DNA of 64,000 nt from Asterochloris sp. CNOR1 (lineage: Eukaryota > Chlorophyta > Trebouxiophyceae > Trebouxiales > Trebouxiaceae). The position numbers were made by a program, and so were the translations under genes. The notes under the pieces are model-generated. The model saw only the letters and a program-made list of their open reading frames with translations. It was not told where the DNA came from and ran no database searches. Location of the stretch: NCBI GenBank assembly GCA_963969365.1, contig OZ017752.1:124001-188000 (forward strand), in the 5' to 3' direction. This document shows positions 1 to 64,000 of the stretch, in pieces (position 1 is the stretch's first letter; every line of letters starts with the position of its first letter).

Positions 1-84
1 GGGGCACAGAGACCATTTGAGTGGGTGCTGATGGACTTGCCAGCCACAAACGGAGGCCTTTCCTCGCTGTATCTGCCAAGCCTT

Positions 85-870
85 GATCTGCTGTTGCTGC
101 TTGGCTTGGCAGTGTTGTTTGAGGTGCACCTGCAAGCATGCATGCTATTTACAGCAAGCTCAGCTGAAAGACTCTGCTGTCTTGTTTTGAGCCAAGGCCA
201 AGACCACAAGACGCTTTTGAGATGGGACTGCGAGGTCAGGCCCCACCAGGTCTGTCCAGACTGCCTGGCTTGCCTGGTTGCAGTAACCAGTGCGCTGTGA
301 CTAGATTGACAGGGTAAGGAATGCCCTGCAGCAACAGCAGCTGGCCTTTTCATCTTAAAGGTGGCTAAGAGTGCAGCGGGGCTACCATGTGCAGCAGGAG
401 ACCACATGCACAAGCTGACTCCCAAATTGAAATACTAGTACTGGTTTCACTCAGATGATCGAGGAGGAACAGCAACAGATCGGATCTGATGGATGAGAAA
501 GGCTTCGGATCCCAACTTTTGTTGAGGGCTTGTTGCATGCACTCAGACAGCAGCTCCTGACCTGGCCGCAGTGCGCCTGAGGGAGTTTGCTGAGCACCAA
601 GGTGCTGAATGAGATATCAATGAGCTGCTCAGCAAGATCAACAACCATTCGTGTCTCTAGGGCCCCTGCAGCATTGGTTTTGACTTTTCCCTGGGTATGT
701 CCCCTCGTGTCAGGTCGAATGATGACCTACCTTCTCATGAACGCAATGTCAAGCACTGCTTGAGCATGCAGCGCACAGGAGTGCAAGTGCTGCAGTGCAG
801 GAGGTCTGGCACATGCATCCCTGCAGGTCAACTTAGACTCGCTGCAGCAAGACAACTCAGGCCCATCGCT
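85..870. repeat. Diverged duplicate of the kinase/TRM1 divergent upstream region
   Basis: This stretch aligns, with substitutions and small gaps, to about 3745-4455, the region between the kinase and TRM1 starts. Shared landmarks are GGCAGTGTTG followed by GGTGCACCTGCA (about 112 and 3757), GACTGCCTGxCTTGCCTGGTTGCAGT (about 257 and 3875), GTGCAGCAGGAGACxACATGCAC (about 391 and 4003) and TCTCATGAxCGCAATG (about 733 and 4322). The reverse strand near 90-130 still reads like the kinase upstream reading frame (QVHxKQHCQA). The copy holds no credible gene of its own. It most likely marks an older segmental or tandem duplication in which another kinase copy lies, or once lay, to the left of the window. 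Similarity fades into unrelated sequence after about 870, and nothing further is recognised up to 1489. Confidence 0.7.
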
Positions 871-1489
871 GCAGCAGCCTGCTGAGGCGCTGTATGTGCC
901 ACAAGCACTGCTACTTGGGACACCCTCTCAGAGAGTGGCCTAAGTAGGAAGGGGTCACTGCCTCGAGTCCTCCTGCATATGCTTCTCTGGGGCAAGCTTG
1001 GAGGGCTCACCGGTGCTTTCTCTCCACTGGGATCTTGCGACCTTGGTCTGGCACAGCCAGACATGTCGTCCTGGGCCAGCCACTCAATGCATCAATAGCA
1101 TTGTCAAAGTCTCTTCAGCTGAAGGCACCTCCCACAGAGTCTGAGCTCACCAGACCTTGGTCACTGTGATGTGCTGACTGGCCCTCAGGAGCTGCGCGGC
1201 ATGATACAGAAGTGACAACAGCCTGTTCTATGGCTGCAGAATATGCAGCTTTGCAAAAGTACTCTGGGAAGTTCCCCCCAGGAGGAAGGCCTCGATGTGT
1301 TGAAGTACTTCAGTGCCTTGGAATGGATTAGCTAAGCCAGATCTGCTGTGAGAAGAGATAGGCATCAGCCCTGCAACTAGCAAGACACCAAAGCAGAGGG
1401 TGTAATGGAAATGCCGGCAACAAACATTTTACAACATTCAAGCATGTTGCATGCTCACCATGAGTTTGGTGATTGCTGCAGTTTGTGCA

Positions 1490-3749
1490 TTACTGACCAG
1501 CCTTATCAAGTTTGCAGCCACTGCAGTTGCTCAGCGTGTAGCATACTACAAGTTGGGCATCTGCAGTGCCTGAGTTCTCAAGGCAGCGTTTAAGTGCTGC
1601 AATGAAGTCACTCGCACTGACCATGGGCTCATACTTGTCATCTCTGAAAAACAAGCCACGCAAACTCTTTGCGATGGGCACAAGGCTGGGCTCCCTGATA
1701 TGAGCTGTGATTTTGGAATGGTACAAGCTCTTCTTGGCCATGCAGCTGTATTTGGCGTAGATGGCGGGAGCTCGTGTGTGACGCGGCAAGTCCTTCCAGG
1801 GAAGACGCCCCTGTGTGGCCACATGTAGGAAGCAGTACATGAGGCTCTCCAGATCTGATGAGGCTGCCTGCGCTGCACCCTCAAGCACCTCCACAGCCAT
1901 GAAGTCTGGTGTGCCTGTGACGAGATGCACTGGCATCTGCAGACAACATCAAACAGTGGACCGCAATACTCGTGTACCACAGATCACACAAGGCAAAGGA
2001 ACACTGCAACACCTAGCTTGGATGGGTGCCCACACATTACAGGCAAGGAGTTGAGCATGTGGCCCATGGCAACACCCTTCCGGGCACTGGACGTGAGTGC
2101 TGGTCTGCAACGCACCTTTGGGTCTCTCAAGGGCCGCAGAGTGGCCAGGTCTATAAGGGTGGTTGCTGTTGTGCCATCCTCAGCAAGGCAAACTGCAATG
2201 TTATAGGGCGAGATGTCGCCATGCAGATAGCCATTGTTGTGCAATCCCTTCAGTCCAGTTGCTGCCTGCACACAACAATTGAGGATTGTGCCGGGCAAAG
2301 ACGTCGTGCATGCCGATCAGCCCCTGACATCCAACATGGCGTCATATGCCGTGCAGGAGATGACGACGCGCTGGAGAGCTGCTGCCCATTGAAGATGTTG
2401 CTATGACACAACAGCCTAAAGGCACTTGCCTGGTTTGTTGCAGCCACAACACTGGCGGGGTCCCTCAGGCAGGCAAAAGGGTTTCCATGGTCGGGCATTG
2501 CCAGCCACATCCGCCCATCGCCTGTGAATCCCATACCCAGCAATGTTGGCATGTGAGGGATGGCTGGAACGAAATCATTCACAATGGCGATGGCATTGAT
2601 CTGTGAGCACAGATGACACGATTCAAGCTCTGCAAGGTGCTGAAGGGTTGAGACGCACGTCATCGTTGATATGTGTGTTGGCGCTCAGCCTGGCTGAGCA
2701 GCAAGCCACACTTGTCCAGTCTGAAGTTGCACCACCAGACAGACGTGCCCACAGCGCACTGACCTCTATGTTGACCTCCCTGCTGCTCTTGAGCACAATT
2801 GATGAGCCTGCTGAGCCAATGGTGGTGCAACGCCAGACTATTGCAGCGGACATATTTGAGCTGCCGTGCTCAATGGTCAAACGCGCCAGGAAGGTGGCCA
2901 GCCTCTCTGACGGCGGACTCAGCATCACAGGCGCGGGCACTGCGGGAGGCACATAGCCCAGCTGCTGCTTGTCGCTGCAATACAGGCGAGCCAGGGCTTG
3001 CAGCCCCTCGGAGTGCGGCTCTGGCGCCAAGGACAGGTGCCCTGTGCGTCTCCTGCAGTTGCCCTGCACAGGGAATGCACTACAATCACGGGTGTACGAG
3101 AACAAGCGACCTTGTCAATGACGCAGCTGGAATCAGGGCACCTTGTTGCACCAGCAACGCTTTGCAGACAGCCATTGGAGCAAGCTCACTCAAAAACTGT
3201 TGAGCCGCGCCTGGATGTGCCAGATGTCCACATAGTCTGCGCCGACGAGCCCTGCCCACCATGACTCCCGGGAGCGCTGGTATGGCCAAGCTGATTGAGC
3301 CGCTGAGCAATCTGAGAAGCTCCTTGCACCTCCAGCGGCCTGCTGGCCAGCTTGCGTGTGACCTCGACGAGGGAGACCACGTTTGCGGCTGTCTCAAAAC
3401 GATCACACAACAGCACATCTGGCTCAGCCCAGATGGATCTGCTGCTGACTGCCAGCACCTTGCTGTGCGTGTCCCATACCACAAGAGGGACTCGGTGACA
3501 TGGCTGCAGCCTTAGCAGCCCTGCATGGCTGTTGCTCATGCTTTCCATCACCGCCATCAGCAGCTGCTGGACGGCGCGGCCTGTGGCACCCATGGCAGGC
3601 AGCTTCTGCAGATGTGCTCCAAGAGCAACAGCAGCCCTGCTCACCAGGGTGGCATCTGCTGCGTCTCTCAGCTCCTCGAGGAGAGAAACAGAGACAACAT
3701 TGGTGCCTTGCAGGTATGCCTCTCCCTGATCATACTCCGACAGCTGCAT
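1490..3749 (-). CDS. FunK1-like (fungal-type) protein kinase, 551 aa, 5 exons
   Basis: Exons (minus strand) are 3190-3749, 2764-3052, 2430-2639, 2116-2265 and 1490-1936; all phases agree and give 551 codons plus stop. The N-terminal half (SIWAEPDVLLCDRFE, about residue 120) resembles the kinase-associated region of FunK1-type proteins. The kinase half has a VLK lysine near 275, HGDISPYN (HRD variant, Asp about 370), LIDLAT in place of DFG (Asp about 392) and TGTPDFMAVEVL as the activation-segment end. This is the layout of the Pkinase_fungal family, which is expanded in some algae and fungi; the substrate is unknown. Intron 3 needs a GC donor (CAG|GCAAGT at 2429-2428). I chose the first ATG; an open frame continues upstream to about 3806 without ATG and is conserved in the duplicate at the left edge. 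TRM1 diverges from it about 0.7 kb away. Confidence 0.8.
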
Positions 3750-4465
3750 GGCCTGGCAGTGTTGCTTTGGGTGCACCTGCACCTTTCTTCTTAGGGTCAA
3801 GACCACCAGACACCTTCAGAACAAGAGAGCCAGGCACACTGTGGCTGCGAAGGCAGGCAACATCAGGTGCATCAAGACTGCCTGACTTGCCTGGTTGCAG
3901 TGTGCCAAAGGTAGATGGACATAGTAAGGAAAGCCCTGCAGCAAGGCAGCTGGTTTTCTTGATGTAAACGGTGAATTACAGAGTGCAGCCTGGGCCAGCA
4001 TGTGCAGCAGGAGACTACATGCACCTGTTATGCCCTATGGCTGCAAATTGTGGTCATCAAGAACAAAAGTTGGATTAGGGGCCTGCAGAGAAATGCAGGA
4101 TCCTAGCTTATCCTGCTTGGGGGAGTTGTTGCATGCACGGTCAGTCAACTCCTCACCTGGCCGAAGTGCGTCTATGGTACTTTGCTGAGCATCAAGGTGC
4201 TGAGCTGCTGGGTGAGATCAACAACCTGTCTTGTTGCTGGCCATTCTTCCAGATAAAACCCTCAGGGTTGCTGCCAGGCCTAGTTGGTGTCAGGTAGAGA
4301 TATGAAAGAAAGTGACCTATTGTCTCATGAGCGCAATGCCATTCACGCCTTGAGCATACAGCACACAGGACGAAGAGTGCAAGGGCTGCACTTCAGGCCT
4401 TTGCCAAAGGCACCGCTGCCAGTCAACTCAGATCGCTGCAGCGTGTTTTCTCCGGCTCCCAAGTG
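3750..4465. promoter_or_regulatory. Divergent intergenic region between kinase and TRM1
   Basis: This 0.7-kb spacer lies between the kinase start (minus strand) and the TRM1 start (plus strand). No TATA box or other core element is obvious. Most of it is present as a diverged second copy at about 85-870. It is inferred to hold both promoters and 5' UTRs. Confidence 0.5.
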
Positions 4466-7400
4466 ATGGCAGAAGCTGCTGTACAGCAGCCTGCCACTGA
4501 AAAGCTTGCGGATGTCATCGCCAGCACTGCTGGCGCTGCGACACATGACACATCTGCCGCCACAGTGCCTGCATCAGCAGCACCTGTCCCCAGCAGTGTC
4601 AGGTGCGCATCTGTGCTGCCAATCAACACTGAATGTGCTGGGGTATGCATGAGCACCGGACCTGGCAGTCTGTGCAGCAGGCCCCCGCACGACTGCTCCT
4701 CACCTGCTTGACTCGCTCAGCAGCCAGATGTTCCGCCTCGCTGCTGTGCAGGCAGGTGCCGGAGGGGTACTCTGTGTTGTCTGAAGGCCAGGCCTCCATC
4801 CTGCAGAGCGGCAACAACGTGTTCTACAATCCTGTGCAGGCAAGTCCCAGTGTCCAAGCCTCCATGCCAGCTTTCGCCTTAGCGGCAGCACACTGGCTGC
4901 ACCCTGAGGCAAAATCTTGGCTGGTATCTGGAGCACAGCAATTGTGCCACAGCTGTTCACTGCTCTGCTGTAGCTGTGGCACTACATGCCAACAGGGGCT
5001 ACACTTTGTGCAGCTAGGCCCAGGCATTCACCGTTGTGCTTCAGCAAATGGCCGGCTTGTCTTTAGGTCAACACATAGATGAGATGAGCTGGCGGTGCTG
5101 TCTGTACTTGTCTTGGTCACTCTGCCTGCTGCGGGGTCCTGCCAGACTTTGTTAATTGGCACAGGAGATCAACTGCTATGCTGTGCTTCCTCAAGCTTCG
5201 AGGTCCTTGAGCATGACTGTGTGCTCTCAGCACATTCTGAGGCCGCATCTGCAGACCGCTGCACCTGGAAGGAGAGTGCAGCATGACACTGTTGTTTCGG
5301 CTGCAGGTGATTTACTATAGCAGGAGCCTGCAGGCGTTACGAACTCTCGCAGAGGCCTACGCCCCGCAGAAATATGCAGCTGCACAGACTGTCCCCTCAG
5401 CTGCAGGTGCTTGTCAGTGCCATCTCCGCCACCATGTGGCTTTGAGTCAAGTTTCTGATGCACACGTGCCTGTGCTCACCTTGTGACTGCGCGGCACCCT
5501 GCAGGTGGTAAACCGCGACGTCTCCATTGCCATGCTGCGTTACTTTGGCAAGGAGCGGGAAAAAGAGAAGGCTGCAGGAGCTAAGTCCTACAAGAAAGTG
5601 AAGGGGGGCGTGATGCCAGCTGCCCTCTCCGCAGGGCTTGAGGAGGTGCGTGGGGCATGCTGCAGCCTGCCCAAGGACATGCATTGGTACCTACAAGAAT
5701 TAACATAAAGTTGTGCCTGAGTGAGAGCTGAGTCACAGTACATGAGGGCAACTGTAATGCATGTATCAGTGCGCCCATCCTTCGATCCCAGCTCTTTGTG
5801 GCCTGTCTGGGCCCTGACCCAGCACGCATGTTGTCAACAAATTGCAGACAGTACAGCCTGCTACTCAAAGTCAGTTGGGATTGCTAGAGGCATGGTTGTG
5901 TTTTCTTGGTTGGGGCCCCAATTAGTGAGCTGCAGGCTGCTGCACCTGTACTCTTGTCCTGCAGTCGACCTGTGGGCTCTGCTGAGGGCGCTGGCATCAT
6001 GTGTGCTTTACGCTTGAGAAGCGGTTGCATGCTAGCCCGTGGAGAACACTTAAGCCTGGGGCGACAACAGTAAGAGGTAAAGCACTGCCAGCCCTTGTGA
6101 GGCTTCTTGCTGTTTGGCTGAAAATTGCTGAGGGCCTGGCTGCTCCAGGCCTGCTGAGGCGCTGGTCCCGACAAATGATGCCTGCACAAGCTGCTGCGTG
6201 TGCATGCACGTCAAGTGACTGCACATTGTTGAGGGCTGGGCTGCCTCAGGCCTGTGTGCTCTGTGCTATAGCCCAACACACGCATTCAGCTTGACAGATT
6301 ATGTGCTGCCTGCAGGTCAAGGGGCTGCACATCTTTGAGGGTCTGGCTGCTTCTGGCCTGCGGGCGCTGCGCTATGGTCTGGAGATCCCCGAGGCAGGGC
6401 GAGTGGTGGCCAATGACTTGGACCCGCAGGTGAACAAGCAATGGACAGGAGCTGCCTCACAGGGCGCTTCTTGGCGTGTGCAGTGGGGCCATTGCAGTGA
6501 TACAGCTGCCCCTCATGGCCGAGGGCTGACTCGAGCGCTTACCGCTTTGCTCTCAGCATCATGCAGAAAGTCCAACATAACATGTTTCCGCCCGCCACCC
6601 TTCGTGACGCAATGTCTGACCAGCTCAATTGGCGCGACGTCCTGACACAGCATGTGATCTACCTGTAGGTGGTGGAGGCTATGCGGCGCAACATCCAGTT
6701 CAACGGCGAGACAGCGCAGCAGCGGGTGGTCCCCACGCAAGGGGACGCTCGAATTCAGATGCTGCAGTCGCCAATGGTGGGTCATCATGTCTTGGCAGAG
6801 CCTGAAGGCTCCCATGGTGGGGGCGAGCAAGCTGCAGAGTGGGCAGCCAGCGGATGAGATGGCCACCCGACCAGCCCTGCTTGCTGCTATGCACTCAGCT
6901 CATGCTGGATCCCGCTGCAGCAGCATCGTGCCTTGTGGTGCTGCCTAGCTCCAGGCAGATGCGGCTCTGCGCCTCTGCATTTGGGATGCCCTTTCAGCCT
7001 CAGCCTCGTAGTCAGTAAGGGCCTCGTTCCAGCCTTTTGCATGCCCAATGCCTTGGCATATAGCTGCTCGGCAGCCTGCTGCTCATTGAGTGCCTCCTGA
7101 GTTGCTGCTCTGCACACAAGCGCAAACTGTCTGCGTTCAAACAAAATAGATTTTGAAAGATCCTGTCTAAAATGTTCTCTTGGATAGGTTTGTTGCCCAG
7201 GACATTTTGGGAATGTAGGGGAGTGATCTTCTCAGCACTCCCCTACAGCAAGCATACAGCGAAGTGGAGTTGCTCCTATGTCTGCCCTCTGTGCAGTGCT
7301 GCTCTGCACTTGCCTGACCCCGTCGTGTGCAGTCTCATGAGCTGCTTCTCCTTGGCAGACATGCATGACAAAGCGCACTTGCCCGTTGGTTGTGTGCAGG

Positions 7401-10400
7401 CCTGTTGTGGTCAGATCCCTGCAGCAACGGCATGCAGTCAGGCCAGTGCAATGTGCAGCGTTTGGTCTTGTGGTCCTGTCCAGCCCTTGCCACCTACCTG
7501 ACACTTTGATGCCACTTGCTCTGCCTGCTGCAGACATATCATGCAGTGAACCTGGCGCCTAGGGCTGCCTGAGGGCCGCAGGCATACCGCATCCGCTCAG
7601 TGCTGTGCGCTGCAGATGTATGTTTCAGTGGGCCCCTTTGGCTGCCAGTCCCCTCATCGACTCAGGCAACCCACAGCTGCTCAGCGCTGTGCCCTGCAGA
7701 TGTACGACGCAGTGGACCTGGACCCCTACGGGTGCCCGTCCCAGCTGCTGGACGGCGCAGTGCAGGCGGTGGCTGACGGTGGCCTGCTGCTGGTCACCGC
7801 CACGGACATGGCTGTTCTGTGCGGGAACAATGCGGAGGCCTGCTGGGGAAAGTATGGGAGCTATCCCCTGCACAAACCCTACTGCCACGAGCAGGCGCTG
7901 CGCATCCTGCTGGCCTGCATAGAGGTGAGGGCTTGAACCCTTCTGCCACGAGCAGGCACTGAGGGCTCAAACTACAGTGCCATAAGCAGGCGCTGCGCAT
8001 TCTGCCGGCCTGCATAGAGGTGAAGGGCTGGGGCAATTGGGAGCAGTGCTGCGTGAGCCCCAGCTGCCTGCTGGCCTGCACACTTGGAGGCATTGGGCGC
8101 AGAGGTGTGAGAGCCTCAACTGCATGCTGGCTGATACCATGCAGACACAGTGTCTTGTGCTGCCATGAGCAGGCGGTGTGCCCTGTGCTGGCCTGAATAG
8201 AGGTGAGGGGCTGGAGGCATTGCGCGCAGTGCTGTGTGAGCCTCAACTGCCTGTTAGCAAGTGTCATACAGAGTGAGGGTGACAGGCTGCCATGAGAAGG
8301 TGCTGTGCCCTCCGCTGACCTGTGCAGAGGTGTCAGATTAGGGCTGGGTACAGTGATGTGTAGGTCATGGACTGCCAGCTGCCTGCTGCCACACAGGCTA
8401 TTGGTCCACTGGCTGCCATGAGCAGGCGCTGTCCCCTCGGCTGACCAGTGCAGAGGGAACAGGGGGCATGTACAGTGTTGTGTGAGTTTTGGATGCCTGC
8501 GGCCCGCTGCCATGAGCAGGCGTTGTGCACCCTGCTGACCTGCATAGGGCCAGATGCTGACCATGTCTGCTGCAGGGCCATGCAAATCGTTACAAGCGTC
8601 ACATCGTGCCTATGCTGTCGCTGAGCGTGGACTTCTACGTGCGGGTCTTTGTCCGAGTCTACACTTCCCCAGCTGCGGTCAAGGACTCTGCGACCAAGCT
8701 GATGCACGTGTACCAGAGCCTAGGGTGCGATTCCTTCTTCATGCAGCGTGTGGGGCGCAAGGTGGGATGCTGCCAGGGTCTCCTGAGGGTAATCCTGCTC
8801 TGCAGATCACCAGAAGGCTTTCGGCTGAGCCTTGGATGCAGCTACTGGCTCCTGCAGCGCGTCAGCACAAAGCTGGCGTCTGCAAAGGGCTGTCTGAGGG
8901 TCTTGCTGCTCTGCAATGCCACACAAAGACCTTGCCTGAGCCTGGGGGGCCTTCTCGTGTGTACTTTCTGTGCTGCGTGCAGGTCTGCACATGTCAGAAG
9001 GCTGTGTTCTTACCGTCAGCAGGGGCTGCATTGCTGTTCAACGAGACTTCCTCATGTGCCAGCGCATTCAGGCCTGCCTTCAGGAACAAGCGCCTGCCAA
9101 TGCATCTTGATCCTCTGCCATTTGCCTTTGGTTTATATGCCATGTGGTAACCGCTAAGAGGTGCTCAGCAGGCAGGCAGGCGGGTCAAGCATTTCGCATG
9201 GGTCATGCACAGAGGACACACACCCTGCTCCGTGCAGGTGAAGAAGGGCAATGGGTACAAGTACCAACCAGCCAGCGCTCCTCCAGTGCCCGAGCGCTGC
9301 AGTGAGACGGGGTCAGGGTTCTCCATGGGCGGCCCCTTCTGGGCAGAGCCCCTGCACAACATGGAATGGGTGCAGGGCGTGCTGCAGCATGTCAAGGTGG
9401 GCTAACCTGTCTCTTCTCAGAGGGAGAGGGTGTGGCTCCAGGGGTAGTGCCTTACGCTGTGTCTGATGGCACATGTCGGGCCACTGCTTTCGTGTGCTGT
9501 GCATCGTTTGTTGTTCGGAGACAGCAGAGTAAACAGCAGCACCCAAAAACCACTTTTACAAAGTGACTCCCTGCGCGCTCAGTTTCCCTTGCAGTGCATG
9601 CTGCACAGCACGACGCCTTTCAGGCACTGCCTCTTCACATGGGATCACGCAGCAGCACCTCCCGTCACAGGCCCCTCTGCTGCCCCTGGGTTTTTTAAAC
9701 AGGGATCATGCAGCCAGTCCTCACATCTACCCTGGATCTCAAGGCAGCCACCTGTACCTCTGCTGCAGCAGGGAGCGGTCCCTGCCCATGCCTCTCAGGG
9801 TCACTACCCTCCATCCCCCTAAGCGGCATCGCAACTCTCACTGCCCTGGCTTGCAGGACAACAAGCAACAGTATCCTGCACACGCCAAGGTCATCAGTCA
9901 CCTGTCAGCTGTGCTGGAGGAGCTCCCAGATGTGCCTTTGTATGTCAACCTGCACGACATGTGCAAAACCATCAAGGCCACCGCCCCCAAAGCAGAGACC
10001 TTCCGCTCCGCCATCATCAATGCAGGTGGGCTGCCCACAGCGATGCGCAGCTGTGAGGCATGAGCGGTGGAGCTCTGGGGGCACTCAGCTTGTCAAGGAA
10101 GGGCTGTCATGTACCCACAGTGGGTGTTGTTTTAGCTTGTTTTGGCATCATCAGCATCAGCAGTGCCAGCAGCACCAGCAGCCTGCCTTGCTGCAGGCTT
10201 TGTGCGTTTGGGACCCACACCATACCCCTTTGGCTGTCAGCAGTGCCAGCAGCACCAGCAGTGTGCCTTGCTGCAGGCTACCGTGCGTCGGGGACCCACA
10301 CCATCCCGCTTGGCTGCAAGACAGATGCCCCCTTCCACATCCTATGGGACATCCTTCGCTGCTGGGTGCAGGACCACCCCGTCAAGGGAGCAGACCCAGA

Positions 10401-10959
10401 GTCAGCAGGTGTGCCTGCCCGCCTGACGCTGCGGGCTGCATTGTAGCTTGGCTGCCTTGGACTTTGGGTTTGACCGGTGGCAGCCTGAGCACAAGGCCCT
10501 GACCCTGGGTCTGCCTCCGCCTCCATCTCTGCAAAGGGAAGGCTGATGGCAAAGCAGCCTGAGCACAGGGCCCACATTCAGTGTCTGCCTCTGCTCATGC
10601 AGCAAGCACTCTGCTGGTCAAGTCCCCTGAGCACGAGGCCTGAACCTAGTGTCTGCCTCCGCTAATGCAGCGGGCACTTTGCTGGCCAGGCAGCCTGAGC
10701 ACAAGGCCCACTTTCAGTGTCTGCCTATGCCTCTGCAGCGGGCAGACTACTGGCCAAGCAACCTGAGCACAAGGCCAACTTCAGCCGTGCCCAGGGGGCG
10801 GTCAGCGAATCCAAGCTGAAGCGGCAGACCAGGTTTCCTACTAACCCTGAGCCTAATTGGGGTCCCAAGCCCAGACATAAGAGAGTGAAGGTGGGGATCC
10901 TGCCCACAGGGTCAGTCTGCCCCATACCAACAGCCCTGCCTCCCCGTGTGCTTGAATGA
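4466..10959 (+). CDS. TRM1: tRNA (guanine26-N2)-dimethyltransferase, 559 aa, 11 exons
   Basis: Exons are 4466-4602, 4752-4839, 5505-5645, 6316-6429, 6669-6776, 7700-7924, 8576-8761, 9238-9396, 9857-10025, 10277-10408 and 10739-10959, in phase throughout. The family transfers methyl groups from SAM to G26 of tRNAs in nucleus, cytosol or mitochondria. Diagnostic pieces in order are NNVFYNPVQ and [12 protein letters not shown] (substrate side), [19 protein letters not shown] (SAM motif I, about 125-145), [18 protein letters not shown] (catalytic motif, about 200), [36 protein letters not shown] and the TRM1 C-terminus ([30 protein letters not shown]). Intron 2 uses a GC donor (CAG|GCAAGT). Introns 6, 7, 9 and 10 contain tandem copies of the neighbouring exon junction. 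The final few residues after GPKPRHKR are uncertain. The expected CxxC pair in the C-terminal part is incomplete (only one Cys in ERCSETG). Confidence 0.93.
7925..8575 (+). repeat. Tandem exon-end/donor copies in TRM1 intron 6
   Basis: The end of exon 6 (TGCCACGAGCAGGCGCTGCG to CATAGAG|GTGAGG, 7880-7930) recurs at about 7941 (partial), 7977, 8162, 8288, 8409 and 8509. The copy at 7977 keeps nearly all exon bases and a GTGAAGGG donor; the one at 8162 keeps GTGAGGGG; later copies decay (GTGTCA, then no GT). Copies are mostly about 100-185 bp apart. Because the array is free of stops on the other strand, it creates a long spurious reverse ORF. Confidence 0.85.
8762..9237 (+). repeat. Exon-end/donor copy in TRM1 intron 7
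   Basis: The end of exon 7 plus the start of the intron (GAGCCTAGGGTGCGATTC ... CTCCTGAGGGTAATCC, 8717-8800) is repeated once at about 8827-8925 as GAGCCTTGGATGCAGC ... CTGTCTGAGGGTCTTG. The copy carries the remains of the MQRVGRK codons (CTGCAGCGCGTCAGCACAAAG) but no usable donor. Confidence 0.65.
10139..10276 (+). repeat. Acceptor/exon-start duplicate before TRM1 exon 10
   Basis: CAGCAGTGCCAGCAGCACC, then TTGCTGCAGGCT and GGGACCCACACCAT, occurs once at about 10157-10225 and again at about 10237-10305. The second copy is the true acceptor and start of exon 10 ([13 protein letters not shown]); the first is an 80-bp upstream decoy that keeps its CTGCAG. Confidence 0.8.
10450..10770 (+). repeat. 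Four upstream copies of acceptor plus start of TRM1 exon 11
   Basis: CAxCCTGAGCACAAGGCCxACTTCAG, from the exon coding for [10 protein letters not shown] (true copy 10758-10792), is repeated upstream at about 10479, 10556, 10627 and 10689, about 70-80 bp apart. Each copy is followed by a degenerate GTGTCTGCCTxxGCTxxTGCAG acceptor-like stretch. This is a clean ladder of junction duplications. Confidence 0.85.
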
Positions 10960-12328
10960 GCTGGACTGGCACAACAGCCAGCCTCTTTGTGCACTTGTTA
11001 CGTGTCGCCCCTGCATGTCCAGGCACCCTGCCACACAGCCCATCCTCAGTTCTTGTGCCTTTGCACGCTGAGCCGGGCCGCCACACGGCCAGTCCTGCCT
11101 CTTCACATTCCTCCCTGGCAGTAATAAGAAAACAGCTGCGCAAGACTTGTGCAGTCCCACAGTCTCTAGCACAGTCCACAAGCTCCTGTCTGGGCTGCTG
11201 CAGGACCAAGTAGAGCCGCAGGCGGCAGCAACAGAGACACCTAATGTCGGCGACAACCTTACAGACATATATGACTGACACCCCTGGCCCTCTCTGACCC
11301 ATAGTCACAACTTTGATGACACTTTGCAGACCCTCACATTTGACCAAATGAGCTTAACAGCAGGCACCGGTGTATGACCTATGACCTTTGAAAGTTCATG
11401 ACTGCTGGGTGTTCATGCAGCTCACACACAGCAGGACCTGCAGCATCTGTCGGGATGTATGAAAATTTCCGGCAGCAGTCAACTGGACGAAGGATGAGCT
11501 CTAATTACTTTTATGCCCCCCTGCAATTGCGCGTTGGGGTTTGCTGAACTTCAGTCCTTCTTAGGCACTGTGACATTGCCACTGGTTTCCGGCCGCCCAG
11601 ACTCTGGATGTTCTGCTGTTGCGACAAACTTGCCTGCAGGCACAGAATGGTGTTGCACATGTTCTGCCAGCAGCAGTCAAGCACCTGCAGACCCACACGC
11701 AGCACTGCACAACAAGGGTGTCACCAGTGGCTCATCTTGGCAGATACGGTGCAATGAGTAGCGACGGTCTCTCACAAGCAGCAGACTTGGACAAATTGCT
11801 GGCAGCAGTGGTCAGGGGCACATCTACTCATTCAATGCTAAAGGCAACCCAGCGGAGCCTCACTTGCGGCATCTGTCCCAATTGCAGGTCCTGGCGCATT
11901 TGCTGTAGGGCTGGGGTTCACTTCCTTCTTCCCTGTGTCAGCCTCAGCATCCACCTTGGTTTTGGGATCCTGAGTTCCCTTGATGTTTACTCCACCAAGG
12001 CCTGCAAAAGCAGCACATGCATCAGATCTGGGTCACTGGGCATGCCCACACTCCAGCCTTGAACAAGCTCATGCATGCACGGCTCAGCATGTGCTGCCCC
12101 ACCTTCTGCTGTCTGCACGGTCTCCCCTTTCTTCATGCCGCCATCGTTTGTGAATGTGGCCTGCATGCTGAAGAAGCTGCTTCAGATGTTGATTGTTCAA
12201 TCTGCTGCAGCTGATGGCGACTGCTGAGTTTCTTATCCAAATTATTTACCGAGCTGCTGGGGCCACATCATTACTCTTGAGCAACTACTCCTGAGCAAAG
12301 GGTTCGGCATCTGATTCGTTGCACAGCC
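10960..12328. other. Intergenic stretch with no recognised gene
   Basis: About 1.4 kb lies between the TRM1 stop and the HSP20-like start. It holds only short unsupported ORFs on both strands. It is presumed to hold the TRM1 3' UTR and the HSP20 promoter. No repeat or RNA gene is seen. Confidence 0.6.
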
Positions 12329-15039
12329 ATGGACTCTGCATCTCTAGAACGAGTCAGGATCCTGTCTGGGCATTTGTTGCTGGAATGGGCCCCCACTGAG
12401 GCTGGCATTGCACCACAGGTACTGTCATGCCCTCTAGCCCACAGCTATGCTGGGCTCCAGCTGCATTGAGGTCATGCTGTTGCTGCTGCAGGACTGCGCT
12501 GCCACACATGCACCACTCTTCGCACGCTGTGCCACACAGACAGCCTATGCCCGGCCTGCTACTCTCCCCTCCAGCCAGGTGCAGCTCCTTTGCAATGGCT
12601 TCTCATGGTGCCCTCTGTCACCATGCACATGTGTAGCATTGCTGCACACAGTGCGTCCCACCATGGTGCAGGTCCCACTTCCACTGATCTCTTGCTACAG
12701 GTATCGACACCGAAGGTGCATCACATGAGGGAGAGGCAGGCCCGTGCCCGGCGCGGCGCCGTTCTGTTCACCCCTACCGCCCCAGGCACCTACACGCAGC
12801 ATGAGGCAGCCAGCTCCGGCGGGCCAGCCTTTGGCCGGCCCGCAAGCAAGTCTGCTGTTTCAGGTCAGCGGCTGCGCTGCAGCCATGCAAAGCGTCCTAT
12901 GGAGCAGAAAGACATGTACAGAACTCATACAGGGCAGCGGTTGCAAGCAGGACCTGGAGGTCTCTGCTCAGGCAAAGCTCGCAGGGTCAAGGGGAAAGCA
13001 GCAATTGTTCACAAGAATAATACAGAGCAGGGACTCCCAAGCCTGTCTTGACCATCCCTGCTCGGTAGGGCCTGGCTGAACGATTGTTGCTCCCCCCTTG
13101 CCCTGCAGCTTTGCCTGAGCAGGAACTTCCAGGTCTTCATGCCAGCAGACGCCGTCCCCTGTATTGATTTGTGAGTGTTCACTGCTACCTCTCTGCTCTG
13201 CAGCCCGTCTGAGCAGCTCCCAGGTAAGTTTGCCGGAAGACACCGCCCTGTATGGATCCTGTGAGAGGTTGCTGCTCGCCCTTGCCCTGCAGCTTGCCTG
13301 AAGGAGGCACTCCCAGGTCTTCTGTGCTGGTAGATGCTGCCCTGTTCCCAAAAGACACCGGCCAAATCTCCAGTGTTGTGCGTCAGTGCTGTTTCCTGTC
13401 TGTCCTGCAGCTTTGTCTGAATAGACACTCCGAGATCTTTACAATGGCACAGACACTGCTTTGTGCCGTTATACGTGAGCGACTCCTGCTCCCTGCCTGC
13501 TCTGCAGCCCGTCTGAGCAGGGACTTTCAGCTCTTCCCACTGGCAGACACTGGCAGCGCCGCGCAGGCACGGCCCCAGCGGCAGCTGTTCCCTCTGCTGC
13601 AGAGCCAGGGCTGCGTCCCACAGGTGGGCTGTCCTCTGCCCAGCCACTGGGCGCTGCGTAGTGTAGCAGCACAGTGGCTGTTGATCTGACCAGCAGTGAG
13701 GTCTCAACTGGGCCGACATGTTTTCAGACAAGCCATCTGCTTTATGCCTGACTGCTGCACACTGTGTGGTGTGGCAGAAAGTTTGCTGTTCTGCTATGCT
13801 GTACAACGTGGAATGAGAGCAGCTTCCACCCAGGCAGTCCAGATGTGCTTATCATCATTGGCCATCACACAAGTAGGGCCCAACTGCCCTCAGCATGGCT
13901 GCCAGCGGCCTGGGGCCTGAAAGCCTGACTGTTCTGCAGGTGGAAGTTGTTGAGCAGCAGGACGCCTACAGCCTGCTGGTGGCGCTGCCTGGAGTCGAGT
14001 CGAGTGCGGATGCTGTCTGCTTTTTGTTGTGAATCTTGCCAATGCTGGATCACAGCAAGGCCTGCCTGCTCTGATTTGCTTGTAAGCCTCTGTGATGGGA
14101 TTGCACTTGAGGTTTTACTGGCAGTCTTGCACTGGCATCCTGTCTGCCTTTCAGTGTCTGCTATGTGAGCCTGGCTGGCCAACATGGATTGTGTTTGTTT
14201 GTTTACTGCAGGGGCTCTGCGTGTGGAGGTCAAAGATGCCAGGCTCATTGTGAGGGGCAGCCGCCCAGTGCGACCTGAAGCAGGTGACACACCCTGGGTT
14301 ACCTGCATCAATCTTTGTGACACGGTGTGTGCAAGAGTGTCTAGCATTTTCTCAAAGCAATTGGTCAAGCCTGGCTGCCTGCGCAGTGACACCTCTGTGA
14401 CACAGCTTGAGCAAAATTGGCGGACATTGCCTCTTCAGCGGGTGCATCATCCTGGCTGCCTGCTCTCCCTCCTCAGACACAGTGTGTGTCAAGGTGTTGC
14501 TTGCTGCTGTGCAGCAGGTGACACACCCTGCGCTGACCTCTGTGACATAGTATTTGCAAGGGTGCTGAGCATCGCTCTTTCCTGGGTGACTCACATTGGC
14601 TGCTCCACCCTCTCCTGAGATACTGTTGCACGAGCCTGTGTCACGAACTGTCCCGAGCCAACGGGTCAACAACTGCACATGTGTCAGCTTACCCCAGTGG
14701 GATTATCTGCTGCTGACCTGTCAGCGCTCGCGACTTGTTGCTGCCTGTCTCAGCCAGCTGCAAGCAATCTGCTGCAAATCATAAACTGATGCATGGGCTG
14801 ATGCGTGCAGCTGTATGCTGCAGGCAGCAAGCTGCGTACAGACCTGTCATGGGGCCCCTTTGAGGCAGTGTTCGAGATCCCGCCCAGGGCAGACAGCCGT
14901 AGGGTCACTGCCTCCTACAAGCATGGCCTGCTGAAGGTGGGGTTGCCACCAAGCCTTGCTCAGGCAGTGCACCTGCTCTGGTCGCAGACGCTGTTTCAGC
15001 CTGTCATGTCCTGTGCAGGTGCTCATCTCCAAGATATGA
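12329..15039 (+). CDS. Small heat-shock-like (HSP20/alpha-crystallin) protein, 212 aa, 7 exons
   Basis: Exons are 12329-12418, 12701-12863, 13508-13623, 13940-14003, 14212-14283, 14824-14936 and 15019-15039, phases consistent. The C-terminal half (about 124-212) is an alpha-crystallin domain: VEVVEQQDAYSLLVALPGV, then ALRVEVKDARLIVRGSRP, then FEAVFEIPP and the A-x-Y-K-x-G-L-L family signature in VTASYKHGLLKV, ending VLISKI (an IxI-like tail). The N-terminal part (from MDSASLERVRILSG) is basic and low in complexity (RERQARARRG) and not recognised. Such proteins usually act as ATP-independent holdases. I see no transit peptide. Exons 1 and 2 are supported mainly by phase and composition. Intron 2 is filled with copies of the exon 3 junction. 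The stop lies 232 bp from the convergent UBC27 stop. Confidence 0.78.
12864..13507 (+). repeat. Direct and inverted acceptor/exon-start copies in HSP20 intron 2
   Basis: The true exon 3 acceptor (CTCTGCAG|CCCGTCTGAGCAGG, 13507) is preceded by copies whose acceptors end at about 13108, 13203, 13292 and 13410, about 90-120 bp apart. Each copy is followed by exon-like sequence matching the SRDFQLFPLADT codons. One further unit, about 12870-13035, is inverted: its reverse complement gives AGCTTTGCCTGAGCAGAGAC. The inverted unit and its direct neighbour could fold into an imperfect stem. The array produces a spurious repetitive reverse ORF. Confidence 0.8.
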
Positions 15040-15271
15040 TTCATTCCAGCTCTGCTGTGTATTTGTGGTTGCCCTGTTGCAAACTCACCAACAATTTGTA
15101 CCTCTGTCACATCATTGCACTAGTGTGTACACAATTTGAGCCTGAGCAATGCCTGTGTAAAATAGCCACCTAGATTGGCATGAAAGGTTGAAGGGGGGCC
15201 AGGGCAAGCAAATGCGGGCTTCAAAATTCAGCTGAGCTGAGAACCTGAGAGCTGGGTGTCTCTGGAGCATG

Positions 15272-17824
15272 TCAGGACCCCAGCAGCGCTTCCAAAGCAG
15301 CAGTCTCATCCCCACCTGACACCTGCAGGGCTGTGACGGCTGCATGGGCATCAAAGCCCATTTCTGTCAGCCTTTTCACCTGCAGTTGCCACAAATGAAA
15401 GCATTTTGGCAGGTGAACTGGCACTCACGCTTGCTGTGCAGCGCCTGCGCTCACATGTGCAGCAGCAAGGTCTTGGGAAGGTCTCACACCTGGTAGCAGA
15501 TGCTACCCAGGGTAACACAGCTGGCTGGGCAACTCACAGCTTCATCCTGCGGCCCTGTTTTCCGGGCATATGTCTGCGTCCAGAGCCGGGCCTGTTGCTG
15601 GAACGCTCGCTGATCTGTGTTATACTGCTTGGCCACCACTGCGTCCTGCAGGGGGACATGACAGCGTCGCACTGCCGCAGATCTGTGCGAGCAGCCCCTG
15701 CTGCAGATGCATGCCTGCTGGCTGGAAGGGGTCAGCCACACCATCAGCAGTGGCGCCGCCGATGCCACCCTGTGCAGCAAGTGCATGGCTTCTGCTGGAG
15801 AGAGAAAGCAGGCCGACAGCTGGCATTGCCCCCTGCCACCAGGCAGCTACCCTATATACATGCTTAGTTAAGTAGTTAGCCCAGTAGCGTGTCCCATTGC
15901 TTGCAGCTCTGAGACCCTTGCAAGCTTGATAGGCAAGGTGATAATCCCCTCTGTTTCAAGATGGCTTCCAAGACACAACTATGCGCTGCTGGGCAGGCTG
16001 GCAAAATGAAATACAACCAACACAACCATCTTAAATCACCTGAGGGTCCCCTGGCTCCGGCGAAGACAGCAGCGCCTGCAGGCTGAGGAGAGCCGTCTTC
16101 AGCGTCAGAGCGGGGCTCCACTGGTCCTGCATGGCACCGTGTACACTGTGAGAGCTCAGGCGGCGCAGTTGCCGTCAGGCGTGGGACTCGCCCGGTCCTG
16201 GAATGGCAGCCAGGACACTTTCAGAGCTCAGGCAGCCCAGCAGCAGGTGACATGCAAGCTCCACTGATCCTGCACCGCAGCGTGCAAGCTTTGAGAGCTC
16301 CAGTAAGCTACAGGGCAGGGAGACAAATGGTCACTGCGTGGACCAGGCCGGCTGAAATAGCCTCAACGGCCCACTGTGGGGGTCTGCCGCTCTCGTGGGG
16401 CACAATGAGCCTGGAAGCTTGGATACGTTAGGCAGTCTGCATATGTGGTTCTCCATTAACAGCCATCTGACAAGCCCTGCGGGAGGCACACACCTTCAGG
16501 ATGTCCAGGCAGATGGCTCCATTTGCGCTGCTGACGTTGGGGTGCCTGCGGTGGCAGCAGTCCTTGTTCAGGGCTCCTCAAACATCCCTGTGGCTCCTCA
16601 CAAGGCAGCCTGGTGCACTGGATGGGTGCAGCATCTGCTGGAGAGGCTGCTGCAGTTTGTGCTGGAGCTTGAAACAAGTTCAGACAGACAGTATGTGTAT
16701 CTTCAGGAGCAGAAGCACCCTGGAGCCAATTTCAGTGAGGCTACAGAGCATGCCGGGGCAAAAGCATGTCGGCCACAGGCAGCTCACCAGACTTTGGTGG
16801 TGAACCTCATCTTGGGCGGGACAAAAGGGTACTGCTGCCCTGCAGGGGGGAGGAGAGGTGGTGTGAAGCATGTGACCGGGCAACAGCTTGATGGCCGGGC
16901 AACAGCTTGGTGTCAAGGCAGGCCGAAGATGCCTGTCGGCCTCCTGGCAGGCTGTGACACTGACAGGCACATGAAAGGCAGCGCTGCGCAGTATCATGGC
17001 CAAGTCAGCCTCCGAGCAGCCAGGCAGTATTGATGAGGCAAAAATCAGAGGCAACTTGCAAAGGAGCAGCTTGATCAGGCTTGTACTCCACAGGGTTCAC
17101 ATGTATAAGAGGGCATTCCTATGCTCTGCCAAGCTGATATCACACAAGCACATCACGTTGGTGTGATACCTCTATGCAAATGCTGTTTGTACAGCAGCGC
17201 TTACCTAGCTGGATGTCCACCACAAAGAGACCTCCCTCATAGGCTGTGTCCTTGGGACCTGCACACAATCACTCCAGCTTAATGCCAGGCTGATGTTAGC
17301 AGAGACAACCAAGCGTGTGTTGGCTGTTGGCACACTTGAGCAGATGCATGGCAGGACCTGCATGCTGCCATCCGTCTTTGAGAAGGACAGAGGCAGGGCG
17401 CGAGGCAGCAATCACCTTCAACAAAGCCAGTGAGCGCTGTCAGGTTGCCTCCTGACTTGACATGAATGCTCACGCCGCTGGCCTTATCCCTCTCGATTTC
17501 TTTGAGTTCTTTCTGCAGGGTGAGATGGCTCACATCGTTCGCAGCGGCAGCAGGCATGGATGCACTGAACAGGGCACTGCTGGGTGAAGTATTACTGACG
17601 GCGTCTTGACATGATAATGCACTCCTGGTGCAGGCACAGCGAGGCTGCGCACTGCCGAAGCTTGTGCACAGCAATGTGCAGATCGATGGCAGCAGATGGG
17701 ACATGTTCACGAGGCAAAGCTGGCTGCCAAAATCAGCTTCGCCTGCTCCACAAGGCATGCAAGGGCGTGCAAATTGATGCTGTCCAGAGCTGGTATGTAC
17801 CTGTATTCTGCCGAAGTCTGCCAT
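15272..17824 (-). CDS. UBC27: Ubiquitin-conjugating enzyme E2 with C-terminal UBA (UBC27/UBE2K type), 193 aa, 8 exons
   Basis: Exons (minus) are 17801-17824, 17416-17512, 17205-17258, 16788-16839, 16494-16545, 16040-16126, 15538-15645 and 15272-15379, all in phase. The protein begins [17 protein letters not shown] and has [25 protein letters not shown] and the catalytic Cys88 in [13 protein letters not shown], then [20 protein letters not shown] 35-residue UBA domain follows ([19 protein letters not shown], then [14 protein letters not shown]). Length and order match Arabidopsis UBC27 almost exactly; UBE2K-type E2s build Lys48-linked ubiquitin chains. It is head to head with DDI1, 205 bp apart, and convergent with the HSP20-like gene. 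A 24-nt first exon carries just eight codons. Confidence 0.95.
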
Positions 17825-18029
17825 GGGCTGCTGCTGCTGTGAGCCACTGCTGCAGCTCCGCCAGCTGAGGCTCGATCTGCTTCAGGGGCTTCAAGGCTAC
17901 CTTGGATCTATGCGATCAGAGACATGATTGAGCCTTGATGAGGCCATCCATCTGCCCACTGGTGCACAACTTGCGAATTCAGCCCTAGCATTACCCCAGA
18001 CCAGCAGACTGTCAAAGTTGCTGCCTCAA
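17825..18029. promoter_or_regulatory. Shared 205-bp divergent promoter region of UBC27 and DDI1
   Basis: Two ubiquitin-system genes start outward from this short spacer, so it is inferred to act as a bidirectional promoter carrying both 5' UTRs. I see no TATA box. It contains CTGCTGCTGCTGTG next to the UBC27 start and a GATCTATGCGATCAGAGAC segment near the middle, neither assigned to a known factor. Confidence 0.55.
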
Positions 18030-21000
18030 ATGAGGCTCACCGTCAGCCTCACAGACTCTGAGCAGATCATCTCTGTTGAGGCAAGTCCTGATTGCTTGCC
18101 AAGGCTACGTGCTGCCCCTGACTTCCAGGAATGCCAGCTGCTCTCCAGCTTGCTGATTCGTTAAGATTGCTGATGAGAAGAACTTAACTGGCAAAGCACG
18201 CAGTTCTGTATAGCATGCTATGTTTTGACGTTGCCTTCCTCCAAATGCCTAGGTGGATGAGGAGACAGACATCCCCACCCTGAAGGCCATCTTGGAAGCA
18301 GAGTCCTCAATTCCAGGAGACCGGCAGCGACTGCAGGTCAATGGGAGCCTGCTCAACAGCAGGTGAGCAGCTCAATTGCGGGCATGCATGTCCTTGGATG
18401 CTGCCTGCTCACCAGCCAGGAGGTGCAAACATCCCCTTAGCTGGACCCAGCCAGGGGCCCATGTCAGGCTTCCACTTGCCGCACCAACCGGCCACATGCT
18501 TCTGTGCCAAGCCTGCCTTTCTGCAACCCTGTGCAATGGACCCTGCACGTTGCTCAGACGGGCACACTGGCCCTTCCCACATTCTGGTTCGTGCTCAGGC
18601 AGGTGGACAGGTAGTGACCTTGATGTCTCTGCAGAGAGCCCAGCAGGCTCCCTGCACAGGGCAGCACTCTGATCGCCTTTGGCCTGCTCCTGCTATGCTA
18701 GGCTGGCGGCAGCAGCCAGCCCACCTGACACCCTGCGGGAGGGCAGCACACTTCAGGTTTACGGACACCCCTGGCAGCCATTGTGCCTTCATCCAACACA
18801 GTAGCATTCTGACCGCCTCCTGCCCGGTGCTGCAGTGGGAGGCTGCCAGCAAATCAGGCCAAATACAGAGGGTAGACTCCTTCATAAACAGTTGACCCCC
18901 AGCCCAGACCTCCTGCCCGCTGCTGCATTCACTGTGGGCCATCAGATGCCCTCCTCAAAGCATGACAAAAGCTGCTGCTGCAGCAAAAGTACATTGGCTG
19001 TAGCTGGAGCCCAGCAGGGGCAGGTAGTCCATTAGCGACTCTACAGATTGCATTCCCATCCCATCTTCATTATTTGCTGCTGCAGTGGGACTTTGGCAGC
19101 AGCAGGCCTCAAAGATGGCGACCTCCTGGAGCTGATGCAAAGCGCTCCTGCACAGCAGCTGGCAGGCATCAACACAGGCAACCCATTTGCCCAGGGGCCA
19201 GATGGCACTGCTGTAAATGCTGAGGCCTTCCTCCGCGCCCTCAGGGCCAACTCCCAGATGATGGCAACGCTGCCAGAGCCTGCGCGGCGCATCGTGGAGG
19301 TGGGCTGCCGCACAGATGGGTCAATTGTGCCATCAAGCAGACCTGTGCGGCATTTTGCAGGGCATTTTGAACACGGGAAGAGCCCAGAATGCTGCAAACA
19401 CGCTGTGAATCTGCGCACTCTCTGCGGGCTGGCAACATGTAGGCGCGCAATGGCAAGCTGCAGCGGGTAGGGCTGGCTGCAGAGATGCATACCCTTGACA
19501 GCTGGGGACAGTCCAGACCGCTGTGTGCTGTGCATCTGCTCAGCCTGCTGCTGCACATGTGTGCAGGCTGGCGATACACGGGCGCTCAATGACATGCTGC
19601 GGCGGACGACCATGGCTCGCCATGAGCAGGAGGGAGCGGCCATGGACGAGCCAATGCCCGATGGGGACCCCCTCTCCCCAACATACCAGGCGTGTGGGTT
19701 TCAGCCAGTATTGGGCTGTCTTGGGCGGACTCAAGCAGCAGTGTAGCTCAAGTCATTGGTCACCGGGAACCCTCCTCGCTACCAAGGCAAGGGAAGCATG
19801 GCCATGAGCAGCCTGCAGCCTGCTCACAGTCTCCCCAAGACGTGTACTTCAAGCTGGGTGTGCCACAGTCCGCAAGCTAGCTGAGCGCAAGCGATTGAGC
19901 CACTGAGCCCATCTGACTGGTTGATGTGGCCGTTTGTCAACACACATCAGCAGTGTAGCACATTACTGCAAACAGTCCACCATTTGCAGCTGCACACTAC
20001 AGTCAACAGACGCCTTGCTGTGCAGCTGCCCTGCCAAATGACTGACAGCTCCGCTCTGCAGGCCAAGCTTGCTGAGCACATCCGGCAGAAGAATGTGGCA
20101 GAGAACATGCAGCTGGCCTGGGACCACTCCCCCGAGGTGTTTGGCCGCGTCATCATGCTGTACGTAGACATGGAGGTGGGTGCTTGGTGAGTGCACCGCT
20201 CTCTGCCTTGGCGCTCATGCTGGCTGCACAGCTTTGAAGGCAGACCCATGGGGCTCGCTGAGCCCAGCTCACGGCTCTGCCAGGGGCAAAGAGTGCTCTT
20301 CAGGGGACTCGACTGCCCATCACCCTATCGCTGCTACAGCTGCAGCAGCCATATGCTGCGGCACGCTTCAAGCTGAAGAATTACAAGTGCAGATCATAGG
20401 CGTTGGACCTCATAGCAGCTCTCTCTCTGAATGCTTTCAGAGGTGGCCCCGGCAGGTGGATGCCTGGAACTTGAGTGACTGCCCCTTGCAGGTGAAAGGC
20501 ACCAAGGTGAAGCCATCTGTGGGCCTTGCCATGCAGCACAGCCCTGGCCCAAACTTCCTTTGTTCTCCAGCAATGTGTACTGCAGAGAGTGGGACCAACG
20601 TAAAGCCATCTGTGGGCCTTGCCGTGCAGCACAGCCCTAGCCCAAACTCCCTTTCTTCTCCAATGACGTGGCGTGCAGGTGAATGGCACCAAGATGAAGG
20701 CCTTTGTGGACTCGGGGGCCCAGATGACTATCATGTCCCAGCAGGCGGCCGAGCGCTGCAACATCCTGCGGCTGATGGACACGCGGTGGGCCGGCATGGC
20801 GCGGGGGGTGGGCACTGGGAAAATTCTGGGGAGGGTGCACCAGGTGGGCCATGCGCATCCAGCAGAGGTAGCTGCCTGTGGAAGGCTTTGGCGGGGCCTG
20901 AGCTCTGCATTCTGCTTTTTGCATCAAGTTCTGGGTATTGTGCTCTTATGCACGAGGTGCATCAGGTGAGCGTTCACAACAGCACAGGAACCTGGGTGCT

Positions 21001-24000
21001 GGACAAGTTTTAATGAGCTGTGTCTTGCGGTAGGTGCAGAATGCGTCAGGTCTGGGTTAGAGCTGGCACTCCTGTGAGCGCTCTGGGCTGGGGAACATGT
21101 GATGACTGAGCACAGGACAAGTCCTGAGGTGCCTGCTCCAGGTGCAGAGGCGGCCTCAAGATTCCACAGCTTGCCAGGCAGCTGTCACTTCTCTGAGGCC
21201 TGTGCAGACCTCTTGGGGTGAGTGCCTGAAGCAGTGCTTCTCACTGGAGTTGCAGTGGGCTAGCATGGTGCATCAGGGTCGTCAGGAGGAGACTGTTGGG
21301 CTGCTCACACCAGCAGCAGGGCCAAACCATCTCAGCCTGTGACAACTGTTTGGATGGTGGCCATTTCAAATTTCTGGCGGGGACAGGTCTGGGGTGCGTA
21401 CTCCAGGTGATGATTACGGGCTGTGGACTCGAAGGCTATGGGTACGGGCTGTGGATTCGAAGGCTGTGGGTTCGAAGCCGCCAGAAGGCCCAGTTGAGGT
21501 TGGCAGATGCCTTGCTGCTGTGGTCTGCTACAGTGCTGCCACTTGAGTGGGCCCTGCCAAGTGTCTGACTGCACTGCCCTCGAGGTGCACCTGATGAATC
21601 ACCTGACTGGTCTGACTGTGTTGGTCTGACTGTGTTACAGGCGTCCCTCAAACTGAGCCATGCCTCACTGCCCTGCCTGTTGTGCTTGCGGCGCCCCTCA
21701 AATATGGGCCCTGCCTGACTGCCCTGCCCATCCTGGCTGCAGGCGCCCCTCAGAGTGGGCTCCGACTTCATCACTGCCAGCATCAGCGTCATGGAGACTC
21801 AGTCCATGGAGTTCCTCTTTGGCCTGGACATGCTGCGGTGAGCACGCATTCAGCCAGGGTATCAAGGCTGCTGTGAGCCTGGTAGACTTAGGCTATGTCA
21901 CTGAAGCAATCTCACTGAGCCGGTGTCAAGGTGCTGCTGTGAACCTGACAGCCTCAGGCTACCTCATCGAAGCAGGTGCCCAGCCAGGACTTCCCTGGGC
22001 TTGCTGTCGTGAGCCCAGCATTTCGCCACCTCTGCACCTGCGCAAGTGCCCAGCAGAGGTGGCAAAATGCTGGACAGTGCGTCTGCAATCGACGGTCTGC
22101 GGCGACCCCTTTGCAAGCAATCATGCTGCCTGGCTGATAAAGCGTGTTGCAGCACACCTGCATTGGGCTGTCTGCGTGCGCAGCCTGCACACATGCCAAG
22201 GCACCCTGACAGCAACATTGTCCCCTCCCAACTGCCCATCTCAGCAACAGGCTTGCAGCCTTGTGGCAACGCCTCCTTGCTGAGCCGCACCTGCCATGCA
22301 AACCTCAGGTTGCCGCCACCAGATTGCCCCAGCACAAGGTGTGTCACTAGAGGGCCTCATGCGCGCCTGGAAATCAGCAGCCTCCTGTAGCCAGAGGCTA
22401 CATCTGCCTGCTTTAGTGGCCAGGTCCAGAGCCCTGCAACAGAGGGAGTGCAACAAGAGAGACCCCTCAAAGCAGATTCTGGACAAGCGAGTCCTTGCTG
22501 TCTGCAGGCGCCATGCCTGCACCATTGATCTGAAGCGCAACGTGCTCACCTTCGGCAGCCTCAGCAGCGAGCTGCCCTTTCTGGCAGAGCATGAGATCCC
22601 TGGGCACCTGCGCGAGGAAGAAGTGGTTCCAGAGGACGGACAATCAGGTGTGCAGTCCACTGAGACCTCACCTCATGGGCCTAGCCAGTTGCAGATTCAG
22701 GGCACTTTGGTCAGTGGGTCTATCCTCTTCCAGGGAAGGGGCAACCAGGTGATCAGTGCAACCTGTACCGCTGGGGAAGCACTGGAGGCAGAGGAGTGTA
22801 GCAGAGGGATCTGTGGGAAGCTTCGCTGCCACTGACAGCCTCAGAAGCAGTGATGGCTACAGCAGGGGCCCCTCTGGTGACCTTAGTCAAGCTCGATGCA
22901 ATCCGCGTTGCCAAGATTGGCCCAAGCTGCTAGCTTTGGGAGCCTGCCCCTATCTTGTCACCAGCGTGGCGCCAAGGTGCAATGTCTGGTCTGCTCTGAG
23001 CTGTGATGCTCTGACTCCCCATGTCATGCTGCTTCAACCTCCCATGTGTTGCTGCTCTGCAGGTGATGCAGGCACCAGCAGGAACCCTGGCAGCGGCAGC
23101 AGCGGCGGGGCTCAGCAGCAGCAGTCAGGGGTCACAGGGCAGACCACAAATCCAGGTCAGTGCACACCAGCCCCTCCGCCACTGAGGGGATGTGCACGAG
23201 CCCTCTGTCAGGGATGTGGCCAGGTGGCGACCCTGCAGCATGCTGCTGTCTCTGTTGCCCACCATCAGGTCTTGCTAGGGTGTCCATGCTTGTTGCCTAG
23301 AGTGTTTTGTGCTTATTGCCTGCCACCAGGTAGTGCTAAAGTGTCATGGGCACACCACCAACCCAGGGGCATGTAGTGTCGCCCTCTGCCCACTCCCAGG
23401 CTGAGGGGAGGTTCACGCCAAGCATCGACCCTGCAGAAGGCTCCTGCACTTGCTGCCTGCCATCAGGTCCTGCCAGACTGTTACAGGGCACACCACCAAC
23501 CCAGTTCTGGGCAGTCTTGAGTGCTCAAGGGCAAAGGCCATGAATGCACAGTGACTCTTCCAGCTGCCTGATGGGCGTGGTTTCGAAGGATCTTAGCTGA
23601 TTGCTGTGCAGGTGGGATCAGTGGGACGCTGAACACCCCTTCGCTACAGAGCCCTGGCTCTGCGGCGGCTGCAGCTGCAGCCGCCGCAGAGCGGCGTGCA
23701 GCAGGGCAGCAGCAGCAGCATCCCGAAGGGGCGCCACTGCCTGCAGGAGCTGCAGGCTCAGGTGCACCATTCTTTCGTCTCTTCCCTCATGCATGTCTTG
23801 TGACTGCATCCTGCCTGCCCAGGGTATTCAGTCATGGTGCCATTGCTGCTTGAAAACGTGAGGCCAGCTGGCCTGGAGCTGGAGCGCGGTCCATTGTCCG
23901 CTGCAGCTGCCAGATCAGATGCAACAAAGGGAGAGCAAGGGTGCTTGTGCCAACCTGCTGCCGCCAGTCAGGGAACTTCCAGATGTGGCTGCCAGCCTTG

Positions 24001-24203
24001 AGCTGTCCTTGACATGCACCACATGCACAGCCTCCACAGCTGAGCCATGAGAGGCAGGATGCTTCCCTTCCTACCATGCAGGGCTCAGTGAAAAGGTTCA
24101 GGCACTGGTGGCTCTTGGCTTCTCAGAGCAGCAGAGCATAGAGGCTCTCCAAGCCTGTGGCGGGAATGCAGATGCAGCTGCCAGCTTCCTGTCTGGGTTT
24201 TAG
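18030..24203 (+). CDS. DDI1: DDI1-type UBL/retropepsin/UBA protein, 458 aa, 11 exons
   Basis: Exons are 18030-18080, 18253-18362, 19086-19299, 19567-19689, 20062-20175, 20679-20843, 21743-21837, 22508-22647, 23063-23155, 23612-23761 and 24082-24203, phases consistent. Domains in order: ubiquitin-like 1-75 ([17 protein letters not shown], then [12 protein letters not shown]); a helical region with RALNDMLRR; the DDI linker ([20 protein letters not shown]); a retroviral-type aspartic protease core with active-site Asp about 215 ([14 protein letters not shown] and GRVHQ, then [18 protein letters not shown]); a Gly/Ser/Ala/Gln-rich linker; and a UBA at 419-458 ([20 protein letters not shown]). 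Family members shuttle ubiquitinated cargo to the proteasome and cleave highly ubiquitinated substrates. Intron 1 has a GC donor (GAG|GCAAGT). Exon 4 could end at CAG|GCGTGT, or six codons later at a GT donor. Introns 5, 6 and 9 contain junction copies. Confidence 0.94.
20470..20678 (+). repeat. Acceptor/exon-start copies in DDI1 intron 5
   Basis: The exon 6 start (GTGCAG|GTGAATGGCACCAAGATGAAGG, encoding VNGTKMKAF) appears in decayed form at about 20485 (TTGCAGGTGAAAGGCACCAAGG) and about 20580 (CTGCAGAGAGTGGGACCAACG). Each is followed by GCCATCTGTGGGCCTTGCC and CAGCACAGCCCT. Spacing is about 97 bp, directly before the protease-core exon. Confidence 0.8.
21560..21742 (+). repeat. Acceptor/exon-start copies in DDI1 intron 6
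   Basis: The exon 7 start (CTGCAG|GCGCCCCTCAGAGTGGG) recurs upstream as GTTACAG|GCGTCCCTCAAACTGAG (about 21640) and CTTGCGGCGCCCCTCAAATATGG (about 21687). CTGCCTGACTGCCCTGCC-like segments lie between them. Spacing is about 50 bp. The first copy keeps a usable AG. Confidence 0.75.
23156..23611 (+). repeat. Exon-end/donor copies in DDI1 intron 9
   Basis: The end of exon 9 and its donor (CACAGGGCAGACCACAAATCCAG|GTCAG) is copied at about 23341 (CATGGGCACACCACCAACCCAGGGGC) and about 23485 (TACAGGGCACACCACCAACCCAGTTC). The copies share flanking CTGCCTGCCA(C/T)CAGGT. The donors are lost in both. Confidence 0.7.
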
Positions 24204-24885
24204 GTCAGTGGTCTCAACTGTGGGGGTGTCATATTTACTCTCATAAAGGAGTGGAATGAAGCAGTTGAATACTGACCACCACAAGTTGTTCCGACCAGAA
24301 TTCACCCAGCAAGAATGAAGAGATTCATCAAGCAAACGGTAGCCATGGCCAGGTCAGCATAATGGGTGCTGACTGGCGATGCTGCAGTGCCAGAAAATGA
24401 GCAGGATGAGGGGTGCTCAAGCCAATGGCAGCAAGGGATGACCGCAGTTCTCGGGGACCAGGGGTGGCGGGGGCCCCAGGACCTTGCAAGTGACCAGACA
24501 AAATTTCAGCATTGGAATGACAAAGACTCTAGTCTCTGGTCTGCTGAGGGCAGGGCTTCTCAAGTCGGACGCTAAACAAGGGGGGGGACTGGGACCTATG
24601 AGTGGCCCAGTAAGAATCAGGACGGGCATCTGTTGTGTGGATCTTCTCAGTTGTGTGTGCAAGCTGATTGTCTCGGTGTCAGGTTGTCTGGGTGTCTGGG
24701 TGGCTGGATGCTCTGCCCTCAAATGCCATGCATTGCATTGCTTCACCCAGGCTCCAAAAGTGGGTCTCCTGTATAGACTGGTTGGTAGTGCTCTCTCAAT
24801 GTTTCCAGTGTGGGCTGCCCGGGGAAACACCGGCTCAGAGATGTGCTCCGAGAGGGCTGCCCCACCGGCTCAGCCCCAGAGGGTT
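24204..24885. other. Convergent intergenic region, DDI1 and pseudo-response regulator
   Basis: About 680 bp lies between the DDI1 stop and the stop of the reverse-strand gene. No supported gene is present. It includes a somewhat AT-richer part around 24210-24310 and two G-rich runs (about 24450-24480 and 24584-24596). It presumably holds both 3' UTRs. Confidence 0.55.
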
Positions 24886-27800
24886 TCACCTAACCCTAAG
24901 CTGCTCATTGACGAGGTCCAGGAAGGAGTCGGACTTGCGCAGCAGCAGCCCCAGGGGGGGCTTGTGGCTGTCGCTGGCGGCCGCATCCTGGCACACCATG
25001 GACAGGCTTTCCAGCCCCATTGTCCTGTCTGCCACCAGCTCCGAGGCGGTGCTGTAGCTGCGGTCCCTGCCAAAGGAGCCGCCGAGGGGGGCCATGGGAC
25101 CCACCGGGGCTGAGCAGGTGCGCTGCATGGGGCTGGGGATCATGGGCATGACGCCAGCAGGCAGTAGGCTGCCCTGCAGCAGCAAGATGTGCAAGGGTTT
25201 ACTGCACAGCTAAAAGTGCCAGCGGGCTGAGGGCGCGGCGCCCTGCAGCAGCGGGGAAGGAAGCGCCCATTGGGTGCACAGCTTAGGGTGCCATGCCTGT
25301 GGGCAGCAGGCCGCCCTGCAGCAGCAGGAGACTGCTCCTTTTGGTTGCACAGCTGAGGATATCAGGGCAGCAGGTGAGGGGCGCCCTGCAGCAGCAGCAG
25401 GAGATTGCGCCTACTGGGTGCACAGCTGAGGCTGTATTGGCAGCGAGTAGCAGGCAGCAGTGCACGCCAGGGCTGCCAGCGGAGCAGCCTGCATGATCTC
25501 TCACCTGCCATGCCATGGGCATGCTCTGCTGGAAGGGCCCCGGCCAGGCCGCAGAGCCCTGCGTGAATGCCGGGGCTCCCCAGCCGCCGCTGGCAGCAGC
25601 CGGAACGGGCCCGCTGCACAGTCCAGCAGCAGAGGACGGGCGGATGGGCGAGGGCGCCTGCTTGGTGCTGAGGCCCAGGCTGGGCAGGGGCGCCGGGCTG
25701 CGCGTGGCCTTGCACCTGCAGCAGGTGGCATGGCGGGCCTTTAGGTCATGCTGAGACGCCGGCGGGGTGCGCCTGTCCAGCGCCAAGGTATCATGCTGGG
25801 GGAGCGGTGCAGTGACGTGCCCAGCACCAGTGCATTGGGGCCTGGTAGTCCTGACCTCTGCCATGGCAAAGGCTGTGGCAGGTGCTTGGCGGCTGGCACC
25901 ATGCACCGGTGGAAGGCAAGAGCAGAGTTTTGGCATGACTCCGCCATGGAGGCTGCCTGTCAAACTCTATAGTGGATTGCACCTGCCCAAGTGGGGCGCT
26001 TCGATACTAGCTCCTGACAGTAGCGCAGCCAGCTCCACGTCCATGCCTCGAAAAGAAGTTTGCATGCAGCACAGCAACCTCTGGCAGCAAAGAAACCAGT
26101 CGGGGACAATCTGTGTGTGACAAGCATTTTGACAGGCAAACCCAGCACTTTGGGCCCTACAAGTCAGCACACCTGCGGGGCCGCTTGTTGGGGCTCCCTG
26201 TGCACTTGCTCTCCTCGAAGGGGTTAGGGTTTAGGGTTTCGCCGCTGCTCAGGGGGTCGCTGCGGGGCTTGATGTCGCTCAAGCGCACGTCCCCGCTGTC
26301 AGCCGTGCCCAAGTCAAAACTCAGCAGGTCCGCAGCATCTGCAGCAGCAGACGGTGGTCCACAGTGCTGTCAGGCTGGTGGTCAAAAGCTCTGCTGTGGC
26401 CAGAGACTGCCATCAGACATATGCTCAGCAGGGGCGACAGGACCTGCAGCTGCTCAAGATCAAGCACAGGGAGCTGCTGGTCTTTGCGGTGGCCAGATCA
26501 ACGTTCAGCAGCTGCACCAGTATGTCATGGGTGTGAGAAAATACCAAATGGGTTGTAGGATCTGCAGCAGCGCTTTTCATGAACTTGGCTACGCTATATA
26601 TTGCTCTTCTCTGCACTGTCCAGGCCGAAGGGTCGGATATATATCTGGGGGGGTGGTGACCGGCAAGCTTCGGACAGATGGCCGGCTGTACCCATGGTGG
26701 AATGCACAGCATGAAGCCCTGGGAGCCCCCAAAGCGTGTCCCCAGCACACAGCGGCACAGCCTGCACTCTGTGCCCAACCACACAGCAGCACAGCCTGCG
26801 CTCTGGCCCTACTACACAGCAGCACAGCCGGTGCACTGGTCAGCACCCAGCGCTGATGCTGGTCCAGCCCCAGCGCTGGCTGCTGGCCAGAGCACAGGCT
26901 AGGCTGCCAGCATCTGCGCCCCCTGTTTTGCTGTCGTCAAGACCCCAAGGGTTTGCAGCAGGCACCTGAAAACGTGGAGGAGGCCACCTCTCCCCGCTTG
27001 CTGCTGCCATCGCTGACGGTCAGATCCAGTTCCGGGACAGAATGGTTGGCAGAGGATGGCGCTCGAGGGCAGTTGCCGCTACAACCCTTCTGCAGGCACC
27101 ACAGGGTGCACACGTCAGTATGCGCCACCTGTGCGGGCGGCAGCAAGCGCAGCCATGTCAGGGGCTGCAGGTGGCAAGTACATGCAGCCACCAGAAGCCA
27201 CATTGACTGTGTTGCGACATTCTCAAGGCCGACGCTGACACGACTAAGCTGACGAAGTGACATCACCACAAGGCCCTCCATGTTGGTCCAGCCATATCCA
27301 TGTCATCACAAGGCCCCTCATATTGCTCCAGCCCCTATCTGAGTGCAGGGCCCAATTCAGCAAGCTGCACATGCGCACAATGCACAGCCACTGTTGCATG
27401 ACGCTGCAAGGGGCCATGTGGGTGAGTACAGGTGGTTGCGGCGCTGCACACATGTGGTGCTTGAGCTGAGCGACACCCCGAGGAGGAAGCTGAGAACATC
27501 GATGACAAATGGCCTGAAGCACAGGCCCCCAGGCCCTGGATGTGGGAGGCCTTGTGCATTCCCAAGACATTAGCAGCAGGTGCTGTACCTGTCAAGCCAG
27601 AAAATGCAGCTGCCAGCCTGGTGCTGAGAGTAAGTGCATGTGCTCTCTCACCTTCCCATCGTCTCCCCCTTTCCCATCTTTCACGGGTTCCTCGCCGGCC
27701 ATCATCTGCAGGCCCCAGCAAATCTCAGGAGAGAGCCAGCAATGGGCTGGTTCAGTATCATGCCTTGCTGTCAGCTGCTGTGCTCTGCAACTGGCTGGAT

Positions 27801-28505
27801 GCAGATAGACAGCTGCTGAGCAACCTTTCATGGCTATCCCCAAGACCTGGCCCATGACAGGAGGACTTCGCAACCATGGGCTTATCAATGGTGCACTGAC
27901 CTTGCGCACAACGTGCTGCCATATGTTGCGCAGCTTGAGGGGGGAGAGAGGCTTCTCCAGGCAGTCTGCTGCCCCCAGCTCTATGCTACGCCAGACCTCC
28001 TGCTGACTGCCGCCCTCGGAGGTCATGAGCACCAACGGCAGGCCGTCCAGCGCTGCCACGATGGCCGCACTGCTTTCCTGCATCATTGCCTTCGCCTGCA
28101 CATGCGCAACCTTGAATTTTAAATTCTGAGGCGGAGGCGACGAAGTTCAGGAGGCAGGACACAATTTCCAAGTGGACATGCATGTGTCTGGGACAGCAGT
28201 CAATGATGCTGCCCCATGCAGCGCCAACAATCTGCCTTGACACTGGTGGACCCCTCAAGCAGCCTGCACATCCACCCCTCTCGACACTGGCTTCGAGTAG
28301 CCAGCAGTCCAGCCCCTGCGGCACTTCAACCCCCAACCGAGTCGGCCAGGGCGGCTCTCACCTCCGCCACCACAAGATCGAACGCTCGCGATGAGCCCAG
28401 CTGCTGCACAACCTCGCTGGGGGTAGAGCAGCAGGTGGCTGCAGAGGCAACAAAAAGTTGGCGCAATCGTTCGGGGCCGGCCGAGGACGTCACAAGCAGT
28501 TGCAT
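24886..28505 (-). CDS. Pseudo-response-regulator-like protein (APRR2-type receiver), provisional 375 aa, 6 exons
   Basis: Exons (minus) are 28362-28505, 27901-28095, 26966-27089, 26173-26338, 25505-25715 and 24886-25173. The first two make a receiver-like domain: MQLLVTSSAGPERL, DLVVAE, LVLMTSEGG and ADCLEKPLSPLKLRNIWQHV. The last segment closely matches the receiver end of plant APRR2. The phosphoacceptor Asp is replaced by Glu (VVAEAKAMM), so it is a pseudo-receiver, while the KP lysine is kept. The rest is Ser/Pro-rich with acidic ADLLSFDLGT, basic NKRPRR (possible nuclear signal) and a conserved-looking LGLLLRKSDSFLDLV tail. The GARP/Myb DNA-binding domain of APRR2 was not found and may be missing or hidden in unrecognised exons between 27090 and 27900. 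The junction between exons 2 and 3 is the weakest. A nuclear regulatory role is inference. Confidence 0.6.
25174..25480 (-). repeat. Acceptor/exon-start copies before the last exon of the pseudo-response regulator
   Basis: On the minus strand the last exon starts CTGCTGCAG|GGCAGCCTACTGCCTGC (acceptor at 25174). Similar units lie upstream with acceptors near 25243, 25315 and 25384 (for example CTGCTGCAG|GGCGGCCTGCTGCCCACAGG). They are spaced about 70 bp and separated by GTGCACAGCT-containing spacers. The copies keep acceptor and reading sense, so they are potential decoy or alternative acceptors. Confidence 0.8.
26220..26240 (+). other. Telomere-like repeats inside a coding exon
   Basis: The plus strand reads GGGGTTAGGGTTTAGGGTTT, about two and a half units of the plant/algal telomere repeat TTTAGGG. 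It lies within exon 26173-26338 of the reverse-strand gene, where it encodes ETLNPNP. A shorter TTAGGGTTAGG (minus-strand sense) sits at that gene's stop codon (about 24888-24899). Confidence 0.75.
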
Positions 28506-29617
28506 GCCTCACCGACATAAGACAGCTCCTCCAGCTGACTTCTGACAATGCTGTGAGCTCCAGCAGGCTCATACAACAACACCTGCAGCAGTCATGCATG
28601 TGTGCATGGGCTGCCCAATACTGGAGCTGCAGGGCAAAATGGGTTACCTGCAGCCCAGCTGGGAAATTGGGGCGTGAGCTGAAGGAGGGGACCCGCTTCA
28701 TGCCGAAGCCCCTTTCAGAAAATCAGAGGCCCGTCCTGACCTCAGATCCCGACCCTCTCTAACCAGCTGGGCACTGCAAACAGAGCGTTTGCCTCCGCAG
28801 CAACCTTTCAAAAGAAGAGAAAGTGATTGGCAGAATCCACAAATGATATCGAGCTCATGCATTCAGAATTGTGCAGCACAGCCCCTTTCAAGCACGTCAC
28901 AGGGTTGGGATGTTGAAGGCCTCCTGAAGGACGGCCCTTGCATTTGAACGGCTTGCCTGCCAACAAGCTTGCCCTGCTGCCGGTGTGTTGCAGGGGTGCA
29001 CCTCAACTCAGTGCGCTGATGGTCCTTCTTCTTCGAAAGTGCACCATGTGCAAAGTTCAGCAACTGAGCCATGACTGTAGAAGGCAAAGTTCGGACAAGA
29101 TCTAGCTGGCAGTACTGTCTCACTGAGCACCTGAGCCCAAGACTTGGTCCCAACCACAAAGAGGAGGGGGGAGACCTGGAATGATGTCCAGGCACTTTTC
29201 ACAATGACTGCAAGAATACATGAGCGCAATTGTCTTGCTGAGCTGTGATCTCCTTCCCGCCACTGCTCCCATCAAGGATCAGTGTTGTGCTTTAAATATC
29301 TACAGAGTCATGTAACATTCAGGTTTTGACCGCAAAATGGAGCAACGCATTGAATCAACTTCAGATGAGTTGCTCCTCACAAAATTGTTTGGGGATTGCC
29401 ATTGTTTACTACATCTGGACATCTAGCCCTGCCTGCAAAAGTGCCCAATGATCATATACAGGCGCAATGAGTTCGCACATGACACACACCTCGCAAAGGG
29501 GGGAGGGGTAAAGGGCCACGGTGGAGTGTGAAGTCTCCCTCCGAAGCATGGGGTTAGCCAGGCAGCTGCAAGCACAGCCGCCCATAGCGTGGTGGGATTC
29601 CTTTGGGGGCTAGCTGC
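28506..29617. other. Intergenic region without recognised gene
   Basis: About 1.1 kb lies upstream of the pseudo-response regulator and downstream of the transporter. Base composition is visibly more AT-rich from about 29000 to 29480 than in coding parts. Only short, unsupported ORFs occur. It presumably contains the regulator's promoter and the transporter's 3' UTR. Confidence 0.55.
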
Positions 29618-32600
29618 TTAAACAGCATTCTGAGCAGCCTTCTTCTTGGCGGCGTGGCGCTTCACCCAGGGCCAGGTGCTGCAGGAAGGGGACAGGTACA
29701 CCTTAGCACAACATGGACACATGTTTCTGACGAATGCACGGCCTCTCCATCTCCAGCTCCACTTGAAGCAACAGAAAGCGTGCAGAAGGACTGCAGAGGG
29801 CAATGCACAGCAGCCAGGTTGCGTTGGTGGCTTGAGGACCATAGCACAGGGAGCAACTCACCCCAGAGGGACCACGCCCCGGCCATGGAAGACAACCTCA
29901 TTGATCAGCTCAGCAAAGGCAATGTACCACGCAATGGCGGCCACCCAGACTCCAAACCAGCCAGCACTGCATGAACACACAGCTGGGCTTCACATTGTGC
30001 AGGAGAGTGTGTGCAACCATTGTTTGCAGAAGCTGCACTTGCTGGGGCAAGAGAGTGGCACCAAAGCCTCCACTGAGTCACGAGAACCATCAAGCAGAAG
30101 GCAACATTTGCCTTGCCAGTGGCAGTGCTGCAGAGGGGCCAAGGGGATTGATTCCTGATGAGCAGCAAGGCGACAGGTCGAAACGGACGTAGAGCTGAAC
30201 AGCATAAGACAATTGTGGGCTCACGTCTTGTTGCAGCCGCCCACAGGGTTGCGGGTTCCTCCAGCCAGCAGAAAGAAGGTGACGGACAGAAAGCCGAACA
30301 GCATAGACAGCGCGATGTTGGTACCCAGGGAAACGCTGCAGCACAGGCACACAGGTATGATCAGCAGGGTTGGCATGCTTCTCATGGCTATGGCCTAAGC
30401 AGGCCAAAAAGCAGGGGGACCAAGTCACACATTGACAGAACCCAGACAGCACATTGCTTGCCATAGATCAGGCTGCCTTTCAGGCAGCATAGAAGGCTAG
30501 GGGTTTGATTGGCAAACAAGATAGCGGACAGCAGCCTGCTGTCAGGGCACAGCCAGAGGAACTGCTCAGATGGAAGAGCTCACATGAAGTATAGGAAGGT
30601 GAAGATGCCCCAGAGAGACAGGAACATCTCGATGGATCTGGGCCCAGACTGCTCGATCACACCACCTGCAGTCATGTTAGGCTGAGAGCACTGCAGATGC
30701 ATGTGGGAAACCCCAGGCTTGCACCAGACCTTCAGGCAGGCAGCATTCATACGCAGGCAGACTCTGACCCTACACCCCACAGCTGCCTTACTCCCCACAG
30801 CTGGTAAGGCAGAGCTGTCGTGCAGCAGCACAAAGGACCTCAGAAGTTGCCACCACAGGGAACTTGTTTCTTCCCTGCTTTTAAAGTAAACATGCAAGTT
30901 GCACCAGAGCGAGACAGGCAACTAATCTTATGCGCATCTGGCCCAGGGCAAGTTCATGCAGCAGGCACTGAGCAAACTCACCGCTGGCCAGGACGCCGTA
31001 GATTCCGTATCCCAGCCAGAAACCGCCGTAACTGGAGAAGGCGGTGGCAGCAAACATGTTGTTGCGCCTGAACTCCCACATGCCTACAACAGGAGTGGAC
31101 ATTGGGGGAGAGAGCATGTTGGCCAGTGCCAGAGCACCAGCAGTTGCAGCACCATGTTACTCTTTGATGTTCACATGTGGCTCTGTCCACAAGTTTGCAC
31201 AGGCTCTGCCAGTGCCAGCTGAAGCTTCTGTGAGCGAAAAATGGCCAGGCAAGCTCTGCAGCTCTGTGATCAAAGCCAGCAAAGCTGCACTTTGCAAAAC
31301 CTGACAAGGAGTATACCCCACCAGCCCACAGCTGTACCATCGAAGAACATCACACAGCCATACCACAGTGCTGACAGGCAGCTCCCCCTCACCAACCCAC
31401 AGCTGCACGAGGCCCGCAAAGACCAGCGCACAGCAGTGGCAGGATGCTGAGATGCAGCAGCCATCAGCTACAAGACACCGCTAAGCTGCAGTTCAGAGCT
31501 GTGGCCCAAGAGTGATTCCCTCACCAGCCAGCAGCTGCACCAGGCCGCCGAAGAACAGGGCATAGCAGTAGGTGATGTTGGTGGTGCTGTTGGTGCTGTT
31601 CCCAGCTTCAGCCCAGGTTGTGTTGGCACCCTGCGCAGGCACAGAAGATGTCAACAACCCCGCCAGCCCTGCTGCACGGCAGCAAGCCCCCTAAAAGGAG
31701 CCAGCAAGCGTCACCGCAAAGCAGAAAGCAAGCTTTGCGCAGCCTCACATCTGCAGCAAGCATGTAGTGCAGAGAGCAAGTGCTAAGCAACAAGCATGCA
31801 ACAGCAGTGTACATATGGTTTTTGCAAACCACCCGGTGCCAGGAAGGTCACTCATTTGGAGATGTTCAAGGACTGGCAACAGCGGACCTGCAGCAACGCA
31901 GTGGTGTAGCCGAAGGCAATGAGGCCCAGGGCGGAGGGGTTGGCGGTCTGAGCTGCCAGGGAGGTCGGGTCATTCTCCTCACCATAGAAGTAATCTGCAG
32001 GGCAGGCACAACACTGGTCAGAACGACAGACGTGGATGAGACGCAGCCGGTCATGGCATACCAGCCTGGCCAGCCACGAGAGGGAGGCAGATGCTGCAGA
32101 CCTGGCACTGCCTGCCCCAGCCACATACACGGCAGCACTCTGGAGTTGGGCAACTTGATTGCTAAGCCAGGGGTGCCACATGGGCTGCACAGCACTTGTG
32201 CAACAAGATGGCCAAGCCAGTCGGCTTGCAGCACAGGGCTCAACAGCAGGCTGCCTGCAGTTGCCCACAAGGCAGTTGGCACCAGAAGCGTTTAGTCATT
32301 CCCCCATAAGACCATCCACGTCATCACGTGAGAGTGGTGCAACCAGCCAACAGCCCAACTGCCCTAAGCATAGGTGGTGTTGGCACATAGCAGAGGGCTG
32401 CGACTGCCATGCAACCAGCAAGCAGCCACCACATTCCTGGCAGCTGCTGAGCTGGCACTTGCAGTTTTGACACTGCTTACAGATATCACAGTCCAACACC
32501 CTCAGCCTCCAGCAGTCAACATACTACAAAATGGTGGCACTGCAGCAAGTGCTGCAGCCGCCACCTTCCAGCAAGCTGCTGCTAGCCATAAAAACTGGAT

Positions 32601-32766
32601 GGCCAAGCTGAACCTGCATGCATGGGGCATTCTGCTGCTGCTGCGGCTCACCCATCTGGTTCCTGCCGCGCACAGGCCTCTGGTACAAAGCCTTCTCTTG
32701 GGCAACTGTTGGCGCGGTGCCATTGCCAGCAGCAGTCATTGGGGCTGCCTGGGTGGTGGCTGCCAT
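29618..32766 (-). CDS. GPR1/FUN34/SatP family (acetate/succinate-type) membrane transporter, 262 aa, 8 exons
   Basis: Exons (minus) are 32652-32766, 31888-31994, 31525-31630, 30982-31083, 30584-30665, 30225-30335, 29862-29966 and 29618-29678, fully in phase. Family landmarks are NPSALGLIAFGYTTALLQ (TM1), YALFFGGLVQLLAGMWEFRR (TM2), NNMFAATAFSSYGGFWLGYG (TM3), WGIFTFLYFIVSLGTNIALS and FGFLSVTFFLLAGG (TM4-5), AGWFGVWVAAIAWYIAFAEL (TM6), then VVPLGTWPWVKRH and a lysine-rich tail (AAKKKAAQNAV). This family moves acetate and related short-chain acids across membranes. The usual signature NP[AV]P[LF]GL is altered to NPSALGL. The cytosolic N-terminus is Ala/Thr-rich with one NGT and no obvious targeting signal. 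The start is the first in-frame ATG. Confidence 0.92.
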
Positions 32767-35199
32767 GTCGACAACTTTCAACGACGGGCCTGCAGCCAGA
32801 TCAGGCTCGCCAGTCAAGGCAGGCTGATCGAGCCAAAAGTAAGGTGGCGGTACGTGGTCCCGGCCTGTCCAGCCATGCCCGACTATGTGAGGTGCACAGA
32901 GGGCCTTTGCGCATGGATGCAGGGCAGAGGACGCCCTCGCTCCAACAATAGGGAGTCATCAACTGTCACCACTCAAGGTCACTCACCGCTTGCTGCTTGG
33001 ATCGCTGTGATAGGTCCCGGTGCAGGCTGAGTGGTGTCGAGCAGCGGTAAGATAGTGTAGCTTCGTCACGCAGGGATTCTGAAAGAGATAAAACCAGCAA
33101 AAGGAAACACATATAACCCCAGCAATTTTGTGGATCACACATGTGGCATAGAGGGGCATTCCTTTGCATATGCCAGGCGTCCTGTTCTGATCTGAACATC
33201 TTGCTTGGCACAGCAGGTGCCCCGAATTGCTAACTTGACAACTCATCCAAGCTGATGTGGGGATGGTGGGGACTCTTTGCTGCAGCGTGTGTTCCTTCTG
33301 AGTACCTGAAACAGTCTCACACCCTGGAACTCCTGCAGCCAGCCAGCTCAAGAAGACGCATGATTTCAGCAAGCAGCTGCCTCCATCAGAATGGAGCTCT
33401 GTGATGCCCTCCCTATCTGCGCTCGTGGTGAATCTGAGCGCTGTCAGGGCAGAAGGTCACGCGTTGGCATAGAGCCAAGCCGATCCAGGGCTCAGGTCAA
33501 CAGCCGGTGGCTGACTGGCTTGTCTGCACAAGATGGCAAAGGCAGACACTTGTGCAAAACGTCAGTGGGAGCTAGGTTGTGCTGGCATGCACAGCCGCGT
33601 GATGCTCTGCAATGGAAGCAGTGGTACACTCGTTCGCCAGGCCCATCTCGCACAGCCTGCGTGACATGAGCACAGCAGCCAATGCTGGCAGCAGGCCGGT
33701 CGGCAGGCTGCTGTGCCGCCCCACTCTCCAGGCACCTGCTGCTGGCAACCTGCGTGCACCAGAAACACAGTGTGGCCATTGCAGCAGGCTGAGCGCCGCT
33801 TCCAGTGCAGCAACTGCGCCTAGTCCTTGCTGGGTGCCAGACGGGACTGCAGGGCGTGCCGTCCTGGACCATTGCATGGGCCGTCTGCTGGCCCTGCTGT
33901 GCCCCTCAACCCCCTGGTGCACATGCAGCTGCATTCTGCAGAGCCAGTTCCCTATTTAGGGAGCATTGCAAGTGTGCAGTGCCCACTTGAGTGCGCTCTG
34001 CCCATGTGGCACCTCCGGTTGGATCACCACATGGGCTGGCTGCTGGCACTGCTGTGCCCCTCAACCCCCTGGTGCACATGCACGTTGCATTCTGCAGAGC
34101 CTGTTCGCTGCCCATAGAGCATTGCAAGTGTGCGGCACCCAGTTGGGTGCGCTCTGCTCATCTGGCATTGAAAACAGTGCCGCGCTGCTGCCCAGCACTA
34201 TCCTCACCACATACACAGCAATATGGTTTCTGCCTGAGTCCACCACCTCCACGTCATCTTCCCTGCATGATGGTTCTGCCTGCTGTGCAAAGTGATACCT
34301 GCGGACTTGACTGGCCCTGCTGTGCTTCTCAATCCTGTTGAGCACATCATGCATGTTGCATCATGAGAGCCAGTGTCCTACCCATGGGGCATTGCATGAC
34401 CACTGCCTGTTGAGGTGTGCCCATGTGGCGCCTCTGGCTGCATGGACAGGGCGAGACCGCGTACAGCAGCTGCCAGTGCCAGCTGGGAGTCCCCTCTGCA
34501 GGCTTGCGGAGACCTTGGTTGCAATAGTTATCCCGGAATGTGACTCTCAGGATTGTGGCTGATTCATCAAGATCCTGAGCCCATGCCATGTCGGGGCCGT
34601 CTGGCACGAGCAACAGCCCTGCCTTGGCACAGCTCCAAGGTGCCACGTGTGCTGTGTGGCGTCCCACACCTTCCCTGCTGCCTCCTGCAGGTACGGGCTC
34701 CCTCTGGGAGAGCAGCCTGTCCCTTGATCGCATCCCCATCCTCAGCCACTCAGGCATCAGCCAGGGCTGCTAGGGCTGCACCAGCCTGACGTGGCATCCA
34801 GATGCCGCCTGAGTGCAGGGCACTTTTCAAGTCTGGCAGGTGAGGAAACAAAGCAGTGTTGTGCCTGTCAGCAGCAGGGCGCCCATTGTGGCAGCCAGGG
34901 ATGGCCACCCCCATGCAGGGCTAATTTGCATGGGCAGGTGAGCGGGAGGAGCGGTCTTGTGAAGACAATTCCTGCAGTGTGCAACTGAAGGGCTGTGCAG
35001 CCCAGCAGCTATCCTAGGTGTAGTTCTATTACAGAGCTGCAGAATGCAGCCAGCTGCGGCATGCAGCCAGGTGCGGCATGCAGCCAGGTGCAGCCTGTCC
35101 AGGCCAGCGAAGCCGAGCATTTCATGAGCAGACTGGCAGAGCACGCTTGCCTTGCCGTTGCCCAGCCTCACTGCAGCTCAGGGTCTTGCACCCCTACAG
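32767..35199. other. Poorly assigned region upstream of the transporter, with a 155-bp tandem repeat
   Basis: No complete gene is recognised. A unit containing CTGCTGTGCCCCTCAACCCC, CTGGTGCACATGCA and GCATTGCAAGTGTGC is present at about 33885-34035, again at about 34040-34190, and in decayed form at about 34310-34430. A possible + strand exon around 34690-34770 reads TGSLWESSLSLDRIPILSHS, and another at about 35103-35160 reads SEAEHFMSRLAEHACLAVA. Both could be 5' exons of the gene at 35200-35803, but I could not join them in phase. The left part should contain the transporter promoter. Confidence 0.45.
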
Positions 35200-35803
35200 G
35201 AGGACCAGCGCCTTGTGCTTGAGAGCAACCGTACATGGGCTCTGCAGAGGTGGGCAGCACGGTGCAGATCGAGATGCATGCACCCAACTTGGGGGTCCAA
35301 AGTGGCTGCAGTGTAATGCCCAGCGCCTACTTCCTAACACTCTTTGACTGAGTACTTCTTCAGAGCAGAGATCCAGGCACTGACAGCCTTCCGCTTGTAC
35401 TATGGACGGGACATGCACTTGTCTTGTAGAGAGGTAAGCGGGCGGATGCATCTTGCTCTGCAGGTGATGCAAGTCTTGGAGCAGCTGAAAGTGCTGAAGC
35501 ACAATTACAGCATCATGTATGTGTACACCAGGCGTTCCATGGTGCAATGCACCATGGCAAAGCGGGTTCAATCAGTGACTCTTCAAGTTGCATGGCAAAA
35601 CAGGTAGAATCAGCAACCTTGCATGGTGCATAGGCAAGTGGGTTCTTCTATCAGCCAAACACTGCGGTTGTTGTACAAAGCTTTCTTGGTGCATGGCAGA
35701 GTGGGTTTTATCTGTGGCCGCAGACGGCCTGGTACACCTCCTGGATGTGCTGGACAGGCTTAAAGGACGAATGCTCGCGCAGCAGCGCAACCTCGAGGAG
35801 CAG
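35200..35803 (+). CDS. Unidentified coiled-coil-like protein, partial model; possible augmin subunit 4 (HAUS4/AUG4) relative
   Basis: Supported exons are 35200-35249 (EDQRLVLESNRTWALQ), 35364-35433 (AEIQALTAFRLYYGRDMHLS), 35464-35520 (VMQVLEQLKVLKHNYSIMY) and 35724-35803 (DGLVHLLDVLDRLKGRMLAQ, then NLEEQ). All have good splice sites. The first two join in phase; the link between the last two needs a missing small exon or a different donor. The sequence is helical and leucine-rich. The spacing of LKxLKxxYS, LLDVLDRL and QQRNLEEQ recalls the C-terminal half of HAUS4/AUG4, a microtubule-nucleation (augmin) subunit, but this is a memory-based resemblance only. Upstream exons (about 34.7-35.1 kb) and a last exon (about 36.38-36.44 kb, ending QYQEMTRTAGDI) are possible but unproven. 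Confidence 0.45.
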
Positions 35804-36554
35804 GTAAAGTACCATAGTCTTCAGTGAATGTCAGCCGCAACTTGACATCTAAAATCTCGTCGTGCACCTCCTTCAGCTCGCCGTTTACTGCAAAAGTCTC
35901 ACGCAGGAAGTTCAGATGCGCCTCCGTCGGGTAGGTTGACAGCACCTTGATGACTGTGTGCTGGCCGTCTGGGGATTCCCGGTGGGGAAAGGTTGAATGA
36001 CGCCTTGCTGCTACGACTGAGGTAGCCACACCAGTACAGATATTTGTCTTCAGGCGATGCGTCTCTGTGAACGGTCCACATGATCGGTGTTGCTCTGTAA
36101 CGTTCCGTGCTAGTAACCCTAGTCAAAGCCCTAGACCTGGCAGACCCAATCAAGGTTACTCGAGTTGGCGTCTTGGACTGTTGCTCATGTGAAGCACCAC
36201 ATACTGAAGCATGCATGGGTAATGTCTGTGGGGCCTGGGACTGGAGGACTCAAAAATGAGTGACACCCCAAAGGGTTCAGGGGGAGATACAAGGTGCTCA
36301 ATATATGGGGAGGTTCTGGGCTGCCACGCATCAGGGGATGGATAGCTAAAGCAATGCTAAAAACAAGTTGCAAAGTTGTTGCAATGCACGGAGGATTTGG
36401 GGCTCAGTACCAGGAGATGACCAGGACTGCAGGGGACATCTGATGGGGAGCTAGCCAGGGGCACGTCGGGTTTGTTCTGGGAGGGGGTTGCATTGTTGGG
36501 CTTGTTTGCTGGACGTGCAATGCTCAGCACATTGGGCGGGCGCCATGTCAGGGC
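35804..36554 (-). other. Stretch with an unassigned reverse ORF of distinct composition
   Basis: The reverse strand 35830-36029 encodes a smooth, protein-like segment (GQHTVIKVLSTYPTEAHLNF, then FAVNGELKEVHDEILDVKLR) with no repeat structure. A second frame, 36000-36150, reads EDKYLYWCGYLSRSSKA. The two frames abut as if separated by a frameshift. I recognise no family. The region lies between the last supported exon of the + strand gene and the GH1 stop, and may be a decayed mobile element or an exon of an unknown gene. The remainder (36230-36554) shows only short open frames. Confidence 0.35.
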
Positions 36555-39500
36555 TCAGGAAAAGTAGCTTTGCAGCCAGGAGAGGGACTGCTTAGGGGTA
36601 CGGGCCAGATCGTCGGTATAATCCACATATATGATGCCAAACCTTGTGCCATACCCTGACGTCCATTCAAAGTCTGCAGTCAGCAAGACCCACCCTTGAT
36701 GAGGATTTTGCACTTGCTTTGCCCGACAATTGCTCCCAGAGGCAAAGGAGCAGCCCGGCTTTCCCTCATAGATGGTACGCAGAGGCAAAGACACAAACTC
36801 ACTGTCCATCAGGGCCCAGCAGAAGTAGCCAATCAAATTGACGCCCGACGCCACGGCCGCCTGCGCCTGGTCCAAGTAGCCCTGCAGCCAACTTGACAGA
36901 CTCTCAGTGCATGTCAGGCACTGTGGCAGCCTGTTGTGCCAATAACCACCTTTACAGCCAGTGCCACAGCTGCCTGTTTTGCTTAGCGCTGCAGGCAGTT
37001 GAGTGAGTCTCCAAGTATTTCAGAGTTTCACCAGCATGGTGTGCCACCAGCATGCTGAACACCCATTGCCACGGCTGCCTGCACCAGGCAGCCCTGCAGG
37101 CGGTCAAACAAATGACAGTGCTAACATTTGGACTGCTTTGTGGCAGCCTGTCAAGGCCACACTGCCCAGGCCTGGTTTGACTATCCAATGGGCAACACAA
37201 CATAGCTCAGCTTGATACCTCGTATGCCAAAGTACTGGTGCTGTAACACATGAATTCTGTGGACACAAATGCTGGCAGACGGCCACATTGCTCATTGGCG
37301 GCCCTGTCAGGCAGATTGCAGCAGCTTATTACAGCAAACACGTGCTAGAGCTACTGCAGGCATGCAGGCACACGCAGAATAGCTGTGCCGCACACCACTT
37401 TGACTGGTCATGTAGGTCCTGATAGCACATGCGCACAAGCAGCCCTGGGAGAGTCAAGGCTCAGGCAGCATGCATGCTCAAGCCCTGCTGTGCAAGATGC
37501 TTCCTGACCTGAAGTCATCGCGCACACCCTTGCACTTTCTGGCAGGGCAGACATGGCATGGCACGCATGGCATGGCAGGCAGAACCAAGACTGGGTCAGG
37601 CAGTTGCCTGACCGCACAGCCGGAGCAGCATCATGAGTACACGACCCCACCTGGAGGTAGGCAACCCTGAAAGAGTCGTCCAGAGCCTGCCCCATGGACT
37701 CGCTGCTCTCCCCAGGCACAGACACGCCATTCTCTGCAATGCAATAAAAATCTCTGCCAGGGCAAGACAGACAGGCAGGGTGGATGCAGCTCATGTCACT
37801 GGACCTCGAGACAGCCATGTGCCATAGCCGTCCTGCTCAATTTTGAGTTGATTTGTTTCAGGTGCCTGCCTTCTGTTAGGGGGCAGGTGCACCAAGGCAG
37901 GCCCGCCCTGGCAGCCTCTCTGCAGGTTTGTGAGGATGCTTCCCATGTCTTGGCCTTTGCTCGATGCCTGCAGCCCATGTCCTCGCAGCCCAGGGGCGAC
38001 ACTGCCAGCAGGCTGACACACTGCCAGTGCCCTGCTGGTGACTCTGTACAGCAATACTGGCTGTGCTCCCAGGTTCTGGGCAGATGGCAACTGAACTGAT
38101 GTTGCCGCTTTGACCAAACTAACTGTGAAGAATTCCCAACAGTGCATCACAGCAGGGCACGCAAAGGGCACCAGTTGCGTTCTGTGACAGAGAGAGTGAC
38201 AAATGCACAACAGGAGGCAGTGCCATGCAACACTGCCAGACGGACAATTGACTTGGCACAGCCACACCGCTGAAATCAGACAAGCTACTCCAGCAACATG
38301 AACGGCACAGCCACATCGTTGGACCTACCCGATGAACAGCTGACCCTGTGCTGACCCTGTGCAGCCATATCACTGGGAGGCTCACCTGTGACAATGATGG
38401 CTCCAGGGTTGTACCGTTGCTGGATGTACTGCAGCAGGGGCCTGCAGCAGCATGTGAGGGGAATCAGGCAGATGAGACATAGGGACGTGAGACACAAGAA
38501 CATGCACTGCTGATGGCTGTGTCTCAGCCGCAGGTGCCTACAGGAGCGGGTGAGGGCAGTCAGGCAGTCAAGCTGCGGCGCACATTGACTACCCGGGGAT
38601 TACAGATGAAGTGTTTTGCAGGAGGGACCTGCAGGGGCAAGTGAGTCAGGCAGCCACAGCCCAAGCCTCCTGATGATCGCTCACCTGACGCTGCCTGCTG
38701 TCAAAGCAGGGGCCCAATGCCAATTGCTCCATGGCTTGTTGTGCTCAGGGCAGCTGAACCCTCAGCTATGTTCGACCTTGGCCACTGTGCTGATTCCCAA
38801 GGAGGCAGAATGCCCTGTCTCTAGTGCTGTGTGGCCCCACTCTCCCATGGGTGCATGGTAGACCTGTTCAGGCACACCCGGCAGCTCACTTGAAGCCCTG
38901 AGGCACCACGATGAGCCAGGGCGAGCCTGAGGTGGGCCCAATGACTGTGCCATTCTGAGCGGTGGTGTAGGTGCAGGTTTTGTCGTCATTGTTTGCCTCA
39001 GGGCAGTCCTGGATGTACTCTGAGGTGTAGTGGTTCAGTCCTGCAGCAATGTTAGCCATCAGTGTGCAATCAACAGCAAGGCCCATGATGAGGGCAGGTC
39101 TGCAGTACTATGGCCATGTGCAACACGACAAACAACAACCCAGCCAGAGATCAATGCTCAATGCAAAGGCAGGCCTGCGTCTGGCTGCTCTGCAGAAGTG
39201 CGGCCGCATACAGCAGAAGGCTGTACAGCCCAGGCCAAGACGCACAATGATTCTGCTTCAACCTGCGCTCACCGAAGTAAGTGGCAGACCCCACGAGCTG
39301 GGCGGACTGTTCAGGAGTGAAGGAGGGCAGCAGGCTCCCCAGCGCGGCCTTGACTGAGGCTGGGTAGTCCCCAAAGTAGATGGGGTCCGCCCAGATCCCC
39401 AGATTCAAGTCCAGGTGGCGCTGCACTGCAGCCTACATCAGTGGAGAAAATGCTGAGGAGGTGTTGGTGCTGCTGGTTACATTCCGATTCCTGAAAGCGT

Positions 39501-42500
39501 GCTGCAAGCCAGCATGTTGCACTGTCAACTGCAGCTATAGTGGGCACGACAGATGTGCCGGCAGCATGTGATGTTGAGTCTCAATGACGAGGCGTAACCG
39601 CACGCAGAGCACAGCCCCTGCTGCACTCCATTTTGACCCAGTGCAGGCCATGTCCCCCGCGTGACAGGTCACAAATTCTCAACCTGGTTCTGGTGGGTCA
39701 CAACCACCCTGGATCTGACAGTGCCAGCAGGCCCCTACCTGGTCTGCCGCGCTCTCGGTGTATGGGAAGCTCCTGCAGGGACGCACATGCAGTACCAGTC
39801 AGCAGCATGCGCTGGTCTGGCAGGCAGCGGCATGCAGACCCCCAACACCCACTGCAGCAAGTAGGGCCACTGGACCAGCATACCAATCAAACTGCCTTCC
39901 CTCAGGAAAAGCAGTTGTACCACCAAGTCCCAAGCCAGCTCTGGTTGCAGCAGGGGGCCTTGATGCTGCACAGGTGCAGGTCAGTCAGGCTCCACTGCCT
40001 GTTGCAGCAGGTGCGCCTGTCTGTGTGGCTGCAGCCGGCCCTTACTGCATTCCTAGCAGTAGCACAAACCCTCAACCTTCCATGTGAGCTGACAGCTTAT
40101 GGCTCACAAGTGAGATTTGATGTGCATCAAGATCCAAGCTAGCCACCAAAAGCTCACCAGTCAGAGTTGAAGTTCATGGAGACCTGGGCCCCAGGGATGA
40201 TCTCGCGCAGCTTGGCTGAGGCAGCAGCGTGCGCCAGGAGGGTGTAGTGAGTGCACAGAAACTGGGCAGACCTGCTGGCGATGCCTGCAAGCCAAGGGAG
40301 GGACGATGTCAGGTACTACGTCCAACAAATGAACAGGGACTTGGGCTGATTGGCTGGCAGGGGGCCAGAGCGTGAGGCCTCTGGAAGGGTCGACCTGCTG
40401 GCGACGCCTGCAGGAGAGGGCGGAGGCGCTGCCGCAAACTTCGATGGATGTCCACAGAGGAAGGCAGGCATTGCAGTGGGTGCACCAGAGTTCGGGCAAC
40501 TACCTGGCATGATGGCAGGCAACGCCAGCAGGCTCCAGTATGCAAAACAGTCCTGGCCTCTGCTGTGGCTGTCACTGCTGACAGCTGCCTGCAACACGTG
40601 CCAGGCAACGCTTGCAAGCTCCAGCTTTTAGGCACAGTCACTGTCACTGCTAGCAGCCGCCTGCAGCGAGAGTCAGGCAGTGCCGGCAGGATCCCTTGCC
40701 AGTCTGGTCCAGGCTTGCCCCCAATGCTGCCAGCTCCACATCTGGGTCTGCGCGCTGGTCCAAAATGCAGATCTGGGACTGATATCTTGAGAGCGGCCCC
40801 TGCCTCTGCATTGAGGCCTCGCGCGCCAGATCCAGGGTGGTTGTAACCACCCACCAAAACCTGGTTGAGCCCTGTCCCCATGAGGGTCATGGCCCAACCA
40901 GGCTTGAACCTGACTGTGATGGAGGCCCCACTCTGGGTTCAAACAGGCAACCTTTGTGGCGTCACAATAGGTCACCTGGTGCAAAGGTGCCCTCCCCATA
41001 GCCCAGGGGGCAGAAGCTCTGCCCCTCGTTGAAGGTGCTCCAGTACTGAACTTTGCTGCCCAGCGCAGAGGCCACGGTGGCAGTGTAGTTCACAAAATCG
41101 TCGACGAAGAGGGGGGAGGTGGGGCCACCATAGGCGTCCTGCACAGGCAGCTGGGCCTGAGCAATCTTCTGCGAGCTTGCACTGCTTGCAGATCAGCAGG
41201 GTGGACGCTGCCAGGTCTGCAAATGCAACGCTGCTTCTAGCCATGCACCAGTCTGTTCATGAAGTGGCACTTTCGGATTCATGCCCATCCTTAGCCACCG
41301 TGAGTGATTGCGCTATGTGTGTATGATTGCAAGAAAGCAAGCACATGCAGCTCATTTCACCGCTGATTGCACCCCTGCAGCACCAGGAAGGTGCAACATG
41401 AGTGCAACACAAGCGCATCACCACAAGTCCATGCAGTATGGCTGCATCAGAAGTGCAGCAGCACAAGACCATGCAGCATGAACACAGTCACACTGTAGCA
41501 CCCGCACGGCCGTGCAGCATGAGTGCAGGGAGACAACAGCACCACACAGCCCGTTAACACCGTGAAGCATGGGTGCCACCATCCAAGCAAGCACACGAAA
41601 GCCTCGTCCTCAGTCCATGGCAGCGTGCAACCTGCTGGCCCACATCTGCTCAAGTGGCTGTGCTCCCTGATAGCTGGTGCTGATCCTGAAATGCCCGGCT
41701 CCTGGAAGCCAACCTTGACAGCTCAGTAAACACAAGCCAAGGCACTGCTTCTCTTGCTCTGCTATCACCTCCTCAGTAGCTGTCGCCCCTCAGGTGCGTC
41801 CGCTGAGCAGAGCCCGCCAGCGCAGCCTGCTGGCTCAGCTCTCAACAGCATACTAAGTAGCCGATTTGCGCCCTGACAATGCCTCGGCCTACTCCCCTTG
41901 GTCTCAAACTGGGTATCACCAGCAACAACGTGATCTGAGCACCCCTCATGGCAGCTCTCAGCCATCATACTTCCCTCAGGCGTGCACAACAGGAGACCCA
42001 CCTGCAGTGCCTGCGGGAGGTCCCAGTGATAAAGTGTCACAGACACCTGGATGCCTGCTGCGCTCAGTGCATTTGTCAGGTTCTGGTAGAACTGCACCCC
42101 AGCCGGGTTGACCTGCAGGCAGCAGGAGTACTGCGTCAGTGCTGACAGTGTGGGTGAGGGTAGAAGGGAAGACGCCCTGCCCTGGGCAGTTGTGCAAGCC
42201 CACTGCCGCAATGGGGCGGCTGGTGGCTCCTGTACGGCCAAGCGTACACATGTCTGGCGATTGCATGGCAGCTGGACAGCGAGCAGTCCTGTGACTGGTG
42301 CAGGCCGGTTGGCCCGGGCCTTCACTTGTCAGGCGTGCAGCTTGGCCCGCACTGCCAATCTGCGCAGAGGCCCTACAGTAGACTGTTTCAGTCACGGCTG
42401 ACACCAGCACTTGTGCAGAGGCTGCCCTGTGGCAAACTCCAGGGGCAAGGCGTGACACATCTCACATATAGATGTCTTTGCAAAAAACAGCGGTACACAA

Positions 42501-43418
42501 ATCAGTGAGCCATCTCTTGGACATCTCTGCTGCACACTTCTAGCATGATCTGCGCCCTCTGACAGCAGTGAGGCAACAAGCAGCACTGAGGATAGCCATT
42601 GCTGCTAACAACCTTCACTTCTCGCTCATGCCAGCCCTTCACACCATCAGCGGCCATGCCTGCAGCACTCACTTGTCCTGAGCCAGTGGGGAAGATGCGG
42701 GGCCATGAAATGGACATGCGGAAGTGCTGGACCCCATTTGCCACCATGAGGGCGATGTCCTCTGGGTACCTGCACATAGAGGCTTGAAGTTGAGTGCAAC
42801 AATAATGCCAGCTTAGATTGACTGTCCAGCAGATGGTGGCTTCGTAAGCTCTGTGCCACCATACACAGGCAAGGCAGCAACCCTGAGTCCCTGTCGCCCT
42901 CCAATGAGTGCTGAACCCAGAATCTTTCTGAGGCCCTCCCCAGGAGGCTGGCAGATCTTCCAGCCCCAAGTCTGCATAAACTGTGCACACTCTGATGAGC
43001 CCATGTGGGCCGCGGAGGCTTGCCTATAATAAAACTCAGTGCCCACATCGCCATTGTCATTGTTGGTGATCTTGCCTGCAGCAGACAAGCATCTTGTGGG
43101 CATCAGCTGGTGCGCAGTTTGGGGAGGGTTTTGAAGGCAGGTGCACTGACCTGGGGTCTGGGAGAAGTTGTCCCAGATGCTGGGCAGCCTGCCGTCCACA
43201 TTCCAGGCACCCTCCACCTGGTAGGCAGACGTCGCTGCACCCCTGGAACACACAGCATCAGCCATGTCATAAGCGCAGATCCCTGCTGCATGAGGGCAGC
43301 ATTGGTGCAGGGCCGCTGCATGCACGCAGCAGCGGTGCTGTGGGGCTCACCACCAGAAGGAAGGCGCGGCATGCGCTGTGCCCAGCACGGCGGCCCCAAC
43401 AGCCAGACTTTGCCACAT
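36555..43418 (-). CDS. Secreted GH1 family beta-glucosidase, 463 aa, 14 exons
   Basis: Exons (minus) are 43351-43418, 43151-43242, 43024-43075, 42673-42769, 42002-42112, 40976-41138, 40158-40284, 39739-39772, 39273-39432, 38890-39040, 38386-38441, 37651-37733, 36803-36881 and 36555-36673; phases close to 463 codons plus stop. A signal peptide is visible ([17 protein letters not shown]). GH1 landmarks are [48 protein letters not shown], the acid/base Glu178 in [30 protein letters not shown], the nucleophile Glu371 in [12 protein letters not shown], and [21 protein letters not shown]1 enzymes hydrolyse beta-glucosides and related glycosides with retention. The acid/base motif is NEG instead of the near-universal NEP. 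Intron 3 uses a GC donor (AG|GCAAGC). It is divergent from IPK1. Confidence 0.93.
39675..40872. repeat. Inverted pair of about 45-bp repeats in GH1 introns
   Basis: Plus-strand 39677-39720 (TCTCAACCTGGTTCTGG, then ACAACCACCCTGGATCTGAC) matches the reverse complement of about 40828-40871 (CTCAACCAGGTTTTGG, then ACAACCACCCTGGATCTGGC). The two lie in introns 7 and 6 on either side of exon 40158-40284. They could be ends of a decayed element or two copies of a short interspersed repeat. Confidence 0.65.
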
Positions 43419-43776
43419 CCTGTGCATCTATCTGGTCAGAAGACTGCCTGGGAGTGGATCTGAGGGCAGGAACGCCAACAGTAATGACAGATCTGAAGTT
43501 GTTGCTTGTGTCAGGCCTGCAGCAAGATCATGACGTGTCAAGGTGTGCTCGGCGTTAGATCGCACCGTTTGCAGCAGAGCGAGCAGCAAAGCGAGCAGCA
43601 AAGCGAGGACAGAAGCGGGTCAACCCAGTAAGCATACATGGGCGGGGGCGATGGCCTCACCCAACACATCCCAAGACTCAACAAAGCTCCCTGCCTGCCA
43701 AGTGCCGTCGAGTGGACAGATCCAATGACGGTCAACACGAAACCATGACTCGAGTGCCCTCGAGGGCCCACGGGCC
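43419..43776. promoter_or_regulatory. Divergent promoter region between GH1 and IPK1
   Basis: This 358-bp spacer lies between two outward-facing start codons. It contains a short purine-rich tandem (GCAGAGCGAGCAGCAAAGCGAGCAGCAAAGCGAGGA, split here as GAGCAGCAAAGC units) at about 43574-43608. No TATA box was noted. Confidence 0.5.
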
Positions 43777-46191
43777 ATGAGCCCGCTGCCATCAGCTGAT
43801 ACTCTCTGTGCATCTGAGTGGGCTCTCAAAGCTGAAGGCAGGGCCAATGCGGTCTTTTGCCATGTTGGGTCAGAGGACTACATCCATGTGAGAGCCTCTG
43901 TGCCCCTCGATCTGCCCGCTGCCATCTGTTATGAAGTCCTGCAATGTCAGTACAGTCCACTCTCCATGCAGCATGGCAAAGTGCTGCGACTCCGCAAGCC
44001 ACAGGCATCTCAAGAGGACAGCGATGGAGCACTGTCACAGCTGGAGCAGGCCATCTGGCAGTCACCTGAAGCCATGCAGAGCCCAGGTCAGCCAGCACCC
44101 TCCCTGTATTGGTGCAGGCAGCTGCCAGTCATGCAGAGCTCAGCAGGGATGCCCAGCACTGCTCTTCTGTGACTCCAAACCCCCTCAACGAAGTTGATGC
44201 TGTTGCAGACCCTATGGTCCAGCAGCAGGCCTTTGCGGCCACCATCTTGGGCCCTATTCTGGGCAAGGAGCTGGCAGTCTCAGGGGTGAGCTGCTCCCTG
44301 CAATCTTACTGCCGTGCGGCCTCATTGCCGCTGGCCCCACAGGCATCGTCAGCTGTGGGCGTTCCTGCCTCGGCAGCACGCAGCATGCCCGTGCCCTGGC
44401 ACATCTTGCGCAACCTTCTGCCTGCTGAGAATTTCCTTCTGTGAGTACTGCAATGGCACTGCTCACTAGGCACCAGTCAAACCTCCGAGCAGAGTCCTGA
44501 CGCCCTCCGCTGCACCCACCAGCCCCCTGCTGCACTTCAAGCACCAGACTCCTGGCTCGCAGGAGCTGGTGTCCCTCCCCGGCGACTTTGCAACTGCCCT
44601 GCTCAGACAGTGCTGCCGCTTGACGAAGGGCGCAGTCCCAGCAGCAGCCTCTGCTGAAGCCACCACCCGCCATCAGCCAATCAGGGGCCTGCTCATGCCA
44701 GACGCCACTCTGCCAGCCAGCCCAGGCATGCCCCTGCCAGGCATGCAGTGGGCTGGCCTTGCCCTTTGCGCAGAGCTGAAGCCCAAGTGCGGGTGGCTGC
44801 CCCGTCTCGAGGTGCTCCCGCCGGGGCACGAGGTCAAGGCCCGGGTGCCCAAGTTCCAGCTGCAGCAGGCAGTGAAGCTTGCCAAGGTGTGGGGGCTTTC
44901 TGCTGTGAGGGCCTGAGTGCCGCCACTGGACGGCGAGGCCGGGGGTCAGAGAGTCTGGCTGCCTTGCTTGGGTTCACTTTGCACACCCCTTCAACAGGCT
45001 TTTGCAGAGCCTGAGGTTGTCCATTCCCTGTGATTTGTGTTGTCCATGATGACCTGCAGGCGCCGTGGCATTCCACTAAGCTTTCATTGAGCCTCCAATT
45101 GCAGCTTCAAGTCCCTGTTGTCCGCTAAATCCTGCAGGACTGCACAGCTCCTCCCTGGGCCCCATGCTGCTGCAGTGTCTGAACCGCCTTTAACCCTGCA
45201 GGGTTCTGTGACTTCCCGCAGTGCCTACAACCCGCTGGACCTCTTCTCTCTGGACCCTGCACGAATGCAGAAGGCGTTGCACGCCCTGCTGGCCGCCCCC
45301 CAGAACAACCTGGCACTCTTTGTCAGCGGCGTGCCAGCCGCAACATGGCTGCAGCAGCATCATGCTGCACGTGATGCACAGCCTGTTGACGGCCCAGCTG
45401 TGCTGCAGCAGTGTCTGAGCCTCGCCTGGGGCCACCTCGAACACAAGAGCAAGCCGCTACAGAAGCTGCTGGTGGAGCAGGTGCAGGCAGCTCTCGTGCA
45501 CTCAGGCAAGGCCAACTTATTGTGTTGCAGAGAAGCATCGTGGCCTGCATCTTCGGAGAGCCTGTGGCCATTTCACAGCAGCTCGTGCATAGTGTGGCGC
45601 AGCATCTGGCACATTCCTGGTCACGCACTAGTATCACCGGCTCCAGCTGCAGGTGGTACATGCCCTGTCCTGTCTGGAACAGGTCCTTGTTCAATATGGC
45701 CTGGCATTGTATTCAGCCTGAGCGGGCTGTGTAGCCAACGAGTTGATGCAGACGGTGCTGCAGACTCTTGCTGTCATCACCTGCTGGCTTCTGCAGGGGT
45801 GTTGCCGCGCCTGCTGGAAGCACAGCAGCTAGACCGCTGGGACATCAGCAACACATACCCGTTGCTGCAGCACCTGCTAGGGCAGCCACTTGAACGCACC
45901 ACCCCAACAGCATTGCTGCTGTGCAAGCTGCATATCCGGGAGCAGCTGGCCGTGCTTGCTGACTATCTCACCGCAGCAGCTGCCAAGGACTGCAGCTTGA
46001 TGATCACTTTACGTCCCTATGCTGGAGACACACAGATCAAATTCTGGTCCCAGCTATGCGTTGTGGACCTGGACTTGAAACCTCTGTGTAAACTGCATGA
46101 ACACAATGAATTGGACCTGCTTATCTTGAAGCATGCTGCCAGCCTCCAATGCCGAAATCTTGATGAACCAAATGCTGCTTCTGGCTTCTGA
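43777..46191 (+). CDS. IPK1: Inositol-pentakisphosphate 2-kinase, 487 aa, 7 exons
   Basis: Exons are 43777-43887, 43972-44086, 44209-44285, 44343-44440, 44523-44886, 45202-45505 and 45797-46191, in phase. IPK1 phosphorylates InsP5 at the 2-position to give InsP6 (phytate). Family signatures are W-x-L-K-x-EG-x-AN (WALKAEGRANAV, residues 14-25), GKVLRLRK (39-46), the substrate-site motif ELKPKCGWLP (about 218-227), YNPLDLFSLDPARMQKAL, PQNNLALFVSG and AKDCSLMITLRP (about 419-430). Length is slightly above the plant enzymes (about 450). Intron 6 has a GC donor (TCAG|GCAAGG at 45506). The gene diverges from GH1 and converges on PsbX with about 360 bp between stops. Confidence 0.93.
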
Positions 46192-46552
46192 TGACTGGCA
46201 AGATGGTCCTCCCTGAGCCCTGTTCCTCTTGCATGATGCTGGATGAATATGCTGTTACACGACTGCTCTCAGAATCCATATTGTGGTGCGAGTGACTTGA
46301 AATCTGCTCAAAAACATTGGGATGGGAGGCCTGGGAACACGCTCCGCAGTAGAGGCAGTGGCCCTTTAAACAGTGTGGGTCAGCCCTGCAGCATTTCAGG
46401 GACGCGTTCAAGAGGGCAAAAGAGGAAGGCACCTCCGTGGAGTGCTGGCTGCTGGCATGCTGCTGGCAGAGCTCTTGACGTCTGCCATCATGCAGCAAGA
46501 CCCAAAATGATTGACTGACCTTCAGGTGGCTGCGCAAGAACTGGGTCATCAA
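46192..46552. other. Convergent 3' region of IPK1 and PsbX
   Basis: This 361-bp stretch lies between two stop codons, with no gene seen. On the minus strand a GTGTAAC at about 46254-46260 contains TGTAA, the usual chlorophyte polyadenylation signal, and could serve PsbX. Confidence 0.45.
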
Positions 46553-47900
46553 TTACTTCCGAGCCAGAGGGCTGCAGGTAATAGTGGAAGTCAGTCCAAA
46601 GCTCCAGTGGGGCAATACATGCCGAGCAGCAAAGCAAACACTGCCACACATGTTGAGCAAAGAGCAAGCAAGGGGGACTCACTCGAAGTTGCTGACTGTA
46701 GTTAACGAATGGAGGGCAGAGAGGAAGGTATCAGTATGTGTCATGTAAAAATGAGGTGAGAGACTGTGCGCAGCATGATGACCACGTGCTAGCAATTGCA
46801 TGCTCAGACGAAGCTCAGGAAGGCAGACTCAAGGGACTTTCATACATAGTTCGCCAGCAAGATGCATGGGTGATGCACAGGGCTGATGCCTGAGTTGCTG
46901 GGCTCCCATGCAGCATCGCCTCAAGTGCAGAGGACCATGGCCCCAGCCATGTTGGCCTGCATCGAAAGGGATTACCTCCGGTGACAGCGATTGCGATGGC
47001 AGAGAGCACAAAGCCGCCAGCCACCACGCTGAATAGCAGGTTCTTCAGGGAGGGGGTGACTCCTGCCTCGGCAACAAGGGGGTGAGCCAGCATGGCGCCT
47101 GCGCCAGCCACCAGGCCTGCTGGCAATGCCAGCTGCTGCTGCTGCTGGTCGCGCTGCTGGCTGCAGGCAGAAGACAGCCTACAGTCAGCTGGCGCCATTG
47201 CTCGATCATGAAGAAGTGCATCGAGCTGGTCCAACCATGGACGTGGCGCGGGCTGCCTGCCTGGCCTGCAGTCCACACGGTGAGGTACTGCACACTCGTA
47301 GCTTGCAACAATAAGCTGGAAGGTGTCGCCTCTGAGCCACAACTCACCAGTGCGAGCCACATCCGCTGCAAGGTCACAACAGCAAAAAGAGAGCTCCAGG
47401 CTGATCTCTGTTGACCTGCCAGCCAGATGCACTACAAGTGCAGCTCAGGACGGCCCTTCATGCCGCACACTTCGTCCAAATGCTTTGGTGTGCAGCTTTG
47501 CTGAACTTGCACAACAACACAATTTTTGCCAGCGGCCTCTGCCTGCCAACGTCCTTTGAGCGGCCTGCAGGGGCTGCGCTGCAGATCATGAAGATGCCCC
47601 CCTATCATGTCCAGACGTGGCCTGACAGCCACTTGTTCTCCTTGAAAAGCCACAGGAGGCCTGCAGCTCACCTGACCACCTTGCTCCTGGAGGCCCTGCA
47701 GACCGTGCGGCGCTGTGCGTGGGCGACTGCAGCCACGACAAGAAGAGCCGTCAGAAGGTGGATCATCATGCCCAGGCAAGCCTGTGGTAGTCCTGCGGGG
47801 CCGTTGCCGCACCTGGGAGGCTGGTAGCCCTCCGAGTCTCCACTGACCTCCTGACACTGCACACGGGGCTGGCGCTCTGAGCAATGGCTGTGGCTGCCAT
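46553..47900 (-). CDS. PSBX: Photosystem II PsbX precursor (nuclear-encoded), 119 aa, 5 exons
   Basis: Exons (minus) are 47813-47900, 47672-47726, 46976-47160, 46683-46695 (13 nt) and 46553-46571 (19 nt); every phase fits. The start MAATAIAQSASPVCSVRRSV and following Arg/Ser/Ala-rich stretch (AQRRTVCRASRSK) form a chloroplast transit peptide. A hydrophobic thylakoid-transfer-like segment (LVAGAGAMLAHPLVAEAG) follows. The mature protein is VTPSLKNLLFSVVAGGFVLS, one transmembrane helix, then GVSNFDPLARK, matching the PsbX signature GVSNFDP. PsbX is a small single-helix subunit at the PSII core periphery. An alternative start at MMIHLLTALL is less likely. An 18-nt in-phase candidate exon at about 47348-47365 (flanked by AG and GT) was left out. 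It is head to head with the SDR gene. Confidence 0.9.
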
Positions 47901-48072
47901 GGCTGTGCTACTTGGCTGAAGCTCAGAGCCTGCTGAACGCAACGATGACAGCGGATTTGCCCCACAGATACCCTGCACCACCTGACAGGTATGTTAGGTT
48001 AGGGCCCCAAAATCTTTGCCAACAGCCTGTAGCTTCATTACTAGACAAGCCTAAGTCTCCAGATCACCCAGC
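47901..48072. promoter_or_regulatory. Compact divergent promoter between PsbX and the SDR gene
   Basis: Only 172 bp separate the two start codons, so both promoters and 5' UTRs must overlap or be very short. I saw no TATA box. Confidence 0.55.
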
Positions 48073-51000
48073 ATGACCAAGCTGCTGCAGGGCAAGGTGT
48101 GCCTGGTGACAGGTGACTAGTCACGCATGACAGGCTGTGCCCATGCTGTAAGCTTCCAGACCACTCATCCCCCTTCACTCAAATGTGCAGGAGGAGGCCG
48201 AGGCATTGGCAGGGTGGCTTTGCACGACGCCATGTCATGCTGACCTGGACTAGCTGCACCATCATACCAAGTCTTTTAACACAAGCAATGGGTGCCTCAG
48301 CCAAGGTGGCTCTCAGGGCGCATGAAAGGCGCCCACACAGCGTGGGGCAGCTGGCAGCTGTCTGAGTCATCAGGCATTGTCACGCCACGAGGTGAGAGCA
48401 GCTGCGCCTGCAGGCGATCGCAGAGGCCTTCGCGGCTGAGGGCGCCACGCTGCACCTGGTGGCGCGCTCCAAACACCAGCTGGACGAGGTCAGTAAGGCA
48501 CACTGCTGGGGGTTGGTAGCTGTGACTGGAGTGCAGCATGCTGCAGCAGGGGAGATTTTAGAAGGAAGGTATCCAGGGGCAGTGGGCGAGTGTTCTGGTT
48601 GCCTGAGCTGCATCAGGCCAGTGCTGCTGTGTAGCTGGGCTGCAGCCGGTCATGTGAAGCAGGCCTGCATGAACATGATCACAAGCTCACAGGTGTCACT
48701 GTGGCCAATTTTCAGTCTGGGCTGCACAAGGTTGCGTGCCGGCCGCGTGGGACCTGCACAGCAAGACTTCAAGGAGCCAGATGGCTGCAGCTTCTGCGTT
48801 GGCTGGCTGGCTGTCCGTGTCAGCTTATTCGCTGACAAGGAGTGTTAAGGCCTGAGGAGGTTGCTACAGGGCTGCTGCCGGCCGGGGTGCTGCCTGGCAT
48901 GTTGGCTCGTCAGATGCCTGCAGGGTGCCTGTTCATACTGACTTTGCATACGTGATGGCGATGCTCTACCTGTGCAATTGGCCACTGCCCTACTAGAAGG
49001 TCTGAGCTGCTGCTGACGGAGTACCCACGTATCACCGGCACTGCACATTGCAGGCAGCCTGCATCAATGCAATGGCCATGCTGCTGGTGGGCTGACACTG
49101 GAGAGCGTTCAATCAGCTAATCTAACAGTGATGCACACTGTGAGTTAGTTGGTGAAACTCTCTAGTGTCTGGCTTCTACCGTGGCATGCAGGGCTGGCAG
49201 TGTGCGGCTTGTTTGTCTGGCCACTGCCCCCAACCGCAGTGCTGTGCTGCATTGCTGCACTCAGGAGTCTCAAGTATCATGCAATTAGTGACCACTCTGC
49301 AGGCAGCCTGCATCATTGCAATGCCCAGGCTGATGGTGCCTGACACTGAGAGCTCGATCCTCAAAATCAGTGTGCATCACTGTGAGTTAGAGGGTAGAGC
49401 TCACATGTGTCACGCTACATCTGTGGCATGAAGGGCTGGCAGTGTGCTGCCTGTTTGTCTAGGCACTGCCTCCAAACACAGTGCTCTGCTGCGCTTACAG
49501 TCAGGAATCTCAGGAATGACGTGATCAGTGCCCGTCGCAGGCAGCCTGCATCATTGCTACGCTATATGGTCCATTGCTATGCCCATGCATGCTGCTGGTG
49601 GCCTGACACTGAAACTTGATACGCAACCTCACGTGATGCGAGTTGAGCAGCAACTTTTCCAGTTTCACGCTATACCTGTGGCATGGAGGGCTGGCAGTGA
49701 TCTGCCTGTTTGTCTGGCCACTGCCCCCAATTGCAGTGCTTTGCTGCGCTGCTGACATTTTGCTCAGGACTTTCACTTTCAATGCAAGTGTCAGGCCCAG
49801 CCTGTGGCACGAACGGCTGGCAGTGTGCTGCCTGCTCGTCTGGCCACTGCCCACAATCGAAGTGCTCTGCTGCGCTGCCGACACTTCACTCAGGAGTCTG
49901 AAATATGACGCAATCAGTGCCCGCTGCAGGCAGCCTGCATCACTGCAATGCCTATGCTGCTGGCGGCCTGATGCTCGCTGAGTTCAACCCTTCAACCCAC
50001 AGTGATGCACACTCTGAACTTGAAAGCGGAGCTCACATGTGTCAGGCTCTGTGCACCGCATGAAGGGCTGGCAGTAAGCTGTCTGTATGTCTGGCCACTG
50101 GCCACTGGCCCCAGTCACAAAGCTGTGCTGCGAACATCGCACCACGAATTTTGGGTGTAACGCGATCAGTGTCCATTGCAGGCAGTCTGCATCACTCCAA
50201 TGCCCATGCTGCTGGTGAGCTTTGCCTTCCAACCCACAGTGGTATTGTGCTGCGCTGCTGAAACATCACTCAGGCATCTCAAGTATGATGCAAGCAGTTC
50301 CCATTGCAGGCAGCGTGCATCAGGCCACCAGCAGCACTGTGGCTGCAATGTCAGGCTCATGTTGTGGCATGAAGGGCTGGCAGTGTGCTGCCTGTGCTGG
50401 CTGGCCACTTTGCAGGGCTGTGCTGCTGCTGACACCCCACTCAGGACTCTGAAATGTGGGCAGTGTGCTGCCTGTGTGGCTGGCCACGTTGCAGGGCTGT
50501 GCTGCTGCTGGGACCTCTGCAGGCAAAGGTGGACATTGTGTGTTGTTGCCGCACGACATATGTGTCTGCCCTGAAGAGCGCATGTGATTGCCATAGGTAC
50601 ATGCAGGCATGCTGCCTGTGTATGCTACAGGTACATTAGCAAACATGCTGCATGCCTGGACAGGAGGTGGTTCTTGCCACATGAAGCTGAGTCAGCAGGA
50701 GGCGAGCAGCGCCCCTGGCTAACCCTTTGCCATAGCTAGTATTGGCCAGTAGTGGTCAGCTGTGAGCATCAAGTTCATGCTTGCAGGGGTGGCGGCTGCA
50801 CACATCACCTTATCGAGAGCGCAGGCTGTGCTCAGCCCACACTTTCAATAGCACGTGATGCATGATAGTGCCTGGTCCAAGACCAGGGGCGCTGCACACG
50901 CTGACACATGCTGCTGCTGTCTTTCTTCACACCATAGTCATGCCGCCCTGCTCTGCAGACGGTGCTGTAATCCAAGCTGTGGCATGGCAGAAGTCGATAT

Positions 51001-54000
51001 GTATCTTGTTGCAGCAAGAATATGTCTGCCATGAAGCGCATGTGTCTTTGTGTGGAACTACACACAGGCATGCTGCCTGTGTATGCTTCCCACACAAGGA
51101 TGTGTGTGCTTCATGCCTGGACAGGAGTTGGTTCTTGGCACACGAAGCTGAGTCAGCAGAAGGCGAGCAGCGCCTCTGCTCCCTGGCTGTCCCTTTGCCA
51201 AAGCTGGTATTGGCAGGGGTGGTCATGTGGGCATCAAGGGCGCATTTGCTAGAGGTGGTGGCTGCTGTGCAGGCTGGCTTGGAAATGCCAGATGATGCTA
51301 CAGGTGCACTTGTGTTGTTCGGGGAGGGCCCCAACACTAGAGCCATGACAAAGACTGCTGCCCCCAGCGCCTGATCAAACGCCCAGGTCTCAGAAGCACA
51401 TGAAGCAATGGTGTTGCCCAGTCCAAGGCCGGGTGGCTGCACACGCTGACACACGCTGTGTTGCTGCCTTTCCTTCTTCAGACCAGAGTCATGCTGCCCT
51501 GCTCTGCTCTCAGACAACCGTCATGCAAAGCCATGGGTGCGGCAAAAGGTGACATGTGTTTTGTTGCAGTGAGACAGATGTGTCTGCCATGAAGCGTACA
51601 CGTTCTTGTCAGGAAGTACATGCAGGCATGCCGCCTGTGTATGCTTCCCACACAAACATGTGTATGCTTCATGCCTGGAGGAATTGGTTCTTGGCACACG
51701 ATTCTGAGTCAGCTGAGGCGGGCAGCGCCTCTGGCCCTTTTTATGTCCCTCTGCAAGCTTGGAGGTGCCAGCTGCTGCCAGCTGATGCCACAACTGCATC
51801 CTTGTTTTGCCTGGACGCCCCCAGAGATGGAGGCATGACAATGTCTGCTGCACTCACCGCCTGATCAAGCGCACTAGTTGAGCACAGCCCACACTCTCAG
51901 AAGCACATGACACAATGGTGTTGCCCGGGCCAAAGCCAAGGGCGCTGCACATGCTGACACATGCTGCTGTTGCTGCCTGTTTGGAAACCAGAGACATGCT
52001 GCCCTGCTCTGCAGGCAGTGCTGTCATCATCAAAGCCACAGATGCAGCAAAAGTTGGTATGTCTTCTGTTGCAGCAAGGCTTTTGTGTCTGCCATGAAGC
52101 GCCCTTGTGATGGTCTCGAATGCACGCAGGCATGCTGCCTTTGTGTGCAAATGCTGCCACAGGGTCGCTTCATGCCTGGAGGAATCGGTTCTTCTTGGCA
52201 CGCAGCGCATCATGGCTCCCTGGCTGTCCCTCCGCAGAAGCTGGTCTGCCATGAAGCGCCCATGTGGTGGTCTTGGACTACATGCAGGCATACTGCCTGT
52301 GTATGCTTCAAAGACCACCACGAAGACGCTTCATGCCTGGAGAAATTGCTTCTTCTTGGCAAGCAGCGCATTCTGGCTCCCTGGCTGTCCCTCTGCCAAC
52401 CCTGGCATTGGTTCTAGTCGATGTGTGTTTGCGTGCTACTATCACTCAGATCTACGGTGTTTTGCCCTGCTCTGCAGGCGGTGCTGTTATGCAGGGCCAA
52501 GGGCGCGGTCAGCTGACATGTGCCTCGTTGCTGCTGTCACTCCAACTCAGGTGTTGCTGATCTGCTCTGCAGGCAGTGCTGTCGAATGCCATGGTAGCAG
52601 CAACCGTCGACATGTGTCTTGTTGCTGCCGTTCGCCAGACCCAGCTTCTGCTGCTTTGCTCTGCAGGCGGTGCTGTCAGTGAAAGCCATGGGCCTGGCAA
52701 ATTCTCAGGTAACATGAAGGGCTTCAGTGCGGGTTGACTCAGCCATATGTCAATGTTTTCGACCTGTGGCTGAGTCAGTCAACACTGAAGCCCTTCATGT
52801 CACCTGAGAACAGCAATTGTATCACACGAGGGGCTCATGGGCTCAACACTCTAGCGCTTTCATTTAATGTTTGCCACCAACGCCGTCCTCAGTGATCAGA
52901 AAGGTCTCAAGTTACACAAATCAGGATTGTGCTGCTGTTACTCAGATCACAATCGTGCTGCTCTGCTTTGCAGGCGGTGCTGTCATGCAAGGCCAAGGGC
53001 GCAGCTGAGGTGGATTCGCACACCAGCGACCTGACGAGCGCCTCGGCCATTGACCAGCTGGTGTCCACCCTCGTGCAGCGCCACCAGGTGCGCAGAACTA
53101 TGTTCAGAGGAAGCTGTGACGGTTATTGCGGGAAGTAGTTCCCTCCTGCAGCCCCACAAGGTGCGCAAGGTCTTTTGCGTGTGACAGGTGCTACTGGTAA
53201 GCATTGGTGTCGGACGGGTGTGAAGTCAAAGGCAGGGCTTACACATGAGCTGGGAGAGAAGTGCCTACGCGTGAGCAGAGTGAGGGTGCTTGTCCCGCAG
53301 TCATTACAGGTCGCTGCCAGACTCAAAAATTTGTCTCCGCGCAGGCGACCTTGACATGCTGTGATCATGCTTAGAAGGCAGCTGGTCGGCAGCTGCTGCG
53401 CATATCAGAGGTCCAGCAGCAGCTGCCTTTGGGGGCAGGATATATGTGAGCAGCTGTCTTTGGGGCAGGATAAATGTGTGTTTGCTGCATGTCTTCCGCA
53501 CGAGCAGTGCTGCAAGATGTGACATTCCCCTGCTTGCAGAAGGTGGATGTGCTGGTCAACAACGCTGGCAAGTTCCCTGGCAAGCCGGGGCCCACCAATG
53601 GTACTGCATTTAGCCTCATGTGCTGACTTGAAGGCTGACTTTCAGGACTGTGCTTGTGGGTCTCCCAGATTAGTAGGTGGCTGCCAGTTCCTGCTGCGCA
53701 GTGCGTGATGTGTAGTACTGCCGTTGAACCTCTCGACCTCTCAAGAACCCACCCTTGACAGCAAGTTGTTGGCTGGCTAAGGGAGTGGGCAGTGGCCAAC
53801 TCCTGTTGCGCCTGGCGTGGTCAACAGGATGGTCTGTGCACACTGCGTAGCGGCCCAGCGCCTGCACAGGGCTCTTTCTGCGCACTTCATGCACCCCAGC
53901 GTCTGCACAGGGCTCTTTCTGCGCACTTCATGCACCCCAGCGTCTGCACAGGGCCCAGCGCCTGCACAGGGCTCTTTTGGCACACTGCCTGGCGGCGCAG

Positions 54001-56112
54001 CGCCCGCACAGGACTCTTTTTGCACACTGCCTGGCGGCACAGCGTCTGCTGCACAGGGCCAGCAAGCATCTGCAGCATCCAGCTTGACCACTTTGGAGGC
54101 TTCTCAGACAGTTAGGCCTGGTCACACCCGCAGTAGAGCCCCTGTTCCACTTCAGATGTGACACTTTAGGGCTATGTCCCCCTTATGTCAGGCCTGTCAG
54201 GCCTCACGCTGTGTTTGCTGGGTGGTTGTGTGACAACCCACTGTTTGGGGTTGATGAGTGCTCCCGCAATGAGGCTGATGGTGTCCCCCTGTCACGTGTG
54301 CAGGCGACATCGACGAGTGGCGGACCACCATGCAGCTCAATGTGCTGGCCCCCATGCAGCTGACCAGCCTGTTGGCGCCGGGCATGCAGGAGCAGCAGTG
54401 GGGCATCATCATCAACATGGGAAGTGTGGCAGCAGGTGGATGGCCCAGTAACTACAGTGTCCCAGAGTGTAGAGTGGGGTGACATGCTGTCGCTGAGCTG
54501 CCACTGGTCAGCAGCTCGATGAGCAAAGTCTTTGAGGCACAGAGGCACCAAGGGCTGATCTCTGGCAACTCTTGTGGCTGCACCTTTCCCAGAACCGCAG
54601 CTGCATTCTGGCAGCTTTACTTGCTTGTATGATGTCTCAATGCGGGCAGCAGACTGGCTGCTTAACGACGCATCGCTTGGTGAGACTAGCTGCACAGCAC
54701 CCGCATGAGGAGCGCTCTGGAGCCGTGTGTCAAAAGATAGGGCAGGGTGTGTGACAGTCTGAACACTTCGTCAGCTACAGCTGCAGTGATTATGCGCCTC
54801 CAGTCTGTTGCTGCATGGCAGCAGCAGGGGCAGTTTGTCCTGCTCATGTTATGTCTCAAGCACGCATATTGTCACATGAGCCGAGACGGCGCATGTATGC
54901 CATGCAGCTGCATGATGACGCTGATGTCTGGCCGCATGCACACTTCTTCAGCCAAGATGAGCATCTTGGCTGCAGAGGTGTGCATGCGGCACGGCATTGG
55001 GCTTGTCCAGCAAAGTGGCTGCTGCACCATGAGGCTCCCTTCACCACCCTTTGCACGCCTTAGAACTTGCTGCACAGCACCAGCGGGGAGCGTTGTGGAG
55101 GCATGTGTCAAAGCATAGGGCAGGGTGTACATTCAAGAGCAACAGCTGCAGTCATTATGCGCCTCCAGTGCATTGCTGGCAGCAGAAGGGGCTCATGTTT
55201 TGTCATAGCACACATATTGTCACGTCAGCCAGGGCGGCGCATGTCTGCCATGCAGCTGCATGACGCTGACATCTTGCCACACGGGCACTTGTTCTGCCAA
55301 AATGCTTGGCTGCAGAGGTGTGCGTGTGGCAAGGCATGCCGCGTGTCCAGCGAGGTGGCTGCTGCACCGTGAGGCTTCCTTCACAACCCTTTGCACGACT
55401 TGAGGCGGTGCCTGCACAGACCTGCGTTCCATCAAGCTGTGGTGGCCTGAACTCTGGACAGCTCCCTCCCTTAAAGTGGAGAGCTTCCCGCCTGCAGTGG
55501 ACCCTCTGCCTGGAGCAGCAGCTCATGTGGCCAGCAAGCATGCTGTCAGGGGCTGGTCTCTGTCTTGCTATGGGGTGAGCTTGTCGCCGTTGTTGCGCCC
55601 CGTCACAGGGTGAGGGCTGCTGACTCTGAAGTGGCTGGCCTGGCATGGCAGAGGCGTGCGCAGATGCCCCCCTTTGGAGCCTGCCTGACAAGGCAATTGT
55701 CACCCAGGAAGCTGCCTCTCCGGCAAGAGCAAATGGATCTGCCATTCTGTGTCCTCTGAGGTCTGCCTGGTGAGCTGATTCAGCAATGAGCGTCATAAAG
55801 ATGTCTGCTGCAGGCTCTGCGCAATGACAACATCAAGGTGGTCTTGATCAATCCGGCAGCAGTCAAGACAGGTAAGATTTTCACATTGGGTTGTCAGTGT
55901 GATGACCTGCTGACTGTCAGGCTGTCAAATGCTGTTCAGACTCTTTTATGGTGCGTGCAGACATGATTGCTGGCCTGGGTTTCATCCCTGAGAGATGCCT
56001 CCTGCCAGAGGACATTGCTGAGGCAGCCATGCTGGCAGTGCATACTTCACAGAACGCGTGCCCCCAGGAGATCACTGTGCGGCTCACAAAAAATGCAATG
56101 AAGACTGGATAG
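48073..56112 (+). CDS. Classical short-chain dehydrogenase/reductase, 243 aa, 9 exons, catalytic Tyr replaced
   Basis: Exons are 48073-48112, 48191-48213, 48414-48488, 52974-53087, 53540-53600, 54304-54435, 55498-55574, 55814-55871 and 55961-56112, all in phase. The Rossmann nucleotide motif TGGGRGIGR is at about 13-21, AEGATLHLVARSKHQLDE follows, NNAG is at 91-94, TTMQLNVLAPMQLTSLL is next, the serine is in NMGSVAAG, and VVLINPAAVKTDM lies after the active site. The family oxidises or reduces small alcohols or carbonyls with NAD(P)H. The catalytic YxxxK reads H158-VAS-K162 (AAHVASKHAVRGWSLS; codon CAT at 55524-55526), so the essential Tyr is His. No targeting signal is evident. Intron 3 is 4.5 kb of degenerate tandem repeats. 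The stop lies 162 bp from the convergent lipase stop. Confidence 0.88.
48489..52973 (+). repeat. Giant SDR intron 3 built of two degenerate tandem repeat families
   Basis: From about 49050 to 50560 a unit with GGGCTGGCAGTGTGCTGCCT, CTGGCCACTGCCC, GTGCTCTGCTGCGCT and GCAGGCAGCCTGCATCA recurs six or more times at roughly 120-260 bp. From about 50860 to 52400 a second family of about 500-bp units recurs (CACACGCTGACACATGCTGC, TGTCTGCCATGAAGCG, GCATGCTGCCTGTGTATGCT). The exon 4 acceptor and first codons (CTGCAG|GCGGTGCTGTCATGCAAGGCC) are echoed at about 50953, 52003, 52474, 52565 and 52661 before the true one at 52974. The repeats are likely expanded junction copies. No protein-coding capacity is supported. 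Confidence 0.8.
52702..52810. repeat. Near-perfect 44-bp inverted repeat (hairpin) in SDR intron 3
   Basis: The left arm 52702-52745 (TTCTCAGGTAACATGAAGGG to GACTCAGCCA) and right arm 52767-52810 pair over 44 positions with 39 matches, separated by a 21-nt loop. The arms end in TTCTCAGGT/ACCTGAGAA. No clear target-site duplication is seen. It could be a foldback or MITE-like element, or a structured intronic RNA. Confidence 0.85.
53850..54062 (+). repeat. Minisatellite in SDR intron 5
   Basis: CTGCACAGGGCTCTTTCTGC, then GCACTTCATGCACCCCAGCG or the variant CACACTGCCTGGCGGCxCAGCG, is repeated about five times with units of roughly 45-50 bp. There is no exon homology that I can see. Confidence 0.75.
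54690..55400 (+). repeat. Two-copy tandem duplication of about 375 bp in SDR intron 6
   Basis: The segment from CTGCACAGCACCxGC through TGTGTCAAAxGATAGGGCAG, CAGTCATTATGCGCCTCCAG and GCATGCCATGCAGCTGCATG occurs at about 54690-55060 and again at about 55070-55400. It immediately precedes the active-site exon at 55498. Confidence 0.75.
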
Positions 56113-56274
56113 GCTTCACGAAGGCATGCCACACCTCAGAACGGGAGCTGGATGAGCAGTTGAACAAAATGCATGGAAGTGTATCGCAGCAGTGCATCTT
56201 GACACTGTGAAGTGCCTGAGTTAAATTTCAATGTTAAGCAAATGAATGATGAGGGCGGGGAGGTCGGGTTGGGT

Positions 56275-59200
56275 TTAGCAGTCTTCATGCTTCAGAATCT
56301 TGTGCTCTGGGACCTCAAACTGGCGCCTCAGCTGCATCTCATAGTCTGCAGGCAGAGCAGAAAACATTGACTCAGTAAAAGATATGAACATCACCGGTAA
56401 CACTGCTAACAGAGGCAAGACCGGGCAGTAACCCAGCCTCCTGTGCATTGCCATGATGCTCTACACCAGGGGAAAGAGCTGCTGGTAACATGTGCTGAGC
56501 CCTGATGTAGACTCCCTGCAGCCCTGGCACCATGCTCTGCCTGGGCTCTGAGGCCCAGCAGAACTATTCAAGAGCAGCACAGCACAAACACCGCGCAGCT
56601 GCTGCTCTTGCATGTTGTGTGCAGCCCTGGCATCAAGATCATGAAGGCACTGGAGGCAGGTCACTAAACCCAGCCATCACATACAAACCATCATGCCCAC
56701 CTGCATGGTGGTGCAGCGCCCAAAATCATTTTAGCAGACCCAGACTCTGGCCTGATGTGCTGGGCCACAGCAGACAGTGACAAGCATTGCGCTGGGCCAG
56801 ATGAGATGCCAGCGTTACCTCTGGGGGAAGCCGCTGCTGAGTTCTTGCAGCCTGATGGCGGCACTCAGCCAGGGCACTGTCCACAGCTGCAACATCATAG
56901 CCTGGACATGCCTGAACCTGACCTGGCAACCTGACCGCGGCAGTCAGCCAGGGCACTGTCCACAGCTGCAACATCATAGCCTGGACATGCCTGAACCTGA
57001 CCTGGCAACCTGACCGCGGCAGTCAGCCAGGGCACTGTCCACAGTTGTCCACAGTCGCAACGGCACAATTTAAGACATCCCTGCACCTGACCTGGCAGCC
57101 TGATGGTGGCAGTCAGCCAGGGCACCGAGCCCAGATGCAACACAACAAACCTAAAGAAGAACCCCTGAACCTGACCTGCAGGGAAGTGGTCGCTCAGTCC
57201 CGGCAGCGTGAGCAACAGGGCCAGCCGCTCCAGCGCGCGCAGCACCGTCTCGTCTCGCCGCAGGAGGCTGTTTGCAGTCTTGAGCAGCTGCAGGGGCAGG
57301 TAGCCCCAGGTTTCGTTGCGGCGCCAGCGGCTGATGTCCGCCTCGTCGAACAGCACGCGCCCAAAGCTGGTCAGGAAGACCTCCTTGGGAGGGTGGCAGT
57401 ACTCCTGCAGAACCAGCATCACATGTGCGCGGGAGAAGCTCAGTGCCATGCCACCCTGAGCGTCTGGAGAGGGCAGGTCTGCATGGGCAGAATCTACTGC
57501 TGCTCACCAGAAATTTGGGGGGGATCTTGGGTATCACGTCAGCTCCATGCACCAAGCGCCACATCCTGCCGACAGGAGAAGAGAGTTGCTGTCAGCTTCC
57601 AGATGCGCTGAGTGCCAGGCGGATTACTGCATGCACATTCCGCAGGGCCAAGCGTTGAGAGCATACTGCTGCTCACCGCCCTTTGCATGCAGTGGTTGCA
57701 TTACTGAGAGCCTCCCATCTGCTGCCTGGCCATGCTCGCCGGGGCAGCAACCCTGCCACGGGAGGTGCATCATCAACACAGGCCAAGCAATCTGCTTGTA
57801 CCTTGCTGTGCATGCATGTGCCATCCCTCCAGTGTCCAGGTTGCGACAGGTCACCAACTGCGCACCTCTGGGGGTAGGTGGACGCCAGGTGCTGGCAGAA
57901 GCTGGAGTCCCCGATGCGGGGGGCTCCATAGGTCCACATGCCAGCCACGCGGCCTGACAGCTCCTTGTGCCCCTCTGCATGCAGCGCCTGTGCAAACACG
58001 ACCGCCAGTGCTCCTCCCAGGCTGTGGCCTGCACATGCAGGACATGACTGCTTGAGCCCAGAGCGCCTGAGCAAGCACCACAGCCAGCGCTCCTCCCCTG
58101 CTTTAGTCTGCACATGCAGGATGTGAGCCCGCAGTGCCTCGGCAAGCACCACCGCCAGTGCTCCTCCCAGGCTGCAGCGTGCACGGCAGGACATGACCGC
58201 TTGAGCCCAGAGCGCCTGAGCAAGCACCACCGCCAGCGCCCCTCCCCTGCTGTGGCCTGTTATGGGCCACCATGTGCACCTGAGCAGCCAGAGGAGGCGC
58301 CGCACAGCACCTGCTTTCCTGAACATTGGCTTCTGCAGAGGCCTAGATGGCCATTGCAAAGTTTGTTGAAGATGCTGTCCCCAGGCAGTGGCCTGCACGG
58401 CAGCAGAGGCACAGACCGGGCAGTGATGACACACTGCAGGTGTTGTACAGCGCATGCACAGTCACCACAGGCAGATGGTGTTTGCTCAATTGCTGTTGCT
58501 AGGGTTGTGGCCTGCATGGTGTATACACCAAGGACCCAGTCCATTGCAGCCCTGTCAGCAGCTTGCATGCTTTACAGCAGCTCCTACAGGGTTATGCAAA
58601 GCCAGAGTCAGTATATGCCAAGGCCATAGACATGGACAGCAGCTGTGCATGTGATTGAGCAACAGGATTCCCCAGCAGGCAAAGAGCATCGCCCTGTGCT
58701 CATTGTGGGCGCCTCTATGAAAGACGGCATAGCATCTCTTCAACTCACTACCCTGCAGAGTAGTTTTACTAACTGGCCGGCACCAGGCTGCCCAGGGAGC
58801 TACACCTGTGGCATCCCAGTGGCAGGTAAACTTGCAAGGTGGCTGACATGCAGACCTGCTGCAGCATCCTTGCCAGTGACAGACCTCCACAGGTGCTGCC
58901 TTGAAAGGTCTCAGGCAGCGTGCACACCTGTGAGGTAGATGACTCTGCCCTCAGCATGCTCCTCCAGCGCTGCCACCAGCCGCTCAAACAGGGTAGACCC
59001 CTGCTCGCTGCTGCGGTACATCAGGGCTGCAGCAGGCGGCACATCACTGTCAGCACACCCCAGTGCTGCCACAAGATTGCTGTCGGCCACAAGGTCAGGC
59101 GAACAGGCCCCTGCAGCACCCTGTGGCGTGCAGCACAGAGTGCCCACCATGTAGACAAGCTACATTGGTCGTTACCACCTGGTCTTGCAGTTCTGCAGCA

Positions 59201-62200
59201 GGCAAGGCAAGCCAAGACTTTCATGCATAGCAAGTGTATGTGTCTTACTTGCGACTTGGATGCGACTGTGAGGACATGCAAAGCCCCAAAAGACACAAGT
59301 GGAGAACAGGCGTCCTTGCTTGGCAATTGCTACACGTCTATGCTGGGCCCCTGCTAGGTGGCATTGCCTGTGGCCAGTGCTAGAGTCTCTTGCAACAGGT
59401 GCCTTGTCTTGGGCTGGGTCAGCTGATCCAGACACTGCAAGATTGGGCCTAAGCCGCCCACCACTGTGTTGCTAGCATAGTGAAACCATGATAGCTGCAG
59501 GGCAGCCTGCAGCCTTGGCCCCCACTGCGGCTTGCCTGGAGTTCCAGCAGACGCATGGCAGCGCCTGACTCAACAAGACCCAGCACTGCCAAGCAGCGGC
59601 ATTTATACACAGCCCCATTGCAATTGCATTTTCTTGGTGCTCGAACTAGCTTCGCTAACCACACAACTGCACCACTGCCTTCACAACGGCCACTGAGCAT
59701 GTGCCCGACCCTGGTCACAGAATTTGTGAGCACTCAGGACTGCTATGCATGTTGTTGCCTGGCCTTCAGTGCTGAGCAGCCAGGTGCACACAGCATTGCC
59801 CGCAGGCATAAACCCCAGAACAGCAAGACCTGCTGCAGGTGCCAGGCTCACCATCATGTGCATTGGCCATGTGCACCTGCCAAGCGCACTGCAAGCACAT
59901 CATGCTGGGCTGCAGTCATGCACGACCAGCCAGTTGCCAAGGGCCTCATATAAGAGACTTCTTGCAACGTCAAGCACTCACTCTGGCATTGGCCCCTTGG
60001 CAGACCCTGCACCTGCTTGCACTGGCCAACAAGCACTGTGGCTGCAGAGTACTTTCCAGATAAAAATAATTAAGCAAATTGCCTCTTGCAAGAGCAGCGC
60101 CCACCTTCGTAGAAGCCGTTATGCACGCGCCCCACCCCATCCCACTGCCTCATCGAGATGTTGCCGCTGGACCGGAAGTTGACCAGGTTGGTGGGCTGCG
60201 TGCCCCGGAAGCTGACAATCACTGCTCCCTCAGTCGTCAGCATGAAGCACCCCGTCTCAGGCACGAAGCGCGACACTGTCTGTGTCTCGCTGCGCCTGCC
60301 CTCCTCCCCATCTTCAGGTGCTTCTCGACCCTTGCTCATCTTGTGCTTGGCAGGCTGCGGCTGGGAGTCATTGTTGGACTGCCCCGGGCCACTGTTCTGG
60401 GGCTGCTGGCGCTGCTGTGAGTCAGGCTGCTCTGGCTGCTCTTGCTGTGCGCCCTGGGCCAGCTCTGGGTCCTGTCTGTGGCTGGGCTGATCTGGCTGCT
60501 GCTGCCGGCGAGACCTGTGTCCTGGGATGGTCGGGTTGGCAGAGAGGCGGTCTGTGTCGCTGACGGCCGTCTGCAGGAAGCCCAGAAAGGTGCAGCCCCA
60601 TCTGAAGGGACAGGGACGCCATGTGGACCAACTCAAGGCTGGCAGGCATGGTCTCAGGTGGGCAGGCCAGAAACATAATTGCAAAGCCACCCCAGCAAGC
60701 CAAAACAAGTTGCTTATGGATGTGCATACATGTCTTTGAAAGAGGCAGCAGTGAGGCAGGGAAGTGCACTCAAAATATGCAGGTGGCTGGACGTGCAAGC
60801 TCTAAGACAGGCAGCACATGCAGGCCCTAAACCCTAAAGCTAGCCAGGGACTGGCGCGCACTGGTCCTGCCCAGCTCTCACCTGCTCTGGGCAATGTCTT
60901 CAATGCAGGCTGGGCGCTCGTACACCAGCTTCATGCACATGGCCAGGAAGTGGGCGCGGCGGTGGTCATAGCTTGTTAGCTCAGGGCAGACCTCCCTTCT
61001 GAGCTGCGATGCCGCTGGCCCTGCAGGCAAATATACTGTGAATTGTGATGGCGCATGGCTTCTGTGTAGCAGGAGGCTCCATCTCTGCAGAGAAGGGCCA
61101 AGTATGACACGTGGCTCTGCCTTTTGCAGGCGCCCCGTGCTGAGCATGGGGCTGAGGTGACAGGTAGAAAGTGATTCTGCAGCCTGCCCTCCTGCATGCC
61201 TAAAATTGTACAACGCAACAATCCAGCACTGCTGGCTGCAAGATGCCATGACTTGGCACCAGCGCAACTAGTCCAGCACTGCAGGCTGGAGGCGGTCCAG
61301 GACGAAGAGGCGCACCTGCATCTGCATCTGGCTGCTCAGCAGCGCGCTGCAGGTCCTCTGAGGCTCCCTGCAGGCTGCGCTTCTGTCCCTTGGCCAGCTG
61401 AGCAAAAGGAAAGGTTGGGGGCTGGTAGGCGGGTGGCGGGTCGAACCAGGGGGCTGCAATATTGACGATTGACGCAGGCTCGCGGGAGCCGTCTGACAGT
61501 ATGTGCCATTGCCCTGCAGGGCGATTATTGACACGTGTCAGCTCAGGCCACTGGATGGGCACCTGACATTGCTCACAGATCTGCAAGGGCGTCTGCTGTG
61601 CCACTGGCCTGACGACAGAGCCCGGCGCTGCTGCATAAGGCAGGCTACCCACAAATCTGCTGGAGCATCTCCTGTGCAACTGGTCTCATGAGGGGCCTCT
61701 GCACTACTGAAGTAGTGCAGGGGCAGGGGACTGCACCAGCGAATAAGGCCAGACAACCATGCAGGAAGGGGATGCAACCTGCGCATGAGCACTCCCCTTC
61801 TGGCCGGATCTTACATCTCTTTGTGTGTCTCAGGCGGCTGTGACATGGCGCTGCAGCATCATGCTGCATGCCCAGGATTGTGGCTGGTAGATATCCATTG
61901 CAGGGTGCTGAAGTTGCCTTGACACCCACAATCTAGGGCAGAGGCCTCAGGCAGCGGGCTCGTTGCAGTGCCAACGCCAGCCTAATTGAGCACGCAATCG
62001 TGTTTCTTGCATGCTTCTGGACCACACGGCAGCCCTCATCCTGGTCTTGTGTCAAGCACGCATCTCTGGAGACGCAAAGCCACACGCAGCACACAAGTCC
62101 TTCTCCAATGCGCATGTTCAAGCCCTGCTCAAGCCACTAACTGGCTTGCACTGACAGCTGAGGCAAAGACAATACTGCACACAACAATCACTCCTGGCAG

Positions 62201-62855
62201 CAGGCAAGTTTTGCATTTGAGGCCCACCAGAGACCACCTACAATGTGACATGCACTGCATGTGCCATTGCAGAGGGGTACCACAGGTGCACTGCTGATGT
62301 TTGTGGGCTGCAGGCATGCTCACCTGTAACACGTGCCAGCCCCTGCTCCAGCCGCGGGGTGGCCCACCTCAGCGCCCGGTCTACCCGCAGCACCTCTGCT
62401 GTGCCCCAGATGACGTTCTCCACCAGGGTGGTGTATGCCACCAGCAGGGACTCCCGCAGGTAGGCCACAATCTTCTGGCGGAAGCCAAAGAGGGTGAGAA
62501 TGGGGGCCTGGGCCGCGGCTGGCAGGATGTTCCAGGGGTTGCTGAGCTGGCTGGAGGCTGAATCGTCCTTCTGGCCAGAGTCCAAATTCTGCTGGCTGGC
62601 CTCTGACCTGCCATGGTCTCTGGTGCGCTTGCTGCTGTTCAGGCCGCTGAGGGAGCGGTGCCTCTGGAGTAGGTAGCACTGCCTGTGGAGGCGCTGTGTG
62701 TGGTTGGGGTGCGGTGCGCTGGCCGCCAGTGTCAGGTGGCACTGCAGCCTGTTTGCAGGCTGCCTGTACAATGCAGTGCAGGGCCAGAGGCGCTGGGCCT
62801 GGGTGCAAGGCCCTGCAGCCTGCACCTGTCTGGCGTGGCTGCCCCAGGCTGCCAT
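56275..62855 (-). CDS. Class 3 (alpha/beta-hydrolase) lipase, 717 aa, 10 exons, likely plastid-targeted
   Basis: Exons (minus) are 62324-62855, 61316-61513, 60882-61020, 60105-60601, 58928-59110, 57866-58028, 57508-57565, 57176-57455, 56819-56851 and 56275-56345, in phase. The N-terminus (MAAWGSHARQVQAAGPCTQA, then Arg/Gln/Ser-rich) resembles a transit peptide, followed by IVAYLRESLLVAYTTLVENV. A Gln/Pro/Ser-rich insert precedes the hydrolase core. Core landmarks are AVIVSFRGTQPTNLVNF (oxyanion region), VGRVHNGFYEG, GRVIYLTGHSLGGALAVV (nucleophile Ser about 518), TYGAPRIGD, LVHGADVIPKIPP (Asp about 580) and LSDHFP (His about 680). This is a complete Lipase_3 triad, predicted to cleave acyl esters of glycero- or galactolipids. 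The intron before the nucleophile exon carries three more copies of that exon start; the intron before the 33-nt exon is a 79-bp minisatellite. Confidence 0.9.
56852..57175 (-). repeat. 79-bp minisatellite in lipase intron 8
   Basis: Plus-strand units starting with (A/G)(C/G)TCAGCCAGGGCACTGTCC, then CACAGCTGCAACATCATAGC and CTGAACCTGACCTGGCA, begin at about 56862, 56941, 57020 and 57110 (steps of 79, 79 and 90 bp). The first two are almost identical. On the gene strand each unit carries an acceptor-like sequence (CCGCCATCAG|GCTGC at the true exon, CCGCGGTCAG|GTTGC in copies), so this is again a junction duplication. Confidence 0.85.
57990..58260 (-). repeat. Four tandem copies of the lipase nucleophile-elbow exon start
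   Basis: On the minus strand GCCACAGCCTGGGAGGAGC, then the codons for ALAVV.AQAL, occurs at about 58028 (true exon), 58107, 58178 and 58257, spacing about 70-80 bp. The outermost copy still reads AG|GCCACAGCAGGGGAGGGGC (GHSRGGALAVVLAQAL) behind a CATAACAG acceptor. The two middle copies have damaged acceptors or a frame change. All lie within one long reverse open frame. Confidence 0.88.
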
Positions 62856-63753
62856 GCTAACTGTGCTGCAGCCTGCAGGCATGATGCCCGTTGACAAGTT
62901 TCTGACACAATGTTGATCGGCGGCAGCTAGAAGCTGTGCAATCAGAGAGAGGGCTGCCTGGGCAGTGGCCTCTGCGATGAATATGCCAAAATGGGCAGTG
63001 CTGCTGTGACAATCATGTACACGCCACTGTCTCATCATCACCTGGAGATTGCCTACAAGAGGAGATCAGCCTTGCTGCCAGATGCTGGCAGGGCCGGGTC
63101 AGCGTCATCCAGCTAGAAACTGCTGGTCTGGGGCCATCGAAGTGCCTGTCCAGACACAGAGATGCATGCAGGGAGAGTCCATACCGCAGATCGATAGCAT
63201 TGTCAACTTCCTTCTTTCCAAAGCAACACCCACAGCACAGTCATAACAATTCGAATCACATCAGTACACAGCAGAGTCTGAGCACCATAAGCTTCCTCAA
63301 TTGTAAAAGTGTTGGCTGTGAAAGCAATAATGGTCCACTCTTGTAACGACTGATCTCACAGTCCTGAATAAGCAGCGTCGCGGAGCTGAGAGGGCCGATT
63401 ACCACCTGAACCTCTCGATAAGCAGTGCCATGCAGCTCCTGTTGGGTAGGCAGCATACTTGGTGTGCTCACAGCAGAGTGCTGGACTGCCTGCAGCATCC
63501 TGTGCCAGGTCCACCCTTGTGTGCCTCGCGTAGCCTTGTTTGTGGCTGTGGCATGTACAAGCCAAGGTTTGACATTCCATATGATGCACTTTGGCAGCCA
63601 AGGGCACCTGTCAGCAGCACCTCGTCCCTGCAGGCCCAATCACGCCCTCAGGAAAGCGTCTCGCCATCACAGCGCAGACTCAGGACTCAAAGGTGATTGC
63701 TACGCACCAGGCAGGTTGTGGGTCCATCACTGAAACAATGCCATGCTGTACAG
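62856..63753. other. Divergent region between lipase and P-loop gene
   Basis: About 0.9 kb lies between the lipase start (minus) and the first recognised P-loop exon (plus). It should hold the lipase promoter and the promoter and early exons of the P-loop gene. Several short ORFs exist (for example from 63425), but none could be joined with confidence. Confidence 0.4.
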
Positions 63754-64000
63754 GTTGTCGATGGCAGGCCCTTTTCTGACAGGGAAGTGGAGCAGGCCCG
63801 ATTGCTTAAGCAGCTCAGGGAGACCCCAGACAACATGCTGCTTGTGCTGGGCTCTCTCAGCAGTGGCAAAACCCTGCTGCTTCGCAAGGTCCTGCTGAGC
63901 GGCAAGCTCGACACCCCGGTGTCATGGTTCAGCGGCCGTGAGCAGAAGCTGTCAGATGCCAGTGTGATGGCTGAGGCCCTTTCCCGCGAGCTTGTCGCCC
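63754..64000 (+). CDS. P-loop ATPase, partial, runs off the right edge
   Basis: After an acceptor (TACAG|GTTGTCGATGG) the frame is open to the window end: VVDGRPFSDREVEQARLLKQ, then MLLVLGSLSSGKTLLLRKVL and SWFSGREQKLSDASVMAEAL. GSLSSGKT is a Walker A motif and the preceding MLLVLG is the usual hydrophobic strand. It looks like an AAA-like/archaeal-ATPase-type P-loop NTPase; the exact family and role are not recognisable from 82 residues. Upstream exons were not identified. Confidence 0.7.

Follow-up and report, generated by a model that had tools for sequence, protein, structure and literature searches.

Decayed tandem copies of exon-intron junctions within the introns of a green alga, Asterochloris sp. 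CNOR1

Do introns grow by tandem duplication of their own borders, and if so, is the duplication aimed at those borders? To our knowledge, intron lengthening that does not involve transposons is poorly explained. The question is raised by a stretch of 64,000 nt from Asterochloris sp. CNOR1 (contig OZ017752.1, positions 124,001-188,000, assembly GCA_963969365.1), referred to here as the window. A sequence-only reading of the window had described tandem copies of splice junctions in at least 12 of about 89 introns and suggested a specific mutational process behind them.

Four regions were sampled: the window, its flanks, and the regions C1 and C12. A purpose-built gene finder returned 674 introns over 354 kb, including 100 in the window; the models are purely ab initio, some genes are merged, and by these models introns make up more than 60% of the sampled sequence. 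The window proteins have Pfam matches to TRM, HSP20, UQ_con/UBA, Asp_protease/UBA, adh_short, Lipase_3, Glyco_hydro_1 and GPR1. No response-regulator domain is found among these matches, and so "pseudo-response regulator" is used below only as a label from the sequence-only reading. From exon 3 onward, the DDI1 exons match an independent database protein (P0001), save for a six-residue insertion. Each junction probe consisted of 40 nt of intron and up to 60 nt of exon, and the controls were 200 stretches from C1 and C12 introns. Each test left out introns beyond its length limits and exons too short for its probe. In the matched count and in the comparisons by score and identity given below, the stretches searched were length-matched between junctions and interior sites.

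The junction copies in the window introns are a real pattern. A copy of its own junction that outscores all 200 controls is present in 26 of 89 testable introns, and at 28 of 173 junctions where about 0.9 would be expected by chance; the weakest of these have z values of 3.4 and 3.6. Among introns of 150-1600 nt, a junction copy scoring at least 20 occurs in 21/82 in the window, 8/56 in the flanks, 37/309 in C1 and 15/66 in C12. When exon edges were compared with their own introns, 53 of 602 acceptors and 50 of 599 donors exceeded all 60 controls (about 10 expected for each). The 106 junction windows with a copy include 43 acceptor and 39 donor copies that cross the junction, and the best spacings in 57 arrays range from 63 to 545 nt. 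The pattern is also recurrent across genes, as had been proposed: outside the window, 22 of 48 genes have at least one junction match (offset 60). The comparison with random exon-intron pairs, suggested at the outset as a way to refute the pattern, does not refute it.

The window copies are collected in Table 1. With numbers matched by position, 11 of the 12 introns originally named were recovered: TRM1 introns 6, 7, 9 and 10, HSP20 intron 2, DDI1 introns 5, 6 and (weakly) 9, the last response-regulator intron, SDR intron 3 and one lipase intron. The exception is the lipase intron at 56346-57175, which had a weak donor-side copy (z 5.6) under earlier controls and is unlisted with the C1 and C12 controls. 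The nearest donor-junction copy in TRM1 intron 5 has an identity of 0.86 (z 12.9), and the real junction in DDI1 intron 5 is consistent with P0001. Some predicted exons may belong to the pattern themselves. The HSP20 exon at 13204-13260 and the next exon begin alike (ctgcag/CCCGTC), and the former may be a copy of the head of the latter; three SDR "exons" of the gene finder (50182-50214, 52478-52507 and 52667-52708) are probably copies of the acceptor and exon head.

Table 1. Junction copies and related arrays in the window (intron numbers follow the present gene models; the last column relates each intron to the list in the sequence-only reading)
Gene and intron	Intron positions	Feature positions	Strand	Observation	Earlier list
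TRM1 intron 2	5646-6315	6198..6269	+	acceptor-junction copy with 60 nt exon; identity 0.79, z 11.8	
TRM1 intron 4	6777-7699	7579..7652	+	acceptor-junction copy; identity 0.80, z 13.1	
TRM1 intron 5	7925-8575	7965..8549	+	donor-junction copies at 7965, 8160, 8507, repeated intron between	as intron 6
TRM1 intron 6		8827..8912	+	donor-junction copy; identity 0.68, z 8.6	as intron 7
TRM1 intron 8		10157..10236	+	acceptor-junction copy, 80-nt unit; identity 0.90, z 21.0	as intron 9
TRM1 intron 9		10479..10784	+	acceptor-junction copy array; spacings 74, 142, 210 nt; z 16.9	as intron 10
HSP20 first intron	12864-13203	13088..13163	+	acceptor-junction copy; z 7.6	
HSP20 intron 2	13261-13507	13375..13458	+	acceptor-junction copy; identity 0.73, z 8.2	
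E2-UBA gene intron 5		16173..16236	-	acceptor-junction copy; z 9.0	absent
DDI1 intron 3		19411..19466	+	acceptor-junction copy; z 6.9	absent
DDI1 intron 5		20487..20709	+	acceptor array: two decayed copies and real junction 20678/20679; z 13.3	
DDI1 intron 6		21638..21760	+	acceptor array, 51-nt unit; probed copy with 10 nt exon; z 6.8	
DDI1 intron 9		23480..23513	+	weak donor-junction copy; 25 exon nt; z 4.8	
"Pseudo-response regulator" last intron		25160..25464	-	acceptor-junction copies; z 4.8	
Intron 31084-31524	31084-31524	31386..31449	-	donor-junction copy, 56 exon nt; z 11.4	absent
Intron 38442-38889	38442-38889	38503..38567	-	acceptor-junction copy; z 8.2	absent
SDR array		49046..53002	+	several copies of acceptor and exon head	
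SDR intron 8		54685..55401	+	380-nt tandem duplication across acceptor 55315/55316; z 13.1	absent
Lipase intron	56346-57175	56844..57178	-	79-nt array, essentially intronic; includes 3 nt exon	
Lipase intron	58029-58927	57981..58259	-	acceptor-junction array, spacings 150 and 79 nt; identity 0.89, z 25.4	

The copies are local and direct. With 40, 60 and 80 nt of exon in the probe, matches in the own intron number 47/654, 51/632 and 40/569, compared to 1/622, 2/601 and 1/539 in non-adjacent introns of the same gene, 1/654, 2/632 and 0/569 in introns of other genes, and 1/654, 0/632 and 0/569 for inverted copies. Probes of 60 nt likewise match same-gene, non-adjacent introns at chance level (5/420 and 8/427). 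Tiles that exceed all 40 controls amount to 8.5% in the 300 nt upstream and 3.2% at 600-900 nt, with 2.6% for inverted matches (2.4% expected by chance), and direct matches more than 3 kb apart within three of the regions number 2, 6 and 0. Direct orientation and adjacency are the marks of short tandem duplication, and the proposal that the copies arose by local tandem duplication is borne out. An origin from transposons or introners, with similar copies dispersed among unrelated genes, is rejected by the 0-2 matches per offset in other genes' introns, as is inverted duplication by the 0-1 inverted matches. The suggestion that the copies in TRM1 intron 5 spread outward, with the best-preserved one nearest the exon, is not supported and was rejected: identity is 85% over 65 nt for the copy at 7965, 84% over 50 nt for that at 8160 and 88% over 41 nt for that at 8507.

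One might expect such copies to be functional, as alternative splice sites, poison exons or splicing regulators under selection. The splice dinucleotide is indeed retained in many crossing copies (AG in 34/43, GT in 26/39), and identity peaks at 0.81 in the 8 intron nt adjoining the junction. However, retention at about this level would be expected if the real site is under constraint while its copy decays freely, and the interior controls (AG retained in 5/10, CAG in 7/12, GT in 9/15) are too few to separate the two. Across 75 copies, the exon part carries 125 gaps, of which 109 shift the reading frame; 55 copies are gapped and 15 contain a stop, so the frame is not kept as in alternative or mutually exclusive exons; the distance from copy to real junction shows no frame preference either (22/35/25 of 82, modulo 3). 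Function under selection is thus very improbable. On the same frameshifts, coding tandem repeats with false introns are rejected, and they weigh against an annotation artefact more broadly, in which false introns lie within coding repeats or false exons within arrays. The three SDR exons and the HSP20 exon that resemble called copies, along with the ab initio models and merged genes, would fit such an artefact, but the independent DDI1 protein lacks the copies, Pfam matches support the models, and the excess of matches increases with exon coding score; we consider an artefact highly unlikely. Even less credible is that the copies are remnants of intron gain under the Rogers model, in which an intron is born from exon copies by tandem duplication. 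That model has the tandem-duplication step in common with the pattern seen here, and the potato case discussed below did duplicate an intron-exon boundary. Nevertheless, similarity at both intron ends is found in 0 of 546 introns (0 in the control), with a small excess at either end (6 versus 1 in the control), and the copies contain sequence of an intron that already existed; intron birth of this type is rejected.

Intron gain via tandem duplication of an intron-exon boundary has already been published, and this potato boundary is the nearest known case. There, the duplication crosses the acceptor junction and copies intron tail and exon head, as in the alga, and an 83-bp tandem duplication within an intron is also noted. 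In potato, however, the duplication produced a new spliced intron, whereas in the alga the copy appears unused and an existing intron lengthens; moreover, more than one in four of the window introns tested show the algal pattern. Work on Drosophila (PMC2891723) likewise describes regional tandem duplication with splice-site-like sequence, but the introns there occupy new positions derived from exonic proto-splice sites, and the sequence footprint around them is not conserved. Mutually exclusive exons (PMC6071210) arise when an exon is duplicated in tandem with flanking intron sequence; these are whole functional exons, in contrast to the partial, decayed copies in the alga.

Many introns hold decayed, head-to-tail copies of their borders, and it therefore seems that introns are lengthened, and dead splice sites planted, by tandem duplication acting locally. 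The account we favour, and think probably correct, is that ordinary short tandem duplications persist in introns, and that those spanning a junction lengthen the intron and leave a decaying decoy. Short direct duplications, with spacings mostly of 60-400 bp (full range about 60-550), would arise along the genome; a plausible source is staggered breaks or paired nicks that are filled in and end-joined. Introns would tolerate such duplications. Where a duplicated unit includes a splice junction, splicing would presumably continue at the outer site (the downstream acceptor or upstream donor), and therefore the mRNA would be unchanged and the intron one unit longer. The inner junction copy and its exon slice would then decay as a decoy, and repeated rounds would give rise to arrays. 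The youngest copy among the 17 alignments displayed is about 94% identical. Fill-in by Pol alpha-primase at staggered breaks generates small duplications in mouse and human cells that are similarly short, direct and tandem and need no repeat or homology (PMC8355091); a link to splice junctions is absent from the available part of that description, and a mechanism of this kind is plausible for the alga.

Whether duplication is also aimed at junctions depends on the comparison with intron interiors. Outside the window, mostly 2-4% of interior probes find a match, against 7-8% of probes with 40-80 nt of exon, for donors and acceptors alike. The ratio is 2.9 (gene bootstrap 1.7-4.9; P(<=1.43) 0.004, P(<=2) 0.08), lying above the 0.90-1.43 of simulated uniform duplication, and offset-series probes give 2.95 (1.6-5.4; P(<=1.43) 0.01). 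A matched count of 63/411 junction versus 106/1928 interior matches gives 2.79 (gene bootstrap 1.75-4.89), the comparison in which the excess rises with coding score, and at score 20 outside the window the counts are 38/335 and 43/2340. The exon slices in the copies are short and narrow, with a median of 55 nt versus 70-71 nt under uniform placement (KS p 6e-5 and 2e-5), the simulated copies being slightly better preserved (0.78-0.80 versus 0.77). CTGCAG was considered as a cause and rejected: windows centred on it in the interior give 16/188 matches, resembling six other motifs (2/38 to 16/166), and therefore it has no special role.

These results could reflect breaks or nicks tied to exon edges, by transcription, splicing-coupled structures or a composition step, that favour duplication at donors and acceptors. 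Alternatively, copies next to a conserved exon may be lost more slowly, which could account for an excess of as much as 2-fold, a value the bootstrap accommodates. Slower change of the exon predicts better preservation of the exon side, yet in the 76 copies whose junction is free of gaps, the two sides are preserved to a similar degree (0.697 exon versus 0.676 intron; exon higher in 36/76). This similarity, the short exon slices and the size of the excess outside the window also count against the favoured account of ordinary duplication. Against targeting, 60-nt probes and the tile scan show little or no junction excess over the interior; the tile scan covers upstream sequence only, and therefore counts some donor copies as intron tiles. 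Arrays show little or no excess as well: 32 include a junction and 16 lie in intron alone, where random placement gives 23.9 and 19.7. The window alone gives only a 1.3-1.6-fold excess at score thresholds from 17 to 30, all data at score 30 give 1.50 (p 0.23), and copies of at least 0.80 identity give 1.45 in all data (p 0.12), 0.59 in the window and 2.62 outside it. Matches are also clustered in some genes; one C12 gene has them at 9 of its 17 junctions. A targeted break process is on balance unlikely, and the wider proposition, that junctions of both kinds are hotspots at which about 50 nt of exon and the adjoining intron are duplicated, lengthening introns genome-wide and continually seeding decoys, is doubtful. 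Outside the window, the roughly 3-fold excess of junctions over intron interior is larger than simulated uniform duplication gives, but the junction-specific mutational process originally proposed is possible and unproven. Slower loss, a real exon-edge bias, or both may underlie the over-representation.

The copies are direct, adjacent, junction-spanning, decayed and mostly frameshifted and occur in all four regions, and ordinary tandem duplication would probably account for them. Should duplications across junctions be this common, they would lengthen introns by a route that is simple and open to testing. They would also offer a natural collection of duplicated splice sites, the outer one presumably in use, with which to ask how spliceosomes ignore near-copies. 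The junction bias, if mutational, would tie gene architecture to DNA breakage.

Introns of the window (C7:124001-188000, part of a genome of 56.4 Mb in 21 contigs) carry decayed copies of their own splice junctions, as the sequence-only reading had claimed. Each junction probe, consisting of 40 nt of intron plus up to 60 nt of exon, was compared with the remainder of its own intron (up to 600 nt) and with 200 control stretches from introns of two other contigs, C1 and C12. A copy better than all 200 controls was found at 28 of 173 junctions and in 26 of 89 introns, where about one junction would be expected by chance; 25 of the 28 copies contain at least 12 nt of exon. Alignments were made for 17 junctions. 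Eleven of the twelve introns named in that reading were recovered, with the numbering matched by us; the second lipase array is instead intronic, with a weak donor-side copy in one analysis only. Additional junction copies include those in TRM1 introns 2 and 4, E2 intron 5 and DDI1 intron 3; others lie in introns at roughly 31 and 38 kb.

The ab initio gene finder, trained on 354 kb, predicted 56 genes with 674 introns of mean length 348 nt, and its acceptor consensus moved from a generic CAG|G at the start of training to CTGCAG|G after self-training on the sampled genome. The GC content and roughly nine introns per gene given in the available part of the published A. glomerata genome paper (PMC6652019) agree with the sampled genome. 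The expected Pfam domains are present in the window proteins except for the response regulator domain, for which no Pfam match was found there; TRM1 is alignable to solved tRNA methyltransferases, and Pfam domains also occur in four genes outside the window that have junction matches. Over 88% of its length, window DDI1 shows 98% identity to a database protein labelled jgi/Astpho2, a label that stands for an Asterochloris lichen alga. The two disagree only in a six-residue insertion and at the amino end, differences that we interpret as splice choices; the six extra residues of the database protein would fit a donor placed 18 nt further downstream than the modelled GC donor. Several predicted exons resemble decoy copies of the head of the following exon (see table), which is a caution for automatic annotation of this genome.

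Sites and repeats in the window (window coordinates)
Position	Feature	Remark
228-848 / 3845-4442	Diverged direct repeat	About 600 bp, 65% identity; in or beside kinase-like gene
1515-1572	Self-complementary palindrome	
12951-13135	Self-complementary palindrome	
13204-13260	Predicted exon	Resembles decoy copy of next exon's head
19690	DDI1 intron 4	GC donor in model; database protein has six more residues here
22015-22073	Self-complementary palindrome	
23657-23692	Self-complementary palindrome	
26819-26907	Self-complementary palindrome	
50182-50214	SDR predicted exon	Resembles decoy copy of following exon head
52478-52507	SDR predicted exon	Resembles decoy copy of following exon head
52667-52708	SDR predicted exon	Resembles decoy copy of following exon head
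52702-52810	Self-complementary palindrome	
54931-54990	Self-complementary palindrome	

The copies are products of local tandem duplication. Direct-orientation similarity within 300 nt exceeds all controls in 8.5% of tiles (chance 2.4%) and falls to a small excess, 3.2%, at 600-900 nt, while inverted similarity (2.6%) stays near chance and exon edges match non-adjacent introns of the same gene in only 5/420 and 8/427 cases (chance 1.6%). The exon part of the copies is decayed: a gap is present in 55 of 75 and a stop in 15 of 75, 109 of 125 gaps shift the frame, and the distance from copy to real junction shows no reading-frame preference (22, 35 and 25 of 82). Crossing copies keep the AG in 34/43 and the GT in 26/39 cases. 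Identity peaks at 0.81 over the 8 intron nt beside the junction and drops to 0.65-0.69 deeper in the intron, a pattern that would fit a constrained real site and a freely decaying copy. The exon slice in crossing copies has a median of 55 nt, shorter than the 70-71 nt predicted under uniform placement (KS p 6e-5 and 2e-5), and is narrower in spread; either junction-centred duplication or selection acting against long decoy exons could produce this. Median intron length is 358 nt where a junction copy lies within 110 nt (n=41) and 294 nt otherwise (n=390); lengthening by one unit would have this effect, but longer introns also have more room for copies.

Junction copies occur genome-wide, and the window is rich in them. 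With exon probes no longer than 60 nt, 53/602 acceptor and 50/599 donor sides scored better than all 60 controls, with about 10 expected for each. Near direct repeats account for 12.6% of the window, against 1.3% in a 200-kb piece of C1 and 1.9% in a 50-kb piece of C12; intron tiles with z>5 amount to 8.0% in the window, 4.6% in its 20-kb flanks, 2.9% in C12 and 2.5% in C1. Much of the window's repeat load comes from the SDR region at 49-53 kb. Between the window and the C1 and C12 pieces, tandem-duplication load differs several-fold; the window sits 124-188 kb inward of the end of its contig, which is 3.3 Mb long. Near-palindromic matches number 9 in the window, 2 in the C1 piece and 0 in the C12 piece; one window palindrome is perfect over 36 bp.

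The sequence-only reading also proposed a mutational process specific to junctions; the competing account would be uniform duplication whose products may persist longer beside a conserved exon. With equal search stretches, 61/411 junction probes matched versus 82/1446 interior probes, and with position-matched controls 63/411 versus 106/1928 (ratio 2.79, gene bootstrap 1.75-4.89), with 0/204 matches among mismatched pairs. Outside the window, the counts at score 20 were 38/335 versus 43/2340, and probes with 40, 60 or 80 nt of exon matched at 7.2, 8.1 and 7.0%, compared with mostly 2-4% in intron interiors (extremes 0.5 and 4.4), 4.0% for wholly exonic probes and 1.8% (6/341) in intergenic DNA. 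The excess persists without low-complexity probes and is greater at exons with high coding score (ratio 2.95, 1.6-5.4; P(<=1.43) 0.01). Simulated uniform duplication gave junction/interior ratios of only 0.90-1.43, versus 2.9 (1.7-4.9) over all interior offsets, with P(<=1.43) 0.004.

However, junction copies may outlast interior ones by up to twofold, our ceiling, because the intronic copy alone can be lost or mutate freely, and P(ratio <=2) over all interior offsets is 0.08. Probes of 60 nt matched equally often whether they came from exon edges (44/528, 55/519), from intron edges (35/437, 39/437) or from interiors (22/249), and the tile scan at z>5 finds no difference between intron (3.86%), mixed (4.06%) and intergenic (4.10%) tiles. 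Of the 57 arrays, 32 involve a junction, 16 are intron-only, 5 are intergenic and 4 are exon-exon cases, against 23.9, 19.7, 5.5 and 8.0 under random placement. The window alone gives ratios of 1.3-1.6 at the score thresholds; among copies with identity >=0.80 the ratio is 0.59 within the window, 2.62 beyond it and 1.45 (p 0.12) when all data are pooled. Slower loss predicts better preservation on the exon side, which is absent (0.697 vs 0.676; exon higher in 36/76); across the regions sampled, the exon-derived half of the copies is preserved no better than the intron half, despite the expected exon constraint. A true hotspot may therefore exist. A junction-specific mutational mechanism is suggested but not established.

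The most likely source of the direct duplications would be staggered breaks or paired nicks followed by fill-in and joining, which may act in this alga; duplications of this class have been shown in mouse and human cells, according to the accessible part of PMC8355091. If splicing ignores the inner junction copy, duplications touching junctions would be nearly neutral and would therefore accumulate. The intron gain published for potato, as far as the available part of that account goes, differs in being an alternative outcome in which the newly made splice site is used. No description of pervasive decayed junction copies inside introns was found in the open-licence literature on tandem-duplication intron gain, and the accessible part of PMC6652019 does not mention "tandem". 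Intron growth through junction copies, undescribed in the literature searched, is a variant of known tandem-duplication processes, and junction copying is a real and recurrent route of intron growth.
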